This document shows, piece by piece, positions 1 to 41,884 of a stretch of 41,884 bases of DNA. A model generated the notes under the pieces. That model searched no databases. It was not told where the DNA came from and was given only the letters and a program-made list of their open reading frames with translations. A program made the position numbers and the translations under genes. Source of the DNA: a virus; the IMG/VR virus record IMGVR_UViG_3300028590_000998, positions 1-41,884 of that record; one strand, given 5' to 3'. How positions within the stretch are numbered: the first letter of the stretch is position 1; each line of letters begins with the position of its first letter.

Positions 1-297
1 TTACTTTCGCCGCTTCCCGGCGCTGCGCAGGCCGTGAAAGTATCCAGCTACCAGGTTAGCGAGGGGATCGCCGATGCGCGGCGGGCGCGTCGCCGGCAGG
101 ATGAGGCAATCGCGGGCGCCGCACTGGCGGCAAGGGAAGAGCGGGCGAACGGTGTCGAGATCGAGCGCCAGGCCGCGTTCCTCGAATCGCATCCATATGA
201 TCGCATCGATGTGGCCGGAGCGCTGGCAGCGGTAGCACCAGAAGCGCAGGTCATGCCCCGCTTCGTCGATCTCTTTCAGGGTGCGATAGCGCGGCAT
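1..297 (-). CDS. Small zinc-ribbon protein, function unknown
   Basis: A 98-residue protein at the far end of the leftward operon. It has two Cys pairs, CYRCQRSGH near residue 21 and CRQCGARDC near residue 56, with His nearby, so a metal-binding zinc ribbon is likely (inference). The 35-residue spacing between pairs fits one folded zinc ribbon. The ATG at 297 is followed by a clean frame to a TAA at the window edge. It lies 42 bases beyond the stop of the preceding gene and shares its direction. I do not recognise a named family; small zinc-ribbon proteins are common in phage accessory operons and may bind nucleic acid or protein. Confidence 0.7.
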   Translation of the reverse strand: MPRYRTLKEIDEAGHDLRFWCYRCQRSGHIDAIIWMRFEERGLALDLDTVRPLFPCRQCGARDCLILPATRPPRIGDPLANLVAGYFHGLRSAGKRRK

Positions 298-339
298 TGT
301 TCCCGGTGTGTTCCACCGGGGGTGATTCGGGCAAGAGCC

Positions 340-705
340 TTATGCCGGAGCGAAACCCTCTATCGCTTCGAAATCGCCCGGACCCAACATCGGCTCTGCC
401 ACCCAGGCATTGCCTTCCTTGATGAAGTCGCTTGGACGTGGATCGTATAGACGCGACTTGCTCCTGATGAACATGGGGTCAAAATCGGTCGGGACGGTGC
501 CAATAACGAGGCCGCACTGTCGCACTGGGAGCCGTCCGCTGGTCGAACTGAGTTCCACGCCATAGCGATGCGCCATGGCCGCGAGCCCGTGCAGCTGGAC
601 GTCGCGAGCTTCCAACGTCAGGTAGCGACCGTCATCAAGCAAATAGGTTACGACCCCGCGCCGGTCATCGCCAGGCGAAGGCAATCTCCGAACGATCGCA
701 CTCAC
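340..705 (-). CDS. Hypothetical protein coupled to the integrase
   Basis: A 121-residue protein read from a GTG at 705 that overlaps the integrase stop codon as GTGA. That 4-base overlap is the reason for choosing this start and implies translational coupling. The N-terminal half has a strand-like pattern (VVTYLLDDGRYLTLEARDVQ, residues about 18-37), followed by a Cys-containing segment (PVRQCGLVIG). The C-terminus is acidic. There is no membrane segment or recognised motif. Being co-translated with the integrase it could be an accessory or directionality factor, but nothing in the sequence proves that. Confidence 0.65.
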   Translation of the reverse strand: MSAIVRRLPSPGDDRRGVVTYLLDDGRYLTLEARDVQLHGLAAMAHRYGVELSSTSGRLPVRQCGLVIGTVPTDFDPMFIRSKSRLYDPRPSDFIKEGNAWVAEPMLGPGDFEAIEGFAPA

Positions 706-1967
706 GCCTGCTTCTCCCGTTTCTGCTGGCGTCGCCAGTGGGCTACGCCAGTGGCGACGCAGGCGATGGCGGCGGCGGTGTCGCCGGGCATATAGGTATC
801 GAGGATCGTCTTCTTGCCGATGACGGCATGGCCGCTCAATTCGGTGATCCAAGCGAGGCGTGCGCCGGCGTTCTTGTAGAAGCTCATCCCGGTGCGTCGC
901 AGGTCGCGGTACTGGACGAGCGAGATCAGCTGCGCAAACTCCAGATCGCCGCGAATGATGGCGACGGTGGCGGCGGCATCGCGCGCGGCGCGGAAGCGGC
1001 GCTGGAACATCCAGCTGGGCATCGGCTCCTCGGGCCGATCGGGATGGGGAAAGACATAGCCATGGTTGGTCGCGCGCATCGCGGCCTCGACCGTGGCGTG
1101 CAGTATCGGCGGCACGGGCGCATCGACCCAAGTGCCGGTCTTGTTCTGCACGAGGCGGAAGCCCATCACGCGGCCCCTGGCATCGACCACTTCGGCGAGG
1201 TGGCGCTGTTCGACCTCATCCAGCGATCCCATTTCGCGCCATGCCATGCGCCCGAAATCGAGGACGTCGCGCTGCCGCTGCAATATCCAGAAAGCGAGTT
1301 CGATCGAGAGCGTTACGTCGAACATGCCGAGTTCGGTCGCTGCCTCGACGATCGCGTCGCGAATCCGGCTGGGCATCATCACGCTGCGGGCGGGCGGCGA
1401 TGGGATGGTGACATCATCGGCGGGATTGTGACTGATGATCCCGATGCTCTTGGCGAAGTTGAGCAGCAGGCGAAGAACCCCCAACACGGCGGCACATTTG
1501 TGAGCGCTTTGCTTGCGCAATTCGCTCCGTAGATCGGTAATCAGCGCCGCGTCGATATCGCGGACGGCCAGTTCGCCATCGCGTGCCCAATATTCGATCT
1601 GGCGAAGCCGGGTTTCATAGTTGGTCTTGCTCTTCTCCTTGAGCCCACCCTGTTCGGGCGTGAGGGTCCAGCCGTCGCTTTTCTTGTAGGTTGCGATCAG
1701 TTCGCGCACGCGGACGATGCGGGGAAGCGGGCGCGCCGGGGCGGACGCAACCACGCCGCGCGCGTCCGCCGGCGTGCCGCGTTTCCATGCGGTGACTTCA
1801 TCGTTCAGCCGGTCGGCCTCTGTAATTGCATGGCGCTTGTCGGTGCCAAGCGCGACATTGACGAAGCCAGCCGCGCGGAGCGTCTTGCTGGGCTTCCAGT
1901 GCCATGCCGTGCTGCCATCGGCGAGCTGCTGGGGGAAGAGGCGGGGGATCTGGCGTTGCTTAGGCAT
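702..1967 (-). CDS. int: Tyrosine site-specific recombinase (phage integrase)
   Basis: A 421-residue integrase that would insert and excise the phage genome at att sites. The C-terminal catalytic domain contains a YRDLRRTG box (residues about 353-360, with Arg in place of the usual His before DLRR), SGHAV at about 378-382 (His 380) and the nucleophile in LDTYM (Tyr 392). An upstream LQRQRDVLDF segment fits the first catalytic Arg. The middle region (ELIATYKKSDGW onward) fits the core-binding SAM-like domain. The start is the ATG at 1967, 8 bases inside the upstream gene. It is a late gene of the leftward early operon, so its expression should follow the repressor-controlled promoter near 5.45 kb. 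The altered His is a substitution seen in some family members. Confidence 0.95.
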   Translation of the reverse strand: MPKQRQIPRLFPQQLADGSTAWHWKPSKTLRAAGFVNVALGTDKRHAITEADRLNDEVTAWKRGTPADARGVVASAPARPLPRIVRVRELIATYKKSDGWTLTPEQGGLKEKSKTNYETRLRQIEYWARDGELAVRDIDAALITDLRSELRKQSAHKCAAVLGVLRLLLNFAKSIGIISHNPADDVTIPSPPARSVMMPSRIRDAIVEAATELGMFDVTLSIELAFWILQRQRDVLDFGRMAWREMGSLDEVEQRHLAEVVDARGRVMGFRLVQNKTGTWVDAPVPPILHATVEAAMRATNHGYVFPHPDRPEEPMPSWMFQRRFRAARDAAATVAIIRGDLEFAQLISLVQYRDLRRTGMSFYKNAGARLAWITELSGHAVIGKKTILDTYMPGDTAAAIACVATGVAHWRRQQKREKQA

Positions 1968-2211
1968 GTGCGCGCGCCTCCGAGTTCGCGGCGGCGGCGC
2001 GCAGTTGAGCTTCCAGCAACGGCGCGTCGTCGAGGCTGTCCGCAATCTCGATCAACAGGCGCGGCGGCGGCGGTGTCGCCGAGTTGCGCATCCGCTGCCA
2101 GCTGCGCGGCGACAGGCCGAGATCGAGGCGCGCGGCATCGGGATCCGGGCGGCTGTCGGAGAATGCGCGGAACGCGGCGGCGCGCAGGCTGGCATCACGG
2201 CTTCTGGACAT
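1960..2211 (-). CDS. Small protein with a helix-turn-helix-like core
   Basis: An 83-residue protein immediately upstream of, and overlapping by 8 bases, the integrase. The segment LGLSPRSWQRMRNSATPPPP followed by LLIEIADSLDD (residues about 31-62) resembles the recognition-helix region of small phage DNA-binding proteins. The N-terminus is Arg-rich. Position next to int makes an excisionase-like role possible, but this is inference. The ATG at 2211 is preceded by a GGAGG ribosome-binding site inside a leader that recurs upstream of two other phage genes (see 2212-2234). Confidence 0.65.
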   Translation of the reverse strand: MSRSRDASLRAAAFRAFSDSRPDPDAARLDLGLSPRSWQRMRNSATPPPPRLLIEIADSLDDAPLLEAQLRAAAANSEARAHA

Positions 2212-2234
2212 CAGTTCGGCCTCCTATTGCCGGG
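2212..2234 (-). promoter_or_regulatory. Recurrent translation-initiation leader, copy 1
   Basis: On the minus strand this reads CCGGCAATAGGAGGCCGAAC just before the ATG at 2211, giving a strong GGAGG Shine-Dalgarno. Nearly the same element precedes the genes starting at 15152 and 15723. The 5' half CCGGCAA and 3' half GGAGGCCGAA are shared by all three copies; the centre differs slightly here (TA instead of AT). Confidence 0.55.
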
Positions 2235-2279
2235 GGCTATGGTCAAGCTGCGCCGGGCGACGCGGTGTGGTCAATCCCT

Positions 2280-2465
2280 CTACCTCGGATCATATTCAGG
2301 GTGTCCCGATCCGCTCATGTCATCGTAGTCATCGCCTCGCGCATCAGCTTCCTCCTGCGTCTCGATCTCACAGTAGGGTTCTTCGCACTCGTGCCACTCC
2401 CGCGGGCAGGCGCCGCAGGTTTTGCAGTACCGTGTTGCTCGTGGGCTGTAGGTCATGCGGGTCAT
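2280..2465 (-). CDS. Small acidic zinc-ribbon-like protein
   Basis: A 61-residue protein with CKTCGACPREWHECEEPYC near the N-terminus: two close Cys pairs plus His, consistent with one bound zinc (inference). The C-terminal half is strongly acidic. I chose the ATG at 2465 because it overlaps the stop of the preceding TOPRIM reading frame as ATGA, the coupling used throughout this operon; an in-frame ATG upstream at 2477 is possible. About 70 bases of noncoding sequence separate it from the next gene. Family not recognised. Confidence 0.6.
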   Translation of the reverse strand: MTRMTYSPRATRYCKTCGACPREWHECEEPYCEIETQEEADARGDDYDDMSGSGHPEYDPR

Positions 2466-2770
2466 TCGAACGTCCACCCTTGAACGAGACGCGAAATCTC
2501 CTGACGGACCTCCTCTTGTGCGGGTTCGTTCTGCGCCTCGACTTCATCCGGATGGCTTGCCGGTATGAAGCGATTGATAGCGTCTTCAAGAAGGGCCATC
2601 GCCCGGCGCGGATTGCCCACCAAGGCGTTTGCCTCGCACTTCCACACGCCGAACCGCGCCAGGTACTCCTGCACATAGGGCTTGTAGTGGTCGGGGTGGC
2701 GCGGGTCCGAGAGGTCACGCCCTCCGCCTGTTTCCAGGTTGCCGATTTTCATGAGACCAAAGGTCATCAA
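2462..2770 (-). CDS. Spo11/Top6A-like TOPRIM protein, C-terminal part after a frameshift
   Basis: This frame continues the TOPRIM protein: GLMKIGNLETGGGRDLSDPR, then a segment ending in FGVWKCEANALVGNPRRAM, matching the final TOPRIM-side segment in which a conserved EANAL/ELDAL-type motif precedes the last helix. Removing one T from the run at 2759-2761 (minus strand CTTTGG to CTTGG) joins it to the upstream frame as AQIDDL-GLMKIGN, giving a protein of about 343 residues. Options are a real one-base insertion, an assembly error, or +1 ribosomal frameshifting at CTT TGG. If translated separately, the ATG at 2750 (MKIGNLE) or a start near 2768 would be used. Its stop overlaps the next gene as ATGA, so this 3' part appears to have been maintained. 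Confidence 0.6.
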   Translation of the reverse strand: MMTFGLMKIGNLETGGGRDLSDPRHPDHYKPYVQEYLARFGVWKCEANALVGNPRRAMALLEDAINRFIPASHPDEVEAQNEPAQEEVRQEISRLVQGWTFE

Positions 2771-3491
2771 TTTGCGCTTCGGTCAGGCCGATGTTGACCA
2801 CATCGAAATCAGGGTAGTCCCAATCCAGCCCCTTGAGGTTGCTGCAGGACATGATCGTGCGGTGGAGTCCTTCGACGATATGAAGGCCTTTAGGGTCATG
2901 ATCGCCCATCGAGAGAAGGATGCAGCGCCTGCCCGCGAGCGTGTGCTCCCGGAAGCGTCTGAGCATCGCGAGTCGGGTGTGGATGTCAGTATCACCCTTC
3001 CCGTTGGTTATGCGAACATTGTATCGGTCGGCGGTCGATCGAAAGATTTGCACAAGGTCTTTCTTTTCGACGATCATCTCGACGTAATATTCGAGATCAT
3101 CCCAATAGCCGACCTCGCGAAACACGTTGGCCCAGTCGCGCAACCTGTTACTGATCTCGTCGATCGCCCACTGCGCGTGTTGCTCGGTCGTGTGGCTGGA
3201 CGCCTCGAAATCCACAACTTCAGTAGCCATGCGCGATGCGTCCGGCTCGATCACGTCGGGATCAAGCTCGCCATCCTTCCGCATATCGGTGAGCAGCTTT
3301 TCAAAGCGATCGAACTCGCCCTTCGTGATCAGCCCCAAGCCCTCTGCATAGTAGGCCCAGCCGCGGGGCCCGAACCGGTAGTTGGTGTCACGCGACATGC
3401 GCTCGATCGCTTCACCCATTTCTCGCCGTGCTTCCCTCCGCAGATGCAGCGGTCCAGAAGTGGGGGGCATTTGCAGATGGTAATCGCTCAT
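2715..3491 (-). CDS. Spo11/Top6A-like TOPRIM protein, N-terminal part (frame-disrupted)
   Basis: This 258-residue frame carries the signature of type IIB topoisomerase A subunits. A winged-helix-like segment RGWAYYAEGLGLI (residues 43-55) matches the R-x-x-x-Y-Y region that holds the DNA-cleaving tyrosine. The TOPRIM acidic residues follow: Glu 142 in MIVEKKDL and Asp 197/Asp 199 in GDHDPKG. The size fits the short stand-alone A subunits described as Mini-A in mobile elements. After IGLTEAQIDDL (residue 244) the sense is lost: the frame ends in WSHENRQPGNRRRA, while the expected continuation lies in another frame (2462-2770). The ATG at 3491 overlaps the acyl carrier protein stop. The family is assigned from motifs only. 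Confidence 0.75.
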   Translation of the reverse strand: MSDYHLQMPPTSGPLHLRREARREMGEAIERMSRDTNYRFGPRGWAYYAEGLGLITKGEFDRFEKLLTDMRKDGELDPDVIEPDASRMATEVVDFEASSHTTEQHAQWAIDEISNRLRDWANVFREVGYWDDLEYYVEMIVEKKDLVQIFRSTADRYNVRITNGKGDTDIHTRLAMLRRFREHTLAGRRCILLSMGDHDPKGLHIVEGLHRTIMSCSNLKGLDWDYPDFDVVNIGLTEAQIDDLWSHENRQPGNRRRA

Positions 3492-3772
3492 GCCGCAATG
3501 CCCGCCTTGCCGTGCTGCGCACGTACCAGCGCATCGACCATGAAGGCAGCACGCGCGATCGTGGTCATCTGCTCGGCGTCGTCGTCGGGGATGGCGATTT
3601 TGAACTCGTCCTCGATCCCCATCACGAATTCGACCAGATCGAGGCTGTCGAGATCCTTGGGGCCGACCGGGTGGCCGAATTTGAATGCGGGCTGATCGTT
3701 GCCGATGGCTTCCAGAAGGTCGGTGCCGAAATGTTCGGCGAAGACGCGGCGGACGCGTTCGATCGTTTCCAT
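3488..3772 (-). CDS. Acyl carrier protein encoded by the phage
   Basis: A 94-residue acidic protein with the acyl carrier signature LDSLDLVEFVMGIEDEF (residues 41-57). Ser 43 is the expected attachment point for 4'-phosphopantetheine, and helix 2 follows at once. The N-terminal helix (METIERVRRVFAEHFG) and the IPDDDAEQMTTI stretch also fit the ACP fold. Length is close to the usual 75-90 residues. The ATG at 3772 is chosen because the fold begins there; upstream codons are low-complexity Arg/Pro. The stop overlaps the TOPRIM start (ATGA). No fatty-acid or polyketide enzyme is nearby, so it probably relies on host enzymes or acts through a partner protein. Confidence 0.88.
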   Translation of the reverse strand: METIERVRRVFAEHFGTDLLEAIGNDQPAFKFGHPVGPKDLDSLDLVEFVMGIEDEFKIAIPDDDAEQMTTIARAAFMVDALVRAQHGKAGIAA

Positions 3773-3785
3773 GAAGGTTCCCCTG

Positions 3786-4052
3786 TTAGTGCTCGCCGAG
3801 CAGGCGGGCCGTGCGTTCGTAAGCGGTGGCGGAATCGATCGGCGGGCGACGGGGCGGGCGCGGCGTCGCGAGGTATTCGCACGCGCGCTTCTTCCACTGC
3901 CGCCAATCGGCCATGCGGTGTTCCTTGAAGGCCGAAACAAGCCCAGTGCGGATGTCCCCCGGCAAGGCGAAGAAACACCGGCTGCAGAGCCGCTGCCACC
4001 GCTTGCGCTCCTTGCCGCAGCCCGGCGTGTCGCAGAGGTGGCGGCGGCTCAT
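3786..4052 (-). CDS. Small Cys-rich (zinc-binding-like) basic protein
   Basis: An 88-residue basic protein. The N-terminus carries CDTPGCGKERKRWQRLCSRC (residues 7-26), a C-x4-C...C-x2-C pattern typical of a small zinc finger, followed by FFALPGDIR and a Trp-rich basic segment (ADWRQWKKRACEYL). The C-terminus is Pro/Arg-rich. A nucleic-acid-binding role is possible but unproven. The ATG at 4052 overlaps the previous stop as ATGA; the stop lies 13 bases before the acyl carrier protein start. Confidence 0.75.
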   Translation of the reverse strand: MSRRHLCDTPGCGKERKRWQRLCSRCFFALPGDIRTGLVSAFKEHRMADWRQWKKRACEYLATPRPPRRPPIDSATAYERTARLLGEH

Positions 4053-4204
4053 CGCTGCGGATCCTGGCGGCGGCGACGCTGATCGCGAATGTGATCGAGC
4101 CGGTCGAACTCCGCGCGTTCGTCAGCACTAAGACAGCGCCAGTGCGGGCGGCGGGCGTCGAGTTCACGCCAGCGGCGCATCTGCGCCGCCGGGAAATAAT
4201 TCAA
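4049..4204 (-). CDS. Very small basic protein, TTG start
   Basis: A 51-residue frame that fills the gap between two coupled genes. It starts at TTG 4204, which overlaps the upstream stop as TTGA, and ends in a TGA that overlaps the next ATG as ATGA. An internal ATG at 4180 would give 43 residues (MRRWRELDARRPHWRCLSAD at its N-terminus). The protein is highly charged and probably helical, ending in a run of Arg. Overlap at both ends is the main evidence that it is real. Function unknown. Confidence 0.55.
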   Translation of the reverse strand: MNYFPAAQMRRWRELDARRPHWRCLSADERAEFDRLDHIRDQRRRRQDPQR

Positions 4205-4404
4205 ACTGCGTTCCACAGGTTGAACTCCGGATAATCGAACGGGGGTGTCGCAAGGCGCGCGGCGAGAACGGGGACTGCGAAGGCGTCGGCGACGGCTTCG
4301 ATGAAATCAGGCACATCGGCCTGCGCGATCATCAAGGCCTGGGTGCCGTCGTCGTTGATGACCAGCACGGCGCGTTCGCGAGGCTTGTAGACAGCGACCG
4401 TCAT
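4201..4404 (-). CDS. Small hypothetical protein
   Basis: A 67-residue protein beginning MTVAVYKPRERAVLVINDDG. It shows a beta-rich start, a helix (DVPDFIEAVADAFAVPVLAA) and an aromatic C-terminus (PPFDYPEFNLWNAV). No named family is recognised. The ATG at 4404 overlaps the upstream stop by four bases; an in-frame ATG farther upstream would overlap the preceding gene heavily and is less likely. Confidence 0.65.
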   Translation of the reverse strand: MTVAVYKPRERAVLVINDDGTQALMIAQADVPDFIEAVADAFAVPVLAARLATPPFDYPEFNLWNAV

Positions 4405-4520
4405 GACGCGACCGCGAGTGCGCCGAGCATGGCGGCGAAGCACATTGCCAGCGCAATGCCGAAGATCGCGATGATGATTCGCGCGCCTTCGGGCGTGGGG
4501 CCAAGATCGCCGCCAGTCAC
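4401..4520 (-). CDS. 39-residue single-pass membrane peptide
   Basis: A GTG at 4520 opens a 39-residue frame beginning VTGGDLGPTPEGARI and continuing with a hydrophobic stretch (IIIAIFGIALAMCFAAMLGA, about 20 residues) that would span the membrane once. Both ends overlap neighbouring genes by four bases (GTGA at the start, ATGA at the end), which is the main evidence for translation. It pairs with the next gene upstream, which is also a tiny single-pass membrane protein. Function unknown; inhibitory or regulatory membrane peptides are possible. Confidence 0.55.
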   Translation of the reverse strand: MTGGDLGPTPEGARIIIAIFGIALAMCFAAMLGALAVAS

Positions 4521-4696
4521 TGCAGCGGCTCCGTGATGGCGAGGAGGGCCTGCAGCAGCAGCCAGCCCGACACCATGCCGGCGATCAGCATGGCGGCGCG
4601 ATCGTTGTAGTTGGCCGGGCGCGCCCTTCGAGCGGGGGGGCTGGCGCGCCCGGCCCGGCCGCGCTTGGGTGCGGCCGATTGGGGGAGGTGTTTCAT
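4517..4696 (-). CDS. 59-residue membrane protein with basic N-terminus
   Basis: A frame from the ATG at 4696 (MKHLPQSAAPKRGRAGRASP) to a TGA overlapping the next GTG. The first 33 residues are basic and Pro/Ala-rich; residues about 36-54 (AMLIAGMVSGWLLLQALLA) form one membrane segment, so the positive N-terminus should face the cytoplasm. The start overlaps the upstream stop as ATGA. Together with 4401-4520 it forms a pair of co-translated membrane peptides. Confidence 0.55.
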   Translation of the reverse strand: MKHLPQSAAPKRGRAGRASPPARRARPANYNDRAAMLIAGMVSGWLLLQALLAITEPLQ

Positions 4697-5025
4697 CTGC
4701 CGCGCGCCCGCGCTATGACAGCGCTAGCGGTGGCTGAGGCTTTCGCCTCGATGTCGTCGGCGATCCGGATAGCGGCTTCGCCCATGCGGCGCAGATCCTC
4801 GGTCGCCAGCGTGCGCGAGACGGCGCAGCACGCGCAGTTGGCGCTGATCACCAGGAAGCCTAATTCGTTGCCGGTGTCTGACATCATCGTGCCGAGATTC
4901 AGCGCTGCGCCGGGGTGCACGGTTACCGGCCCTTGGCCGAAGTCAGCGGTGAACGGCGCGGCCTGCATCGTGTCGCTGATGACGTTGCAAGCCGTATCGC
5001 TGTGGCCGGATACAATGTGCTTCAT
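4693..5025 (-). CDS. Hypothetical phage protein
   Basis: A 110-residue protein. The central part (FGQGPVTVHPGAALNLGTMM and GFLVISANCACCAV) suggests beta strands ending in a C-A-C-C cluster at about residues 64-67, and the C-terminus is a long Ala-rich helix. The CACC cluster could bind metal or be redox active, but this is speculation. The start overlaps the preceding helix-turn-helix gene by four bases. Confidence 0.65.
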   Translation of the reverse strand: MKHIVSGHSDTACNVISDTMQAAPFTADFGQGPVTVHPGAALNLGTMMSDTGNELGFLVISANCACCAVSRTLATEDLRRMGEAAIRIADDIEAKASATASAVIARARGR

Positions 5026-5426
5026 GCCCCCGCGCCCAAGCTGGCGGCGCGAAGGCGCATTTGCTCACGGATCGGGCGTGCGACGGGCTGGGCGGGCGCG
5101 GCGGGGCCGCGACCATCCAGCCATGCGTCTACCTCGCCCGCGTCCCACCGGCTCTTGCCGTAGATGCTGCGCGGACCGTGGATGGGCATGCCGCATTCGA
5201 TGCGGGGCGTGCAGGGAAGGGGCATGCCATCGTGCTTTGCGAGCGCGCGCAGCTTGTCGATGACGGTACGGCTGGAAAGGTGGGCCAGCTTCAGCGCGCG
5301 GGCGAGGTCGCCAACGGCATATTCGCCACGTTTACCGCCCGTGGCCTCAAGCCGCGGCGCCGAGGCGCGCGCGTGCCGGATCGCCGGGCGCCGCATGACA
5401 ATCGGCAGCGGCGTGACGTCACCCAT
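5022..5426 (-). CDS. Helix-turn-helix protein, first gene of the leftward operon
   Basis: A 134-residue protein. Residues about 36-62 (YAVGDLARALKLAHLSSRTVIDKLRALAKH) form a helix-turn-helix, and the later SRWDAGEVDAWLDGR resembles the C-terminal helix of excisionase/MerR-type winged helices. A DNA-binding regulator or excisionase is therefore plausible (inference). It is the first gene after the operator-bearing promoter at 5459-5487, and its leader contains a 19-base inverted repeat. The ATG at 5426 has an AGGGAG ribosome-binding site. Confidence 0.7.
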   Translation of the reverse strand: MGDVTPLPIVMRRPAIRHARASAPRLEATGGKRGEYAVGDLARALKLAHLSSRTVIDKLRALAKHDGMPLPCTPRIECGMPIHGPRSIYGKSRWDAGEVDAWLDGRGPAAPAQPVARPIREQMRLRAASLGAGA

Positions 5427-5440
5427 CTGTTTACTCCCTT

Positions 5441-5459
5441 CAGCTGTTGTCCACAGCTG
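5441..5459. repeat. Inverted repeat in the leader of the leftward operon
   Basis: CAGCTGT and ACAGCTG arms of 7 bases surround a 5-base centre. The sequence includes TTGTCCACA at 5447-5455, one mismatch from the DnaA box TTATCCACA. It lies just downstream of the predicted -10 and upstream of the ATG at 5426, so it could act as an operator, an RNA hairpin or a DnaA site. Confidence 0.45.
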
Positions 5460-5487
5460 AAATAAACAGATTGTTTATAACTGACAA
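5459..5487 (-). promoter_or_regulatory. Leftward early promoter with operator in its spacer
   Basis: On the minus strand TTGTCA (5487-5482) and TATTTC (5464-5459) are 17 bases apart, a plausible sigma-70-like promoter. The perfect palindrome AAACAGATTGTTT (5464-5476) lies between the two boxes, so a bound repressor would block RNA polymerase. It serves the gene starting at 5426 and probably the whole leftward operon. Confidence 0.6.
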
Positions 5488-5496
5488 GGGAGGGCG

Positions 5497-5532
5497 AAAA
5501 AAAAGGCAACAGATTGTTACTCTGCTGCCTTT
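5497..5532 (-). terminator. Rho-independent terminator of the repressor transcript
   Basis: A 12-base stem (5502-5513 with 5521-5532, one G-U pair) and a 7-base loop are followed on the minus strand by eight T residues. It lies just after the repressor stop. The loop side contains a near-copy of the operator (CAACAGATTGTTA, 5507-5519). Confidence 0.85.
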
Positions 5533-5553
5533 CGATGGTGCTGTGAAGGGTGT

Positions 5554-5949
5554 TCAGGCCTCTTTTGGTTCATCCTCTTCAGGCGGCTGCGAGGTCCATT
5601 CCTTAAGGTTGCGCGTATGCTCGCGCACCGCATTGCGGAGCGGGGCGTCGAGCGAGAGATAGTCTCGCCAGAAGTCGCGTTCACCGGCGGGCACCGTGAA
5701 CGCCGTTTCGCCAGGGAGGAAGAGGTCCGCAGCATCGACGTCGAGCGCGCGGGCGATGCTGACGCGGTATCGATCGGTCAGCTGCCGCTCTCCGCGCTCC
5801 AGCATGCCGAACATCTGCGCAGACAGGCCTACCTTGGCCCCTGCTTCTTCGAGCGTGAGATCGCGCTTCTTGCGCCAGTAGCGGATCCGGTTGGGGAGTT
5901 CGTCGATCGCCTTTGCCATAGGCGTATGCAAATAGTGGATATTCGGCAT
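5554..5949 (-). CDS. XRE-family phage repressor (CI-like)
   Basis: A 131-residue repressor with an N-terminal helix-turn-helix: RIRYWRKKRDLTLEEAGAKV, then GLSAQMFGMLERGERQLTD (residues about 21-60). The C-terminus is acidic and lacks the Ser/Lys peptidase of LexA-type CI proteins, so induction would need another mechanism (inference). The ATG at 5949 follows a GGGGA ribosome-binding site; an internal ATG at 5919 is possible. It is transcribed divergently from the Cro-like gene, has its own terminator, and is the obvious candidate to bind the AAACA-N3-TGTTT palindromes. Confidence 0.88.
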   Translation of the reverse strand: MPNIHYLHTPMAKAIDELPNRIRYWRKKRDLTLEEAGAKVGLSAQMFGMLERGERQLTDRYRVSIARALDVDAADLFLPGETAFTVPAGERDFWRDYLSLDAPLRNAVREHTRNLKEWTSQPPEEDEPKEA

Positions 5950-6026
5950 CAAGCTTATCCCCTGTTATGTTTCGTTTTGCGATTCCCGGCTGGACAAGAA
6001 CGAAACAGATAGTTTAGTTTTTGGCA
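5950..6026. promoter_or_regulatory. Divergent immunity control region with operator-like site
   Basis: A 77-base AT-richer gap between the repressor and the Cro-like gene. It contains AAACAGATAGTTT at 6003-6015, one mismatch from the palindrome at 5464-5476, and a TGTTTCG half-site near 5969. Promoters in both directions are expected, but no pair of boxes stands out clearly. Confidence 0.6.
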
Positions 6027-6377
6027 ATGCTCAATCTGGGTGCCTTGAAACTCCGCCGCTGGCGTCTGCAAACGCTGACAACCTGTCCCGACACGGGACG
6101 GGCTAAGTCGTTGACGCAAGAGGAAATGGGCAGGCGGGCCGGGGTCTCGTCGATGATGATCAGCCTGTTGGAGAAGGGCGAGCGCACGCCGGGTTTCCGG
6201 CTTGCGCTGCGGCTCAACCAGATGGGCGTTTGCGCAGTTGAGGATTGGGCGAGCAAGGCCCGCTGCATCGCGTGCGGGATAGCGCTGGGCCGCGACGCAC
6301 CGGATTGCGCCGCGGAGGATTGCGAGTGGCGCGAGAGCGAAGCGGCCGTGGCCACGGGCGAGAGGGCGGCGGCGTGA
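6027..6377 (+). CDS. Cro-like helix-turn-helix regulator with zinc-binding-like tail
   Basis: A 116-residue protein starting at the ATG at 6027 (a TTG at 6021 is the alternative). SLTQEEMGRRAGVSSMMISLLEKGERTPGF is a typical XRE helix-turn-helix. The C-terminal part carries CIACGIALG and CAAEDCEW, two Cys pairs suggesting a zinc ribbon. As the first gene rightward of the repressor it occupies the cro position. It ends in a GTGA overlap with the next gene. Confidence 0.75.
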   Translation: MLNLGALKLRRWRLQTLTTCPDTGRAKSLTQEEMGRRAGVSSMMISLLEKGERTPGFRLALRLNQMGVCAVEDWASKARCIACGIALGRDAPDCAAEDCEWRESEAAVATGERAAA

Positions 6378-6577
6378 GGTTCCGGCACTGGCTGACCGGC
6401 GAGATGATGGGCCAGCGCTACGCGCCGGGATCACAGGCGGATACGATTGCAGATCCGGCGCCGAAGGTGCGCAAGGGTAATGAGTGGCTCAATGTGCCGC
6501 CACTGAACACGTCCCCATTCGCAGCGTTCGAGCGCCAGCGCGCCGCATTCATCTATCGCGGCGTCGGGCCGGGCTGA
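6374..6577 (+). CDS. Small hypothetical early protein
   Basis: A 67-residue frame from the GTG at 6374, which overlaps the previous stop. It begins VRFRHWLTGEMMGQRYAPGS and ends with AFERQRAAFIYRGVGPG. No motif is recognised. The overlap with the regulator and the 4-base gap to the primase support its being real. Confidence 0.6.
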   Translation: MRFRHWLTGEMMGQRYAPGSQADTIADPAPKVRKGNEWLNVPPLNTSPFAAFERQRAAFIYRGVGPG

Positions 6578-6581
6578 ACTC

Positions 6582-7760
6582 ATGGCCGGGGGGCAACTCG
6601 ATCCTCGTCAGCTGCAGGACCGGGCGGCGAAGGTCCGTGAGCGCGTAGCGATCAGCGCCGTGATCGGCGGTGACGTCAAGCTGCGCAAGGCGGGCACGCG
6701 TGAGCAGACCGGGCTGTGCCCGTTCCATGCCGAAAAGCGCGACGGCGCGTTCATGGTCAATGACGACAAGGGCATATTCCACTGCTTTGCCTGCAAGTCG
6801 GGCGGCGACGTCTTCGACTATCTGAAGCTGCGCAAGGGCACGCCGTTCATGGAGGCCCTGAAAGAACTCGAAGCCGGAGCCGGTATCGACTGGACCAACG
6901 CCGCGGCGAAACCCGAGCTGGACGGCGCTGCCGAGCGCCGCAAGCGCAAGTCGCGCCAAGACGCAGCGCGCCGACGGGCGGATGCCAAGGATATGTGGCT
7001 GACCGCGCAGCCGGGGCTGGGCTCGCCCGCGCAGGAGTATCTTGAGGCACGCGGCATTGACTTTGCGGGCCTTGGCCACTTCCCCGGATCGATCCGATTT
7101 CGGCCCGATTGCTACAATGTCGAAGCGAACCGCAGCTTGCCGGCGATGGTTACGTCGATTGTCAGCCTGTCGGGTGACTTCATGGCGGTGCATCGCACCT
7201 GGCTGACCAAGCAGCGGGGCAGTTGGATCAAGGCGCCGCTGGAAAAGCCCAAGATGGTGTTGGGCGATTTTGGCACCGGCTCCATCTCGATCTGGAAGGG
7301 CGGGCAGCGAAAGTCGCTGCAGGACGTGGCGCCGGGCACGATGATCGCGATCAGCGAAGGGATCGAGGACGGGCTGAGCGCGGCGATGAATGCGCCGGAG
7401 CTGTATGTGCGGGCCGCGATCAGCCTGGACAACATCGGCAATGTGGCGTTGCCGTCGCAGGCTGGGAGCCTGATCCTCGTCCTGCAGCGAGACAAGGAAG
7501 ATCGGGAGCGGCGCGCTGCGCGATGCCGCACGCTGGCGATGGGGGCGTTCGGCGAAGTGCATGCCGAATATCTGCGGCAAGCGGCGCATCACGAACAGTG
7601 CGCTGCCGACATCGAGCGTACACTGGAAAGAGCGATTGCCCGGCACCAGCAGGCGGCGCGTACCGACGGCAGCCGCCGCGAGGTCAAATGTGCGTGGCCG
7701 AGCGAGGGCTACAAGGACTTCAACGACGAGCTGCGCGGCGTGCGCATGGAGGGGGCGTGA
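6582..7760 (+). CDS. DnaG-type phage DNA primase
   Basis: A 392-residue primase that would make RNA primers for phage DNA replication. The N-terminal CHC2-type zinc ribbon has Cys 46, His 49, Cys 68 and Cys 71 (CPFHAEKRDGAF, then FHCFACKSGGD). A Toprim-type catalytic region follows near residues 250-305: MIAISEGIEDGLSAAMNAPE supplies the acidic Glu, and SLILVLQRDKED the acidic pair. No helicase motor is fused, and the separate P-loop protein at 8274-10139 probably fills that role. It is shorter than bacterial DnaG (about 600 residues), as usual for phage primases. The ATG at 6582 is followed directly by the expected N-terminal helix. Confidence 0.9.
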   Translation: MAGGQLDPRQLQDRAAKVRERVAISAVIGGDVKLRKAGTREQTGLCPFHAEKRDGAFMVNDDKGIFHCFACKSGGDVFDYLKLRKGTPFMEALKELEAGAGIDWTNAAAKPELDGAAERRKRKSRQDAARRRADAKDMWLTAQPGLGSPAQEYLEARGIDFAGLGHFPGSIRFRPDCYNVEANRSLPAMVTSIVSLSGDFMAVHRTWLTKQRGSWIKAPLEKPKMVLGDFGTGSISIWKGGQRKSLQDVAPGTMIAISEGIEDGLSAAMNAPELYVRAAISLDNIGNVALPSQAGSLILVLQRDKEDRERRAARCRTLAMGAFGEVHAEYLRQAAHHEQCAADIERTLERAIARHQQAARTDGSRREVKCAWPSEGYKDFNDELRGVRMEGA

Positions 7761-8104
7761 TGGCAGGATGGAGCCTTGAGCCAAGCGGCGCACATGCGAC
7801 GCCGACCGGTCGGGTGCGCTACGCGATCTGGGTTTGGACTGATGCGGATGGGCCGCGCCGCATTCCGTGCGCCGTCATTGCGGCACTGGCGAAGACAACC
7901 TTCGCTAAGGACGCGACCTGCCAGCAGCGCCCGTTCCTGAAGACCCATAGCCGCTCATTGCGGCGCGTGGCGCAGCTGCATGACCTGATCGATGAAGATA
8001 ACCGGCTGACTGAGCGGGGAAGCGTGTTGCGCTTCACCTTTCTGCGACGGGCTGGCGTGCTGGCTGGCTGGGAAACCGCGCACGGCGAGACGGTGCCTTT
8101 CTGA
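7760..8104 (+). CDS. Hypothetical early protein
   Basis: A 114-residue protein from the ATG at 7760, which shares one base with the primase stop (TGATG). It contains a strand-like YAIWVWTDADGPRRIP, then a basic segment (FLKTHSRSLRRVAQLHDLID) and a C-terminal basic-aromatic part. No family is recognised. Its place between primase and helicase suggests a replication accessory role, by context only. Confidence 0.65.
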   Translation: MAGWSLEPSGAHATPTGRVRYAIWVWTDADGPRRIPCAVIAALAKTTFAKDATCQQRPFLKTHSRSLRRVAQLHDLIDEDNRLTERGSVLRFTFLRRAGVLAGWETAHGETVPF

Positions 8105-8277
8105 TGCGCGAACCCGTACCCACGCTCCCCATGGACCTGCCCGAGCTGCCCGACCCGCGGCCGACGCCGCCGGGCCTCAAGCGCTGCAAGTTCTGCCGCG
8201 CGCTGTTGCCGCGCGACGGCGCCGAAGAATCATGGGGCGCCTGCGATGAATGTCTTGAAGCGGCGGAGTTCGAGTGA
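8104..8277 (+). CDS. 57-residue zinc-ribbon protein
   Basis: The frame MREPVPTLPMDLPELPDPRP is followed by CKFCRALLPRDGAEESWGAC and DECLE: two CxxC pairs about 20 residues apart, as in a small zinc ribbon. It starts at an ATG overlapping the previous TGA by one base and ends in a GTGA overlap with the replication ATPase. This coupling on both sides is the main support. Confidence 0.65.
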   Translation: MREPVPTLPMDLPELPDPRPTPPGLKRCKFCRALLPRDGAEESWGACDECLEAAEFE

Positions 8278-10139
8278 CCGACAACGTGACATCGATCGCG
8301 AATGCGCTGCGCGGCGCGACCGCGGCGCCGGATTTCACCGGGGGCGAGGGCGATGAGCCATTTCAGTTCCTGCCCACGGGATGCCCGATCAGCATCCTGG
8401 GCAAGGATGGTCTGATCGTCCACCTGATCGACTACAACTATCAGCTGCTGGCGATGAAGCCGCGTGAGATGGGCAAGGGCGAGCTGGCGCTGATCTGTGG
8501 CGGCGAAGCGTGGCTGCGCGACAAGTACCCGGCGTTCAACAAGGCCGATCCGCCCGAGGTGATCGGTTTCAACCAGGCCAAGGTGCAGAGCGCGTTCGTG
8601 CACGCGGCATCGCAGATCGGCATCTTCTCCCCCGTGGGCAAGGTGTTGGGGCGCGGTGCGCATCGGCGGCTGCTGGACGATGCGCTTGTCCTGCACCTGG
8701 GCACCCGCGTTCTGCTGGTCGGCGCGCAGGACGCGATGGGCCGCAAGACGATGACGATCACCGAGCGCAAGCCGGGGCCGATCGAGGACAAGATCTATCC
8801 GGGCCTGCCCAAGCTGTCCGCGCCGGCACAGGAATCCAGCACCGCGGCGGAGGCGCAGCGGCTGCAGGCGCTGTTCGGAAAATGGTACTTTTTCGCGCCA
8901 GACATCGCGCCGCTGCTGCTGCTGGGCTGGTGCGGGCAGGCGCTGATTTGCGGCGCGTTCGAATGGCGCGCGCATGTCTGGCTGACCGGTGAGACCGCCG
9001 CGGGCAAATCGACGCTGCAGAAGGTGATCCGCGCGCTGCTGGGCGATTGGGGAATGTTCACTGGCGACGCGACGGAGGCTGCGGTGCGGCATGTGCTGGG
9101 TGACGACACGCTGCCGGTGATGATCGACGAGGCCGAGGGCGACGACAAGCCCGAGAAGCAGAAGGCGATGATCAACCTGGCGCGCAAATCCTCGAGCGGG
9201 GACAAGATGCACCGCGGATCGAGCGACCAGACCAAAGGCGGGCAGGAGTTCACCGTGCATTCGGCGTTCCTGTTCAGCAGCATCCTGCACGCGCCGCTGG
9301 ACCCGCAGGACCGCAACCGTTTCGGCATCCTGGCGATGCGGACCATCCCCGAAGATGCCGATGAGCCGATGCTCGACCTGCGATACTGGACAGAGGCGGG
9401 GCGGCGGATGCAGCGCCGCATGCTCGACCAGTGGCCGCGGTTCGACAAGACCCTGCGGATCTACAAGGACGAGATCAAGTCGCTGGGCTTTCAAGGCCGC
9501 TGGCGGGAGACGTTCGGCATCCTGCTGACCTGTGCCGACATGCTACTCTACGAAACCGCGCCTCAGGACGCTCCGGTCCATGACGAAGAGGCATTCGGGC
9601 GTGCGACGCGCTGGGCTGCACTGTGTGCACCGCTGATGGAGCGGGGGAGGCAAGAGGCCGAGGACACGACGACACGCTGCATCACGCACCTGACCAGTTC
9701 GCTATTGCCCGCAATGTCGGGGCATCATCAGGAGACGGTCGGCCGCTGGATCAGGCGGGCAGTGACGCCCGACGAACAGGGCGCATTCGACCGTGGCGCG
9801 CGCGAGAAGTTGCTGAACCATGGTCTAGCCGTGGTGAACATCCACACTACGCCGAAGGGCGCATGGGGCGCGGACGCCAAGTTCAGCTTTGGAGACCAGC
9901 TGTATGTGCTGGTGGGAAGCAAGACCAACGCGGAGCTGAAGAAGCTGTTCGGAGGCAGCAAGTGGTTCGACGGCGGCTGGGCGCAGGCGCTGCAGGCCGC
10001 GGCGTGGAAGGGCGATGACGGGCAGCTGGAGGCGATCGAGGCCAAAGGTCCGGTGAAGTTCCGTTTCGGCGGATCGCCGGAATGGGCGACCGCGGTGCCC
10101 ATTGAAGCTCTGATCGGGCCGATTGAGTGGAGGATGTGA
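8274..10139 (+). CDS. Phage replication ATPase / helicase-like P-loop protein
   Basis: A 621-residue protein starting with GTG at 8274. The ATPase core shows Walker A GETAAGKST (from about residue 238) and Walker B LPVMIDEAE (about 282-290), followed by RKSSSGDKMHRGSS and a FLFSSILHAPLDPQDRNRF segment with an arginine-finger-like Arg. This fits the DUF927/D5-type replicative helicases of phages and plasmids. The N-terminal 230 residues have no recognised domain, and the C-terminus (KTNAELKKLFGGSKWFDGGW) is probably a DNA-binding region. With the primase it should form the phage replication core, using a host DNA polymerase. The exact helicase superfamily is uncertain. Confidence 0.82.
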   Translation: MTDNVTSIANALRGATAAPDFTGGEGDEPFQFLPTGCPISILGKDGLIVHLIDYNYQLLAMKPREMGKGELALICGGEAWLRDKYPAFNKADPPEVIGFNQAKVQSAFVHAASQIGIFSPVGKVLGRGAHRRLLDDALVLHLGTRVLLVGAQDAMGRKTMTITERKPGPIEDKIYPGLPKLSAPAQESSTAAEAQRLQALFGKWYFFAPDIAPLLLLGWCGQALICGAFEWRAHVWLTGETAAGKSTLQKVIRALLGDWGMFTGDATEAAVRHVLGDDTLPVMIDEAEGDDKPEKQKAMINLARKSSSGDKMHRGSSDQTKGGQEFTVHSAFLFSSILHAPLDPQDRNRFGILAMRTIPEDADEPMLDLRYWTEAGRRMQRRMLDQWPRFDKTLRIYKDEIKSLGFQGRWRETFGILLTCADMLLYETAPQDAPVHDEEAFGRATRWAALCAPLMERGRQEAEDTTTRCITHLTSSLLPAMSGHHQETVGRWIRRAVTPDEQGAFDRGAREKLLNHGLAVVNIHTTPKGAWGADAKFSFGDQLYVLVGSKTNAELKKLFGGSKWFDGGWAQALQAAAWKGDDGQLEAIEAKGPVKFRFGGSPEWATAVPIEALIGPIEWRM

Positions 10140-10462
10140 TGGAACGCAATAAGACCTACTATCAGCAGCACCCAATGGGCACCGGCTCGGGGCTACGTCC
10201 GCCCACGATGACGGTAAGGCAGCTGATCGATCAGCTGGCCGAGCTCGATCCCGAACTACCAGTCATCATTCGCTCGCCGCACTCTGGCTGCTTCGGTGCG
10301 CGAATGGGCTACGCGATCGACGGCGCGAAGCGCGAGACGCTCGACGAGCAGACCGAGCACTACCCCGCGACGACATGGTTTGACGAAGAGCGGGGCATCG
10401 ACGTACCGCAAGAGGCCTACGATGAGACAAGGCCTGCATGGGACGGCGTCGTCATCGAATGA
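10139..10462 (+). CDS. Hypothetical early protein
   Basis: A 107-residue protein from the ATG at 10139 (TGATG junction with the ATPase). MTVRQLIDQLAELDPELPVI (residues about 24-43) resembles the opening of small phage proteins that begin with a leucine-rich helix and a strand, followed by IRSPHSGCFGARMGYAID. The C-terminus is acidic. Function unknown. The stop overlaps the methyltransferase ATG. Confidence 0.7.
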   Translation: MERNKTYYQQHPMGTGSGLRPPTMTVRQLIDQLAELDPELPVIIRSPHSGCFGARMGYAIDGAKRETLDEQTEHYPATTWFDEERGIDVPQEAYDETRPAWDGVVIE

Positions 10463-11073
10463 CAACGGACCTGTTCGCGGGTCCCCAGCTGGCGCCGGAT
10501 TCCCCGCGCCCGCAGCCGATACCGTTAGCCCGGGCCTTCGACCATCTGCGGCTGTTCGGGTACCGGGTCATCTATGCCGACCCGGCGTGGAACTTCGACG
10601 GCGGCGGCGCCCGCAACGCGCGCGAGCACTATGCCTGCATGTCGATCGAGGACATCAAGGCGCTGCCGGTCGGCCAGCTGGCGGACAAGCACTGCGCGCT
10701 GTTCATGTGGGTGACGGACCCGTTCCTTGAAACCGCGTTCGACGTGATCCGGGCTTGGGGCTTCCGCTACAAATCGGTAGCGTTCCATTGGGCGAAGCGG
10801 ACCAAGCTGGACAATGGCTGGCATATGGGGACCGGCTATGGCACTCGCGCGAATGTCGAAACCTGCCTGCTCGCGGTCAACGGTGAGATCGGTCTGCCCA
10901 AGAACAGGGACGTGCGCCGCCTGATCGTCGAACCTCTGCGCGAGCATAGCCGCAAGCCGGACCGCGTGCCCGGCGACATCGAGCGGCTGTACGATGGCCC
11001 CTATGTGGAGTTGTTCGCGCGCACGCGGCGGCCAGGCTGGGACAGCTGGGGCAATCAGACGGACTTGTTCTGA
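10459..11073 (+). CDS. MT-A70-family DNA adenine N6-methyltransferase
   Basis: A 204-residue methyltransferase expected to put a methyl group on N6 of adenine in DNA. YADPAWNF (residues 39-46) is the DPPW-type catalytic motif with Ala in the third position, seen in many phage members. FMWVTDPFLETAFDVIRAWG and FHWAKRTK follow in the usual order, with a SAM-binding-like NVETCLLAVNG near residue 135. The ATG at 10459 overlaps the previous stop (ATGA). It probably protects phage DNA from host restriction or marks it; no cognate restriction enzyme is nearby. Confidence 0.88.
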   Translation: MTTDLFAGPQLAPDSPRPQPIPLARAFDHLRLFGYRVIYADPAWNFDGGGARNAREHYACMSIEDIKALPVGQLADKHCALFMWVTDPFLETAFDVIRAWGFRYKSVAFHWAKRTKLDNGWHMGTGYGTRANVETCLLAVNGEIGLPKNRDVRRLIVEPLREHSRKPDRVPGDIERLYDGPYVELFARTRRPGWDSWGNQTDLF

Positions 11074-11117
11074 TACCCGGACCCGTGGCAGCTTCCGCCG
11101 CAAGGGGGATCGAAGCC

Positions 11118-11303
11118 ATGGGCCTTCCAGCAACGCAGAAGCGGTTGCCGCGCGAATATGCCGACGCCACGCCACCCTCGCCGCCGGCGGCGTCGAAGGC
11201 GCCGATGATTGCGGCAGTCGCCGGTGTGGGTGTGGTGCTGGCGTTGATCATCGGGTGGCTGCTGTGGCGGCGGAAGCGAGGCCGGGCCAAGGTAGATTCC
11301 TAG
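11118..11303 (+). CDS. Small single-pass membrane protein sharing its N-terminus with the large internal virion protein
   Basis: A 61-residue protein: a 28-residue polar, Pro-rich head, one membrane segment (MIAAVAGVGVVLALIIGWLL) and a basic tail WRRKRGRAKVDS that should stay in the cytoplasm. The head (MGLPATQKRLPREYADATPP) matches the first residues of the 1019-residue protein starting at 32074, and the first 15 bases are identical. Its stop overlaps the stop of the opposite-strand gene within one CTAG. A holin-like or membrane-recruitment role is possible but unproven. Confidence 0.7.
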   Translation: MGLPATQKRLPREYADATPPSPPAASKAPMIAAVAGVGVVLALIIGWLLWRRKRGRAKVDS

Positions 11304-11965
11304 GCGGCCATGCGCGCCTGTATGACCGGCCCCCACTGGTCGGCCATGGCATCCGCGATCCCCCGGTAGAAGCGCGAGCGCTCGGCCGCCCTGATCTCAC
11401 CGTGCCTGCCCCAACCCGAATGGCGATGAACGCGCGCGGCGCGACCGTTGACGATCTTCGTCGGGGTGAGCGGGGGAAGGTTGCGCAGCCAGAGGCCGGT
11501 GCGCTTTGTCTCACCATGGCCGAACTGCCAAGGCTGGATGAACTGCGCCGGTTCGGCGTAACCGCGCACGCGCTGCTTTGCGTGACGGTGCATGATCGGG
11601 TTTTCGACTGCGACGTGGGGAATGTTTTGGACGTTCCACAGGTGAGAGAACAGGGCCGCGGCCTCGTCCAGTTCGGCCCACATCGCTTCGCGCGTTCGTC
11701 CGGGGGGCGGCGCGGTCAACCAGCGCACGCCGCTGTTGCAGAGCCGGGTGCAGGGCGGATGGGCGACAACGAGCAAATCCCAGCCATCGTTGAGGATGTC
11801 GCGCACGTCACCGCGAATGTGGCGGTTGCTGCCGCGTTCGTCGGGCCGCAAGTCGCAGGACCACGCATCATAGCCCCGGCGCAGAAAGGCGTCACGGACG
11901 GTGCCGGAGAATTCGCACGCGACCAGCACCTGAGGCGCGCGGAACAGATCGAGGTGCTGGCTCAC
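11300..11965 (-). CDS. Short cytosine-C5 methyltransferase-like protein
   Basis: A 221-residue protein with a Rossmann SAM-binding start (VLVACEFSGTVRDAFLRRGY, residues 13-32), an acidic CDLRPDE loop, and HPPCTRLCNSG (69-79) in the position of the catalytic Pro-Cys motif of C5-cytosine methyltransferases (Cys 72). A later VENPIMH matches the ENV-type motif. It lacks the large target-recognition domain of typical enzymes, so it is either a compact phage form or a different SAM enzyme. The GTG at 11965 overlaps the upstream stop (GTGA). Confidence 0.72.
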   Translation of the reverse strand: MSQHLDLFRAPQVLVACEFSGTVRDAFLRRGYDAWSCDLRPDERGSNRHIRGDVRDILNDGWDLLVVAHPPCTRLCNSGVRWLTAPPPGRTREAMWAELDEAAALFSHLWNVQNIPHVAVENPIMHRHAKQRVRGYAEPAQFIQPWQFGHGETKRTGLWLRNLPPLTPTKIVNGRAARVHRHSGWGRHGEIRAAERSRFYRGIADAMADQWGPVIQARMAA

Positions 11966-12339
11966 TGGTCGTAGCCGAGCCGGTTGCGCAGGGCGACGTA
12001 CTCGACTGCGCGCATGCGACCGGCGGCGCGGTCGTCGGCGTCCCACTGGCGCATCAACTGCTCGCTGTCGCGGCGGGCGCGCTTGCCGGTTTCCTTGTCG
12101 CCGCGCGTGCCGCCGCGCGTGCTGTGCGCCGCCATGGCCAGCGTGGTCAGGCGCGCGCCGCGCACGGTATCGCGGTTGTGCCATGCCCGCTTGTGGGCCG
12201 GGCTGCAGAAGATTTGCCGAGGATGCGCCGCACGAAAGAGCGTGCCGCATTCGGGGCAAGTCCTGCCGCGAATGCAGGGATTCGCGCTGTCGGCCTTCTG
12301 GGCGGATGCGTCTAAGACGGATGGCGCAGGGGCGTTCAC
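11962..12339 (-). CDS. Zinc-finger protein, function unknown
   Basis: A 125-residue protein from the GTG at 12339 (GTGA overlap). The middle has CPECGTLFRAAHPRQIFCSP, with His following at AHKRAWHN: a treble-clef-like C-x2-C...C-x3-H pattern. This suggests nucleic-acid binding. The C-terminal part is basic and then acidic (MRQWDADDRAAGRMRAVEYV). No named family is recognised. Confidence 0.7.
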   Translation of the reverse strand: MNAPAPSVLDASAQKADSANPCIRGRTCPECGTLFRAAHPRQIFCSPAHKRAWHNRDTVRGARLTTLAMAAHSTRGGTRGDKETGKRARRDSEQLMRQWDADDRAAGRMRAVEYVALRNRLGYDQ

Positions 12340-12650
12340 AGGGCCAACTCGGGCGAGGCACCGGGCTGCGCAAGGTACCGCTCTGCACGATCGGCGAAGC
12401 TGCACAATAGCAGCTTGCAAGTGTGCAGATAGCAGCTGGTCGCGGCCTCGGTGTAAATGTCGCAGCAGCGCAGCGCGACCCGATAGGTCGGCCATGACAT
12501 CACTGCCCCATGCTTGACCGTCAGCATCTTCACGATGTCGCGGGCATCGGTGCGCGTGGATTCCGCCTCGGCGATGTCCGCGCGCGCGGCGATAATCGCG
12601 GCTGTCAGGGCTGGTGTGACGGGCGGCACCCGGAACGCATCGCGGCTCAC
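12336..12650 (-). CDS. Hypothetical helical protein
   Basis: A 104-residue protein from the GTG at 12650, overlapping the previous stop. Helical segments (ALTAAIIAARADIAEAESTR and YRVALRCCDIYTEAATSCYL) with five Cys in the second half characterise it. No motif is recognised. It is embedded in a chain of 4-base overlaps, which supports translation. Confidence 0.62.
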   Translation of the reverse strand: MSRDAFRVPPVTPALTAAIIAARADIAEAESTRTDARDIVKMLTVKHGAVMSWPTYRVALRCCDIYTEAATSCYLHTCKLLLCSFADRAERYLAQPGASPELAL

Positions 12651-13423
12651 AGCGAGTAGATGGAGCGTTCCGCGCCATCCTCCCCGATGTAGGTTTTCTT
12701 GTCGGCGCAGATCGCCGCGCAACGGAGGCGTTCGCGCTCGGCAAGGCGCGTCGTGGCGGCTTCGAACTCGGCAGCCAGATCGGGGCCGCCGAACAGGGCG
12801 GTCGGTGCCTGCTCGATGCACCAGTGGGCCATCGCGATCCAGTCGGCCTCTGACCCGTGGTGCACGCTCGACTTGAACCCCGCGACCACATGGCTAGCGA
12901 TTCCGCGCAGTTCGGCGCGGAGCGCATCGACAAGCGCTTCATCGCGGGTGCCGTGGATCGCGGGGCCGAAGGGGCCGCCACCGTCCATGTTGGGCATCGC
13001 GTAGTCGCGGCGCGCGCGCCAATGCTGGCCGTCGCGCAGCAAGGCGATCTCAAGATAGTTCCCGCCGTACCCTTCGCGCTTGCCCCAGCGCAGTATTTCG
13101 GGCGGGTTGGCGGCAATGGCGGCTTCGATGCTGGCCCGCTCCGCTTCCCATTCCCGGCGGCGAACTTCGGCATCGGCCGCGCGGGCGGCGCGCTCGATCA
13201 GCTCGCCCGCCTCGTTCTCGTCATCGTCGATGTCACGCGGTTCTGCGGCGGCTTCGGCAGCTGCTATCGCTTCCTCGGCCATGCGCTCGGCCAGTTCGCC
13301 GGGCTGGCATTCGTAGCGGGCTGGCGCGGGCGGCAGAGCCGGGGCCGTTGCAGCGAAGGCGGCGAACAGGTCCAGCTGTGCGGCATTGGCCAGCAGCGCG
13401 GCGGTGGTGTGCATGCGGGTCAT
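12647..13423 (-). CDS. Hypothetical phage protein
   Basis: A 258-residue protein. The N-terminus is Ala-rich (ALLANAAQLDLFAAFAATAP), residues about 48-105 form a charged coiled-coil-like region, and the C-terminal half is more globular (REGYGGNYLEIALLRDGQHW, then DYAMPNMDGGGPFGP). No catalytic motif stands out. The ATG at 13423 overlaps the previous stop. Coiled coil plus globular domain suggests a partner-binding protein; function unknown. Confidence 0.7.
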   Translation of the reverse strand: MTRMHTTAALLANAAQLDLFAAFAATAPALPPAPARYECQPGELAERMAEEAIAAAEAAAEPRDIDDDENEAGELIERAARAADAEVRRREWEAERASIEAAIAANPPEILRWGKREGYGGNYLEIALLRDGQHWRARRDYAMPNMDGGGPFGPAIHGTRDEALVDALRAELRGIASHVVAGFKSSVHHGSEADWIAMAHWCIEQAPTALFGGPDLAAEFEAATTRLAERERLRCAAICADKKTYIGEDGAERSIYSL

Positions 13424-13770
13424 CGGCTTGCCTCCCGCGCATGCTCCATCAAGCGATGGTGAATCTGGTGGGCGAGGTAGAGCGCGCGCGGGTAATCGGC
13501 GCGCTGAATGGCCTCTTCGACGCTGATGTCCTGCGCCAGCTGCGCGCCCCGCGTGTCAGGCACGGGCGGCGGAGGGGCGGGCGGCTGAACGAGGGTGATG
13601 GTTGGGGTGTAGTCGATCTCTACCCGGTCGGCCCCGACCCGATGAAGGTTGAGGAAGGCTAGCAAGCCAGGCTTGTCAGTCGGCACCTCGACCAGTTCGA
13701 ACAGGCCGAGTGCCTTGGCCTCCGCCTGCGTTCCGGCCCATTGACCGGTCGGAGTGTGGTAGAGCCTCAT
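13420..13770 (-). CDS. Hypothetical protein with proline-rich linker
   Basis: A 116-residue protein: an N-terminal part with MRLYHTPTGQWAGTQAEAKA, a strand-rich middle, a proline linker (PPAPPPPVP, residues about 63-71) and a helical C-terminus with several His. Start and stop overlap neighbouring genes by four bases. No family is recognised. Confidence 0.68.
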   Translation of the reverse strand: MRLYHTPTGQWAGTQAEAKALGLFELVEVPTDKPGLLAFLNLHRVGADRVEIDYTPTITLVQPPAPPPPVPDTRGAQLAQDISVEEAIQRADYPRALYLAHQIHHRLMEHAREASR

Positions 13771-14075
13771 AGCGCTTGACCGACTGCTTCGGCTCGTGCG
13801 CGAGCCAGCATCGCTAGCGCGCCTTCAAGGGCGTTGGCCTCGCCCAGTAGCCAATCCGGATAGTCGCCGCCGAACTGTTCAAGTAGATCGTTTGCGGTGG
13901 TCTCGATCTGGCCGTGGGCGCGCAGCTGGCGCTTCACGTTGTCGGCGGTATCGAGCGCTTCGCGAACAGTCTCGCGCATCGCCTCGACCTCGGCCATCGT
14001 GGGCGCAACGCCCCACTGGTTGAGAAAGTTGAGAAAGCGCTGCACTTGGGTGAGCGCGTCGATCATCAATAGCAT
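13767..14075 (-). CDS. Hypothetical helical protein
   Basis: A 102-residue, mostly helical protein (MLLMIDALTQVQRFLNFLNQ at the start, then a charged helix with MAEVEAMRETVREALDTADN). I chose the ATG at 14075, with TGGAGGC just upstream, over the in-frame ATG at 14087 that forms part of that ribosome-binding site. It is preceded by a perfect 24-base palindrome at 14089-14112. Function unknown. Confidence 0.68.
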   Translation of the reverse strand: MLLMIDALTQVQRFLNFLNQWGVAPTMAEVEAMRETVREALDTADNVKRQLRAHGQIETTANDLLEQFGGDYPDWLLGEANALEGALAMLARARAEAVGQAL

Positions 14076-14088
14076 GGTAGCCTCCATT

Positions 14089-14112
14089 GAGGGCGCGGCG
14101 CGCCGCGCCCTC
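14089..14112. repeat. Perfect 24-base palindrome between genes
   Basis: GAGGGCGCGGCG and its exact complement abut. In RNA this gives a 10-base stem with a 4-base loop. It sits between the stop at 14123 and the ribosome-binding site of the gene starting at 14075. There is no T-run, so it is not a classical terminator; an mRNA processing or stability hairpin is likely. Confidence 0.7.
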
Positions 14113-14122
14113 GGGGTGCAGT

Positions 14123-14247
14123 TCAGGCAGCGCGGAGAATGTGTTCGTCGCCTTCCTTGTCGATCGCGACGATCATCCGGCCGCGCGGTTCGATCACGTC
14201 GACGCCAACGATCTTGGCGGGCTGGCTTTCCAGTTGGTCAGGTGCAT
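14123..14247 (-). pseudogene. Small possible gene with a one-base frame disruption
   Basis: A good ribosome-binding site (AGAGGAG) precedes the ATG at 14247, but that frame stops after 17 residues. The neighbouring frame instead reads DAPDQLESQPAKIVGVDVIE and then PRGRMIVAIDKEGDEHILRA to a stop at 14123, which looks like real protein. One missing base just after the ATG would join them into about 41 residues. A GTG at 14197 would give a 24-residue peptide without the upstream part. The disruption may be a mutation or an assembly error. Confidence 0.35.
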
Positions 14248-14287
14248 CGAGATTACTCCTCTGACGATGGGATTGGCCCCATCCTGC

Positions 14288-14310
14288 GCGCGCCGATCGC
14301 ACCGGCGCGC
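14288..14310. repeat. Hairpin after the DUF932 gene
   Basis: GCGCGCCG (14288-14295) pairs with CGGCGCGC (14303-14310) around a 7-base loop. It follows the DUF932 stop at 14322 and is preceded by the 16-base repeat at 14312-14327 that also occurs after the next gene upstream. Confidence 0.6.
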
Positions 14311-14311
14311 C

Positions 14312-14327
14312 GGGGATGCGGTCAGGC
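14312..14327. repeat. 16-base repeat at a gene end, copy 1
   Basis: GGGGATGCGGTCAGGC, identical to 15228-15243. In both places it includes the stop codon of the minus-strand gene (TCA on the plus strand) and is followed on the transcript by a hairpin. A weaker version lies at about 14113-14128. Confidence 0.7.
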
Positions 14328-15152
14328 CGCGAGGCGCTGCATTTCCTCCGCCAGTACCCACAAGGCGCGGTTCAGCTTCACGTCCTGATCGATGCCCTTG
14401 ACGGCGCGTGTGGTGTGGCGCTGGCCGCTTGCGTTGCGGCCCTGCAGGCCGCCACGGATGACGTTTTCCTGCACGCGGTTGAAGGTGCGCCACAGATCGT
14501 CCCCGCGATCATCGATGCGGCGGGGCGTCAGCAGCTGCTCGGCGCGGATCGGCGCGGCGTCGGCGTTGTCGTAGCGCAGCGTTAGGGCGGCGGCGGCAAA
14601 GGCACGGTCCGCACCGGACGGAAGCCGGGTCGTCTGCATGCCCTCGCGCAGTTCGGCCGCGCGCTCGAAGCTGTCCAGCACGCTGAACGCGCCGTCGATG
14701 ACCTGGCCGATCACGTCGCCCTTGTGCGGGGTGCGGATGTCGCCAAGCGTCTTGCCGCAGACCATGCCGTTCGAGCAGACGAAGCGGAACATGCCTGCGA
14801 GCATCTGATAGCTGCTGGTGCCGTCATGGCTGTTGAGTAGGATGATTTCGTTCGCTTCCGCGCCCGCGATCTGCCCGGCGTGGCGGAGCCGGATCATGTG
14901 CTTGGTATGCTCGCGCCGGTCGAGATTGCGGACGCGGGTTTGCGTGACCATGAACGGTTCGAAGCCTTCGCGGCGCAGGCCGGTGAGGACGTCGATGGTC
15001 GGGATGTAGGTGTAGCGCTCGCTGCGGGTGCCGTGCGGCTCCTGCGCGAAGATCGACGGGGCAACGCTGCGCATCTGATCGTCGGTTAGCGGGCTGTTGC
15101 TGCGGAGCATCGGGGCGCTGCGTCCGAAGCGGCTGGACAGTGCGTGGTACAT
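14322..15152 (-). CDS. DUF932-family phage/plasmid protein
   Basis: A 276-residue protein of the DUF932 type (YfjQ-like proteins of phages and plasmids). Recognisable parts are MYHALSSRFG at the start, YTYIPTIDVLTGLRREGFEP, then EIILLNSHDGTSSYQMLAGM followed by FRFVCSNGMVCG, and LSVLDSF-like helices after it. The molecular function is not established; members often accompany anti-restriction or mobile-element genes. The ATG at 15152 has a TGGAGGC ribosome-binding site inside the recurrent leader at 15157-15177. Hairpins separate it from both neighbours, unlike the overlapping genes elsewhere. Confidence 0.85.
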   Translation of the reverse strand: MYHALSSRFGRSAPMLRSNSPLTDDQMRSVAPSIFAQEPHGTRSERYTYIPTIDVLTGLRREGFEPFMVTQTRVRNLDRREHTKHMIRLRHAGQIAGAEANEIILLNSHDGTSSYQMLAGMFRFVCSNGMVCGKTLGDIRTPHKGDVIGQVIDGAFSVLDSFERAAELREGMQTTRLPSGADRAFAAAALTLRYDNADAAPIRAEQLLTPRRIDDRGDDLWRTFNRVQENVIRGGLQGRNASGQRHTTRAVKGIDQDVKLNRALWVLAEEMQRLAA

Positions 15153-15156
15153 GGTT

Positions 15157-15177
15157 TTCGGCCTCCATTTGCCGGGG
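15157..15177 (-). promoter_or_regulatory. Recurrent translation-initiation leader, copy 2
   Basis: Identical over 21 bases to 15727-15747 and close to 2212-2234. The transcript-sense core is CCGGCAAATGGAGGCCGAA, placing GGAGG 10-12 bases before the DUF932 ATG. Confidence 0.65.
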
Positions 15178-15199
15178 TGATGCGCGAGGCGGCATCTTG

Positions 15200-15227
15200 A
15201 GCGGGTCGAGGCTGGCCCAGACCCGCT
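15200..15227. repeat. Hairpin after the gene at 15238
   Basis: An 8-base stem (15200-15207 with 15220-15227, AGCGGGTC/GACCCGCT) lies directly after the 16-base repeat at 15228-15243. No T-run follows. Confidence 0.6.
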
Positions 15228-15243
15228 GGGGATGCGGTCAGGC
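15228..15243. repeat. 16-base repeat at a gene end, copy 2
   Basis: Identical to 14312-14327; it contains the stop codon of the minus-strand gene ending at 15238 and precedes a hairpin on the transcript. Confidence 0.7.
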
Positions 15244-15540
15244 GGGGCTGCTCTCGACGCGGAGGATCTCGATTCCGGCGAGGTCGCCTTTGTGGTTGGG
15301 TTCATCGGTGCGGAAGCCGACAGCCATCAGCCAGCGCTCAACCACCTTGTAGCCGGTGATCGTTGCGCGGTGCTGGACATGGCCAGACGTGATGACGATC
15401 GAGCCGATCGCGGGCGGGTCCATCGTGCCGCTCCACAGCGGCAGATGATCGGCGGCATTGAGCAGCTTGTTGCCGTCGAACTCGGCGCGCTCGAAGGGCG
15501 GGATGCTGTCCGTGACGACATGCGAGAAGTAGCAGGTCAT
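15238..15540 (-). CDS. Hypothetical protein
   Basis: A 100-residue protein beginning MTCYFSHVVTDSIPPFERAE, with a beta-rich middle (GSIVITSGHVQHRATITGYK) and an acidic C-terminus. No family is recognised. The ATG at 15540 has GGAGG nine bases upstream and lies 3 bases after the preceding stop. It ends in the 16-base repeat shared with DUF932. Confidence 0.68.
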   Translation of the reverse strand: MTCYFSHVVTDSIPPFERAEFDGNKLLNAADHLPLWSGTMDPPAIGSIVITSGHVQHRATITGYKVVERWLMAVGFRTDEPNHKGDLAGIEILRVESSPA

Positions 15541-15543
15541 CGC

Positions 15544-15723
15544 TCAAGCCTCCGTCAGTTGGGGTTCGTCGATCTTCTCGATCTCTTCGATCATCCAGCC
15601 CTTGACGCGCAGCGTCTCGCCGGTGTCGCAGCAGATCGCGTCAAACGCACCGTCGAGGTCGGCGCTATCATCGACCATCACGTTGAGGTCGTTGATGCCA
15701 TCGGTCATCCAGTAGCGGGTCAT
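15544..15723 (-). CDS. Small acidic protein, first gene of the accessory operon
   Basis: A 59-residue acidic protein (MTRYWMTDGINDLNVMVDDS at the start; DAICCDTGETLRVKGWMIEE in the middle). The ATG at 15723 is chosen because the recurrent GGAGG leader (15727-15747) precedes it. It is the first gene after the predicted minus-strand promoter at 15770-15797. Small acidic phage proteins are sometimes DNA mimics, but there is no specific evidence here. Confidence 0.65.
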   Translation of the reverse strand: MTRYWMTDGINDLNVMVDDSADLDGAFDAICCDTGETLRVKGWMIEEIEKIDEPQLTEA

Positions 15724-15726
15724 AGG

Positions 15727-15747
15727 TTCGGCCTCCATTTGCCGGGG
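15727..15747 (-). promoter_or_regulatory. Recurrent translation-initiation leader, copy 3
   Basis: 21 bases identical to 15157-15177, ending four bases before the ATG at 15723, with GGAGG as Shine-Dalgarno. Confidence 0.65.
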
Positions 15748-15767
15748 CGCCGTCTAGCGGCATGGCG

Positions 15768-15797
15768 AAACAATATGTTTATTTTTATGCCCGTCAA
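15768..15797 (-). promoter_or_regulatory. Minus-strand promoter overlapped by an operator-like palindrome
   Basis: On the minus strand TTGACG (15797-15792) and TATTGT (15775-15770) are 16 bases apart. The palindrome AAACAATATGTTT (15768-15780) covers the -10 box, as expected for repressor control. Another TGTTT half-site lies near 15803. It would drive the accessory operon 15723 to 11300. Confidence 0.65.
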
Positions 15798-15978
15798 GCG
15801 GTTTGTTTCCGCCCCAACTCAACAACTTCGCCGTGCAGCGCCGCACAGCGGCGCGGTGCGCACGGCGGCCGCATCAACACCACGCTCCTCGGGATTCCCT
15901 CCGCAGCCCGGACCCGGACCCGCCGATTACAAGCATATGCGGGGCGCTATGGCGGCGTTCGGATTGGGTCGGGGGGGT

Positions 15979-16213
15979 GTTCTCAATGTTCCGACTTGGG
16001 CGGAGCGTGTTCTGTTCTAAATGACGTGTTATCAATGGGATAGATCAATGTTCCGTTGTTCCGGTGATTGAAGAGGTGCCGCACAGGTGCGCATACGGTC
16101 GCGCCTCACGCATACGCGCGAGATCGTGGAACATGCGGAACAGCGCGCTAAGTCATTGATAACACGTACTCACTATGTTCTTTGTGATGTTCTGAAGATG
16201 GAACATTGAGAAC
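15979..16213. repeat. 235-bp set of three nested inverted repeats with one centre
   Basis: Outer arms: GTTCTCAATGTTCC (15979-15992) with its exact complement at 16200-16213. Middle arms: ACGTGTTATCAATG (16024-16037) with its exact complement at 16154-16167. Inner arms: TGTTCCGTTGTTCC (16049-16062) with a near-complement at 16128-16142. All three pairs are centred within one base of 16096. Twelve GTTC/GAAC tetranucleotides occur in the interval. It lies in the gap between the accessory operon and the terminase genes, suggesting a replication origin, packaging start or multi-site operator. Confidence 0.8.
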
Positions 16214-16240
16214 GTCTGCCAAGCCGCTTGCGTTGAATTT

Positions 16241-16253
16241 AAACAATACGTAG
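16241..16253 (+). promoter_or_regulatory. Operator-like motif, late-region copy 1
   Basis: AAACAATACGTAG followed by CTTTC. It matches the AAAC arm and the GT(A/T)GCTTT tail of the copies at 24611 and 37932. It lies 734 bases before the terminase genes. No convincing -35/-10 pair is seen. Confidence 0.45.
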
Positions 16254-16974
16254 CTTTCCGTCGCCATGGGGACGGTCCGGATTATCGCAGCGAATATTCT
16301 AGGGGGTGGATATGCCGCGCCCGCTGTCGATGTGCGCTCCGGACGGGTGTTGGTCGGGTGTGTGGGCGCGGGTTCCCCGGATTTTTCGGGCGGGAGCGCG
16401 AGCGAGCTGGTCGGCCAGGCCGTGCGGATCGTGTCGATTGGGCGCGCACCGTGCGGCTCGTTGGCGGGTCTCGGGAATGGCGGATTTCCGCCGTTTCTGG
16501 GAGCGCGCTGTGCGCATGTCGCACGGGGCTATGTCGCACGGCGCAGTCAAGCTATTGTCTCAGCGTCGTTTTTCGAGGGCAGTCCGCGAACTGCCAGTTT
16601 TCGGACTGCGCCGCCTCGCGCAGCTGGCCGGGGGGTCCCCGCGGCTCAGCGCGCGGGCGCGGTAGGGGGGGGCGACCCCCTCGCCGGTGCGCGCGCGTGG
16701 TACCTCCCCCGTCGCGTAGGTGCGATCGGGCGCGGAGCGATCTTTTCGGATCGACCATGCGGCTCGGAAGCATGCCGGTTTGCCCGCCAGGGCCGGGGCT
16801 GGGCGGCGAACCTCAAAAGCTCAAGTGGGGTCGGGGGTTTGGGTGGCTCAAAGCCAGTCAATCCCGTGGGCGCAACGCCGAAGAGATCAGACGGGGCAAC
16901 GGGTCAGGGTGCAAAGCGCCTCTGCGAACCGGGGGGATTGCGTAAGCCGCTGACGCTAGGCGGGGGTCGGAATC
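16254..16974. other. 720-base stretch without a convincing gene
   Basis: Open frames exist in several phases, but none shows protein-like composition, a ribosome-binding site or coupling. The region is G-rich, with several runs of six to eight G, and has a 15-base tandem duplication at 16516-16545 (ATGTCGCACGGGGCT, second copy slightly changed). It may be a leader, a decayed gene or part of a packaging region. Confidence 0.5.
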
Positions 16975-17733
16975 GTGTCAACTGAGGCGGGGGCTATGAC
17001 GGCGGCATTCGCCGACGAGTGCGGTGAGCGCGTGATGGGCGGAGCTACCGCCGAACAGCTCGACTTGCTGCGCGATCCGCAAGGACGGCTGCCCGCCGAT
17101 ACGTTTCGCCGGATGCGGATCGAGCAACGCGGGCGGGGCCGTCCCAAGGGCGCGCGCAACCGCGAGAACACCGATCTGGCAAAATTGATCTGCCAGGAGG
17201 GGGGCGACCCGCAGTTGTTCCTTGCGCGAGTCTACTCCACGCCGCTCGACATCCTGTGCGAGCAGCTACTGATCGCGGAAGGCGCGCCGGAGCGCGAGGA
17301 TCGTCTGATTGAGATGTGCGATGCGCTAACCGGCACGCTCAAGCGGGCGGCGGACGAGCAGTGGGGAAAGGACCAAATGGCAGTCCTGGTGCAGGTCGCT
17401 GATCGCATCGAGCGTGCCGCCAGTACGATGAAGTCGAAGCCCGGTGACATCGCGTTGAAAGCTTTGGGCCTGCAGATCACGGCGGCGAAGGAAGTGTCGC
17501 CTTACGTTCACAAGAAAAAGCCGGTGGATGTGGCGGTCCAACATACCCGCAACGTCATCTTCATGCCCGCGCCGCAGGCGACTGTCGCCGATCCGGTAGA
17601 TGCCGTCATGCGCCGCACCGTCGAGGCGATGAATAGCGGTGAGGTCGATCCCGCGAAGATCCTCGACATGCGGTTTGACTGTGACCGCAACGAATTTGTT
17701 GAGCGCGGCGACGATGAGGAGGACGGCGAATGA
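16975..17733 (+). CDS. Terminase small subunit candidate
   Basis: A 252-residue protein placed two genes before the large terminase. RRMRIEQRGRGRPKGARNRE (residues about 43-62) is a basic AT-hook-like stretch common at the start of phage small terminases. A helical central region and an acidic C-terminus (VERGDDEEDGE), suited to contact the large subunit, follow. It would recognise phage DNA and start packaging. The GTG at 16975 opens the frame; the ATG at 16996, after a G-rich ribosome-binding stretch, is an equally good start. The assignment rests on position and composition. Confidence 0.68.
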   Translation: MSTEAGAMTAAFADECGERVMGGATAEQLDLLRDPQGRLPADTFRRMRIEQRGRGRPKGARNRENTDLAKLICQEGGDPQLFLARVYSTPLDILCEQLLIAEGAPEREDRLIEMCDALTGTLKRAADEQWGKDQMAVLVQVADRIERAASTMKSKPGDIALKALGLQITAAKEVSPYVHKKKPVDVAVQHTRNVIFMPAPQATVADPVDAVMRRTVEAMNSGEVDPAKILDMRFDCDRNEFVERGDDEEDGE

Positions 17734-17999
17734 CAGCCGTTCCTACAAAAGTGAACACCCTGGCGCAGCGTGCTGCGGCGATGGTCGGACTGCGACGTGC
17801 GGCGGAGCTGATCGGGTTGAGGTTGCTGGCGGACCTGATGGGCATCAGCACTCGTAACCTGCGCCAGAAGTTCGACGCGGAGCGGGGGCTGTCCGCCGCG
17901 ACGTTGACCGCCGCTGCTGATGCGCTGGAGAGACGTGCGGCCGAGCTGACCGCGCATGCAGCCAAGTTGCGTTGTGCCGCAAAAGGTGAACAGTCGTGA
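17730..17999 (+). CDS. Small helix-turn-helix protein between the terminase genes
   Basis: An 89-residue protein. LRLLADLMGISTRNLRQKFD (residues about 29-48) reads as a helix-turn-helix, followed by an amphipathic helix (LTAAADALERRAAELTAHAA). Both ends overlap neighbours by four bases (ATGA and GTGA). It could be the DNA-recognition part of the packaging machine or a late regulator. Confidence 0.7.
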   Translation: MTAVPTKVNTLAQRAAAMVGLRRAAELIGLRLLADLMGISTRNLRQKFDAERGLSAATLTAAADALERRAAELTAHAAKLRCAAKGEQS

Positions 18000-19534
18000 G
18001 CGGCGAAGCCTCCCTCATGGGCTTTGTCGGGCCGCGGGCGGAGGCGTTCGTCAACGACTGGCGGTTCATCACCGGCATCATGGGGCCTTACGGCTCCGCG
18101 AAGACCACCAGCTGTATCCGCAAGATCGTGGCGTCTGCGCTGATGCAGAACCCCGGCCCCGATGGGGTGCGACGCGTCCGGTGGTGCGTAGTGCGCGACA
18201 CCTATGCCCAGCTGGAAACCAACGTCCTCAAAAGCTGGTTCACCTGGTTTCCACAGACCAAGGCCAACTGGAACGGCAATCGCAACGAGTTCAGCGAAGA
18301 GTTCGACGTGATCCTGCCCAGCGGCGAGCCGGCGCGCGTGGGAATCGAAGTCCTGTTCCGCGCCATGGGCGACCGGAAGGCCGAGGACGTGTTGAAGGGG
18401 CTGGAACTAACCGGCCTGTGGCTGAACGAGACGGACACGCTCGATATGAGCGTTTTCCTGTTCGGGTGGCCGCGTACGGGCCGCTATCCGTCCGCGAAGA
18501 ATGGCGGGTGCCAGTGGCGTGGCGTCATCTGCGACTTCAACGCGCCCGACATCGACAACTGGACCTATGATTTCCTCGTCATGAAGAATGACGGGCTGTC
18601 GGACGAACAGCGCGCGCATCTGCAGGAGGTGCTGGGACCGCGCTTCGGGATCGGCTTTCACGAGCAGCCCGGTGGCCTCGATCCCGCAGCGGAGAACACC
18701 CACAATCTGCCTGAGGGGTATTATGAGGGCTTGGCGATGGCGTTCGCCAGCAAGCCGAACCACCTGCGGCGTTTCGTCCACAACAAGTTCGGCGCAGTGT
18801 TCAACGGGCAGCCGGTCTTCCCCGAGTTCAATCCGGATATTCATGTCGCCAAAGAGCGAATCCGCTATGATCCGCGCTATCCGCTACATGCTTGTCTGGA
18901 CGGCGGGCGCACCCCAGCGCTGATCCCTTTCCAGTTCATCGAGGGCCAGATGCGGCTGCTCGACGAAATCGTGATCTGGAATCCCGGCAAGAGCGACGAG
19001 CTGCAGCGGCTGGGGCCGAAAGCGTTCGCCGAGCTCTGCTGGGAGCATTTCGGCCAGCACTTCCCTACCGCGAAGCTCGGTACGATCTTCTACGATCCGG
19101 CGATCGACTTTGGCCAGGATGATGACGAGGAAGACTGGCTGCGCTTCTTCCGCAAGCTGTTCAAGGGTGCGAAGTTCCGACCCGGCGGGCGTGAAGGCAA
19201 CCGGATCGAACCCCGGCTTGAGAGCGTCCGTGGACGGCTGACCAATGCGCCCGGCGGGCGGCCTGGGCTGCTCGTCAGCCCGAACTGCCATACCGTCATT
19301 CGCGCGTTCACCAGCGGCTACGTCTACGAGCGCATCGAGCTGACGAACGGCACGGGCCGTTTCCGCGACAAGCCGACCAAGAACGATTTCAGCCACCCGA
19401 TGGATGCAGTCCAGTACGGATCGCTGGGCTGCGAAACGGTGGCCGACATCCTCAACGATCTGACGGGACGTGCGCGCGCACAGCATGTGCGCGGCAAGGT
19501 CAAGCACGGTGGGTATGCGGGAGCGGGAAGATAA
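17996..19534 (+). CDS. terL: Terminase large subunit
   Basis: A 512-residue packaging motor. The ATPase shows Walker A GPYGSAKTT (residues about 33-41) and Walker B GLWLNETD near 140. The nuclease half has acidic positions in LDGGRTPALIPFQF and IFYDPAIDFG. It cuts and translocates phage DNA into the prohead through the portal. The GTG at 17996 overlaps the previous stop. Length is normal for the family. Confidence 0.93.
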   Translation: MSGEASLMGFVGPRAEAFVNDWRFITGIMGPYGSAKTTSCIRKIVASALMQNPGPDGVRRVRWCVVRDTYAQLETNVLKSWFTWFPQTKANWNGNRNEFSEEFDVILPSGEPARVGIEVLFRAMGDRKAEDVLKGLELTGLWLNETDTLDMSVFLFGWPRTGRYPSAKNGGCQWRGVICDFNAPDIDNWTYDFLVMKNDGLSDEQRAHLQEVLGPRFGIGFHEQPGGLDPAAENTHNLPEGYYEGLAMAFASKPNHLRRFVHNKFGAVFNGQPVFPEFNPDIHVAKERIRYDPRYPLHACLDGGRTPALIPFQFIEGQMRLLDEIVIWNPGKSDELQRLGPKAFAELCWEHFGQHFPTAKLGTIFYDPAIDFGQDDDEEDWLRFFRKLFKGAKFRPGGREGNRIEPRLESVRGRLTNAPGGRPGLLVSPNCHTVIRAFTSGYVYERIELTNGTGRFRDKPTKNDFSHPMDAVQYGSLGCETVADILNDLTGRARAQHVRGKVKHGGYAGAGR

Positions 19535-19761
19535 TGGGACCGATTGCAGCTGTTGGCGGGCTGGTGAGTGGCCTGCTGTTCGGAAAGCCGAAAGCTCCGG
19601 CGCAGCCTGCGCCGACGTTGGCACCGCGGCGCGATGAAGCGCGTGAGGCGGCCGATCTGCGCGACCGCGTGTCGAAGCGGCGCGGGGTGGCAGCGAACCT
19701 GATCCTTGGCGCGGGCGGCGCCGAAAGCAGCACTGGCGGCAAGAACGCGCTGGGCACCTGA
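19534..19761 (+). CDS. Small virion-associated or packaging accessory protein
   Basis: A 75-residue protein starting MGPIAAVGGLVSGLLFGKPK, a Gly-rich hydrophobic N-terminus, then a basic helical segment (APRRDEAREAADLRDRVSKR) and a Gly-rich tail. Similar short proteins with Gly-rich hydrophobic starts lie near terminase and internal virion genes in short-tailed phages. The ATG shares one base with the terL stop. Confidence 0.65.
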   Translation: MGPIAAVGGLVSGLLFGKPKAPAQPAPTLAPRRDEAREAADLRDRVSKRRGVAANLILGAGGAESSTGGKNALGT

Positions 19762-19762
19762 C

Positions 19763-19778
19763 CGGGGCTTAGCGCCCC
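19763..19778. repeat. Hairpin between virion genes
   Basis: GGGGC and GCCCC arms around TTAGC, in the 36-base gap before the gene at 19798. No T-run follows, so it is a weak terminator or a processing hairpin at most. Confidence 0.4.
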
Positions 19779-19797
19779 TTGGCTGATGGAGGTTGGA

Positions 19798-20820
19798 ATG
19801 GGTGGTACGACTAAGGCAAGCCCCAAGACGAGTGAACGTAGCGAGCGGGTTGCTTCAGCGCCAGTGCCGCAGCAGATCCTCACCATCGAGGAAATTCTCG
19901 ATGCGATGTTCGGTGATGCGCGGTTTCCCTCGGTGGAGCGTCAGTTGGATGCGCTCCTCTCGGACGAGCGGTTCGGCAGGCAGATCACTGTCACGCTCGA
20001 TCGCGCGCTCGGGATCGATGAAGGGGCCGAACTCGATGACCGCCTGCGCCGGGCACTGCTCGGGGCTGCAGGGCAGGCGCTGGGCGAAAGGGCCGCCGAG
20101 CCGGTCACCAACATCCTCGCCAATGACGATTTCGTGGCCGGCGTCGGCAATCTGCTGACCGCACGGCTCGCTACCGAGGACTTCGCGACGCAGATCGCAG
20201 TACCGATCGGCGCGTATCTCAACAAGCAGTTGCCAGAGCTGGTCGAGGCCGCGATGCCCGAGACGCCCGAGAAGGCGGCGTCGCTTCGCGCCGAGGAAGC
20301 CGAGCGTACCCGCGCGGCGGGCGAACGGGCCGACCGCAAGGCGGCCGCGGCCCGCGACCGCGAGGCGGTGAAGGTCGCGGACGAGCGCGCCCAGGCCAAG
20401 GCCGTTTCGCGCGAGCAACGTGCTGCCCTGACGGCGGTGCCTGTGGCCGCGGACCCGGCAGCGCCGACCGATGCGGAGGCCGCGGCGCTGGAAACGCACC
20501 GCGAGCCGGTGGACCTGACCAAGGTGAAGCGCGGGAGCCTGTTGCTCGATGACGGCGCGCATCTGTCGATCGATTATTCGCGCGGCGTCGTGACGAGCGA
20601 GCTGCAGGCGATGGACGGCAACGCGCTGCTGCTCAAGGCACCGGCGATCGCGATCGGTGCGGGCATGTCGGAAACATTCCGCATCGAGGCCGTGATGCTC
20701 GTGCTCGAATGCGAGCAGGGGCATCGCGTGCTGCGCTGCCCGATGCAGTCGCCGCTGATTGTCGGTGGCGGCGCGACGGCTCAGCTGGGTGCCGAAAGCC
20801 TGCTGTTCCGCCCGATCTGA
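19798..20820 (+). CDS. Ala-rich coiled-coil virion-morphogenesis protein
   Basis: A 340-residue protein. After a helical N-terminal half, residues about 160-225 form a charged coiled coil (EEAERTRAAGERADRKAAAA and following). A compact beta-rich C-terminal domain begins around KVKRGSLLLDDGAHLSIDYS. The start is the ATG at 19798, because the ATG at 19786 is part of its GGAGG ribosome-binding site. Its place between terminase and portal suggests a head or assembly protein. I do not recognise the family. Confidence 0.7.
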   Translation: MGGTTKASPKTSERSERVASAPVPQQILTIEEILDAMFGDARFPSVERQLDALLSDERFGRQITVTLDRALGIDEGAELDDRLRRALLGAAGQALGERAAEPVTNILANDDFVAGVGNLLTARLATEDFATQIAVPIGAYLNKQLPELVEAAMPETPEKAASLRAEEAERTRAAGERADRKAAAARDREAVKVADERAQAKAVSREQRAALTAVPVAADPAAPTDAEAAALETHREPVDLTKVKRGSLLLDDGAHLSIDYSRGVVTSELQAMDGNALLLKAPAIAIGAGMSETFRIEAVMLVLECEQGHRVLRCPMQSPLIVGGGATAQLGAESLLFRPI

Positions 20821-20920
20821 TCGAAATGGCGCGCGGTGAGGACCCTTCACCGTGCGCCAGGGGGAGGGCCGGGGGACAGCGACCATCCCCCATTTCAAGT
20901 ATCTTGAGTGGAGATCGAAA

Positions 20921-21742
20921 ATGTCTGCCATCCGTTGGAGTGATAGCGACCGGTACTTCGGTCCCTTCACCTATGCGCGTGAGGGGCGATACCGGCGATT
21001 TGGGTTCATGCTCGGCTCGGGGCACGGCGACTATCCGGGCTGTCGCCTGCGTATTCACGGCTTCGGCCATACCCTTGTGGCGGCGCTCCCTGCGATCATC
21101 AAACCCTATCGGGTCAAGGTCCCATACTCGTCGTCAGACCTCGTAGCGCAATGCGAGGCCAATGGGCGCGAGCCATTCTACTGGGATGAGCATGAGCGCG
21201 AATTCGGATTCACGGCTGCTGAGGGGGCGGTTCACTTCCACTATGGGGAGCAAACTCATTCTTGGCCCGGTTCGAAATCCAAGGTCTGGTTCTATCCGTG
21301 GCGCGAGCATCGCAGCATTCGGCATAGCATCTATGATCTCGATGGCGTGCTGTTCGCTGACCTTCCCGACTGGGGCCTGAGAAACCGCAACGGATGGGCC
21401 GCGAAGAACGCGCTTGAAGAAGCGTGTCCCGTTGCGAAGTTCGACTTTCTCGACTTCGACGGCGAGTGCATTACGGCGACCTGTCGCATTGAAGAGCGCG
21501 AGTGGAAGCGGGGCAAGGGATTGTTCCGTCTGCTCTTCCTCGGTCGCAATGCGCTCCGCAGATCCCTCGACCTGCAATTTTCCTCGGAAGTCGGCAGACG
21601 CAAAGGGTCTTGGAAGGGGGGCACGCTCGGTCACAGCATCGATATGTTGCCCGGCGAACTGCATGAGGCCGCCTTCCGCCGTTACTGCGCCCAGCAGGGG
21701 CTGGCTTTCGTCGAGCCTGAGCCGGCGACGCAGGCAGTTTGA
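20921..21742 (+). CDS. Hypothetical protein next to the portal gene
   Basis: A 273-residue soluble protein rich in aromatic residues (DSDRYFGPFTYAREGRYRRF near the start; HFHYGEQTHSWPGSKSKVWF in the middle). No membrane segment or catalytic motif is recognised. The ATG at 20921 follows GGAG; the 100-base gap before it contains only G-rich sequence. The gene is set off by gaps on both sides within an otherwise dense operon and looks like an inserted accessory gene (moron). Function unknown. Confidence 0.72.
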   Translation: MSAIRWSDSDRYFGPFTYAREGRYRRFGFMLGSGHGDYPGCRLRIHGFGHTLVAALPAIIKPYRVKVPYSSSDLVAQCEANGREPFYWDEHEREFGFTAAEGAVHFHYGEQTHSWPGSKSKVWFYPWREHRSIRHSIYDLDGVLFADLPDWGLRNRNGWAAKNALEEACPVAKFDFLDFDGECITATCRIEEREWKRGKGLFRLLFLGRNALRRSLDLQFSSEVGRRKGSWKGGTLGHSIDMLPGELHEAAFRRYCAQQGLAFVEPEPATQAV

Positions 21743-21766
21743 TCGAAGCGCACTGGGGGAGGGCAC

Positions 21767-23437
21767 ATGTTCGACGCGAAGGAAGCACTTGCCGCGCAGA
21801 GCCGGATGGAACTGGCTCGGACGAACTTCGACCAGCAGTGGCAGGAGGCGGCCGAACTGTGCCTGCCCCGACAGGCCGATTTCCCTATCGGCGGTTCGCG
21901 CATGCAGGGCGAGAACCGCAGCAATCAGATTTTCGATGAGCATGCCCAGCAGGCGCTGGACGATGGCGTCAGCGTGTTCGAGGGCTGGGTGAAGCCCAAG
22001 GGGCAGCCGTGGCAGATGCTGACGCCACCCGACGATGAGCTGTTGCGGTACCAGCACGTTGCGTCGTGGTATGAGCGCAAGTCGCACCGGCTGCACAAGC
22101 TACGCGCGAGCGCAATGAGCGGGTTCGACCAGCAGAGCAACGAATCCGTCTATTCGCTAATGGGGTTCGGCAATCAGGCCATGGAGGTCGAGCCGCGGCG
22201 CGACCCGGTGACGCGGCGCGTCGTCGGTCCACGCTATCGCAGCGAGCATGTCGGCCGCGTCTATATCGAGACCGACTGGCAGGGATTGCCGGCGCGCCGC
22301 CATGTCAAGTTCACGCTGACCGGGCCGCAAGCGCTGGACCGGTTCGGGCGCGAAGCGCTCGAGCGGGCGCCGAAGGTGATGGCGGCGGCAATGGCCAATG
22401 AGGACCAGAAGCGCAACCAGCCCTTGGAGTTCCTGCGCGTGCTGATGCCGAACAGTGCGATCGACAGCGGGCGACTGGACTGGCGAGGCAAGCCGTGGGT
22501 CAACGGATTCCTTTCGATCGAGGACAAGTCCTTCATCGAAGAGGGCGGCTATCGTTCGCCCCCATTGATCTACTCGCGGTTCCGACAGTCGCCGACCGAG
22601 GATTACGGGCGCGGGCCGGGCACGGATGTGTTGCCCGCGATCAAGGCGGCGCAGGCGGTGATGATCGACTTGATGGCTGCCGCCGAACTGGGGCTGCGCC
22701 CGCCGCTTGGCGCGCCCGATGACGCGACCGACATGCTGATCAACTATATCGCGGCCGAGATCACCTATGGTGCCGTGGACCGGCGCGGCAACCAGCTGGT
22801 GAAGCCGTTGTTCGAGGTGGGCGACAGCCAGGGCGCGCTGGCGGTGCAAGCGATCATTCACCGGGTGATCGATCGCGCGTTCTTCACGCATCTGCTCATG
22901 GTCAGTCAGGACATGAAGAGCCATGTGACCGACAGCCAGATCTATGAGCGGTTACAAGAAAAGGGCGTGCTGCTTTCGCCACTGGCGCGGCAGGAAACCG
23001 AATGGTTCACGCCGATGCTCGACCGCGAAATCGACATCATGGTGATGATGGGCGAGTTCGACGACATGCCCGGCGAGGTGCGCGAGGCCGGCGGGCTGTT
23101 CGGCACCGAATACGACAACCCGCTCAACCGCGCGTTGAAGGCAGCGCAGGCGGGCGGCTATTTCCGCGCGCTCGACAAGGTGATCGCGGTCGCGCAGTAC
23201 GATCCGACCGCGCTGACTGCGTTCCTCGAAGAATACCCGATCGCCAAGGCCGTGCTGGGCATCGGCAAGATCGAGGGCATTCCCGCGAGCTGGCGCGCGA
23301 CGGATGCGGAGAAGCGTGCCGCCGCCGCCGCCCGCGAGCAGCGCGACCAGCTGGCGCAGGTGCAGCAGCTGGGCGAATCGCTGGAGCCGGTGACGCGCGT
23401 GGCGTCGGAATTGTCGGGGGCGCTCGATGCCGCCTGA
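21767..23437 (+). CDS. Portal (head-tail connector) protein
   Basis: A 556-residue portal of the short-tailed phage type (T7 gp8-like). Typical parts are the N-terminal FDQQWQEAAELCLPRQADFP, VSVFEGWVKPKGQPWQMLTP, and SRFRQSPTEDYGRGPGTDVL followed by AIKAAQAVMIDLMAAAELGL. The C-terminus is helical and ends in a coiled region (AAAAREQRDQLAQVQQLGES). It forms the ring through which DNA is packaged and ejected. Its last 11 bases overlap the next gene. Confidence 0.9.
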   Translation: MFDAKEALAAQSRMELARTNFDQQWQEAAELCLPRQADFPIGGSRMQGENRSNQIFDEHAQQALDDGVSVFEGWVKPKGQPWQMLTPPDDELLRYQHVASWYERKSHRLHKLRASAMSGFDQQSNESVYSLMGFGNQAMEVEPRRDPVTRRVVGPRYRSEHVGRVYIETDWQGLPARRHVKFTLTGPQALDRFGREALERAPKVMAAAMANEDQKRNQPLEFLRVLMPNSAIDSGRLDWRGKPWVNGFLSIEDKSFIEEGGYRSPPLIYSRFRQSPTEDYGRGPGTDVLPAIKAAQAVMIDLMAAAELGLRPPLGAPDDATDMLINYIAAEITYGAVDRRGNQLVKPLFEVGDSQGALAVQAIIHRVIDRAFFTHLLMVSQDMKSHVTDSQIYERLQEKGVLLSPLARQETEWFTPMLDREIDIMVMMGEFDDMPGEVREAGGLFGTEYDNPLNRALKAAQAGGYFRALDKVIAVAQYDPTALTAFLEEYPIAKAVLGIGKIEGIPASWRATDAEKRAAAAAREQRDQLAQVQQLGESLEPVTRVASELSGALDAA

Positions 23438-23759
23438 GGCGCCCATCGCGAAGCTGCTAGGCCAGCAGAGCAGCGCACCGAAATTCTCGTTGCGCGCCGC
23501 CGTCACCAAGTTGCTCGACCGGCATCGCGACGCGCGGGAATGCTTCTGCGACGACGCCGGGGCAATGAAGCCCGCGGCGCAGCGGCTGTTCGCACGTCTG
23601 GCCAAGGAAGCTCAGCTCGACCGGATCGGCCTCGATCCCGATGCGCGTGCGGCGGACTATCGTAAGGGGCAGCAAGATCTGTTGCGCAGCCTGGCACTGA
23701 TGGTCGGGCTCGACACCGCGAAACTCGAAGATCTTCAACGTAGAATGGGAGACAGGTAA
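23427..23759 (+). CDS. Bbp19-like structural protein
   Basis: A 110-residue protein resembling Bbp19 of Bordetella phage BPP-1. The pattern is a short head, a LLDRHRDARECFCDDAGAMK segment, PAAQRLFARLAKEAQLDRIG, then a YRKGQQDLLRSLALMVGLD helix. In related phages this gene lies between portal and scaffold, as here. Role in virion assembly is not known in detail. Confidence 0.72.
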   Translation: MPPEAPIAKLLGQQSSAPKFSLRAAVTKLLDRHRDARECFCDDAGAMKPAAQRLFARLAKEAQLDRIGLDPDARAADYRKGQQDLLRSLALMVGLDTAKLEDLQRRMGDR

Positions 23760-24604
23760 TGAGCGACGGACAGGGCGGCGAGGGCGGCGGCGCGGGCGCC
23801 GCGGCGATCGCGGCGGGCGGGGGCGGCGACGGCGGGCAGGGCGGCGGCGCCGCGCCAAGCTGGCGCGAGGCGCTTCCGGAAGCGCTGCGCGGCGAGGCGA
23901 GCTTTGTCAACTTCGCTGATGTCGGCGCACTGGCGCAGGGATATCTGGACACGAAGCGCACGGCGACCGAGCGGCTGGACAGCTACAAGACCGACGACGG
24001 GCTCAAGAAGTTCGGGGAGATCGTGCGGCCTGCGGCAGCAGCGGATTATGAGATCCCCGTGCCCGACGGGCAGGATGCGACCATGGCCGAAGCGTTCCGG
24101 GCCTTCGCGCATGAGACGGGACTGCCTCCGCAGTGGGCGAGGGGTGTTGCCGAGTTCTATAACGGCAAGCTGGCGGAAGCGGCCGCGGCGGCCGAGCAGG
24201 CCAGTCAGGTTGAAGTCGATCAGCTCCGCCAGACCATGGGTGCGGAAAAGTTCAATGCCGGGCTGCAGTCGGTGCGACAGATGCTCGAAATCAGCGGCGT
24301 GGAGCTGCCCGCCGACGACATGGCGGCGCTCGACGCGAAGCTGGGCAGTGGCAACCTGCTCAAGTTCATGTTCAACATGGCGGCGCGCGTCGGCGATCCG
24401 GCGCCGGTGGAAGGTGCCGGCGCCGCTGCGGGTGCCGGTTCCGGCATGGGCGCGATGACGCCGGAGCAGGCGAACGCCCGGTGGAATGTCGCGGTGCAGG
24501 ACGCCAACTGGCGCAAGCAGTCGCTGATCGCGGGCACGCCCGAGCACAAGGAGGCCGCGCGACTGCAGAACCTGATCGTGCAGGGACGGGCCAAGCAGGC
24601 TTGA
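23759..24604 (+). CDS. Capsid scaffold (assembly) protein
   Basis: A 281-residue protein with a low-complexity Gly/Ala N-terminus, then SWREALPEALRGEASFVNFA, a stretch common to scaffolds of short-tailed phages. A helical middle (VAEFYNGKLAEAAAAAEQAS) follows, then a Gly/Ala linker and a C-terminal helix that should touch the capsid protein. It lies directly before the capsid gene, as expected. TGATG-type contact with the previous gene. Confidence 0.8.
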   Translation: MSDGQGGEGGGAGAAAIAAGGGGDGGQGGGAAPSWREALPEALRGEASFVNFADVGALAQGYLDTKRTATERLDSYKTDDGLKKFGEIVRPAAAADYEIPVPDGQDATMAEAFRAFAHETGLPPQWARGVAEFYNGKLAEAAAAAEQASQVEVDQLRQTMGAEKFNAGLQSVRQMLEISGVELPADDMAALDAKLGSGNLLKFMFNMAARVGDPAPVEGAGAAAGAGSGMGAMTPEQANARWNVAVQDANWRKQSLIAGTPEHKEAARLQNLIVQGRAKQA

Positions 24605-24610
24605 CAAATT

Positions 24611-24623
24611 AAACGGATTGTAG
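24611..24623 (+). promoter_or_regulatory. Operator-like motif, late-region copy 2
   Basis: AAACGGATTGTAG followed by CTTTT, seven bases after the scaffold stop and ten before a terminator hairpin. It has the same orientation and tail as the copies at 16241 and 37932. TTGACA at 24601-24606 lies nearby but without a fitting -10. Confidence 0.5.
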
Positions 24624-24632
24624 CTTTTGTGC

Positions 24633-24667
24633 GGGGCCGGTTCGGGGGGAATCGGCCCCTTTCATTT
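24633..24667 (+). terminator. Terminator-like hairpin before the capsid gene
   Basis: Stem GGGGCCGGTT (24633-24642) with AATCGGCCCC (24650-24659, one G-U pair), loop of seven, then TTTCATTT. It would stop or attenuate transcription between scaffold and capsid genes. Confidence 0.7.
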
Positions 24668-24844
24668 CCCCCGAAGACACCGCCCTGACTTCCCGCGCAG
24701 CCGACGCGGACCCGGGTGCTACGCCGCGAAAGCAGCGGCCGACGACGCGGGGCGTTCCCGCGAGAGCGGACCCGGCCAATCGGCCCGCCTTCCCGCTCGG
24801 AAATCAACAGACAGTTGTTTTTTGAGCGATTGGAGGAGCCAGCA
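24668..24844 (+). promoter_or_regulatory. Leader region of the capsid gene
   Basis: A 177-base noncoding stretch with a strong ribosome-binding site (GGAGG at 24832-24836). It also holds an AT-rich tract around 24806-24823 containing AACAGACAGTTGTTT, a looser relative of the operator motif. A separate capsid promoter would make sense after the terminator, but no clear boxes are seen. Confidence 0.4.
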
Positions 24845-25813
24845 ATGGCAGATTGGCAGAATACGGTGGCAACCGTCGCCTTCGAAAAGGCGGTCGAGTT
24901 CCAGCTTAACGAGCTGTCGCCAGGTTACGAAACCATGTGCGATTTCAAGGGCGGTGTGGTGGGCGAAAAGGTCCAGATCACCGACCGGTTCAGCGACCTT
25001 CCTTACGACGAGATCGAGGATCGGCTCGGCGATACCGACCTGCCCGAAACCGATGTGGAGCGCCGCTGGATTCACATCCCGAATCGCCTGCGCACCGGCA
25101 CGTTTCTCGATCGTGACGACCAGCACGCGACGGAAATCCCGCTCGACAGCCCGCTGGCGATCGGCGTTGCGCGCGCGATCGGCATCGCGCGTCGCGACCA
25201 GTTCCTGGTCGGCTTTCATGGCAACGCCTATGTCGGCAAGGAAGGCACCACCGCCGTGCCATTCAAGGCCGCCAATGTGTTCGCCGCGGACTATGGCGAG
25301 ACGTTGACGCAGTACAAGGGGCTGACTGAGAATAAGCTGATCGGTCTGCGCAAGAAGGCACGCCAGCTGCTGATCGATCCGCAGGACCCGACCAACAGGC
25401 TGCACATGGGCATCACGGCGGAAGAGATCGAGGATCTGCTGAAGATCGATCACTATGTCAGCCGCGACTTCAACCCGGACAGCCAAGTGCGCAAGCCGCT
25501 GTCGGCCGGCGCGAAGCAGGCGCTGCAGGACGGCGAACCGACCGACTTCCTGGGCATCCATTTCGTGCCGATGGAGTTCACCAACACCAAGGCCTACCCG
25601 AAGGCGGCGGCGCTGGGCCTGAACGGCAGCGGGCATCGTCGGTGCCCGGTGTGGATCCCCAAGGGTATTTCGGGACGCCAGTGGCTGGGCATCGAGACGC
25701 ACCGCGATATCCGCCCGGACAAGAACCACGCGACGCAGTTCACGGCGTATTCGAAGCTCCGCTATTCGCGGAACAACGAAGACCTCGCGTTCATCGTCGA
25801 GTGCGCGGACTGA
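24845..25813 (+). CDS. Major capsid protein
   Basis: A 322-residue coat protein. It follows the scaffold gene, has the strongest ribosome-binding site of the late operon (TTGGAGGAGCC), and shows the N-arm and core pattern of short-tailed phage coats (FQLNELSPGYETMCDFKGGV; RRWIHIPNRLRTGTFLDRDD; FLGIHFVPMEFTNTKAYPKA). It would form the icosahedral shell. An in-frame extension runs upstream without a stop but lacks its own ribosome-binding site, so the ATG at 24845 is preferred. Confidence 0.88.
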   Translation: MADWQNTVATVAFEKAVEFQLNELSPGYETMCDFKGGVVGEKVQITDRFSDLPYDEIEDRLGDTDLPETDVERRWIHIPNRLRTGTFLDRDDQHATEIPLDSPLAIGVARAIGIARRDQFLVGFHGNAYVGKEGTTAVPFKAANVFAADYGETLTQYKGLTENKLIGLRKKARQLLIDPQDPTNRLHMGITAEEIEDLLKIDHYVSRDFNPDSQVRKPLSAGAKQALQDGEPTDFLGIHFVPMEFTNTKAYPKAAALGLNGSGHRRCPVWIPKGISGRQWLGIETHRDIRPDKNHATQFTAYSKLRYSRNNEDLAFIVECAD

Positions 25814-25861
25814 TCCCCAGCGGCGGGGGCCAGTCTCCCGCCGCCAACCAGAGGCAATGAA

Positions 25862-26311
25862 ATGGCAAATGGTTACGGCAATTTCCGCAGCGGTTCGTCG
25901 GCCGATGGCACGATCGTCGGGGCGAAGAAGATCCCCGGCGCGATCAACGGCGCGAAAAAGCGCGTGTTCGTCGAGAAGTTCGACCTGTCGAAGGCGACCG
26001 TCGCCAAAGTCGTCGCGGACAAGCTGCTGGTGGCGAACATCCCCGCTGGGCATGCGATCCTGTCGATCAACGTGCGCTCGACCGTCTCGCTCACCACCTC
26101 GACGCTCGCGTTCGGCGACGGCACCACGGCCAACAAGTTCGGCACCGCCGCCGTCTATGGCACCACCCCGGAAGTCGACAAGGAATATCTCAAGACCTCC
26201 GAGAAGGGCGAGCCGCTGGCCGCCGATACCAACCTGTGGGCGACGATCGCCGTGGCGGACCTGCCCGGCGCCGGCATCGTCGTAGTCGAGGTCGAGACCG
26301 CGGCACGCTGA
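25862..26311 (+). CDS. Capsid decoration or minor head protein candidate
   Basis: A 149-residue beta-rich protein (MANGYGNFRSGSSADGTIVG; IPAGHAILSINVRSTVSLTT; TNLWATIAVADLPGAGIVVV). Its place directly after the capsid gene and its strand-rich, Thr/Val-rich composition suggest a virion surface or head-stabilising protein. No family is proven. Confidence 0.7.
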   Translation: MANGYGNFRSGSSADGTIVGAKKIPGAINGAKKRVFVEKFDLSKATVAKVVADKLLVANIPAGHAILSINVRSTVSLTTSTLAFGDGTTANKFGTAAVYGTTPEVDKEYLKTSEKGEPLAADTNLWATIAVADLPGAGIVVVEVETAAR

Positions 26312-26423
26312 CCGAACGGCGCGGGGTTGACCTGTTGCCCCGCGCCCGCGCCGCCCGCCACGCCTCACTCCGGGGGGATTGAGAGAGGCGGGCGGCGCCC
26401 CATCCAGACTGTGGAGCCAGATC

Positions 26424-27056
26424 ATGGCCGATACGCCAGCGCCGACCCTTCCGACCAAGCGGGTCATCTACAACAAGGCGCTGGTGCTGTTGGGATCGTC
26501 CAAGCGGGTCCAGAACCCCGATGATCCCAGCGACGCCGATGCGGCGAACTTCTCCATCCTCTGGGACATCGCGCGGCGTGCTGCCATCGTGCTGCATCCA
26601 TGGAATTTCGCACTCGCGCGTGAGAAGCTGATGCGCGAGGCGGGTCGGCCGAGCGAGCTTGGTCCCGCCTATTCCTACAGGCTGCCCCCGGCATGGCTGG
26701 CATGGAAACCGTGGGATCGCAGCAGCGAATTCTGGTTCGATGCGGTCGAGGAAGGCGGTTTCCTGCTGTGCAACAGCGAAGGTCCGCTGATCGCGCGAGG
26801 GGTAATCGATATCGAGGACGTGACGCGGTGGTCGCCACTGTTTGTCGATACCATGGCCTATACGCTCGCGATCGAGCATTGTGTCGGGAAGACGCAGGCG
26901 CTGGGCCTGCGCGATCGGCTGGTCGGCGAGCGCACCGAGCGGCTGGATGAAGCCTTCCGCATAGACGGCCTGTCATCGGCGAACCGTCCTCGCCCAGGGC
27001 CGCCGGTGTCGCGCTGGGCAGGCGCGCGCTACCGCTGGCTCGGGTATCGCGGCTGA
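26424..27056 (+). CDS. Tail tubular protein A (T7 gp11-like)
   Basis: A 210-residue protein with the pattern of the short-tail gatekeeper ring: KRVIYNKALVLLGSSKRVQN at the start, WDIARRAAIVLHPWNFALAR, YSYRLPPAWLAWKPWDRSSE and FVDTMAYTLAIEHCVGKTQA. The ATG at 26424 follows GGAG. It ends in a TGATG junction with the tail tubular B gene, the order seen in T7-like virions. Confidence 0.87.
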   Translation: MADTPAPTLPTKRVIYNKALVLLGSSKRVQNPDDPSDADAANFSILWDIARRAAIVLHPWNFALAREKLMREAGRPSELGPAYSYRLPPAWLAWKPWDRSSEFWFDAVEEGGFLLCNSEGPLIARGVIDIEDVTRWSPLFVDTMAYTLAIEHCVGKTQALGLRDRLVGERTERLDEAFRIDGLSSANRPRPGPPVSRWAGARYRWLGYRG

Positions 27057-29239
27057 TGGCGTTCGTCACGCCCGCGCAGTACAGCCTGAACGGCGGCGAA
27101 CTGTCGCCGCACCTGCTGGCGCGCCGCGATCAGAACATCACCTCGATCGGCGTCAAGCGCATGGATGGCTGGCTGCCGCTGCTCTCGGGGCCGGCAGAGG
27201 CATGCCCCGGAACGATCTTCGTCACCAAGGCGAAGCTGCGCGAAGCGCGCCTTATGCGATATCAGTTCAATCGCACTCAGGGTTATCAGATCGAGCTGGG
27301 TGCGAACTATGCACGCTTCTACACCAATGATGCGCAGATCATGGACGGTGACGAGCCGTATGAAATCGCGACTCCTTGGAATGCTGCGCAGGTCGCAGAA
27401 CTCTACACCTATCAATCGCTCGACGTGCTGTATTGCGCGCACCCGCGAGTGCCGCTGCACCGCATCTATCGGACCAGCGCCGATACGTTCGCGTGCGAGC
27501 CCTATGTGTTGCTGAACGGGCCGCTGGAGGCTCGCAACGCTGACAAGACGCTCACCGTCAGCGCGAGCGCAACAAGCGGGACCGACATCGACATTGTAGC
27601 GACCGCGGATCTGTTCGCGGCGGGCGATGTGGGCGGCCTGCTGGAAATCGAAAGTCCGGCGTTCGGTACGACGCCTGCATGGGAAGCGGGCATGACGACG
27701 GCACCCGGCGCCTACTGTCAGAGCAACGGCAATGTCTATGTGAATGCAGGGGGTGCACGCACCGGAACCGTCGCGCCGATCCATATCGAGGGTACCGAGA
27801 GCGACGGCATGGGCGGCACGGATATCAACGGCAAGGGGCCGTATGGCGTGCAGTGGACATTCGTCCACGGCATGTTCGGGCTGGTACGGCTGACCGAGTA
27901 TGTGAGCCCCACGGCGATGAAGGCGGATGTCCTGCGGACGCTGCCTACCACCAATGCATGCTGGCGGTTCAGTTTCGGTGCGTTCAGCACGCGTCGAGGC
28001 CATCCCGGCACCGTGGGGGTGTGGCAGGAGAGGCTGGTGCTTGGCAAGGACGCAACGCTGTATGGCAGCGTGGCAGGCGCGCTCGACGACATGGCGACGC
28101 GGAATGAGCTGGGCGACATCAGCCGCGACCAGGCATTCCGCTATCCGCTGCCCTCAGCGGACGCGATACTGTGGCTGGTCGATGACCAGCAATTGATCGT
28201 CGGAACGGGCGAGCAGGAGCATGTCGTCATGGCAGCCGGTGCTGCAGCGGGCGCGGGGCCAGGCAACCTTGATCGCGGCGTGCCCGCCGACAACGGTTCG
28301 ATCCCGCACAAGCCGGTCAAGGTGGATGGCCGCGTGGTGCATATCCAGGCAGCCAGCACTAAGGCGATGCAACTGGCCTATGACACCAACCGGCTGTTGC
28401 GCGCCGAATCCCCGAACCTGTCGCGCTTCGCCGACCATATCGGCGAAGATGACAGCGGCCTGTGCGAGATTGCATGGCTGAAAGAGCCCCGCCGCCATAT
28501 GTGGTTCCGGCGCACCGACGGCACGCTTGCCGTCATGGGCTATGACCCGGCGGAAGAGTATGTCGCGTGGGCGACGCGTACGCTGGGCGGCGGGTTGAAG
28601 GTGCGCAGCATCAGCGAGAACACCGACCCGGCGGGCCGATATCAGCAGCTGTGGATCATGGCAGAGGCAGGCGGGGAGAGCTGGGTGCTGCGGATGGCGC
28701 CGCTACGCAGCAGCAAGAACCGCGATGAGCAAGTGATGACTGACGCGGCGGTGCGTCTGACCGGGCCGCTGACGTCGATCGAGGCGCCGCATCTGGCGGG
28801 CCGAAGGGTCGATATCTGTGCGGATGGCCGCCCAATCATGGACGTCCAGCTGGACGGAAATGGCCGTTTCGCGCTGCCGTTCGAGGCGCGTGATGTTATC
28901 GTCGGGCTGCGCTTTGATGCTGAGATCGACATTCTACCCCCGGCGGGTGGGAGCGAGAACGGCACGTCGCTGGGCAAGGTAAAGCGCTGTCATCGCATCG
29001 ACCTTTACGTTGTCTGCAGCGATGAACTGGAAGTCGCATGCCAGGGGGCATCGGAATTGACCAACCTGCTGAGACCGCAGGTCGCGCTCGATACCGCGTT
29101 GCCGCTGGCCAACGGACAGCATCTGATCGAGCTGGGCAGCGATCATGACCGCGAAATGGCGATCACGGTGCGGCGCATCTATCCACGGCCATCGACCTTG
29201 GCCGCGATCGTCCCGCATTTCGAGGCAGGGCAGGCATGA
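27056..29239 (+). CDS. Tail tubular protein B (T7 gp12-like nozzle)
   Basis: A 727-residue protein. TPAQYSLNGGELSPHLLARR near the N-terminus is typical of this family in temperate short-tailed phages. The beta-propeller-like body includes DGWLPLLSGPAEACPGTIFV and LVDDQQLIVGTGEQEHVVMA. It forms the tail nozzle below the gp11-like ring and carries the tailspikes. It overlaps the next gene by four bases. Confidence 0.85.
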   Translation: MAFVTPAQYSLNGGELSPHLLARRDQNITSIGVKRMDGWLPLLSGPAEACPGTIFVTKAKLREARLMRYQFNRTQGYQIELGANYARFYTNDAQIMDGDEPYEIATPWNAAQVAELYTYQSLDVLYCAHPRVPLHRIYRTSADTFACEPYVLLNGPLEARNADKTLTVSASATSGTDIDIVATADLFAAGDVGGLLEIESPAFGTTPAWEAGMTTAPGAYCQSNGNVYVNAGGARTGTVAPIHIEGTESDGMGGTDINGKGPYGVQWTFVHGMFGLVRLTEYVSPTAMKADVLRTLPTTNACWRFSFGAFSTRRGHPGTVGVWQERLVLGKDATLYGSVAGALDDMATRNELGDISRDQAFRYPLPSADAILWLVDDQQLIVGTGEQEHVVMAAGAAAGAGPGNLDRGVPADNGSIPHKPVKVDGRVVHIQAASTKAMQLAYDTNRLLRAESPNLSRFADHIGEDDSGLCEIAWLKEPRRHMWFRRTDGTLAVMGYDPAEEYVAWATRTLGGGLKVRSISENTDPAGRYQQLWIMAEAGGESWVLRMAPLRSSKNRDEQVMTDAAVRLTGPLTSIEAPHLAGRRVDICADGRPIMDVQLDGNGRFALPFEARDVIVGLRFDAEIDILPPAGGSENGTSLGKVKRCHRIDLYVVCSDELEVACQGASELTNLLRPQVALDTALPLANGQHLIELGSDHDREMAITVRRIYPRPSTLAAIVPHFEAGQA

Positions 29240-29658
29240 TCGTCATTCGCGAATTCGACCCCGGCGATCTGACCAAGCTGGAGCTGCAGCCGATGCAGGC
29301 GGCTGAAGCCTCGGCGGGGAGTCTGTACGAGAACGGCCCGGCATGGACCGTCAGCGATGGCGACGGTCGCATCCTGGCCTGCATGGGGTTCCTGATCGCC
29401 GGGCCAAGCTATCGCATCGCGTGGGCGCTGCTCGCGCTAGGCAAGAGGAACGCGATGGTCGCGATCACGCGAACGATTCGCAGGCTGCTGGACGGCGCGG
29501 GCTGGGCACGCGTTGAGATGCTGACCCGCGCGGATTTCGCCGAGGCGGCCGATTGGGCGGAGCTGCTGGGCTTCAAGCTGGAAAGCGTCAAGCGCTGCGC
29601 CTTGCCGGATGGCGGCGACGTGCTGGTGTGGGCGCGAATTGGACAGGGGGACGGTTGA
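29236..29658 (+). CDS. GNAT-fold internal virion protein (T7 gp13-like, DUF2833)
   Basis: A 140-residue protein starting MIVIREFDPGDLTKLELQPM, with WTVSDGDGRILACMGFLI, a helix with NAMVAITRTIRRLLDGAGW, and DWAELLGFKLESVKRCALPD. This is the acetyltransferase-like fold of DUF2833 proteins found between tail-tube and internal virion genes. Whether it still transfers acetyl groups is unknown. Confidence 0.8.
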   Translation: MIVIREFDPGDLTKLELQPMQAAEASAGSLYENGPAWTVSDGDGRILACMGFLIAGPSYRIAWALLALGKRNAMVAITRTIRRLLDGAGWARVEMLTRADFAEAADWAELLGFKLESVKRCALPDGGDVLVWARIGQGDG

Positions 29659-30194
29659 TGGCGGGCGGCGGTGCACTGATCGCGGCGCAGGCCGGGCTGC
29701 AACTGCTCGGTGGGCTGGAAGAACGGGGCCAGTACCGCGCGGAAGCCCGCGCGCTGGATGAGAATGCGCGGATCGAAGAAACGCAGGGCGCCTATGACGC
29801 GGTGGACGCGCTGCGCGCCGCGCGTATGCAACAGGGCGAAGACATCGCCGGCGCCGCGGCGAGCGGGAGCGGCTTGGGCGGATCGATCAGCGATCTGCTG
29901 TATCAGCAGGCGATCGAGAACCAGATGCAGGCGATGACGATCCGGGCAGAAGCCGGGATGCGCGCGCGAGGCCTGCGCAGCCAGGCCAGCGGCAAGCGCC
30001 GCGCAGGGGATTCGGCGCTGTTCGGCGGCGTGCTGCGCGCGGGTGCGGCGGCGATCGGCGGCGCTGCCAGTGAGCGTGCGGCGGGGCGCATCGATCGCGC
30101 CGAGGCCTATGGCCGCAGTTCCGCCTATTCGCCGGCAGGCACGATCCCCGTGCCGCGCGGTTCCTATGTGCCGCCGATGGGGAGGCCCAACTGA
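29658..30194 (+). CDS. Internal virion protein (T7 gp14-like)
   Basis: A 178-residue helical, Ala/Gly-rich protein (IAAQAGLQLLGGLEERGQYR; EDIAGAAASGSGLGGSISDL; ALFGGVLRAGAAAIGGAASE). The Gly-rich hydrophobic segments resemble gp14, which enters the outer membrane during DNA ejection. TGATG start at 29658; it ends in a TGATG junction with the gp15-like gene. Confidence 0.8.
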   Translation: MAGGGALIAAQAGLQLLGGLEERGQYRAEARALDENARIEETQGAYDAVDALRAARMQQGEDIAGAAASGSGLGGSISDLLYQQAIENQMQAMTIRAEAGMRARGLRSQASGKRRAGDSALFGGVLRAGAAAIGGAASERAAGRIDRAEAYGRSSAYSPAGTIPVPRGSYVPPMGRPN

Positions 30195-32074
30195 TGGGCA
30201 TGACGCCCCGCATCGCAAGCGGCCCGCGACTTGGCTCCATTCCGATTCCCGAGCGTTCGCCGTCGCTCGCGGATGCTGCAGGCAGCGTGGTCAACGCTAT
30301 CGGCAATGCACGCGAAGCCGACCGGCAAGCTGACCGCCGGGAAGCGCAGATCGCGCACGATTTAGCGATTCGCGAACAGGCCGACCGGCGTTCGACGCAG
30401 ATCAGCCAAGGCATCGTCGCGCTGGAGACGGGCCGCGTCGCGTTCGAGCGCCAGCGCGAGCAGCTGCGCAGCAAGACCGACCTGACCGGCTATCGCGGCG
30501 AAGCGGAGAAGGCATGGGGTGACTGGTCCGCCTCGTTCCTTGCCGAGCTGCCCGCCGATGCCGAGGTCCGCCAGCATTTCACTGCGCCGCTTGCGCGGAT
30601 GGGCGCGACCTACCAGACCGATGACGACAAGTGGCTTGCTGGCCAGAAGGCCGGGCTCGACGCGGCTGCGCTCGACGAAATGGCGAAGGGCCATGCCGTG
30701 ACGGCCATGGGCGCCTATCGCGACGACGCTGCGATGGGTGGGCGGCGCAAGACGTTCGTCGAATTCCTGAACACCAAGGGCCTGACCCCTGACCGATACC
30801 GCAAGGTCATCGACACCTATGATCTGGCGGTCGGCCGCGCAGTGGTCGATGGCGCGGAGAATGCGGGAGACGTGGCGACCATGCGCGCGCTGGCCGGCGA
30901 CGTCGAGCTGATGAAGCGAATGGGCGGGGCGGACTATGCCGACAACGTTCTGCAGCGCGCGACGGCGCGCGAGAAGGCGGCGGCGCTTGCGGCCAAGGCG
31001 GCGGTCACCGCCGCTCAGGAGAAGGCGACCGACGAGATCGACCGGATCGAAGCGGTGATCAGTGAGGGCGGTACGGTCAGCCAGAGGGAAATCGACAGCG
31101 CGCTGGCGGTGGGTAAGGCCGCGGGCGTCGATGCCGACAGGCTGGTCAAGCTGAACGGTGCATCGATGACGCAGAGCGTGAACCGTTCGTTCGGCCCGGC
31201 GGGCGACCCGGATGGCAGCAAAACGCGCGCCGAGCTGATGCGGCTCAACGGTGTGGCGGCGCAGCGCGCTTTGACCAGCGAGGAAAGCATGCTGCACCAG
31301 CGGCTGACCACGCTGCAGGGAAAGCGCCGCGCGGATGATGCCGACCTGCTAAAGCCGCTGGCCAACAAGAGCCCGCAAGGCGACCTGAGCGTGCTGGCAG
31401 AGATCCGCAAACGGCCACGGGCCGACCGGTTCGAGGTCGCTGAGCAGATTCGTCCTGGGCTGGGCTATATCGGTCTGCTCGACGGCGCGACGCAGCAGGC
31501 GGCAGTTGAGGGCTTCTATGACCTGAAGGCCAATCCCGACCTGATCAAGACAAAGGGCAAGAGTGGCGGGCTGACCGACCAGTCCAAGACGGCGATGCGC
31601 GCGCACCTTGGAATCATCGCCGGGCAGATGCCTGAGGCAGCCGTGGAGGGATATCGTGGCGTCGCCAACGCGATCTATGTGAAAATGCAGAAGGACGCCG
31701 GGCAAAGCGGCTGGGATGCGGCGCTGTATCGCCATGCGATCAACAAGGCGATGGGCGCACGCCGCGGTGGGGACGGCGTATGGCGCGGCGGGCTGGGTCT
31801 GGTCAGCAATCGCCATGTGTGGTTGCCCGATTGGGGAAGCGCGCGAGAGATCGAGCGTCTGATCGCACGCAACCCGTTCGCCAATGCGACCTATGATGGT
31901 GCGCGGCCGGTCGAGAAAGCCGATGTGATGGCGAACTTCACTCCGGTGCTGGATGACGGGGGCGGGCCGGGTGAGGCGGCGTACTACATTTTCCTGAATG
32001 CGGCGGGGCAGGCGCTCAAGCGCAAGGGAACGCGCGAGACCTATCGGTTGCTCATCGCGCCAGGAGCGCGCTGA
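30194..32074 (+). CDS. Internal virion protein (T7 gp15-like)
   Basis: A 626-residue, largely helical protein with charged coiled-coil stretches (READRQADRREAQIAHDLAI; EKAAALAAKAAVTAAQEKAT). It sits between gp14-like and gp16-like genes and fits the ejection-tunnel protein gp15 in size and composition. No enzyme motif is seen. It is expected to line the DNA channel across the cell envelope. Confidence 0.77.
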   Translation: MGMTPRIASGPRLGSIPIPERSPSLADAAGSVVNAIGNAREADRQADRREAQIAHDLAIREQADRRSTQISQGIVALETGRVAFERQREQLRSKTDLTGYRGEAEKAWGDWSASFLAELPADAEVRQHFTAPLARMGATYQTDDDKWLAGQKAGLDAAALDEMAKGHAVTAMGAYRDDAAMGGRRKTFVEFLNTKGLTPDRYRKVIDTYDLAVGRAVVDGAENAGDVATMRALAGDVELMKRMGGADYADNVLQRATAREKAAALAAKAAVTAAQEKATDEIDRIEAVISEGGTVSQREIDSALAVGKAAGVDADRLVKLNGASMTQSVNRSFGPAGDPDGSKTRAELMRLNGVAAQRALTSEESMLHQRLTTLQGKRRADDADLLKPLANKSPQGDLSVLAEIRKRPRADRFEVAEQIRPGLGYIGLLDGATQQAAVEGFYDLKANPDLIKTKGKSGGLTDQSKTAMRAHLGIIAGQMPEAAVEGYRGVANAIYVKMQKDAGQSGWDAALYRHAINKAMGARRGGDGVWRGGLGLVSNRHVWLPDWGSAREIERLIARNPFANATYDGARPVEKADVMANFTPVLDDGGGPGEAAYYIFLNAAGQALKRKGTRETYRLLIAPGAR

Positions 32075-35000
32075 TGGGCCTTCCAGCACAAGCCCGCAGG
32101 CTTTCGCGCGAACTGCCCGATGCCGCGCCACCGCCGGCACCGGCGCCCGGCTTCTTCGAGGGTGTGTGGGCATCGGCTCGCGCACCGGATGCACGGGCAG
32201 TCCGCAACGCACAGATCGACACCGCTGAGCAGGATGCGATCCACGATGTCGCCAACCAGCTGATCGCCGCGGGCGTAGATCCGGCTGCGCTACGCCGCCA
32301 GAATTGGGCGGAAGGCCTGCAGGACCGGATGCGCGGCACGTGGTCGGTTGAGGCAGTGCTCGCTGAAGCTGCGAAACGCCGCGCCGCCGATCCGAAGGCC
32401 TTTGCCAGCCTGGACACTGATCCGGTGCAGTTCCGAGCGAAGATCACGGCGCCGATCGACCAGCGCTATAGCGGCATCCTCGAAACTGCGGGGCGGGCGA
32501 CAACAGCGCAGACCATCGTCGGCGGCTTGTGGTCGGGCGCGGCCGAGCCGGAGAATGTCGGCACCATGGCGCTGGGGGCGGGCGGCAAGACGATCGCCGA
32601 GACGGTGATGCGCAACATGCTGTTGCAGGCGCGGGTCGAAGCCGTGACCGCCGTTCCGCGTGCGCTCGACAAGGCTGGACGTGGCGAGGACACCTCGACC
32701 GGCACGCTGCTGGCGGAAAGTGCGATGGCCGTGGGCGGCGCAGCTGCGCTGTCCGGGCTTGCCAAGGGTATCGAGCTTGGGGTGCCTAAGGCGGGCGATG
32801 CGATCGCGACCGCGCGGGAGCGTGCCATCGCAGCGTTGTGGGAGCGGTTGCCGGATAGCGTGAGGAAGAAGTGGGGCAGCGCCGCCCAGCTGCCCGACGA
32901 CGAGCTGCCGGGCCTGGCCGAGTTGGTGACCGGCGCCGACAACATGACGCCGGATGAACGGGCAGCCGTCGCCGTGCTGCGCCGCGAAGCCGAGATCGAC
33001 GCGAGCAACCCGTTCATTGCGGATGGCGCGGGAACGTTGGCGCACCGCGAGGGCGTGGCGGAGGCGATGCGGCGGATCCTGTCCAACATGCCTGAGCCAC
33101 CGCCCGCCGCAGTGGCGATGCCAAGCGGATCGCCCGTGCCGCGCCTGCGTGGTGGAACGGCGATCGCGACCGGCACCGTGGGCGTCGAGGGCGGGACCGT
33201 GCTCAAGTCGCGTATCCGGCAGGTCGAGAGTTCGGGCAGCAATACCGCCCGCAACCCGAACAGCAGCGCGTTGGGGCCGTATCAATTCATCCGCTCGACG
33301 TGGCTGACCCTGTACAAACGTCGGTTCGGCGCGACGAACGAAAGCGACGACGCCATTGCGGCGCGGCGTACGGATCCGCGCATCAACGAAGTTCTGGTCG
33401 ATGACCTGATCGGGCTGAACGCGCGGGCGCTGCAGCGGGCAGGACATGCCGCCGACGCAGGTAACCTGTACCTTGCGCATTTCGCGGGACCGGAAGGCGC
33501 CAAACGGCTGCTGGATGCCGATCCGCAGCTGAGCGCTCGCGAGGTGCTGGGCGCGGGCGTGATCCGTGCAAACCCGTTCCTCGAGCGAATGAGCGCGGGC
33601 GATGTGGTGCGATGGGCGCACCGCAAGATGGGTGGCGCGCACGCCAACGTCCAGAGCGGCGCACCGTCGCTGCGCGACAGGCTGGACGCGGAGCTTGAGG
33701 CCGTCGACGCGGACCTGGCGCGGCTGGACGCAGAGGCGGGGGATTCGCCCGAAATCCGGGACATTCTGGACGATGTGGCGGACGAAGCCGCGGTTCCGGG
33801 TGACGATATCGATGCGCCCGTCTTAGACGGACCCGCTGGGAGGGCCGTTCAGCCCATGGCCGATGCCGGGCCATCGGTAGGCGTGCTGGCAATCATCCCG
33901 CCCGTGCGCGGGATTGTGCGAGACCGTGGGCGCTCACTCGCCAAGATCGACGATATCGCGCGCGAGTTGGGGGCGACCGGCGAGGACGTGCGCGCAGCGC
34001 TTCAGCAGCTGGTAGCCCAGGGCGAGTTGAGGCGAAACCGCAAGACCGGGAGTTTCATGCGCCCGCCTGTAGACGGGCCGGTCGATATCCTGAAATGGAT
34101 TGCGCGGCGCGGCGGATTGCATCCGAGCGGCGCGCGCGGCGGCGGCGCCGATGGCTTCAAGGGCCATGGTCTGGGCAAGGCCCAGATCGTCGGCGGGAAG
34201 CGGATGGGCGGACGCGACATGGACCGTTTCGTTCCCGGTGCCGGACCATTGCTGCGCGACAGCGGCATGGGGCTGGATGAAGCGGCCGAGGATCTATGGA
34301 GCGAGGGCTATTTCCGCGAGCGGCCGACCGAAGCCGAGCTGATCGACGTGCTGGAAGACGCGGTGCAGCACGGCAAGAAGTTCTACCCCATCGGCGACGA
34401 ACCCGAGTTGCCCGCGCCGTTCATGGACAAGGACGGATGGCAGGAGGGCGAGCGCGCCTATTATGAGGCGGGCGTGGCGGACGCGGCCGAGGACCTGGGT
34501 CTGACACTCGACGCTGAAACGCTGGGCGCTATCGCGCGGTTGCGGCGCGGGCAGGAGATCGACGCGGCCGACGCGGTGCTGATCCATGTCAACCAGGAGC
34601 TGGACGGCGCGCGCTGGGACGCGCTGGCGGAATCCGACGAAATCGACTATGAGGCGATGTATGACGATCTCATCCGATCAGATGCGCGCGAAAGTGGCGC
34701 TGGCGGAGAAGGCAGCGGCGGACAAGCGGCTGTCGCCGGAGACGCGCGCGCGCAACCAGCGGGCGGCGGAGATCGGCCGGCAGGTTCTGGCCTCAGGCAA
34801 GCTCTAAGCGAATTCGACGATCCGCACGGCAGCGGCGCGGATCTGCAAATCGAGAGCGTCGCGCATGATGTGCGGGCGGGTCTAGACCTTGGCGAGCAGG
34901 CCGATCCCGCGATTGCGGCGCGACAGCAGCAGGAAGCCCAGCTGAAAGCGGATTCGCCGTTGCGGGCGAAAGCCGATCAGGAAAGCACGATCGGCGCACC

Positions 35001-35133
35001 GCTATTCGACACGGCCGACCAGTTCGGCTTTCGCCTCGATGACGAAGGCGATGTCGTGAACGCTGCCGATCTGTTGGCGGAGTTCGACGCCGATGACGCG
35101 GCGATCCAGACAATCAAGGACTGCCTGAAATGA
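32074..35133 (+). CDS. Large internal virion protein with lytic transglycosylase domain (T7 gp16-like)
   Basis: A 1019-residue ejection protein. A lytic-transglycosylase domain begins near residue 379: RQVESSGSNTARNPNSSALG (Glu 385 as catalytic acid), PYQFIRSTW, and DAGNLYLAHFAGPEGAKRLL. It should open the peptidoglycan for DNA entry. Around residues 619-666 a winged-helix-like segment (IDDIARELGATGEDVRAALQ) is unusual for a virion protein. In T7 gp16 the muramidase is at the N-terminus, whereas here 375 residues precede it. The first 24 residues match the membrane peptide at 11118 (15 of 24 identical). Confidence 0.83.
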   Translation: MGLPAQARRLSRELPDAAPPPAPAPGFFEGVWASARAPDARAVRNAQIDTAEQDAIHDVANQLIAAGVDPAALRRQNWAEGLQDRMRGTWSVEAVLAEAAKRRAADPKAFASLDTDPVQFRAKITAPIDQRYSGILETAGRATTAQTIVGGLWSGAAEPENVGTMALGAGGKTIAETVMRNMLLQARVEAVTAVPRALDKAGRGEDTSTGTLLAESAMAVGGAAALSGLAKGIELGVPKAGDAIATARERAIAALWERLPDSVRKKWGSAAQLPDDELPGLAELVTGADNMTPDERAAVAVLRREAEIDASNPFIADGAGTLAHREGVAEAMRRILSNMPEPPPAAVAMPSGSPVPRLRGGTAIATGTVGVEGGTVLKSRIRQVESSGSNTARNPNSSALGPYQFIRSTWLTLYKRRFGATNESDDAIAARRTDPRINEVLVDDLIGLNARALQRAGHAADAGNLYLAHFAGPEGAKRLLDADPQLSAREVLGAGVIRANPFLERMSAGDVVRWAHRKMGGAHANVQSGAPSLRDRLDAELEAVDADLARLDAEAGDSPEIRDILDDVADEAAVPGDDIDAPVLDGPAGRAVQPMADAGPSVGVLAIIPPVRGIVRDRGRSLAKIDDIARELGATGEDVRAALQQLVAQGELRRNRKTGSFMRPPVDGPVDILKWIARRGGLHPSGARGGGADGFKGHGLGKAQIVGGKRMGGRDMDRFVPGAGPLLRDSGMGLDEAAEDLWSEGYFRERPTEAELIDVLEDAVQHGKKFYPIGDEPELPAPFMDKDGWQEGERAYYEAGVADAAEDLGLTLDAETLGAIARLRRGQEIDAADAVLIHVNQELDGARWDALAESDEIDYEAMYDDLIRSDARESGAGGEGSGGQAAVAGDARAQPAGGGDRPAGSGLRQALSEFDDPHGSGADLQIESVAHDVRAGLDLGEQADPAIAARQQQEAQLKADSPLRAKADQESTIGAPLFDTADQFGFRLDDEGDVVNAADLLAEFDADDAAIQTIKDCLK

Positions 35134-35375
35134 GCCTGGCGCTGGTAGAATCCCCTCCGTTCGTCTGCTTGCCATGGCGCATCAGGGATCGCGAGGAAGC
35201 GGATCACAGGCACCCAATTGGTGTCGAATGCGTCGAATGCGGGAGGGAAGTCGCGCTACCGCAATATGCGCGTCGCCGTGACGCGAGCTGCCTCTACTGT
35301 GGATTGAATCGAGGGCTAGTGAGGGCGGTTGAGGTCGAGATCGGCGAGGACTGGAGGGCGAAGACGTGTCGCTAG
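35130..35375 (+). CDS. Small zinc-ribbon protein between virion genes
   Basis: An 81-residue protein with CVECGREVALPQYARRRDAS and CLYCGLNRG: two CxxC pairs forming a zinc ribbon. The ATG overlaps the previous stop (ATGA) and the end overlaps the next GTG by ten bases. It is an odd insertion among internal virion genes and may be a co-translated chaperone or a moron. Confidence 0.65.
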   Translation: MSLALVESPPFVCLPWRIRDREEADHRHPIGVECVECGREVALPQYARRRDASCLYCGLNRGLVRAVEVEIGEDWRAKTCR

Positions 35376-37933
35376 GCGTCTGCATCCCCGACCTGATCGA
35401 GCGCGGGAAGATCGGCGAGAAGCATGCGGGCGAGGTTCGCGCGCTCTATGACGAACTGCTGATGCAGCATGAGGGCCGGATGTCGCGCGAGGCGGCGGAG
35501 GCGCTGGCGACACAGCAGACGCTGGCGGCGTGGGAAAAGGGGCTGAAACAGGGGCGGCGCGAGAAGCTGTTGCAGCTCAAGCGCCAGATGGCGATGCTGG
35601 ACGAAGCGCGCACCGGCTATCGTGGCGCGAATGCAGATGGTCCGGTGAGCGGCAAGGCCATGGCCGCTTTTCTCGGTTGGGATAGCCGCGCGCGATACTC
35701 CAACGTCGAGTATCGCGAACGGGCGATCCGGGGCGAGGCGCTGGGGCAGCTGTACGATCTGCTCGCCAAGCACCGCGCCAACCTGCTCGGCAATGTGCGG
35801 CACAAGAGCGACCTGACCGACGTGGTGCGGGAGCTGTTCGGTGCCGATAGCGGCAACCTCAATGCGCGTGAGCTGGCGGACGCATGGCGCGGGGCGAGCG
35901 AGGCGTTGCGTCAGCGGTTCAACGCCGCCGGCGGTGCGATCGGCAAGCGTGAGGATTGGGGCCTGCCGCAGAGCCATGATGCGCTGCGCGTCGGATCGGT
36001 GACGCCAGAGGCATGGATTGGCGAGGTCAGGCCGATGCTCGACCGCGGCAAGATGCTGGACGAGCGCACCGCGTTGCCGCTGACCGATCAGCAGCTCGAT
36101 ACGATGCTGCGCGACGTATACGAGAACATCGTAAGCGAAGGCTGGATCGGGCGGCAGCCGGGAGCGGGCGGGCGCAAGATGCTGGCGAATCGCCGGGCCG
36201 AGCAGCGTGTGCTGCACTTCGCCGATGCGGATGCGTGGATCACCTATAACGACAAGTTCGGCCAAGCCAGCCCGTGGGATGCGATGATGGGGCATGTGCG
36301 CGGGATGAGCCGCGACATCGCCTTGATGGAGATCCTTGGCCCCAATCCCGCCGCCACGGTGCGGTGGATGAAGGATGTGGCGATCAAGGATGCGGCGGTG
36401 CGCGGCACCAACGAGGACCGGCGTGCGGCGACGAAGGCCGGGGACACGATCGACCGGCTGTATGGCGTCATCACCGGCGAGGCCGATCAGGTCGGTAGCG
36501 AGACGCTTGCGCAGCTGGGGTCCGCGGTGCGGCACTGGCAGGGTGCTACCAAGCTGGGCAGCGCCGTGATTAGCTCGTTCAGCGATGTAGGAACGGCTGC
36601 ATTGACGCGAAAGTTCAACGGCCTGGCACGAATGACCGGGCTGGCTGGTACCGCGCACCTTGGTGACATGGCGCGTCAGCTGAATCCGCTCGATCCGACC
36701 GCGCGGCGTACGATCCGGCGAGCGGGGTTCGTCGGTGACGAATTTGCAGGCCGGACCGTCAGTGCTGGCCGTCTGGTGCTGGACGATCTGAGTGGAGGGA
36801 GGTTGGCCGACGACTGGAGTGTTCGCGGCACGGTGCGGAACGGCGCGAAGCTGGTCAACGAGTTCTCACGGCGGTTGGCGGACGGCACGTTGCGCGTATC
36901 GGGCCTCAACGCCTGGACGCAGGCGGGTCGCGAGGCGATGGCGAAGGAGTTCGCTGCCAATTTTGCAGAGCGCGCCGACACGGCCTTTCATGATTTGCCC
37001 GTGGCGTTCCGCGGCTTCTTCGAGCGGTACGGCATGGGATCGCGCGAATGGGATGCGCTGCGCACGACCAAGCCCGACAAGGCGGGCGGCTATGACACGA
37101 TCTGGCCGGCGATGCTGGACGACAAGGCGATCGGCACACGCGTGATGGAAGCCATGCTGACCGAGATCGATTTCGCCGTCCCGACCGGTGGGCTGCGCCA
37201 GCGCGCGATCGTCAGCGGGTACAAGCGCGGCACTATCATGGGCGAGCTGGTGCGCACCGGATTCCAGTTCAAGATGTTCCCGGTGACGGTGATGGTGATG
37301 CACGGCATGCGGATGCTCGATCAGCCGAGCAACTGGCATGCCGCCAGATATGGCATTGGCTTCCTGACCGCTACAACGCTGATGGGGATGCTCTCGCTTC
37401 AGCTAAGCGAGCTGGCCAAGGGGCGCGATCCTATTGCGCTGCGAGACGAGGAAGGGAACTTCCGAAAGGAGGTTGTCTGGAAGTCGATGCTGAAAGGCGG
37501 AGGGCTTGGCGTGTTCGGCGATGTCGTGAACAGTTCGACCAACCAGTACGGACAGGATGTCGGCGACCTGACGGCAGGGCCGGGTTTCGGCACGGTGCAG
37601 AATGTCGCCGACCTCGCCTGGGGCAGAAAGGCCAAAGATGGCGAGGGCAATGAGGTGCGCGTCCACGATGTCGCCCGCTTCCTCAAGCGCGAGACGCCCG
37701 GCGGCTCGATCTGGTATCTGCGCGCCGGCTGGGAGCGGCTCGTGCTCGATCAGTTGGGCGAGTGGCAGCACGAAAGCTACGCCGACAGCTATGAGCGGTT
37801 GAACCGCCGTGCGCGCGAGGATGGCACTGCATACTGGATGCCGCCCGGTGCGCGAGGCCCGGTGCGTGCGCCCAATCTGGCTGGTCAGACGCCAGCTGGC
37901 GAAGCGGTTGACGGCACCGCCTCTCCAAACTAA
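35366..37933 (+). CDS. Very large internal virion / ejection protein
   Basis: An 855-residue protein starting with GTG at 35366. It is mostly helical, with a charged N-terminal region (EVRALYDELLMQHEGRMSRE) and one hydrophobic stretch near residues 660-680 (IGFLTATTLMGMLSLQLSEL). The C-terminus is Pro-rich. Large proteins of this kind follow the gp16-like gene in several temperate short-tailed phages and act in DNA ejection. The size, the amphipathic stretch and the position support that role. Confidence 0.77.
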   Translation: MSLGVCIPDLIERGKIGEKHAGEVRALYDELLMQHEGRMSREAAEALATQQTLAAWEKGLKQGRREKLLQLKRQMAMLDEARTGYRGANADGPVSGKAMAAFLGWDSRARYSNVEYRERAIRGEALGQLYDLLAKHRANLLGNVRHKSDLTDVVRELFGADSGNLNARELADAWRGASEALRQRFNAAGGAIGKREDWGLPQSHDALRVGSVTPEAWIGEVRPMLDRGKMLDERTALPLTDQQLDTMLRDVYENIVSEGWIGRQPGAGGRKMLANRRAEQRVLHFADADAWITYNDKFGQASPWDAMMGHVRGMSRDIALMEILGPNPAATVRWMKDVAIKDAAVRGTNEDRRAATKAGDTIDRLYGVITGEADQVGSETLAQLGSAVRHWQGATKLGSAVISSFSDVGTAALTRKFNGLARMTGLAGTAHLGDMARQLNPLDPTARRTIRRAGFVGDEFAGRTVSAGRLVLDDLSGGRLADDWSVRGTVRNGAKLVNEFSRRLADGTLRVSGLNAWTQAGREAMAKEFAANFAERADTAFHDLPVAFRGFFERYGMGSREWDALRTTKPDKAGGYDTIWPAMLDDKAIGTRVMEAMLTEIDFAVPTGGLRQRAIVSGYKRGTIMGELVRTGFQFKMFPVTVMVMHGMRMLDQPSNWHAARYGIGFLTATTLMGMLSLQLSELAKGRDPIALRDEEGNFRKEVVWKSMLKGGGLGVFGDVVNSSTNQYGQDVGDLTAGPGFGTVQNVADLAWGRKAKDGEGNEVRVHDVARFLKRETPGGSIWYLRAGWERLVLDQLGEWQHESYADSYERLNRRAREDGTAYWMPPGARGPVRAPNLAGQTPAGEAVDGTASPN

Positions 37934-37944
37934 ACATATTGTTG
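37932..37944 (+). promoter_or_regulatory. Operator-like motif, late-region copy 3
   Basis: AAACATATTGTTG followed by CTTTT, overlapping the stop of the 855-residue gene by two bases and 65 bases before the tailspike. One mismatch from a perfect palindrome. TTGACG-N17-TAAACA (37908-37936) could form a weak promoter overlapping it. Confidence 0.5.
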
Positions 37945-38008
37945 CTTTTCAGGCGCGCGGCTTCCCCCCGGTCCTCGCGCCGTTCGCGCAGGCATCGGGG
38001 GGACGTGA
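37945..38008 (+). other. Leader of the tailspike gene
   Basis: Contains a GGCGCG/CGCGCC pairing and a CCCCCC/GGGGGG pairing that can fold into a long GC-rich structure, with GGGGGGACG as ribosome-binding site just before the ATG at 38009. Nothing else is recognised. Confidence 0.4.
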
Positions 38009-40819
38009 ATGGCAGTTGCAGTCGCCTTTGAGCCGAAGTCCTACATAGCGGACGGATCGCTGTCACCGCGGACCATCGAATGGCCGCTCATCGCACCCGC
38101 TGACCTGATCGTGACTGTCGATGATGTCGTGCGGACATTGGGGCTGCACTACGAAGTAAACGGATCGTATCCTTCGCAGCAAATCGTGCCGCTTCCCGGT
38201 TTCGCCACGAATGGGCAGGCGGTGCGGTATCGCCGGGCAACCTCGGCGCGCCAAGACTATTCGATCATCGGCCAGAGCCTGAAGCGTGAATCGCTTGAGG
38301 GGCAGCTCGATCGGCAGGCGATGGTCTCTCAGGAGCTGGCAGAGGCTGCGATGCGCACGATCCGAGCAGCGCCCGGCGATCCGGGCCTGACGCTGCCGCG
38401 TGCCGAATTGACTGCGGCAGCCGGGCTGCCGCTGGTGCTTGGCATCAGCCCACTGACGGGCCGGATCGCAATATTGCAGGCCGCTGACTTCCAGGGGCAG
38501 CCCGGCGGGAATGCCATGGCGGTCGGGTTGTGGAGCAGTTTTGCACTGTTCGACATCGCCACGGGGTACGACCTGATCCAGACCAGCGGCTTTTCAACAG
38601 TCGGGATCGGAGCGGCGCGTTATGTGCTCGACCCCGATCAGACCGATGCGGCGCCGAACGCGTGGCGCCGCCAGAGCGCCAATGGGCGCTGGTTCGTGCT
38701 CGACAAGACGCAGACCGTCACGCTTGCCATGTTCGGCGGATCGGTGGCAGCCAGCGACAACAGTGCCGCTTTCGTCGCGGCATTCGCATTCGGACAGCCT
38801 TTCCGGGTCGAGCCACACGCGACGCCGTATCGGCTCGTGCCCGATGGCGCGAACGCCACCTATTCGATCATTGTGCCCGATGGCGCACAGGTGGATGCAA
38901 GCGGCGCGACGATCCATCTGGACGCGACCGGGCTCGATGAGCAGACGCGCTACGCGTTCTGGGTCGCCAGCGGTGCCCAGCGGGTCAGCTGGAAGGGCGG
39001 GCGCTTTACCAAGCACGGCATTTCCGATGCTTACTGGATCGGCGGCGCGGGTTCATGCGGCACCATCCGAATCGATGGTGTGACTGACTCGACCCGCGGC
39101 TCGGTGTTCTTTTCTACATCGATCGAAGAGGGCGTGGCGGTGCCCATCAGCGCGGTCAACGCCACCACTGGCGTGTTCACCGTCGCAGGCCATGGGTTGA
39201 ACACCGGAGAGCTGATCAGCCTGTATCGCCACGACGGTTCGAACAATCTGTACATCGGCCTTGAGACGCATCGCGACTATTACGCCATCCCGATTGATGC
39301 CGGCACATTCCGCGTGGCGGAAACCGAAACGCTGGCGCTGGCAGGCGTCGCCGCAACCTTCAACACGCGCGACGGCCTCGCGCCGACGCGGATGCGAACG
39401 GGCCTCGTGCCGACTGAGCTTCTGGAGATCAGCAACTATCGCTGCGAGGGCAGCGGGTGTGGTCCTCACGTCTTCGGTATGTTCAAGCGTGTGGTCATCC
39501 GTGCCCTGACCGGATGGACAACGTCGGTTCAGCTGTTCCAGTTCGAACGTCCCGGCGGCGGAAATTGGCAGACCTGGGGCTTTCCGTTCGTCACCGATGT
39601 GCAGGACGTTTCCGTTGAGGCTTGCGGGTTGGGCGGGATCGAATGGACGAACTGTCATGAAATCTACGCGCGCAACATCCGCGTGCAGAAGCCGAACCGC
39701 CAGATCGACGGAACGCTGTGGGGTTACAAACCCGAAGCACCCTTAGAGCCGGTCGCCTATGCGGGTGTGAGCGTGGGTGCGAAGACGCGTGTCTGTGAGA
39801 TGGAGAGCGTCTTCGTCGAAGGCGCTCCCTATCTGCCCAATACAGGGCCGCGTGCTGGCTGGGCGACGCCCATGGATTCCGCCGGCATCGTGTTTCATCA
39901 GCCCGGCGGCATCATCATGATGAAGGGCGTGCGCGGCCGCGGTAACAGCAAGGCCGATCTGGAAATCTACCAGAGCGCGGGCAACGGCTATACCTGGCGT
40001 ATTCGCAGCGGTGACCGGATCGGCATCCGCGACGCGGATTTGAAATCGGCCACGGGACTGCTGGTCGCGGAGCCCAACAATCTTCCGGTCATCGACGCCG
40101 ATGCATCCGTTGACCCGTTCGGAAGCTTCTTCGGCTCGGGTCAGTCGCGTTTTCTGTTGCCAGGCTGGAACTCCGTTGGGCCTGATGGGGCGGTAGCGAG
40201 CTGGTTCAGTCTCGGCACGATGAGCGTGGATACTGCCGACAAGCCGCACGGTTACGGCTCCGTCAAGTATCGGGGGCATGGAGACGAATTCGCGCATCTG
40301 TCGCTCGACCTGGGCGACGGGTTTCACCAAGGCGCATTCGTCGTGATCGCCGCATTGGTGAAGTTCAACAGCGCCAAATTCACTGCGGCAGCCCCACCGA
40401 ACTTCTTCGCCTTCTGGGACGATGATGGCGCGACGATCTTCCCAGTACTGGGTGCGAGCAGCGGCGAGTTCATCACCGACCAGTGGGTGACCGTGCGGGC
40501 GATCCTGCCGTCTTCGGGAACCTCCTCCAAGGTCCTCCTCTATCCGAACTATGGCCAGGACAAGCCGGTCGTCGCTGATCCCGACTGGTATGTGAAGTTC
40601 GGTGGCGTGTGGGCATGGGCCGCGTCCGATTGTGCCGCGGTGCCTCTGATCGACACAGCGCAGCCGATGACGACGAATGGCGAGCCGACGCTAGGTATCC
40701 ATGCGGTGGGTGCACGTTTCAAGCTGAGCGGCCCGGCTGCAGGAGGGCATGAGGGGATGATCTGCACCACGGCCGGCTCTCCGGGAACGTGGAAGGGATA
40801 CGGAGCGATCGAGGCGTGA
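38009..40819 (+). CDS. Tailspike / receptor-binding protein
   Basis: A 936-residue protein. The N-terminal 110 residues (APADLIVTVDDVVRTLGLHY; YPSQQIVPLPGFATNGQAVR; IIGQSLKRESLEGQLDRQAM) match the adaptor of T7 gp17-like tail fibres that anchors to the nozzle. The rest contains repeated short strands typical of a right-handed beta-helix (DAQVDASGATIHLDATGLD-type segments), the fold of spikes that cut or bind surface sugars. The C-terminus has a sugar-binding-like beta-sandwich and a final capping segment. The target is presumably the host capsule or O-chain. Confidence 0.85.
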   Translation: MAVAVAFEPKSYIADGSLSPRTIEWPLIAPADLIVTVDDVVRTLGLHYEVNGSYPSQQIVPLPGFATNGQAVRYRRATSARQDYSIIGQSLKRESLEGQLDRQAMVSQELAEAAMRTIRAAPGDPGLTLPRAELTAAAGLPLVLGISPLTGRIAILQAADFQGQPGGNAMAVGLWSSFALFDIATGYDLIQTSGFSTVGIGAARYVLDPDQTDAAPNAWRRQSANGRWFVLDKTQTVTLAMFGGSVAASDNSAAFVAAFAFGQPFRVEPHATPYRLVPDGANATYSIIVPDGAQVDASGATIHLDATGLDEQTRYAFWVASGAQRVSWKGGRFTKHGISDAYWIGGAGSCGTIRIDGVTDSTRGSVFFSTSIEEGVAVPISAVNATTGVFTVAGHGLNTGELISLYRHDGSNNLYIGLETHRDYYAIPIDAGTFRVAETETLALAGVAATFNTRDGLAPTRMRTGLVPTELLEISNYRCEGSGCGPHVFGMFKRVVIRALTGWTTSVQLFQFERPGGGNWQTWGFPFVTDVQDVSVEACGLGGIEWTNCHEIYARNIRVQKPNRQIDGTLWGYKPEAPLEPVAYAGVSVGAKTRVCEMESVFVEGAPYLPNTGPRAGWATPMDSAGIVFHQPGGIIMMKGVRGRGNSKADLEIYQSAGNGYTWRIRSGDRIGIRDADLKSATGLLVAEPNNLPVIDADASVDPFGSFFGSGQSRFLLPGWNSVGPDGAVASWFSLGTMSVDTADKPHGYGSVKYRGHGDEFAHLSLDLGDGFHQGAFVVIAALVKFNSAKFTAAAPPNFFAFWDDDGATIFPVLGASSGEFITDQWVTVRAILPSSGTSSKVLLYPNYGQDKPVVADPDWYVKFGGVWAWAASDCAAVPLIDTAQPMTTNGEPTLGIHAVGARFKLSGPAAGGHEGMICTTAGSPGTWKGYGAIEA

Positions 40820-40824
40820 GCGGC

Positions 40825-40851
40825 ATGGATGAAGCGAGCGCCGTCCAATGA
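40825..40851 (+). CDS. Possible 8-residue leader peptide
   Basis: ATG at 40825 opens MDEASAVQ and stops at a TGA that overlaps the next ATG as ATGA. It may only couple translation of the following membrane protein. Very short, so support is weak. Confidence 0.2.
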   Translation: MDEASAVQ

Positions 40852-41363
40852 TTCCCGGTGCCCCCATCTGGGCGCAGATCCTGCTGGCGCTGGTCGGGGC
40901 GGGCAGCCTCGGTGGGCTGGTGGTCAAGGGCATCGACCGCTGGCTGACCTTTCGCCAGTCAAGCCGCAAGCAGACCGACGACATGGCGCTCCGCTCGAAC
41001 GCGCAATGGGAAGCGCGTGTCGTTGAGGTCGAGCGCGCATGCACTCTGCTGCGCGCCGAAATGAAGGCGGAGCGCGAAACCTGCGAGCGCCAATTGTCCG
41101 AGCTTCGTCACAGCCTGGCCAACGAAGTGATGAGCTGGGAGGCGTTGGCGACGGGCATCCGGTTCCGGCCCGAGAGCGCGGCCGAGGTGCTGGAGCATGT
41201 CGAGCAGCTGCGCACACGGCGGCGGGCCGAAGCGATGGAGGATCGGCGTCTGCGACTCGCCGAAGCAAGGCATGCGGAGCGCGGGGCGCTGCGCGAGGGC
41301 GGGCAGCTGATCGCAAGTGGCGTGCATGTCGCTGAGGCGGTCGAGCGCGCAGCGGCGGCATGA
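40848..41363 (+). CDS. Membrane-anchored coiled-coil protein (spanin- or holin-module candidate)
   Basis: A 171-residue protein with one N-terminal membrane segment (IWAQILLALVGAGSLGGLVV, residues 7-26) followed by a long charged coiled coil (VVEVERACTLLRAEMKAERE and onward). This is the layout of inner-membrane spanins (Rz-like). Its place just before the endolysin fits a lysis role. No separate outer-membrane spanin or classical holin is seen in the window. The next gene starts just after its stop. Confidence 0.65.
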   Translation: MIPGAPIWAQILLALVGAGSLGGLVVKGIDRWLTFRQSSRKQTDDMALRSNAQWEARVVEVERACTLLRAEMKAERETCERQLSELRHSLANEVMSWEALATGIRFRPESAAEVLEHVEQLRTRRRAEAMEDRRLRLAEARHAERGALREGGQLIASGVHVAEAVERAAAA

Positions 41364-41374
41364 GGGAGGAAAGT

Positions 41375-41884
41375 ATGACCGATTTCGAACCACATCACCT
41401 GAAGGTCGCACGCAACCTGATCGGCACGCGCGAGGCACCCGGCGTTGCGAACAGCGCGACGATCATGGGATGGATCAAGAAGCTGGACATCAAAGTGCTC
41501 GGAATCGCAGTCAATGCGGACAGCGTACCGTGGTGCGGCACCTTTGCTGCATACTGCGTCCGGGAGGCCGGGCTGACGCCGCCGCCTGTCGCGGTAAGGG
41601 CGAAGAGCTGGGCGACGTGGGAAGCCAATCTACGCGCCGAGCATCTGTCTCCCGGTGCCGTGCTTGTGTTCGACCGTGAGGGCGGCGGCCATGTCGGCTT
41701 CTATGTCGGGGAGGACCAGACACACTACCACGTCCTGGGCGGAAACCAGAGCGATAGCGTCAACGTGATGCGGATCCTGAAACAGCGCTGTATCGCGCGT
41801 CGCTGGCCGCGCTCGCTGCCCGTTGTGGGTCAGCCGGTGAAGCTCAATCCGAACGGGACCGCGGTATCGCGGAATGAGGCATGA
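41375..41884 (+). CDS. CHAP/NlpC-P60-type endolysin (TIGR02594-like)
   Basis: A 169-residue peptidoglycan hydrolase. VARNLIGTREAPGVANSATI followed by SVPWCGTFAAYCVREAGL is characteristic of the TIGR02594 family. Cys 54, His 106 (GGGHVGFYVG) and Asn 124 form the likely catalytic set, which would cut peptide bonds of the cell wall at lysis. There is no signal peptide, so it needs a holin or similar to cross the membrane. The ATG at 41375 follows GAGGAAAG; the ATG at 41360 is an alternative. Its stop sits in ATGA at the window end, so another coupled gene probably begins there. Confidence 0.85.
   Translation: MTDFEPHHLKVARNLIGTREAPGVANSATIMGWIKKLDIKVLGIAVNADSVPWCGTFAAYCVREAGLTPPPVAVRAKSWATWEANLRAEHLSPGAVLVFDREGGGHVGFYVGEDQTHYHVLGGNQSDSVNVMRILKQRCIARRWPRSLPVVGQPVKLNPNGTAVSRNEA

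Follow-up and report, generated by a model that had tools for sequence, protein, structure and literature searches.

The seven palindromes scattered along this prophage are very probably operators of its own XRE immunity repressor (5554-5949), spread over the main phage promoters. Judged from the sequence, the most likely arrangement is that of repressor operators placed within sigma70-type promoters.

Gene setting and the seven sites

The window, meaning the whole stretch of DNA analysed here, is an IMG/VR record of 41,884 nucleotides. A phrog_1 integrase, an XRE repressor and a syntenic copy within a 260-kb Sphingomonas tagetis contig identify it as a temperate phage or prophage. The window also encodes replication genes, and its structural module is of the short-tailed-phage type, with a terminase, a portal, Phage_capsid_2, tail tubular-like proteins, a transglycosylase domain and a phrog_684 structural protein. 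The best E value of the XRE repressor against the PDB was not below 0.0017, and the capsid leader had no match in Rfam. The genes that matter here are:

702..2045, minus strand: integrase (phrog_1)
5554..5949, minus strand: XRE repressor, 131 aa (Pfam HTH_3), with putative operators on both sides
6027..6377, plus strand: Cro-like HTH_3 protein, 116 aa, a second candidate ligand for the operator set
24633..24844, plus strand: capsid gene 5' leader, conserved and apparently structured
24845..25813, plus strand: major capsid protein gene (Phage_capsid_2), with the ATG start at 24845 assigned from leader conservation

A preliminary description of the sequence had reported seven 13-mers, and each of them is present where it was placed. 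They lie as described in noncoding gaps (5427-5553, 5950-6026, 15739-16265, 24605-24844 and 37934-38008), and the first two bases of the 37932 site belong to the TAA stop of ORF 35366-37933. Both arms, AAACA and TGTTT, are perfect at 5464 and 15768, and the sequence common to the three late copies reads GTAGCTTT, GTAGCTTT and GTTGCTTT. The sites, named by their predicted role, are:

5464..5476, minus strand: left outer operator AAACAGATTGTTT, in a leftward promoter with the -35 TTGTCA on the minus strand at 5487-5482; centre +17 from the -35
5507..5519, minus strand: left inner operator CAACAGATTGTTA, directly 3' of the repressor gene
6003..6015, plus strand: right operator AAACAGATAGTTT, in a rightward promoter with the -35 TGGACA at 5991; 12 bp 5' of the Cro-like start codon
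15768..15780, minus strand: mid-left operator AAACAATATGTTT, covering the -10 of a leftward promoter, TTGACG-N16-TATTGT, at 15797-15770
16241..16253, plus strand: late-operon operator AAACAATACGTAG, between the -35 TTGCGT (16228-16233) and a possible -10 TAGCTT (16251-16256)
24601..24606, plus strand: TTGACA, the -35 box of the internal promoter for the major capsid gene, retained throughout the phage family
24611..24623, plus strand: capsid-promoter operator AAACGGATTGTAG, centre +16 from TTGACA
37932..37944, plus strand: operator AAACATATTGTTG, upstream of a 936-aa fibre-like gene; no clear -35 in the window, TTG(AC) in relatives

The left inner operator is located within what appears, by eye, to be the terminator hairpin of the repressor gene. 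The two tandem left sites are 41-43 bp apart in the window and in S. tagetis, compared with about 31-34 bp in relatives.

Evidence from the window alone

Matches to AAACANNNTGTTT with at most two mismatches number nine in the window, against an expectation of 3.2 +/- 1.8, and none of 100 shuffles reached nine. The sites at 16241 and 24611 have three mismatches to AAACANNNTGTTT and hence fall outside those nine matches. A matrix scan was trained solely on the three repressor-flanking sites, with the chance level taken from 40 simulated windows. The 15768 site (23.4 bits, rank 3) and the 37932 site (21.0 bits, rank 4) passed it clearly, with zero such matches expected in the simulations. The 24611 site (11.4 bits, 1.1 expected by chance) and the 16241 site (8.0 bits, 5.1 expected) did not rise above chance in the window. 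Five sites are thus convincing from the window alone, because the matrix ranks 15768 and 37932 far above simulation and leaves 24611 and 16241 within chance. Comparison with related prophages is what secures 16241 and 24611 as sites.

Several other matches were discarded. Loose consensus matches at 5010, 15796, 22995 and 32613 were not accepted as sites. An eighth operator considered at 24803-24819 (matrix score 16.7 bits) is the arm region of a conserved RNA hairpin on the RBS side of the capsid leader, and a sequence at 38153 that is similar to the capsid site is coding.

A shared layout with phage-specific putative operators

A near-identity search of phage records with the window and a tblastn search of phage records with the repressor returned no match, and the relatives were all drawn from bacterial genomes (Sphingomonadaceae). 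About ten syntenic sphingomonad prophages were found, with portal proteins 37-90% identical. One layout comparison is with the syntenic prophage of Sphingomonas tagetis MG17, which is 70-88% identical over most matched stretches. It has a site at all seven positions, with the consensus shifted from ATAAACA-N3-TGTTTAT in the window to GTAAACT-N3-AGTAGAC. Seven further prophages were compared (G412, G575, G745, G696, G347, G486 and G814), and the pre-capsid gap in each contains TTGACA (or TTGACG or TTGACT) followed by a phage-specific palindrome.

In the layout common to the relatives, the repressor has two tandem sites on its left and a single one on its right. The mid region contains two more, and the capsid promoter and the region after the phrog_684 gene contain one each. 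This layout is based on matrices of about five sites each and on gene calls that are mechanical predictions made in this analysis. A few sites are absent or weak in individual phages. The post-o35366 site of G347 is weak and lies farther downstream, and the post-gene site of G814 is about 1.6 kb past the phrog_684 gene. The late sites of a given phage look like the sites that flank its own repressor, and the whole set differs between phages.

Concerted change of putative operators and repressor

When the motif of each phage was scored against the late gaps of every phage, the diagonal of the resulting matrix was equalled in 0 of 20,000 permutations for both late gaps. Some of the training seeds had initially been chosen by likeness to the capsid site, and a blind discovery run was added for this reason, which removes the circularity. 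The blind search derived its best palindrome family from noncoding DNA left of terL alone and then scanned the whole record with it. The palindromes found de novo outscore shuffles. In eight of nine phages (the window, G412, G575, G696, G745, G347, G486 and G814), the first match outside the training set was the capsid promoter or the post-o35366 region. In S. tagetis the first new match of the blind search was coding (41869) and fell in neither late gap, and the capsid site of G486 was missed by this search.

The motif also co-varies with the repressor. The gene between the operators encodes an XRE protein of 129-156 aa in 13 of 14 phages, the exception (G288) being a wrong ORF pick. Similarity of operator matrices tracks repressor identity across 13 phages (Mantel r=0.58, 0/20,000 permutations). 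One motif is found at several promoters and at the repressor locus, and it changes with the repressor. The probability that the sites are chance or compositional matches in AT-rich intergenic DNA is close to nil: the single-window statistics of 16241 and 24611 are non-significant, as such an origin would predict, but it is contradicted by the permutation, blind discovery and Mantel tests.

The repressor is not the only candidate ligand. The dispersed sites might be bound mainly by the Cro-like protein (6027-6377), acting as a down-regulator of late promoters in the lytic phase, with the repressor bound at the immunity sites only. The Cro-like HTH_3 gene adjoins the right operator, and the recognition helix of its product is similar to the repressor's. 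The similarity is clearest in S. tagetis, where the two helices are nearly identical (SKQMVGHLE in the repressor and SKQMIGHLE in the Cro-like protein). The capsid and late sites are, moreover, the weakest matches. Nevertheless, the immunity sites are no closer to one another than 15768 and 37932 are to them, and the proposal needs a distinction between the two proteins that is not visible in the sequence. We consider this division of labor unlikely. The near-identical helices suggest that both proteins may use the sites.

Promoter geometry

In nearly every case, and in all phages, a -35-like TTG(AC) hexamer precedes the centre of the site by 15-19 bp, or by 23-24 bp in one class. The offsets by class are:

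Capsid class: centre +16 to +18 from TTGAC
Late-operon class: centre +17 to +19 from TTGCG or TTGGC; irregular in G453
Post-o35366 class: centre +15 to +18; no clear box in the window or S. tagetis
Mid-left class: centre +23 or +24 from TTGAC in all nine phages
Left outer class: centre +17, the same in nine phages
Right class: centre +17 or +18

The right-class boxes in G412, G696 and G745 and the late-operon box of the window were assigned by eye, the script having picked another hexamer. A consensus promoter scan recognised the mid-left promoter only, -10 boxes were not confidently assigned, and no -35 box is visible near 37932 in the window. The offsets are class-specific and constant despite unrelated operator sequences, a pattern that a repressor excluding polymerase from each promoter would produce.

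This geometry bears on how the sites are named. The preliminary description had proposed a single system of stoperators. Comparison supports the single system, since early and late copies are linked to the XRE repressor locus, match within a phage and change together between phages; the stoperator label finds no such support. The stoperators of mycobacteriophage L5 are mostly not associated with promoters and block elongation (PMC6550527). Sites of that type would be asymmetric, used in one orientation, and would stop read-through transcription when bound by the repressor. Several features are compatible with such sites. The palindromes are dispersed outside the immunity region (in the mid region, the capsid promoter and the post-o35366 region), they lie in short gaps, the three late sites are oriented along transcription with one arm degenerate in the window and S. 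tagetis, and the sites change together with the repressor, which is also the case in Cluster A phages (PMC6550527). However, the motifs of most relatives are palindromic, and a TTG(AC) box stands 15-24 bp from the site in nearly all classes and phages, whereas L5 sites are mostly promoter-free. In addition, the sites number about seven, and none was identified within a long transcribed stretch. True L5-type stoperators are quite unlikely here; the near-constant distance from a -35-like hexamer makes the sites look like promoter operators.

The preliminary description had offered a further possibility, that the late copies are promoter elements specific to late phage transcription. Such elements would serve a phage sigma factor or RNA polymerase and be unrelated to the repressor. 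The sequence GTAGCTTT is common to the late copies in the window and S. tagetis, and it overlaps the plausible -10 TAGCTT. In relatives, however, the element differs in every phage and matches the repressor-flanking sites of its own phage while the TTGAC -35 box remains, which disfavours this reading. The protein scans recognised neither a sigma factor nor an RNA polymerase. We regard such elements as very improbable.

Proposed mechanism of prophage silencing

Operators for the repressor would serve both immunity promoters (leftward and rightward) and the early promoter at mid-left. Among the late promoters they would serve that of the late operon, the internal one of the major capsid gene and the one preceding the fibre gene. 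Bound as a dimer in the lysogen, the repressor would occupy the stretch separating the -35 box from the -10 box, or cover the -10 itself at mid-left, and exclude RNA polymerase. Exclusion at the late promoters would silence the late structural genes directly, and not just through the loss of early regulators. The Cro-like protein probably works through the same sites during lytic growth. We infer that the repressor binds these sites, that host sigma70 uses the boxes and that binding blocks initiation.

Origin of the putative late operators

Phages that have an operator in their capsid promoter group together in the portal tree as one clade (support 98/95), within which G453 is the single loss. 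Their sister phages have operators near the repressor only. Ten more distant prophages were also taken, and nine were run in the blind palindrome test. Seven of these nine have a clear palindrome that is confined to the immunity region; the palindrome is marginal in G958 and none was found in G731. The immunity-only motifs of the distant prophages indicate that late operators are limited to the window's clade. As reconstructed from these comparisons, the late operators have one origin, which is in that clade.

A different motif, GANTC, is present in the capsid promoter of nine phages (G076, G288, G370, G429, G532, G545, G731, G746 and G089), at +8 to +10 from the first base of TTGAC. All nine are outside the operator clade, and GANTC is scarce in most of their records. 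Most of the sister phages have the motif at this position, where the window's clade has its operator. One of the nine, G076, is an outgroup to the operator clade in the portal tree (82/85), and GANTC may thus be ancestral. In alphaproteobacteria this motif is methylated by CcrM and read by GcrA (PMC3667746). A credible but tentative scenario is a switch of master. An ancestral GANTC spacer would have tied late transcription to host CcrM and GcrA; a repressor operator would have taken it over once, in the window's clade, and then spread to every main promoter. One XRE protein could then shut down the prophage at initiation.

Comparison with known systems

Dispersed repressor operators have been worked out in few phages so far (P1, L5 and SPbeta). 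About ten prophages with differing operators and the same layout provide a natural comparative experiment on the joint change of a repressor and its scattered sites. The family also informs how late promoters enter or leave direct repressor control. The operator system is a possible route to silent capsid genes in prophages of an understudied environmental bacterial family, and operator sequences would predict immunity groups. No description of this phage family or layout was found in the open-access literature searched.

In lambda, the late genes are under Q antitermination, and CI has sites at OL and OR only. The window resembles lambdoid CI/Cro systems in that its XRE repressor and Cro-like genes lie back to back and would share the operators between them, but here three late promoters would have operators of their own. 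The order of the portal, capsid, tail, phrog_684-type and fibre genes is similar to that of the group of Burkholderia phage BcepC6B and Bordetella BPP-1. The pre-capsid gap of BcepC6B is just 9 bp and has no room for an internal promoter and operator.

In L5 and the Cluster A phages (PMC6550527), as in this family, the repressor sites are dispersed, and their motif follows the repressor from one related phage to another. The L5 sites are 13-bp, mostly promoter-free and elongation-blocking, with up to about 30 per genome, whereas the sites here appear to be embedded in promoters. P1 C1 has 22 operator sites dispersed over the P1 genome (PMC8546580), and shares with the present case a single repressor with many genome-dispersed operators. 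The P1 operators are 17-bp and asymmetric and work with the corepressor Lxc and the antirepressor Coi; the window has seven palindromic sites of about 17 bp together with a short-tailed-phage structural module. MrpR of Bacillus phage SPbeta is a master repressor acting on SPBRE repeats in many promoter regions of one prophage (PMC10516654), which is likewise a repeated element in many promoters of a single prophage. MrpR has a tyrosine-recombinase fold and the SPBRE genes are mostly of unknown function, whereas here the repressor is an XRE protein and its predicted targets include the capsid gene. P1 C1 and SPbeta MrpR are the closest in logic to the system proposed here.

Conserved leader of the capsid gene

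The major capsid gene is preceded by a long conserved leader, and the same gap was compared in 15 relatives.

24633-24844, conserved 5' leader of the capsid gene

From its sequence, the leader looks like a structured RNA. Its first element, a GC hairpin, lies 3' of the promoter, and a second hairpin has a fixed, GAAAGCA-like loop on a 4-bp stem that covaries strongly (100% paired; covariation 0.61, versus 0.11 after shuffling). In most of the relatives (n = 14 folded), the last hairpin places CUCC opposite the Shine-Dalgarno GGAG. Comparison of the leader with Rfam gave no match.

Late promoter and other genes

15972-16213, symmetric TGTTC/GAACA repeat array that directly precedes the late promoter
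3488-3940 (-), gene for an acyl-carrier-protein-like product (phrog_5934; Pfam PP-binding)
10438-11073 (+), gene for an adenine methyltransferase of the MT-A70 type

The arms of the array (32 nt, 78% complementarity) are centered at about 16095, and the syntenic prophage of Sphingomonas tagetis retains the array in part. It could be a replication origin, a terminase site or a set of activator sites. The acyl-carrier-protein-like gene belongs to the leftward early region, and the methyltransferase is ~90% identical to the S. tagetis protein.

Capsid promoters of related prophages

In prophage G580, the capsid promoter (stretch L094, locus base ~624) contains a perfect 23-bp palindrome, CGATTTCTCCATAGGAGAAATCG. 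No matching site was found near the G580 repressor, and therefore a different regulator perhaps acts at this promoter.

GANTC, +8 to +10 from TTGAC, occurs in the capsid promoters of nine relatives (G076, G288, G370, G429, G532, G545, G731, G746 and G089), most of whose records contain very few GANTC overall.

L110-L111, L116-L117, L122-L123, L126-L127, example stretches with GANTC capsid promoters

In G545 and G429, a further GANTC lies 3' of the structural-protein gene phrog_684, adjoining a TTGCG or TTGGC box, and G532 probably has the same arrangement. GANTC is the CcrM/GcrA motif.
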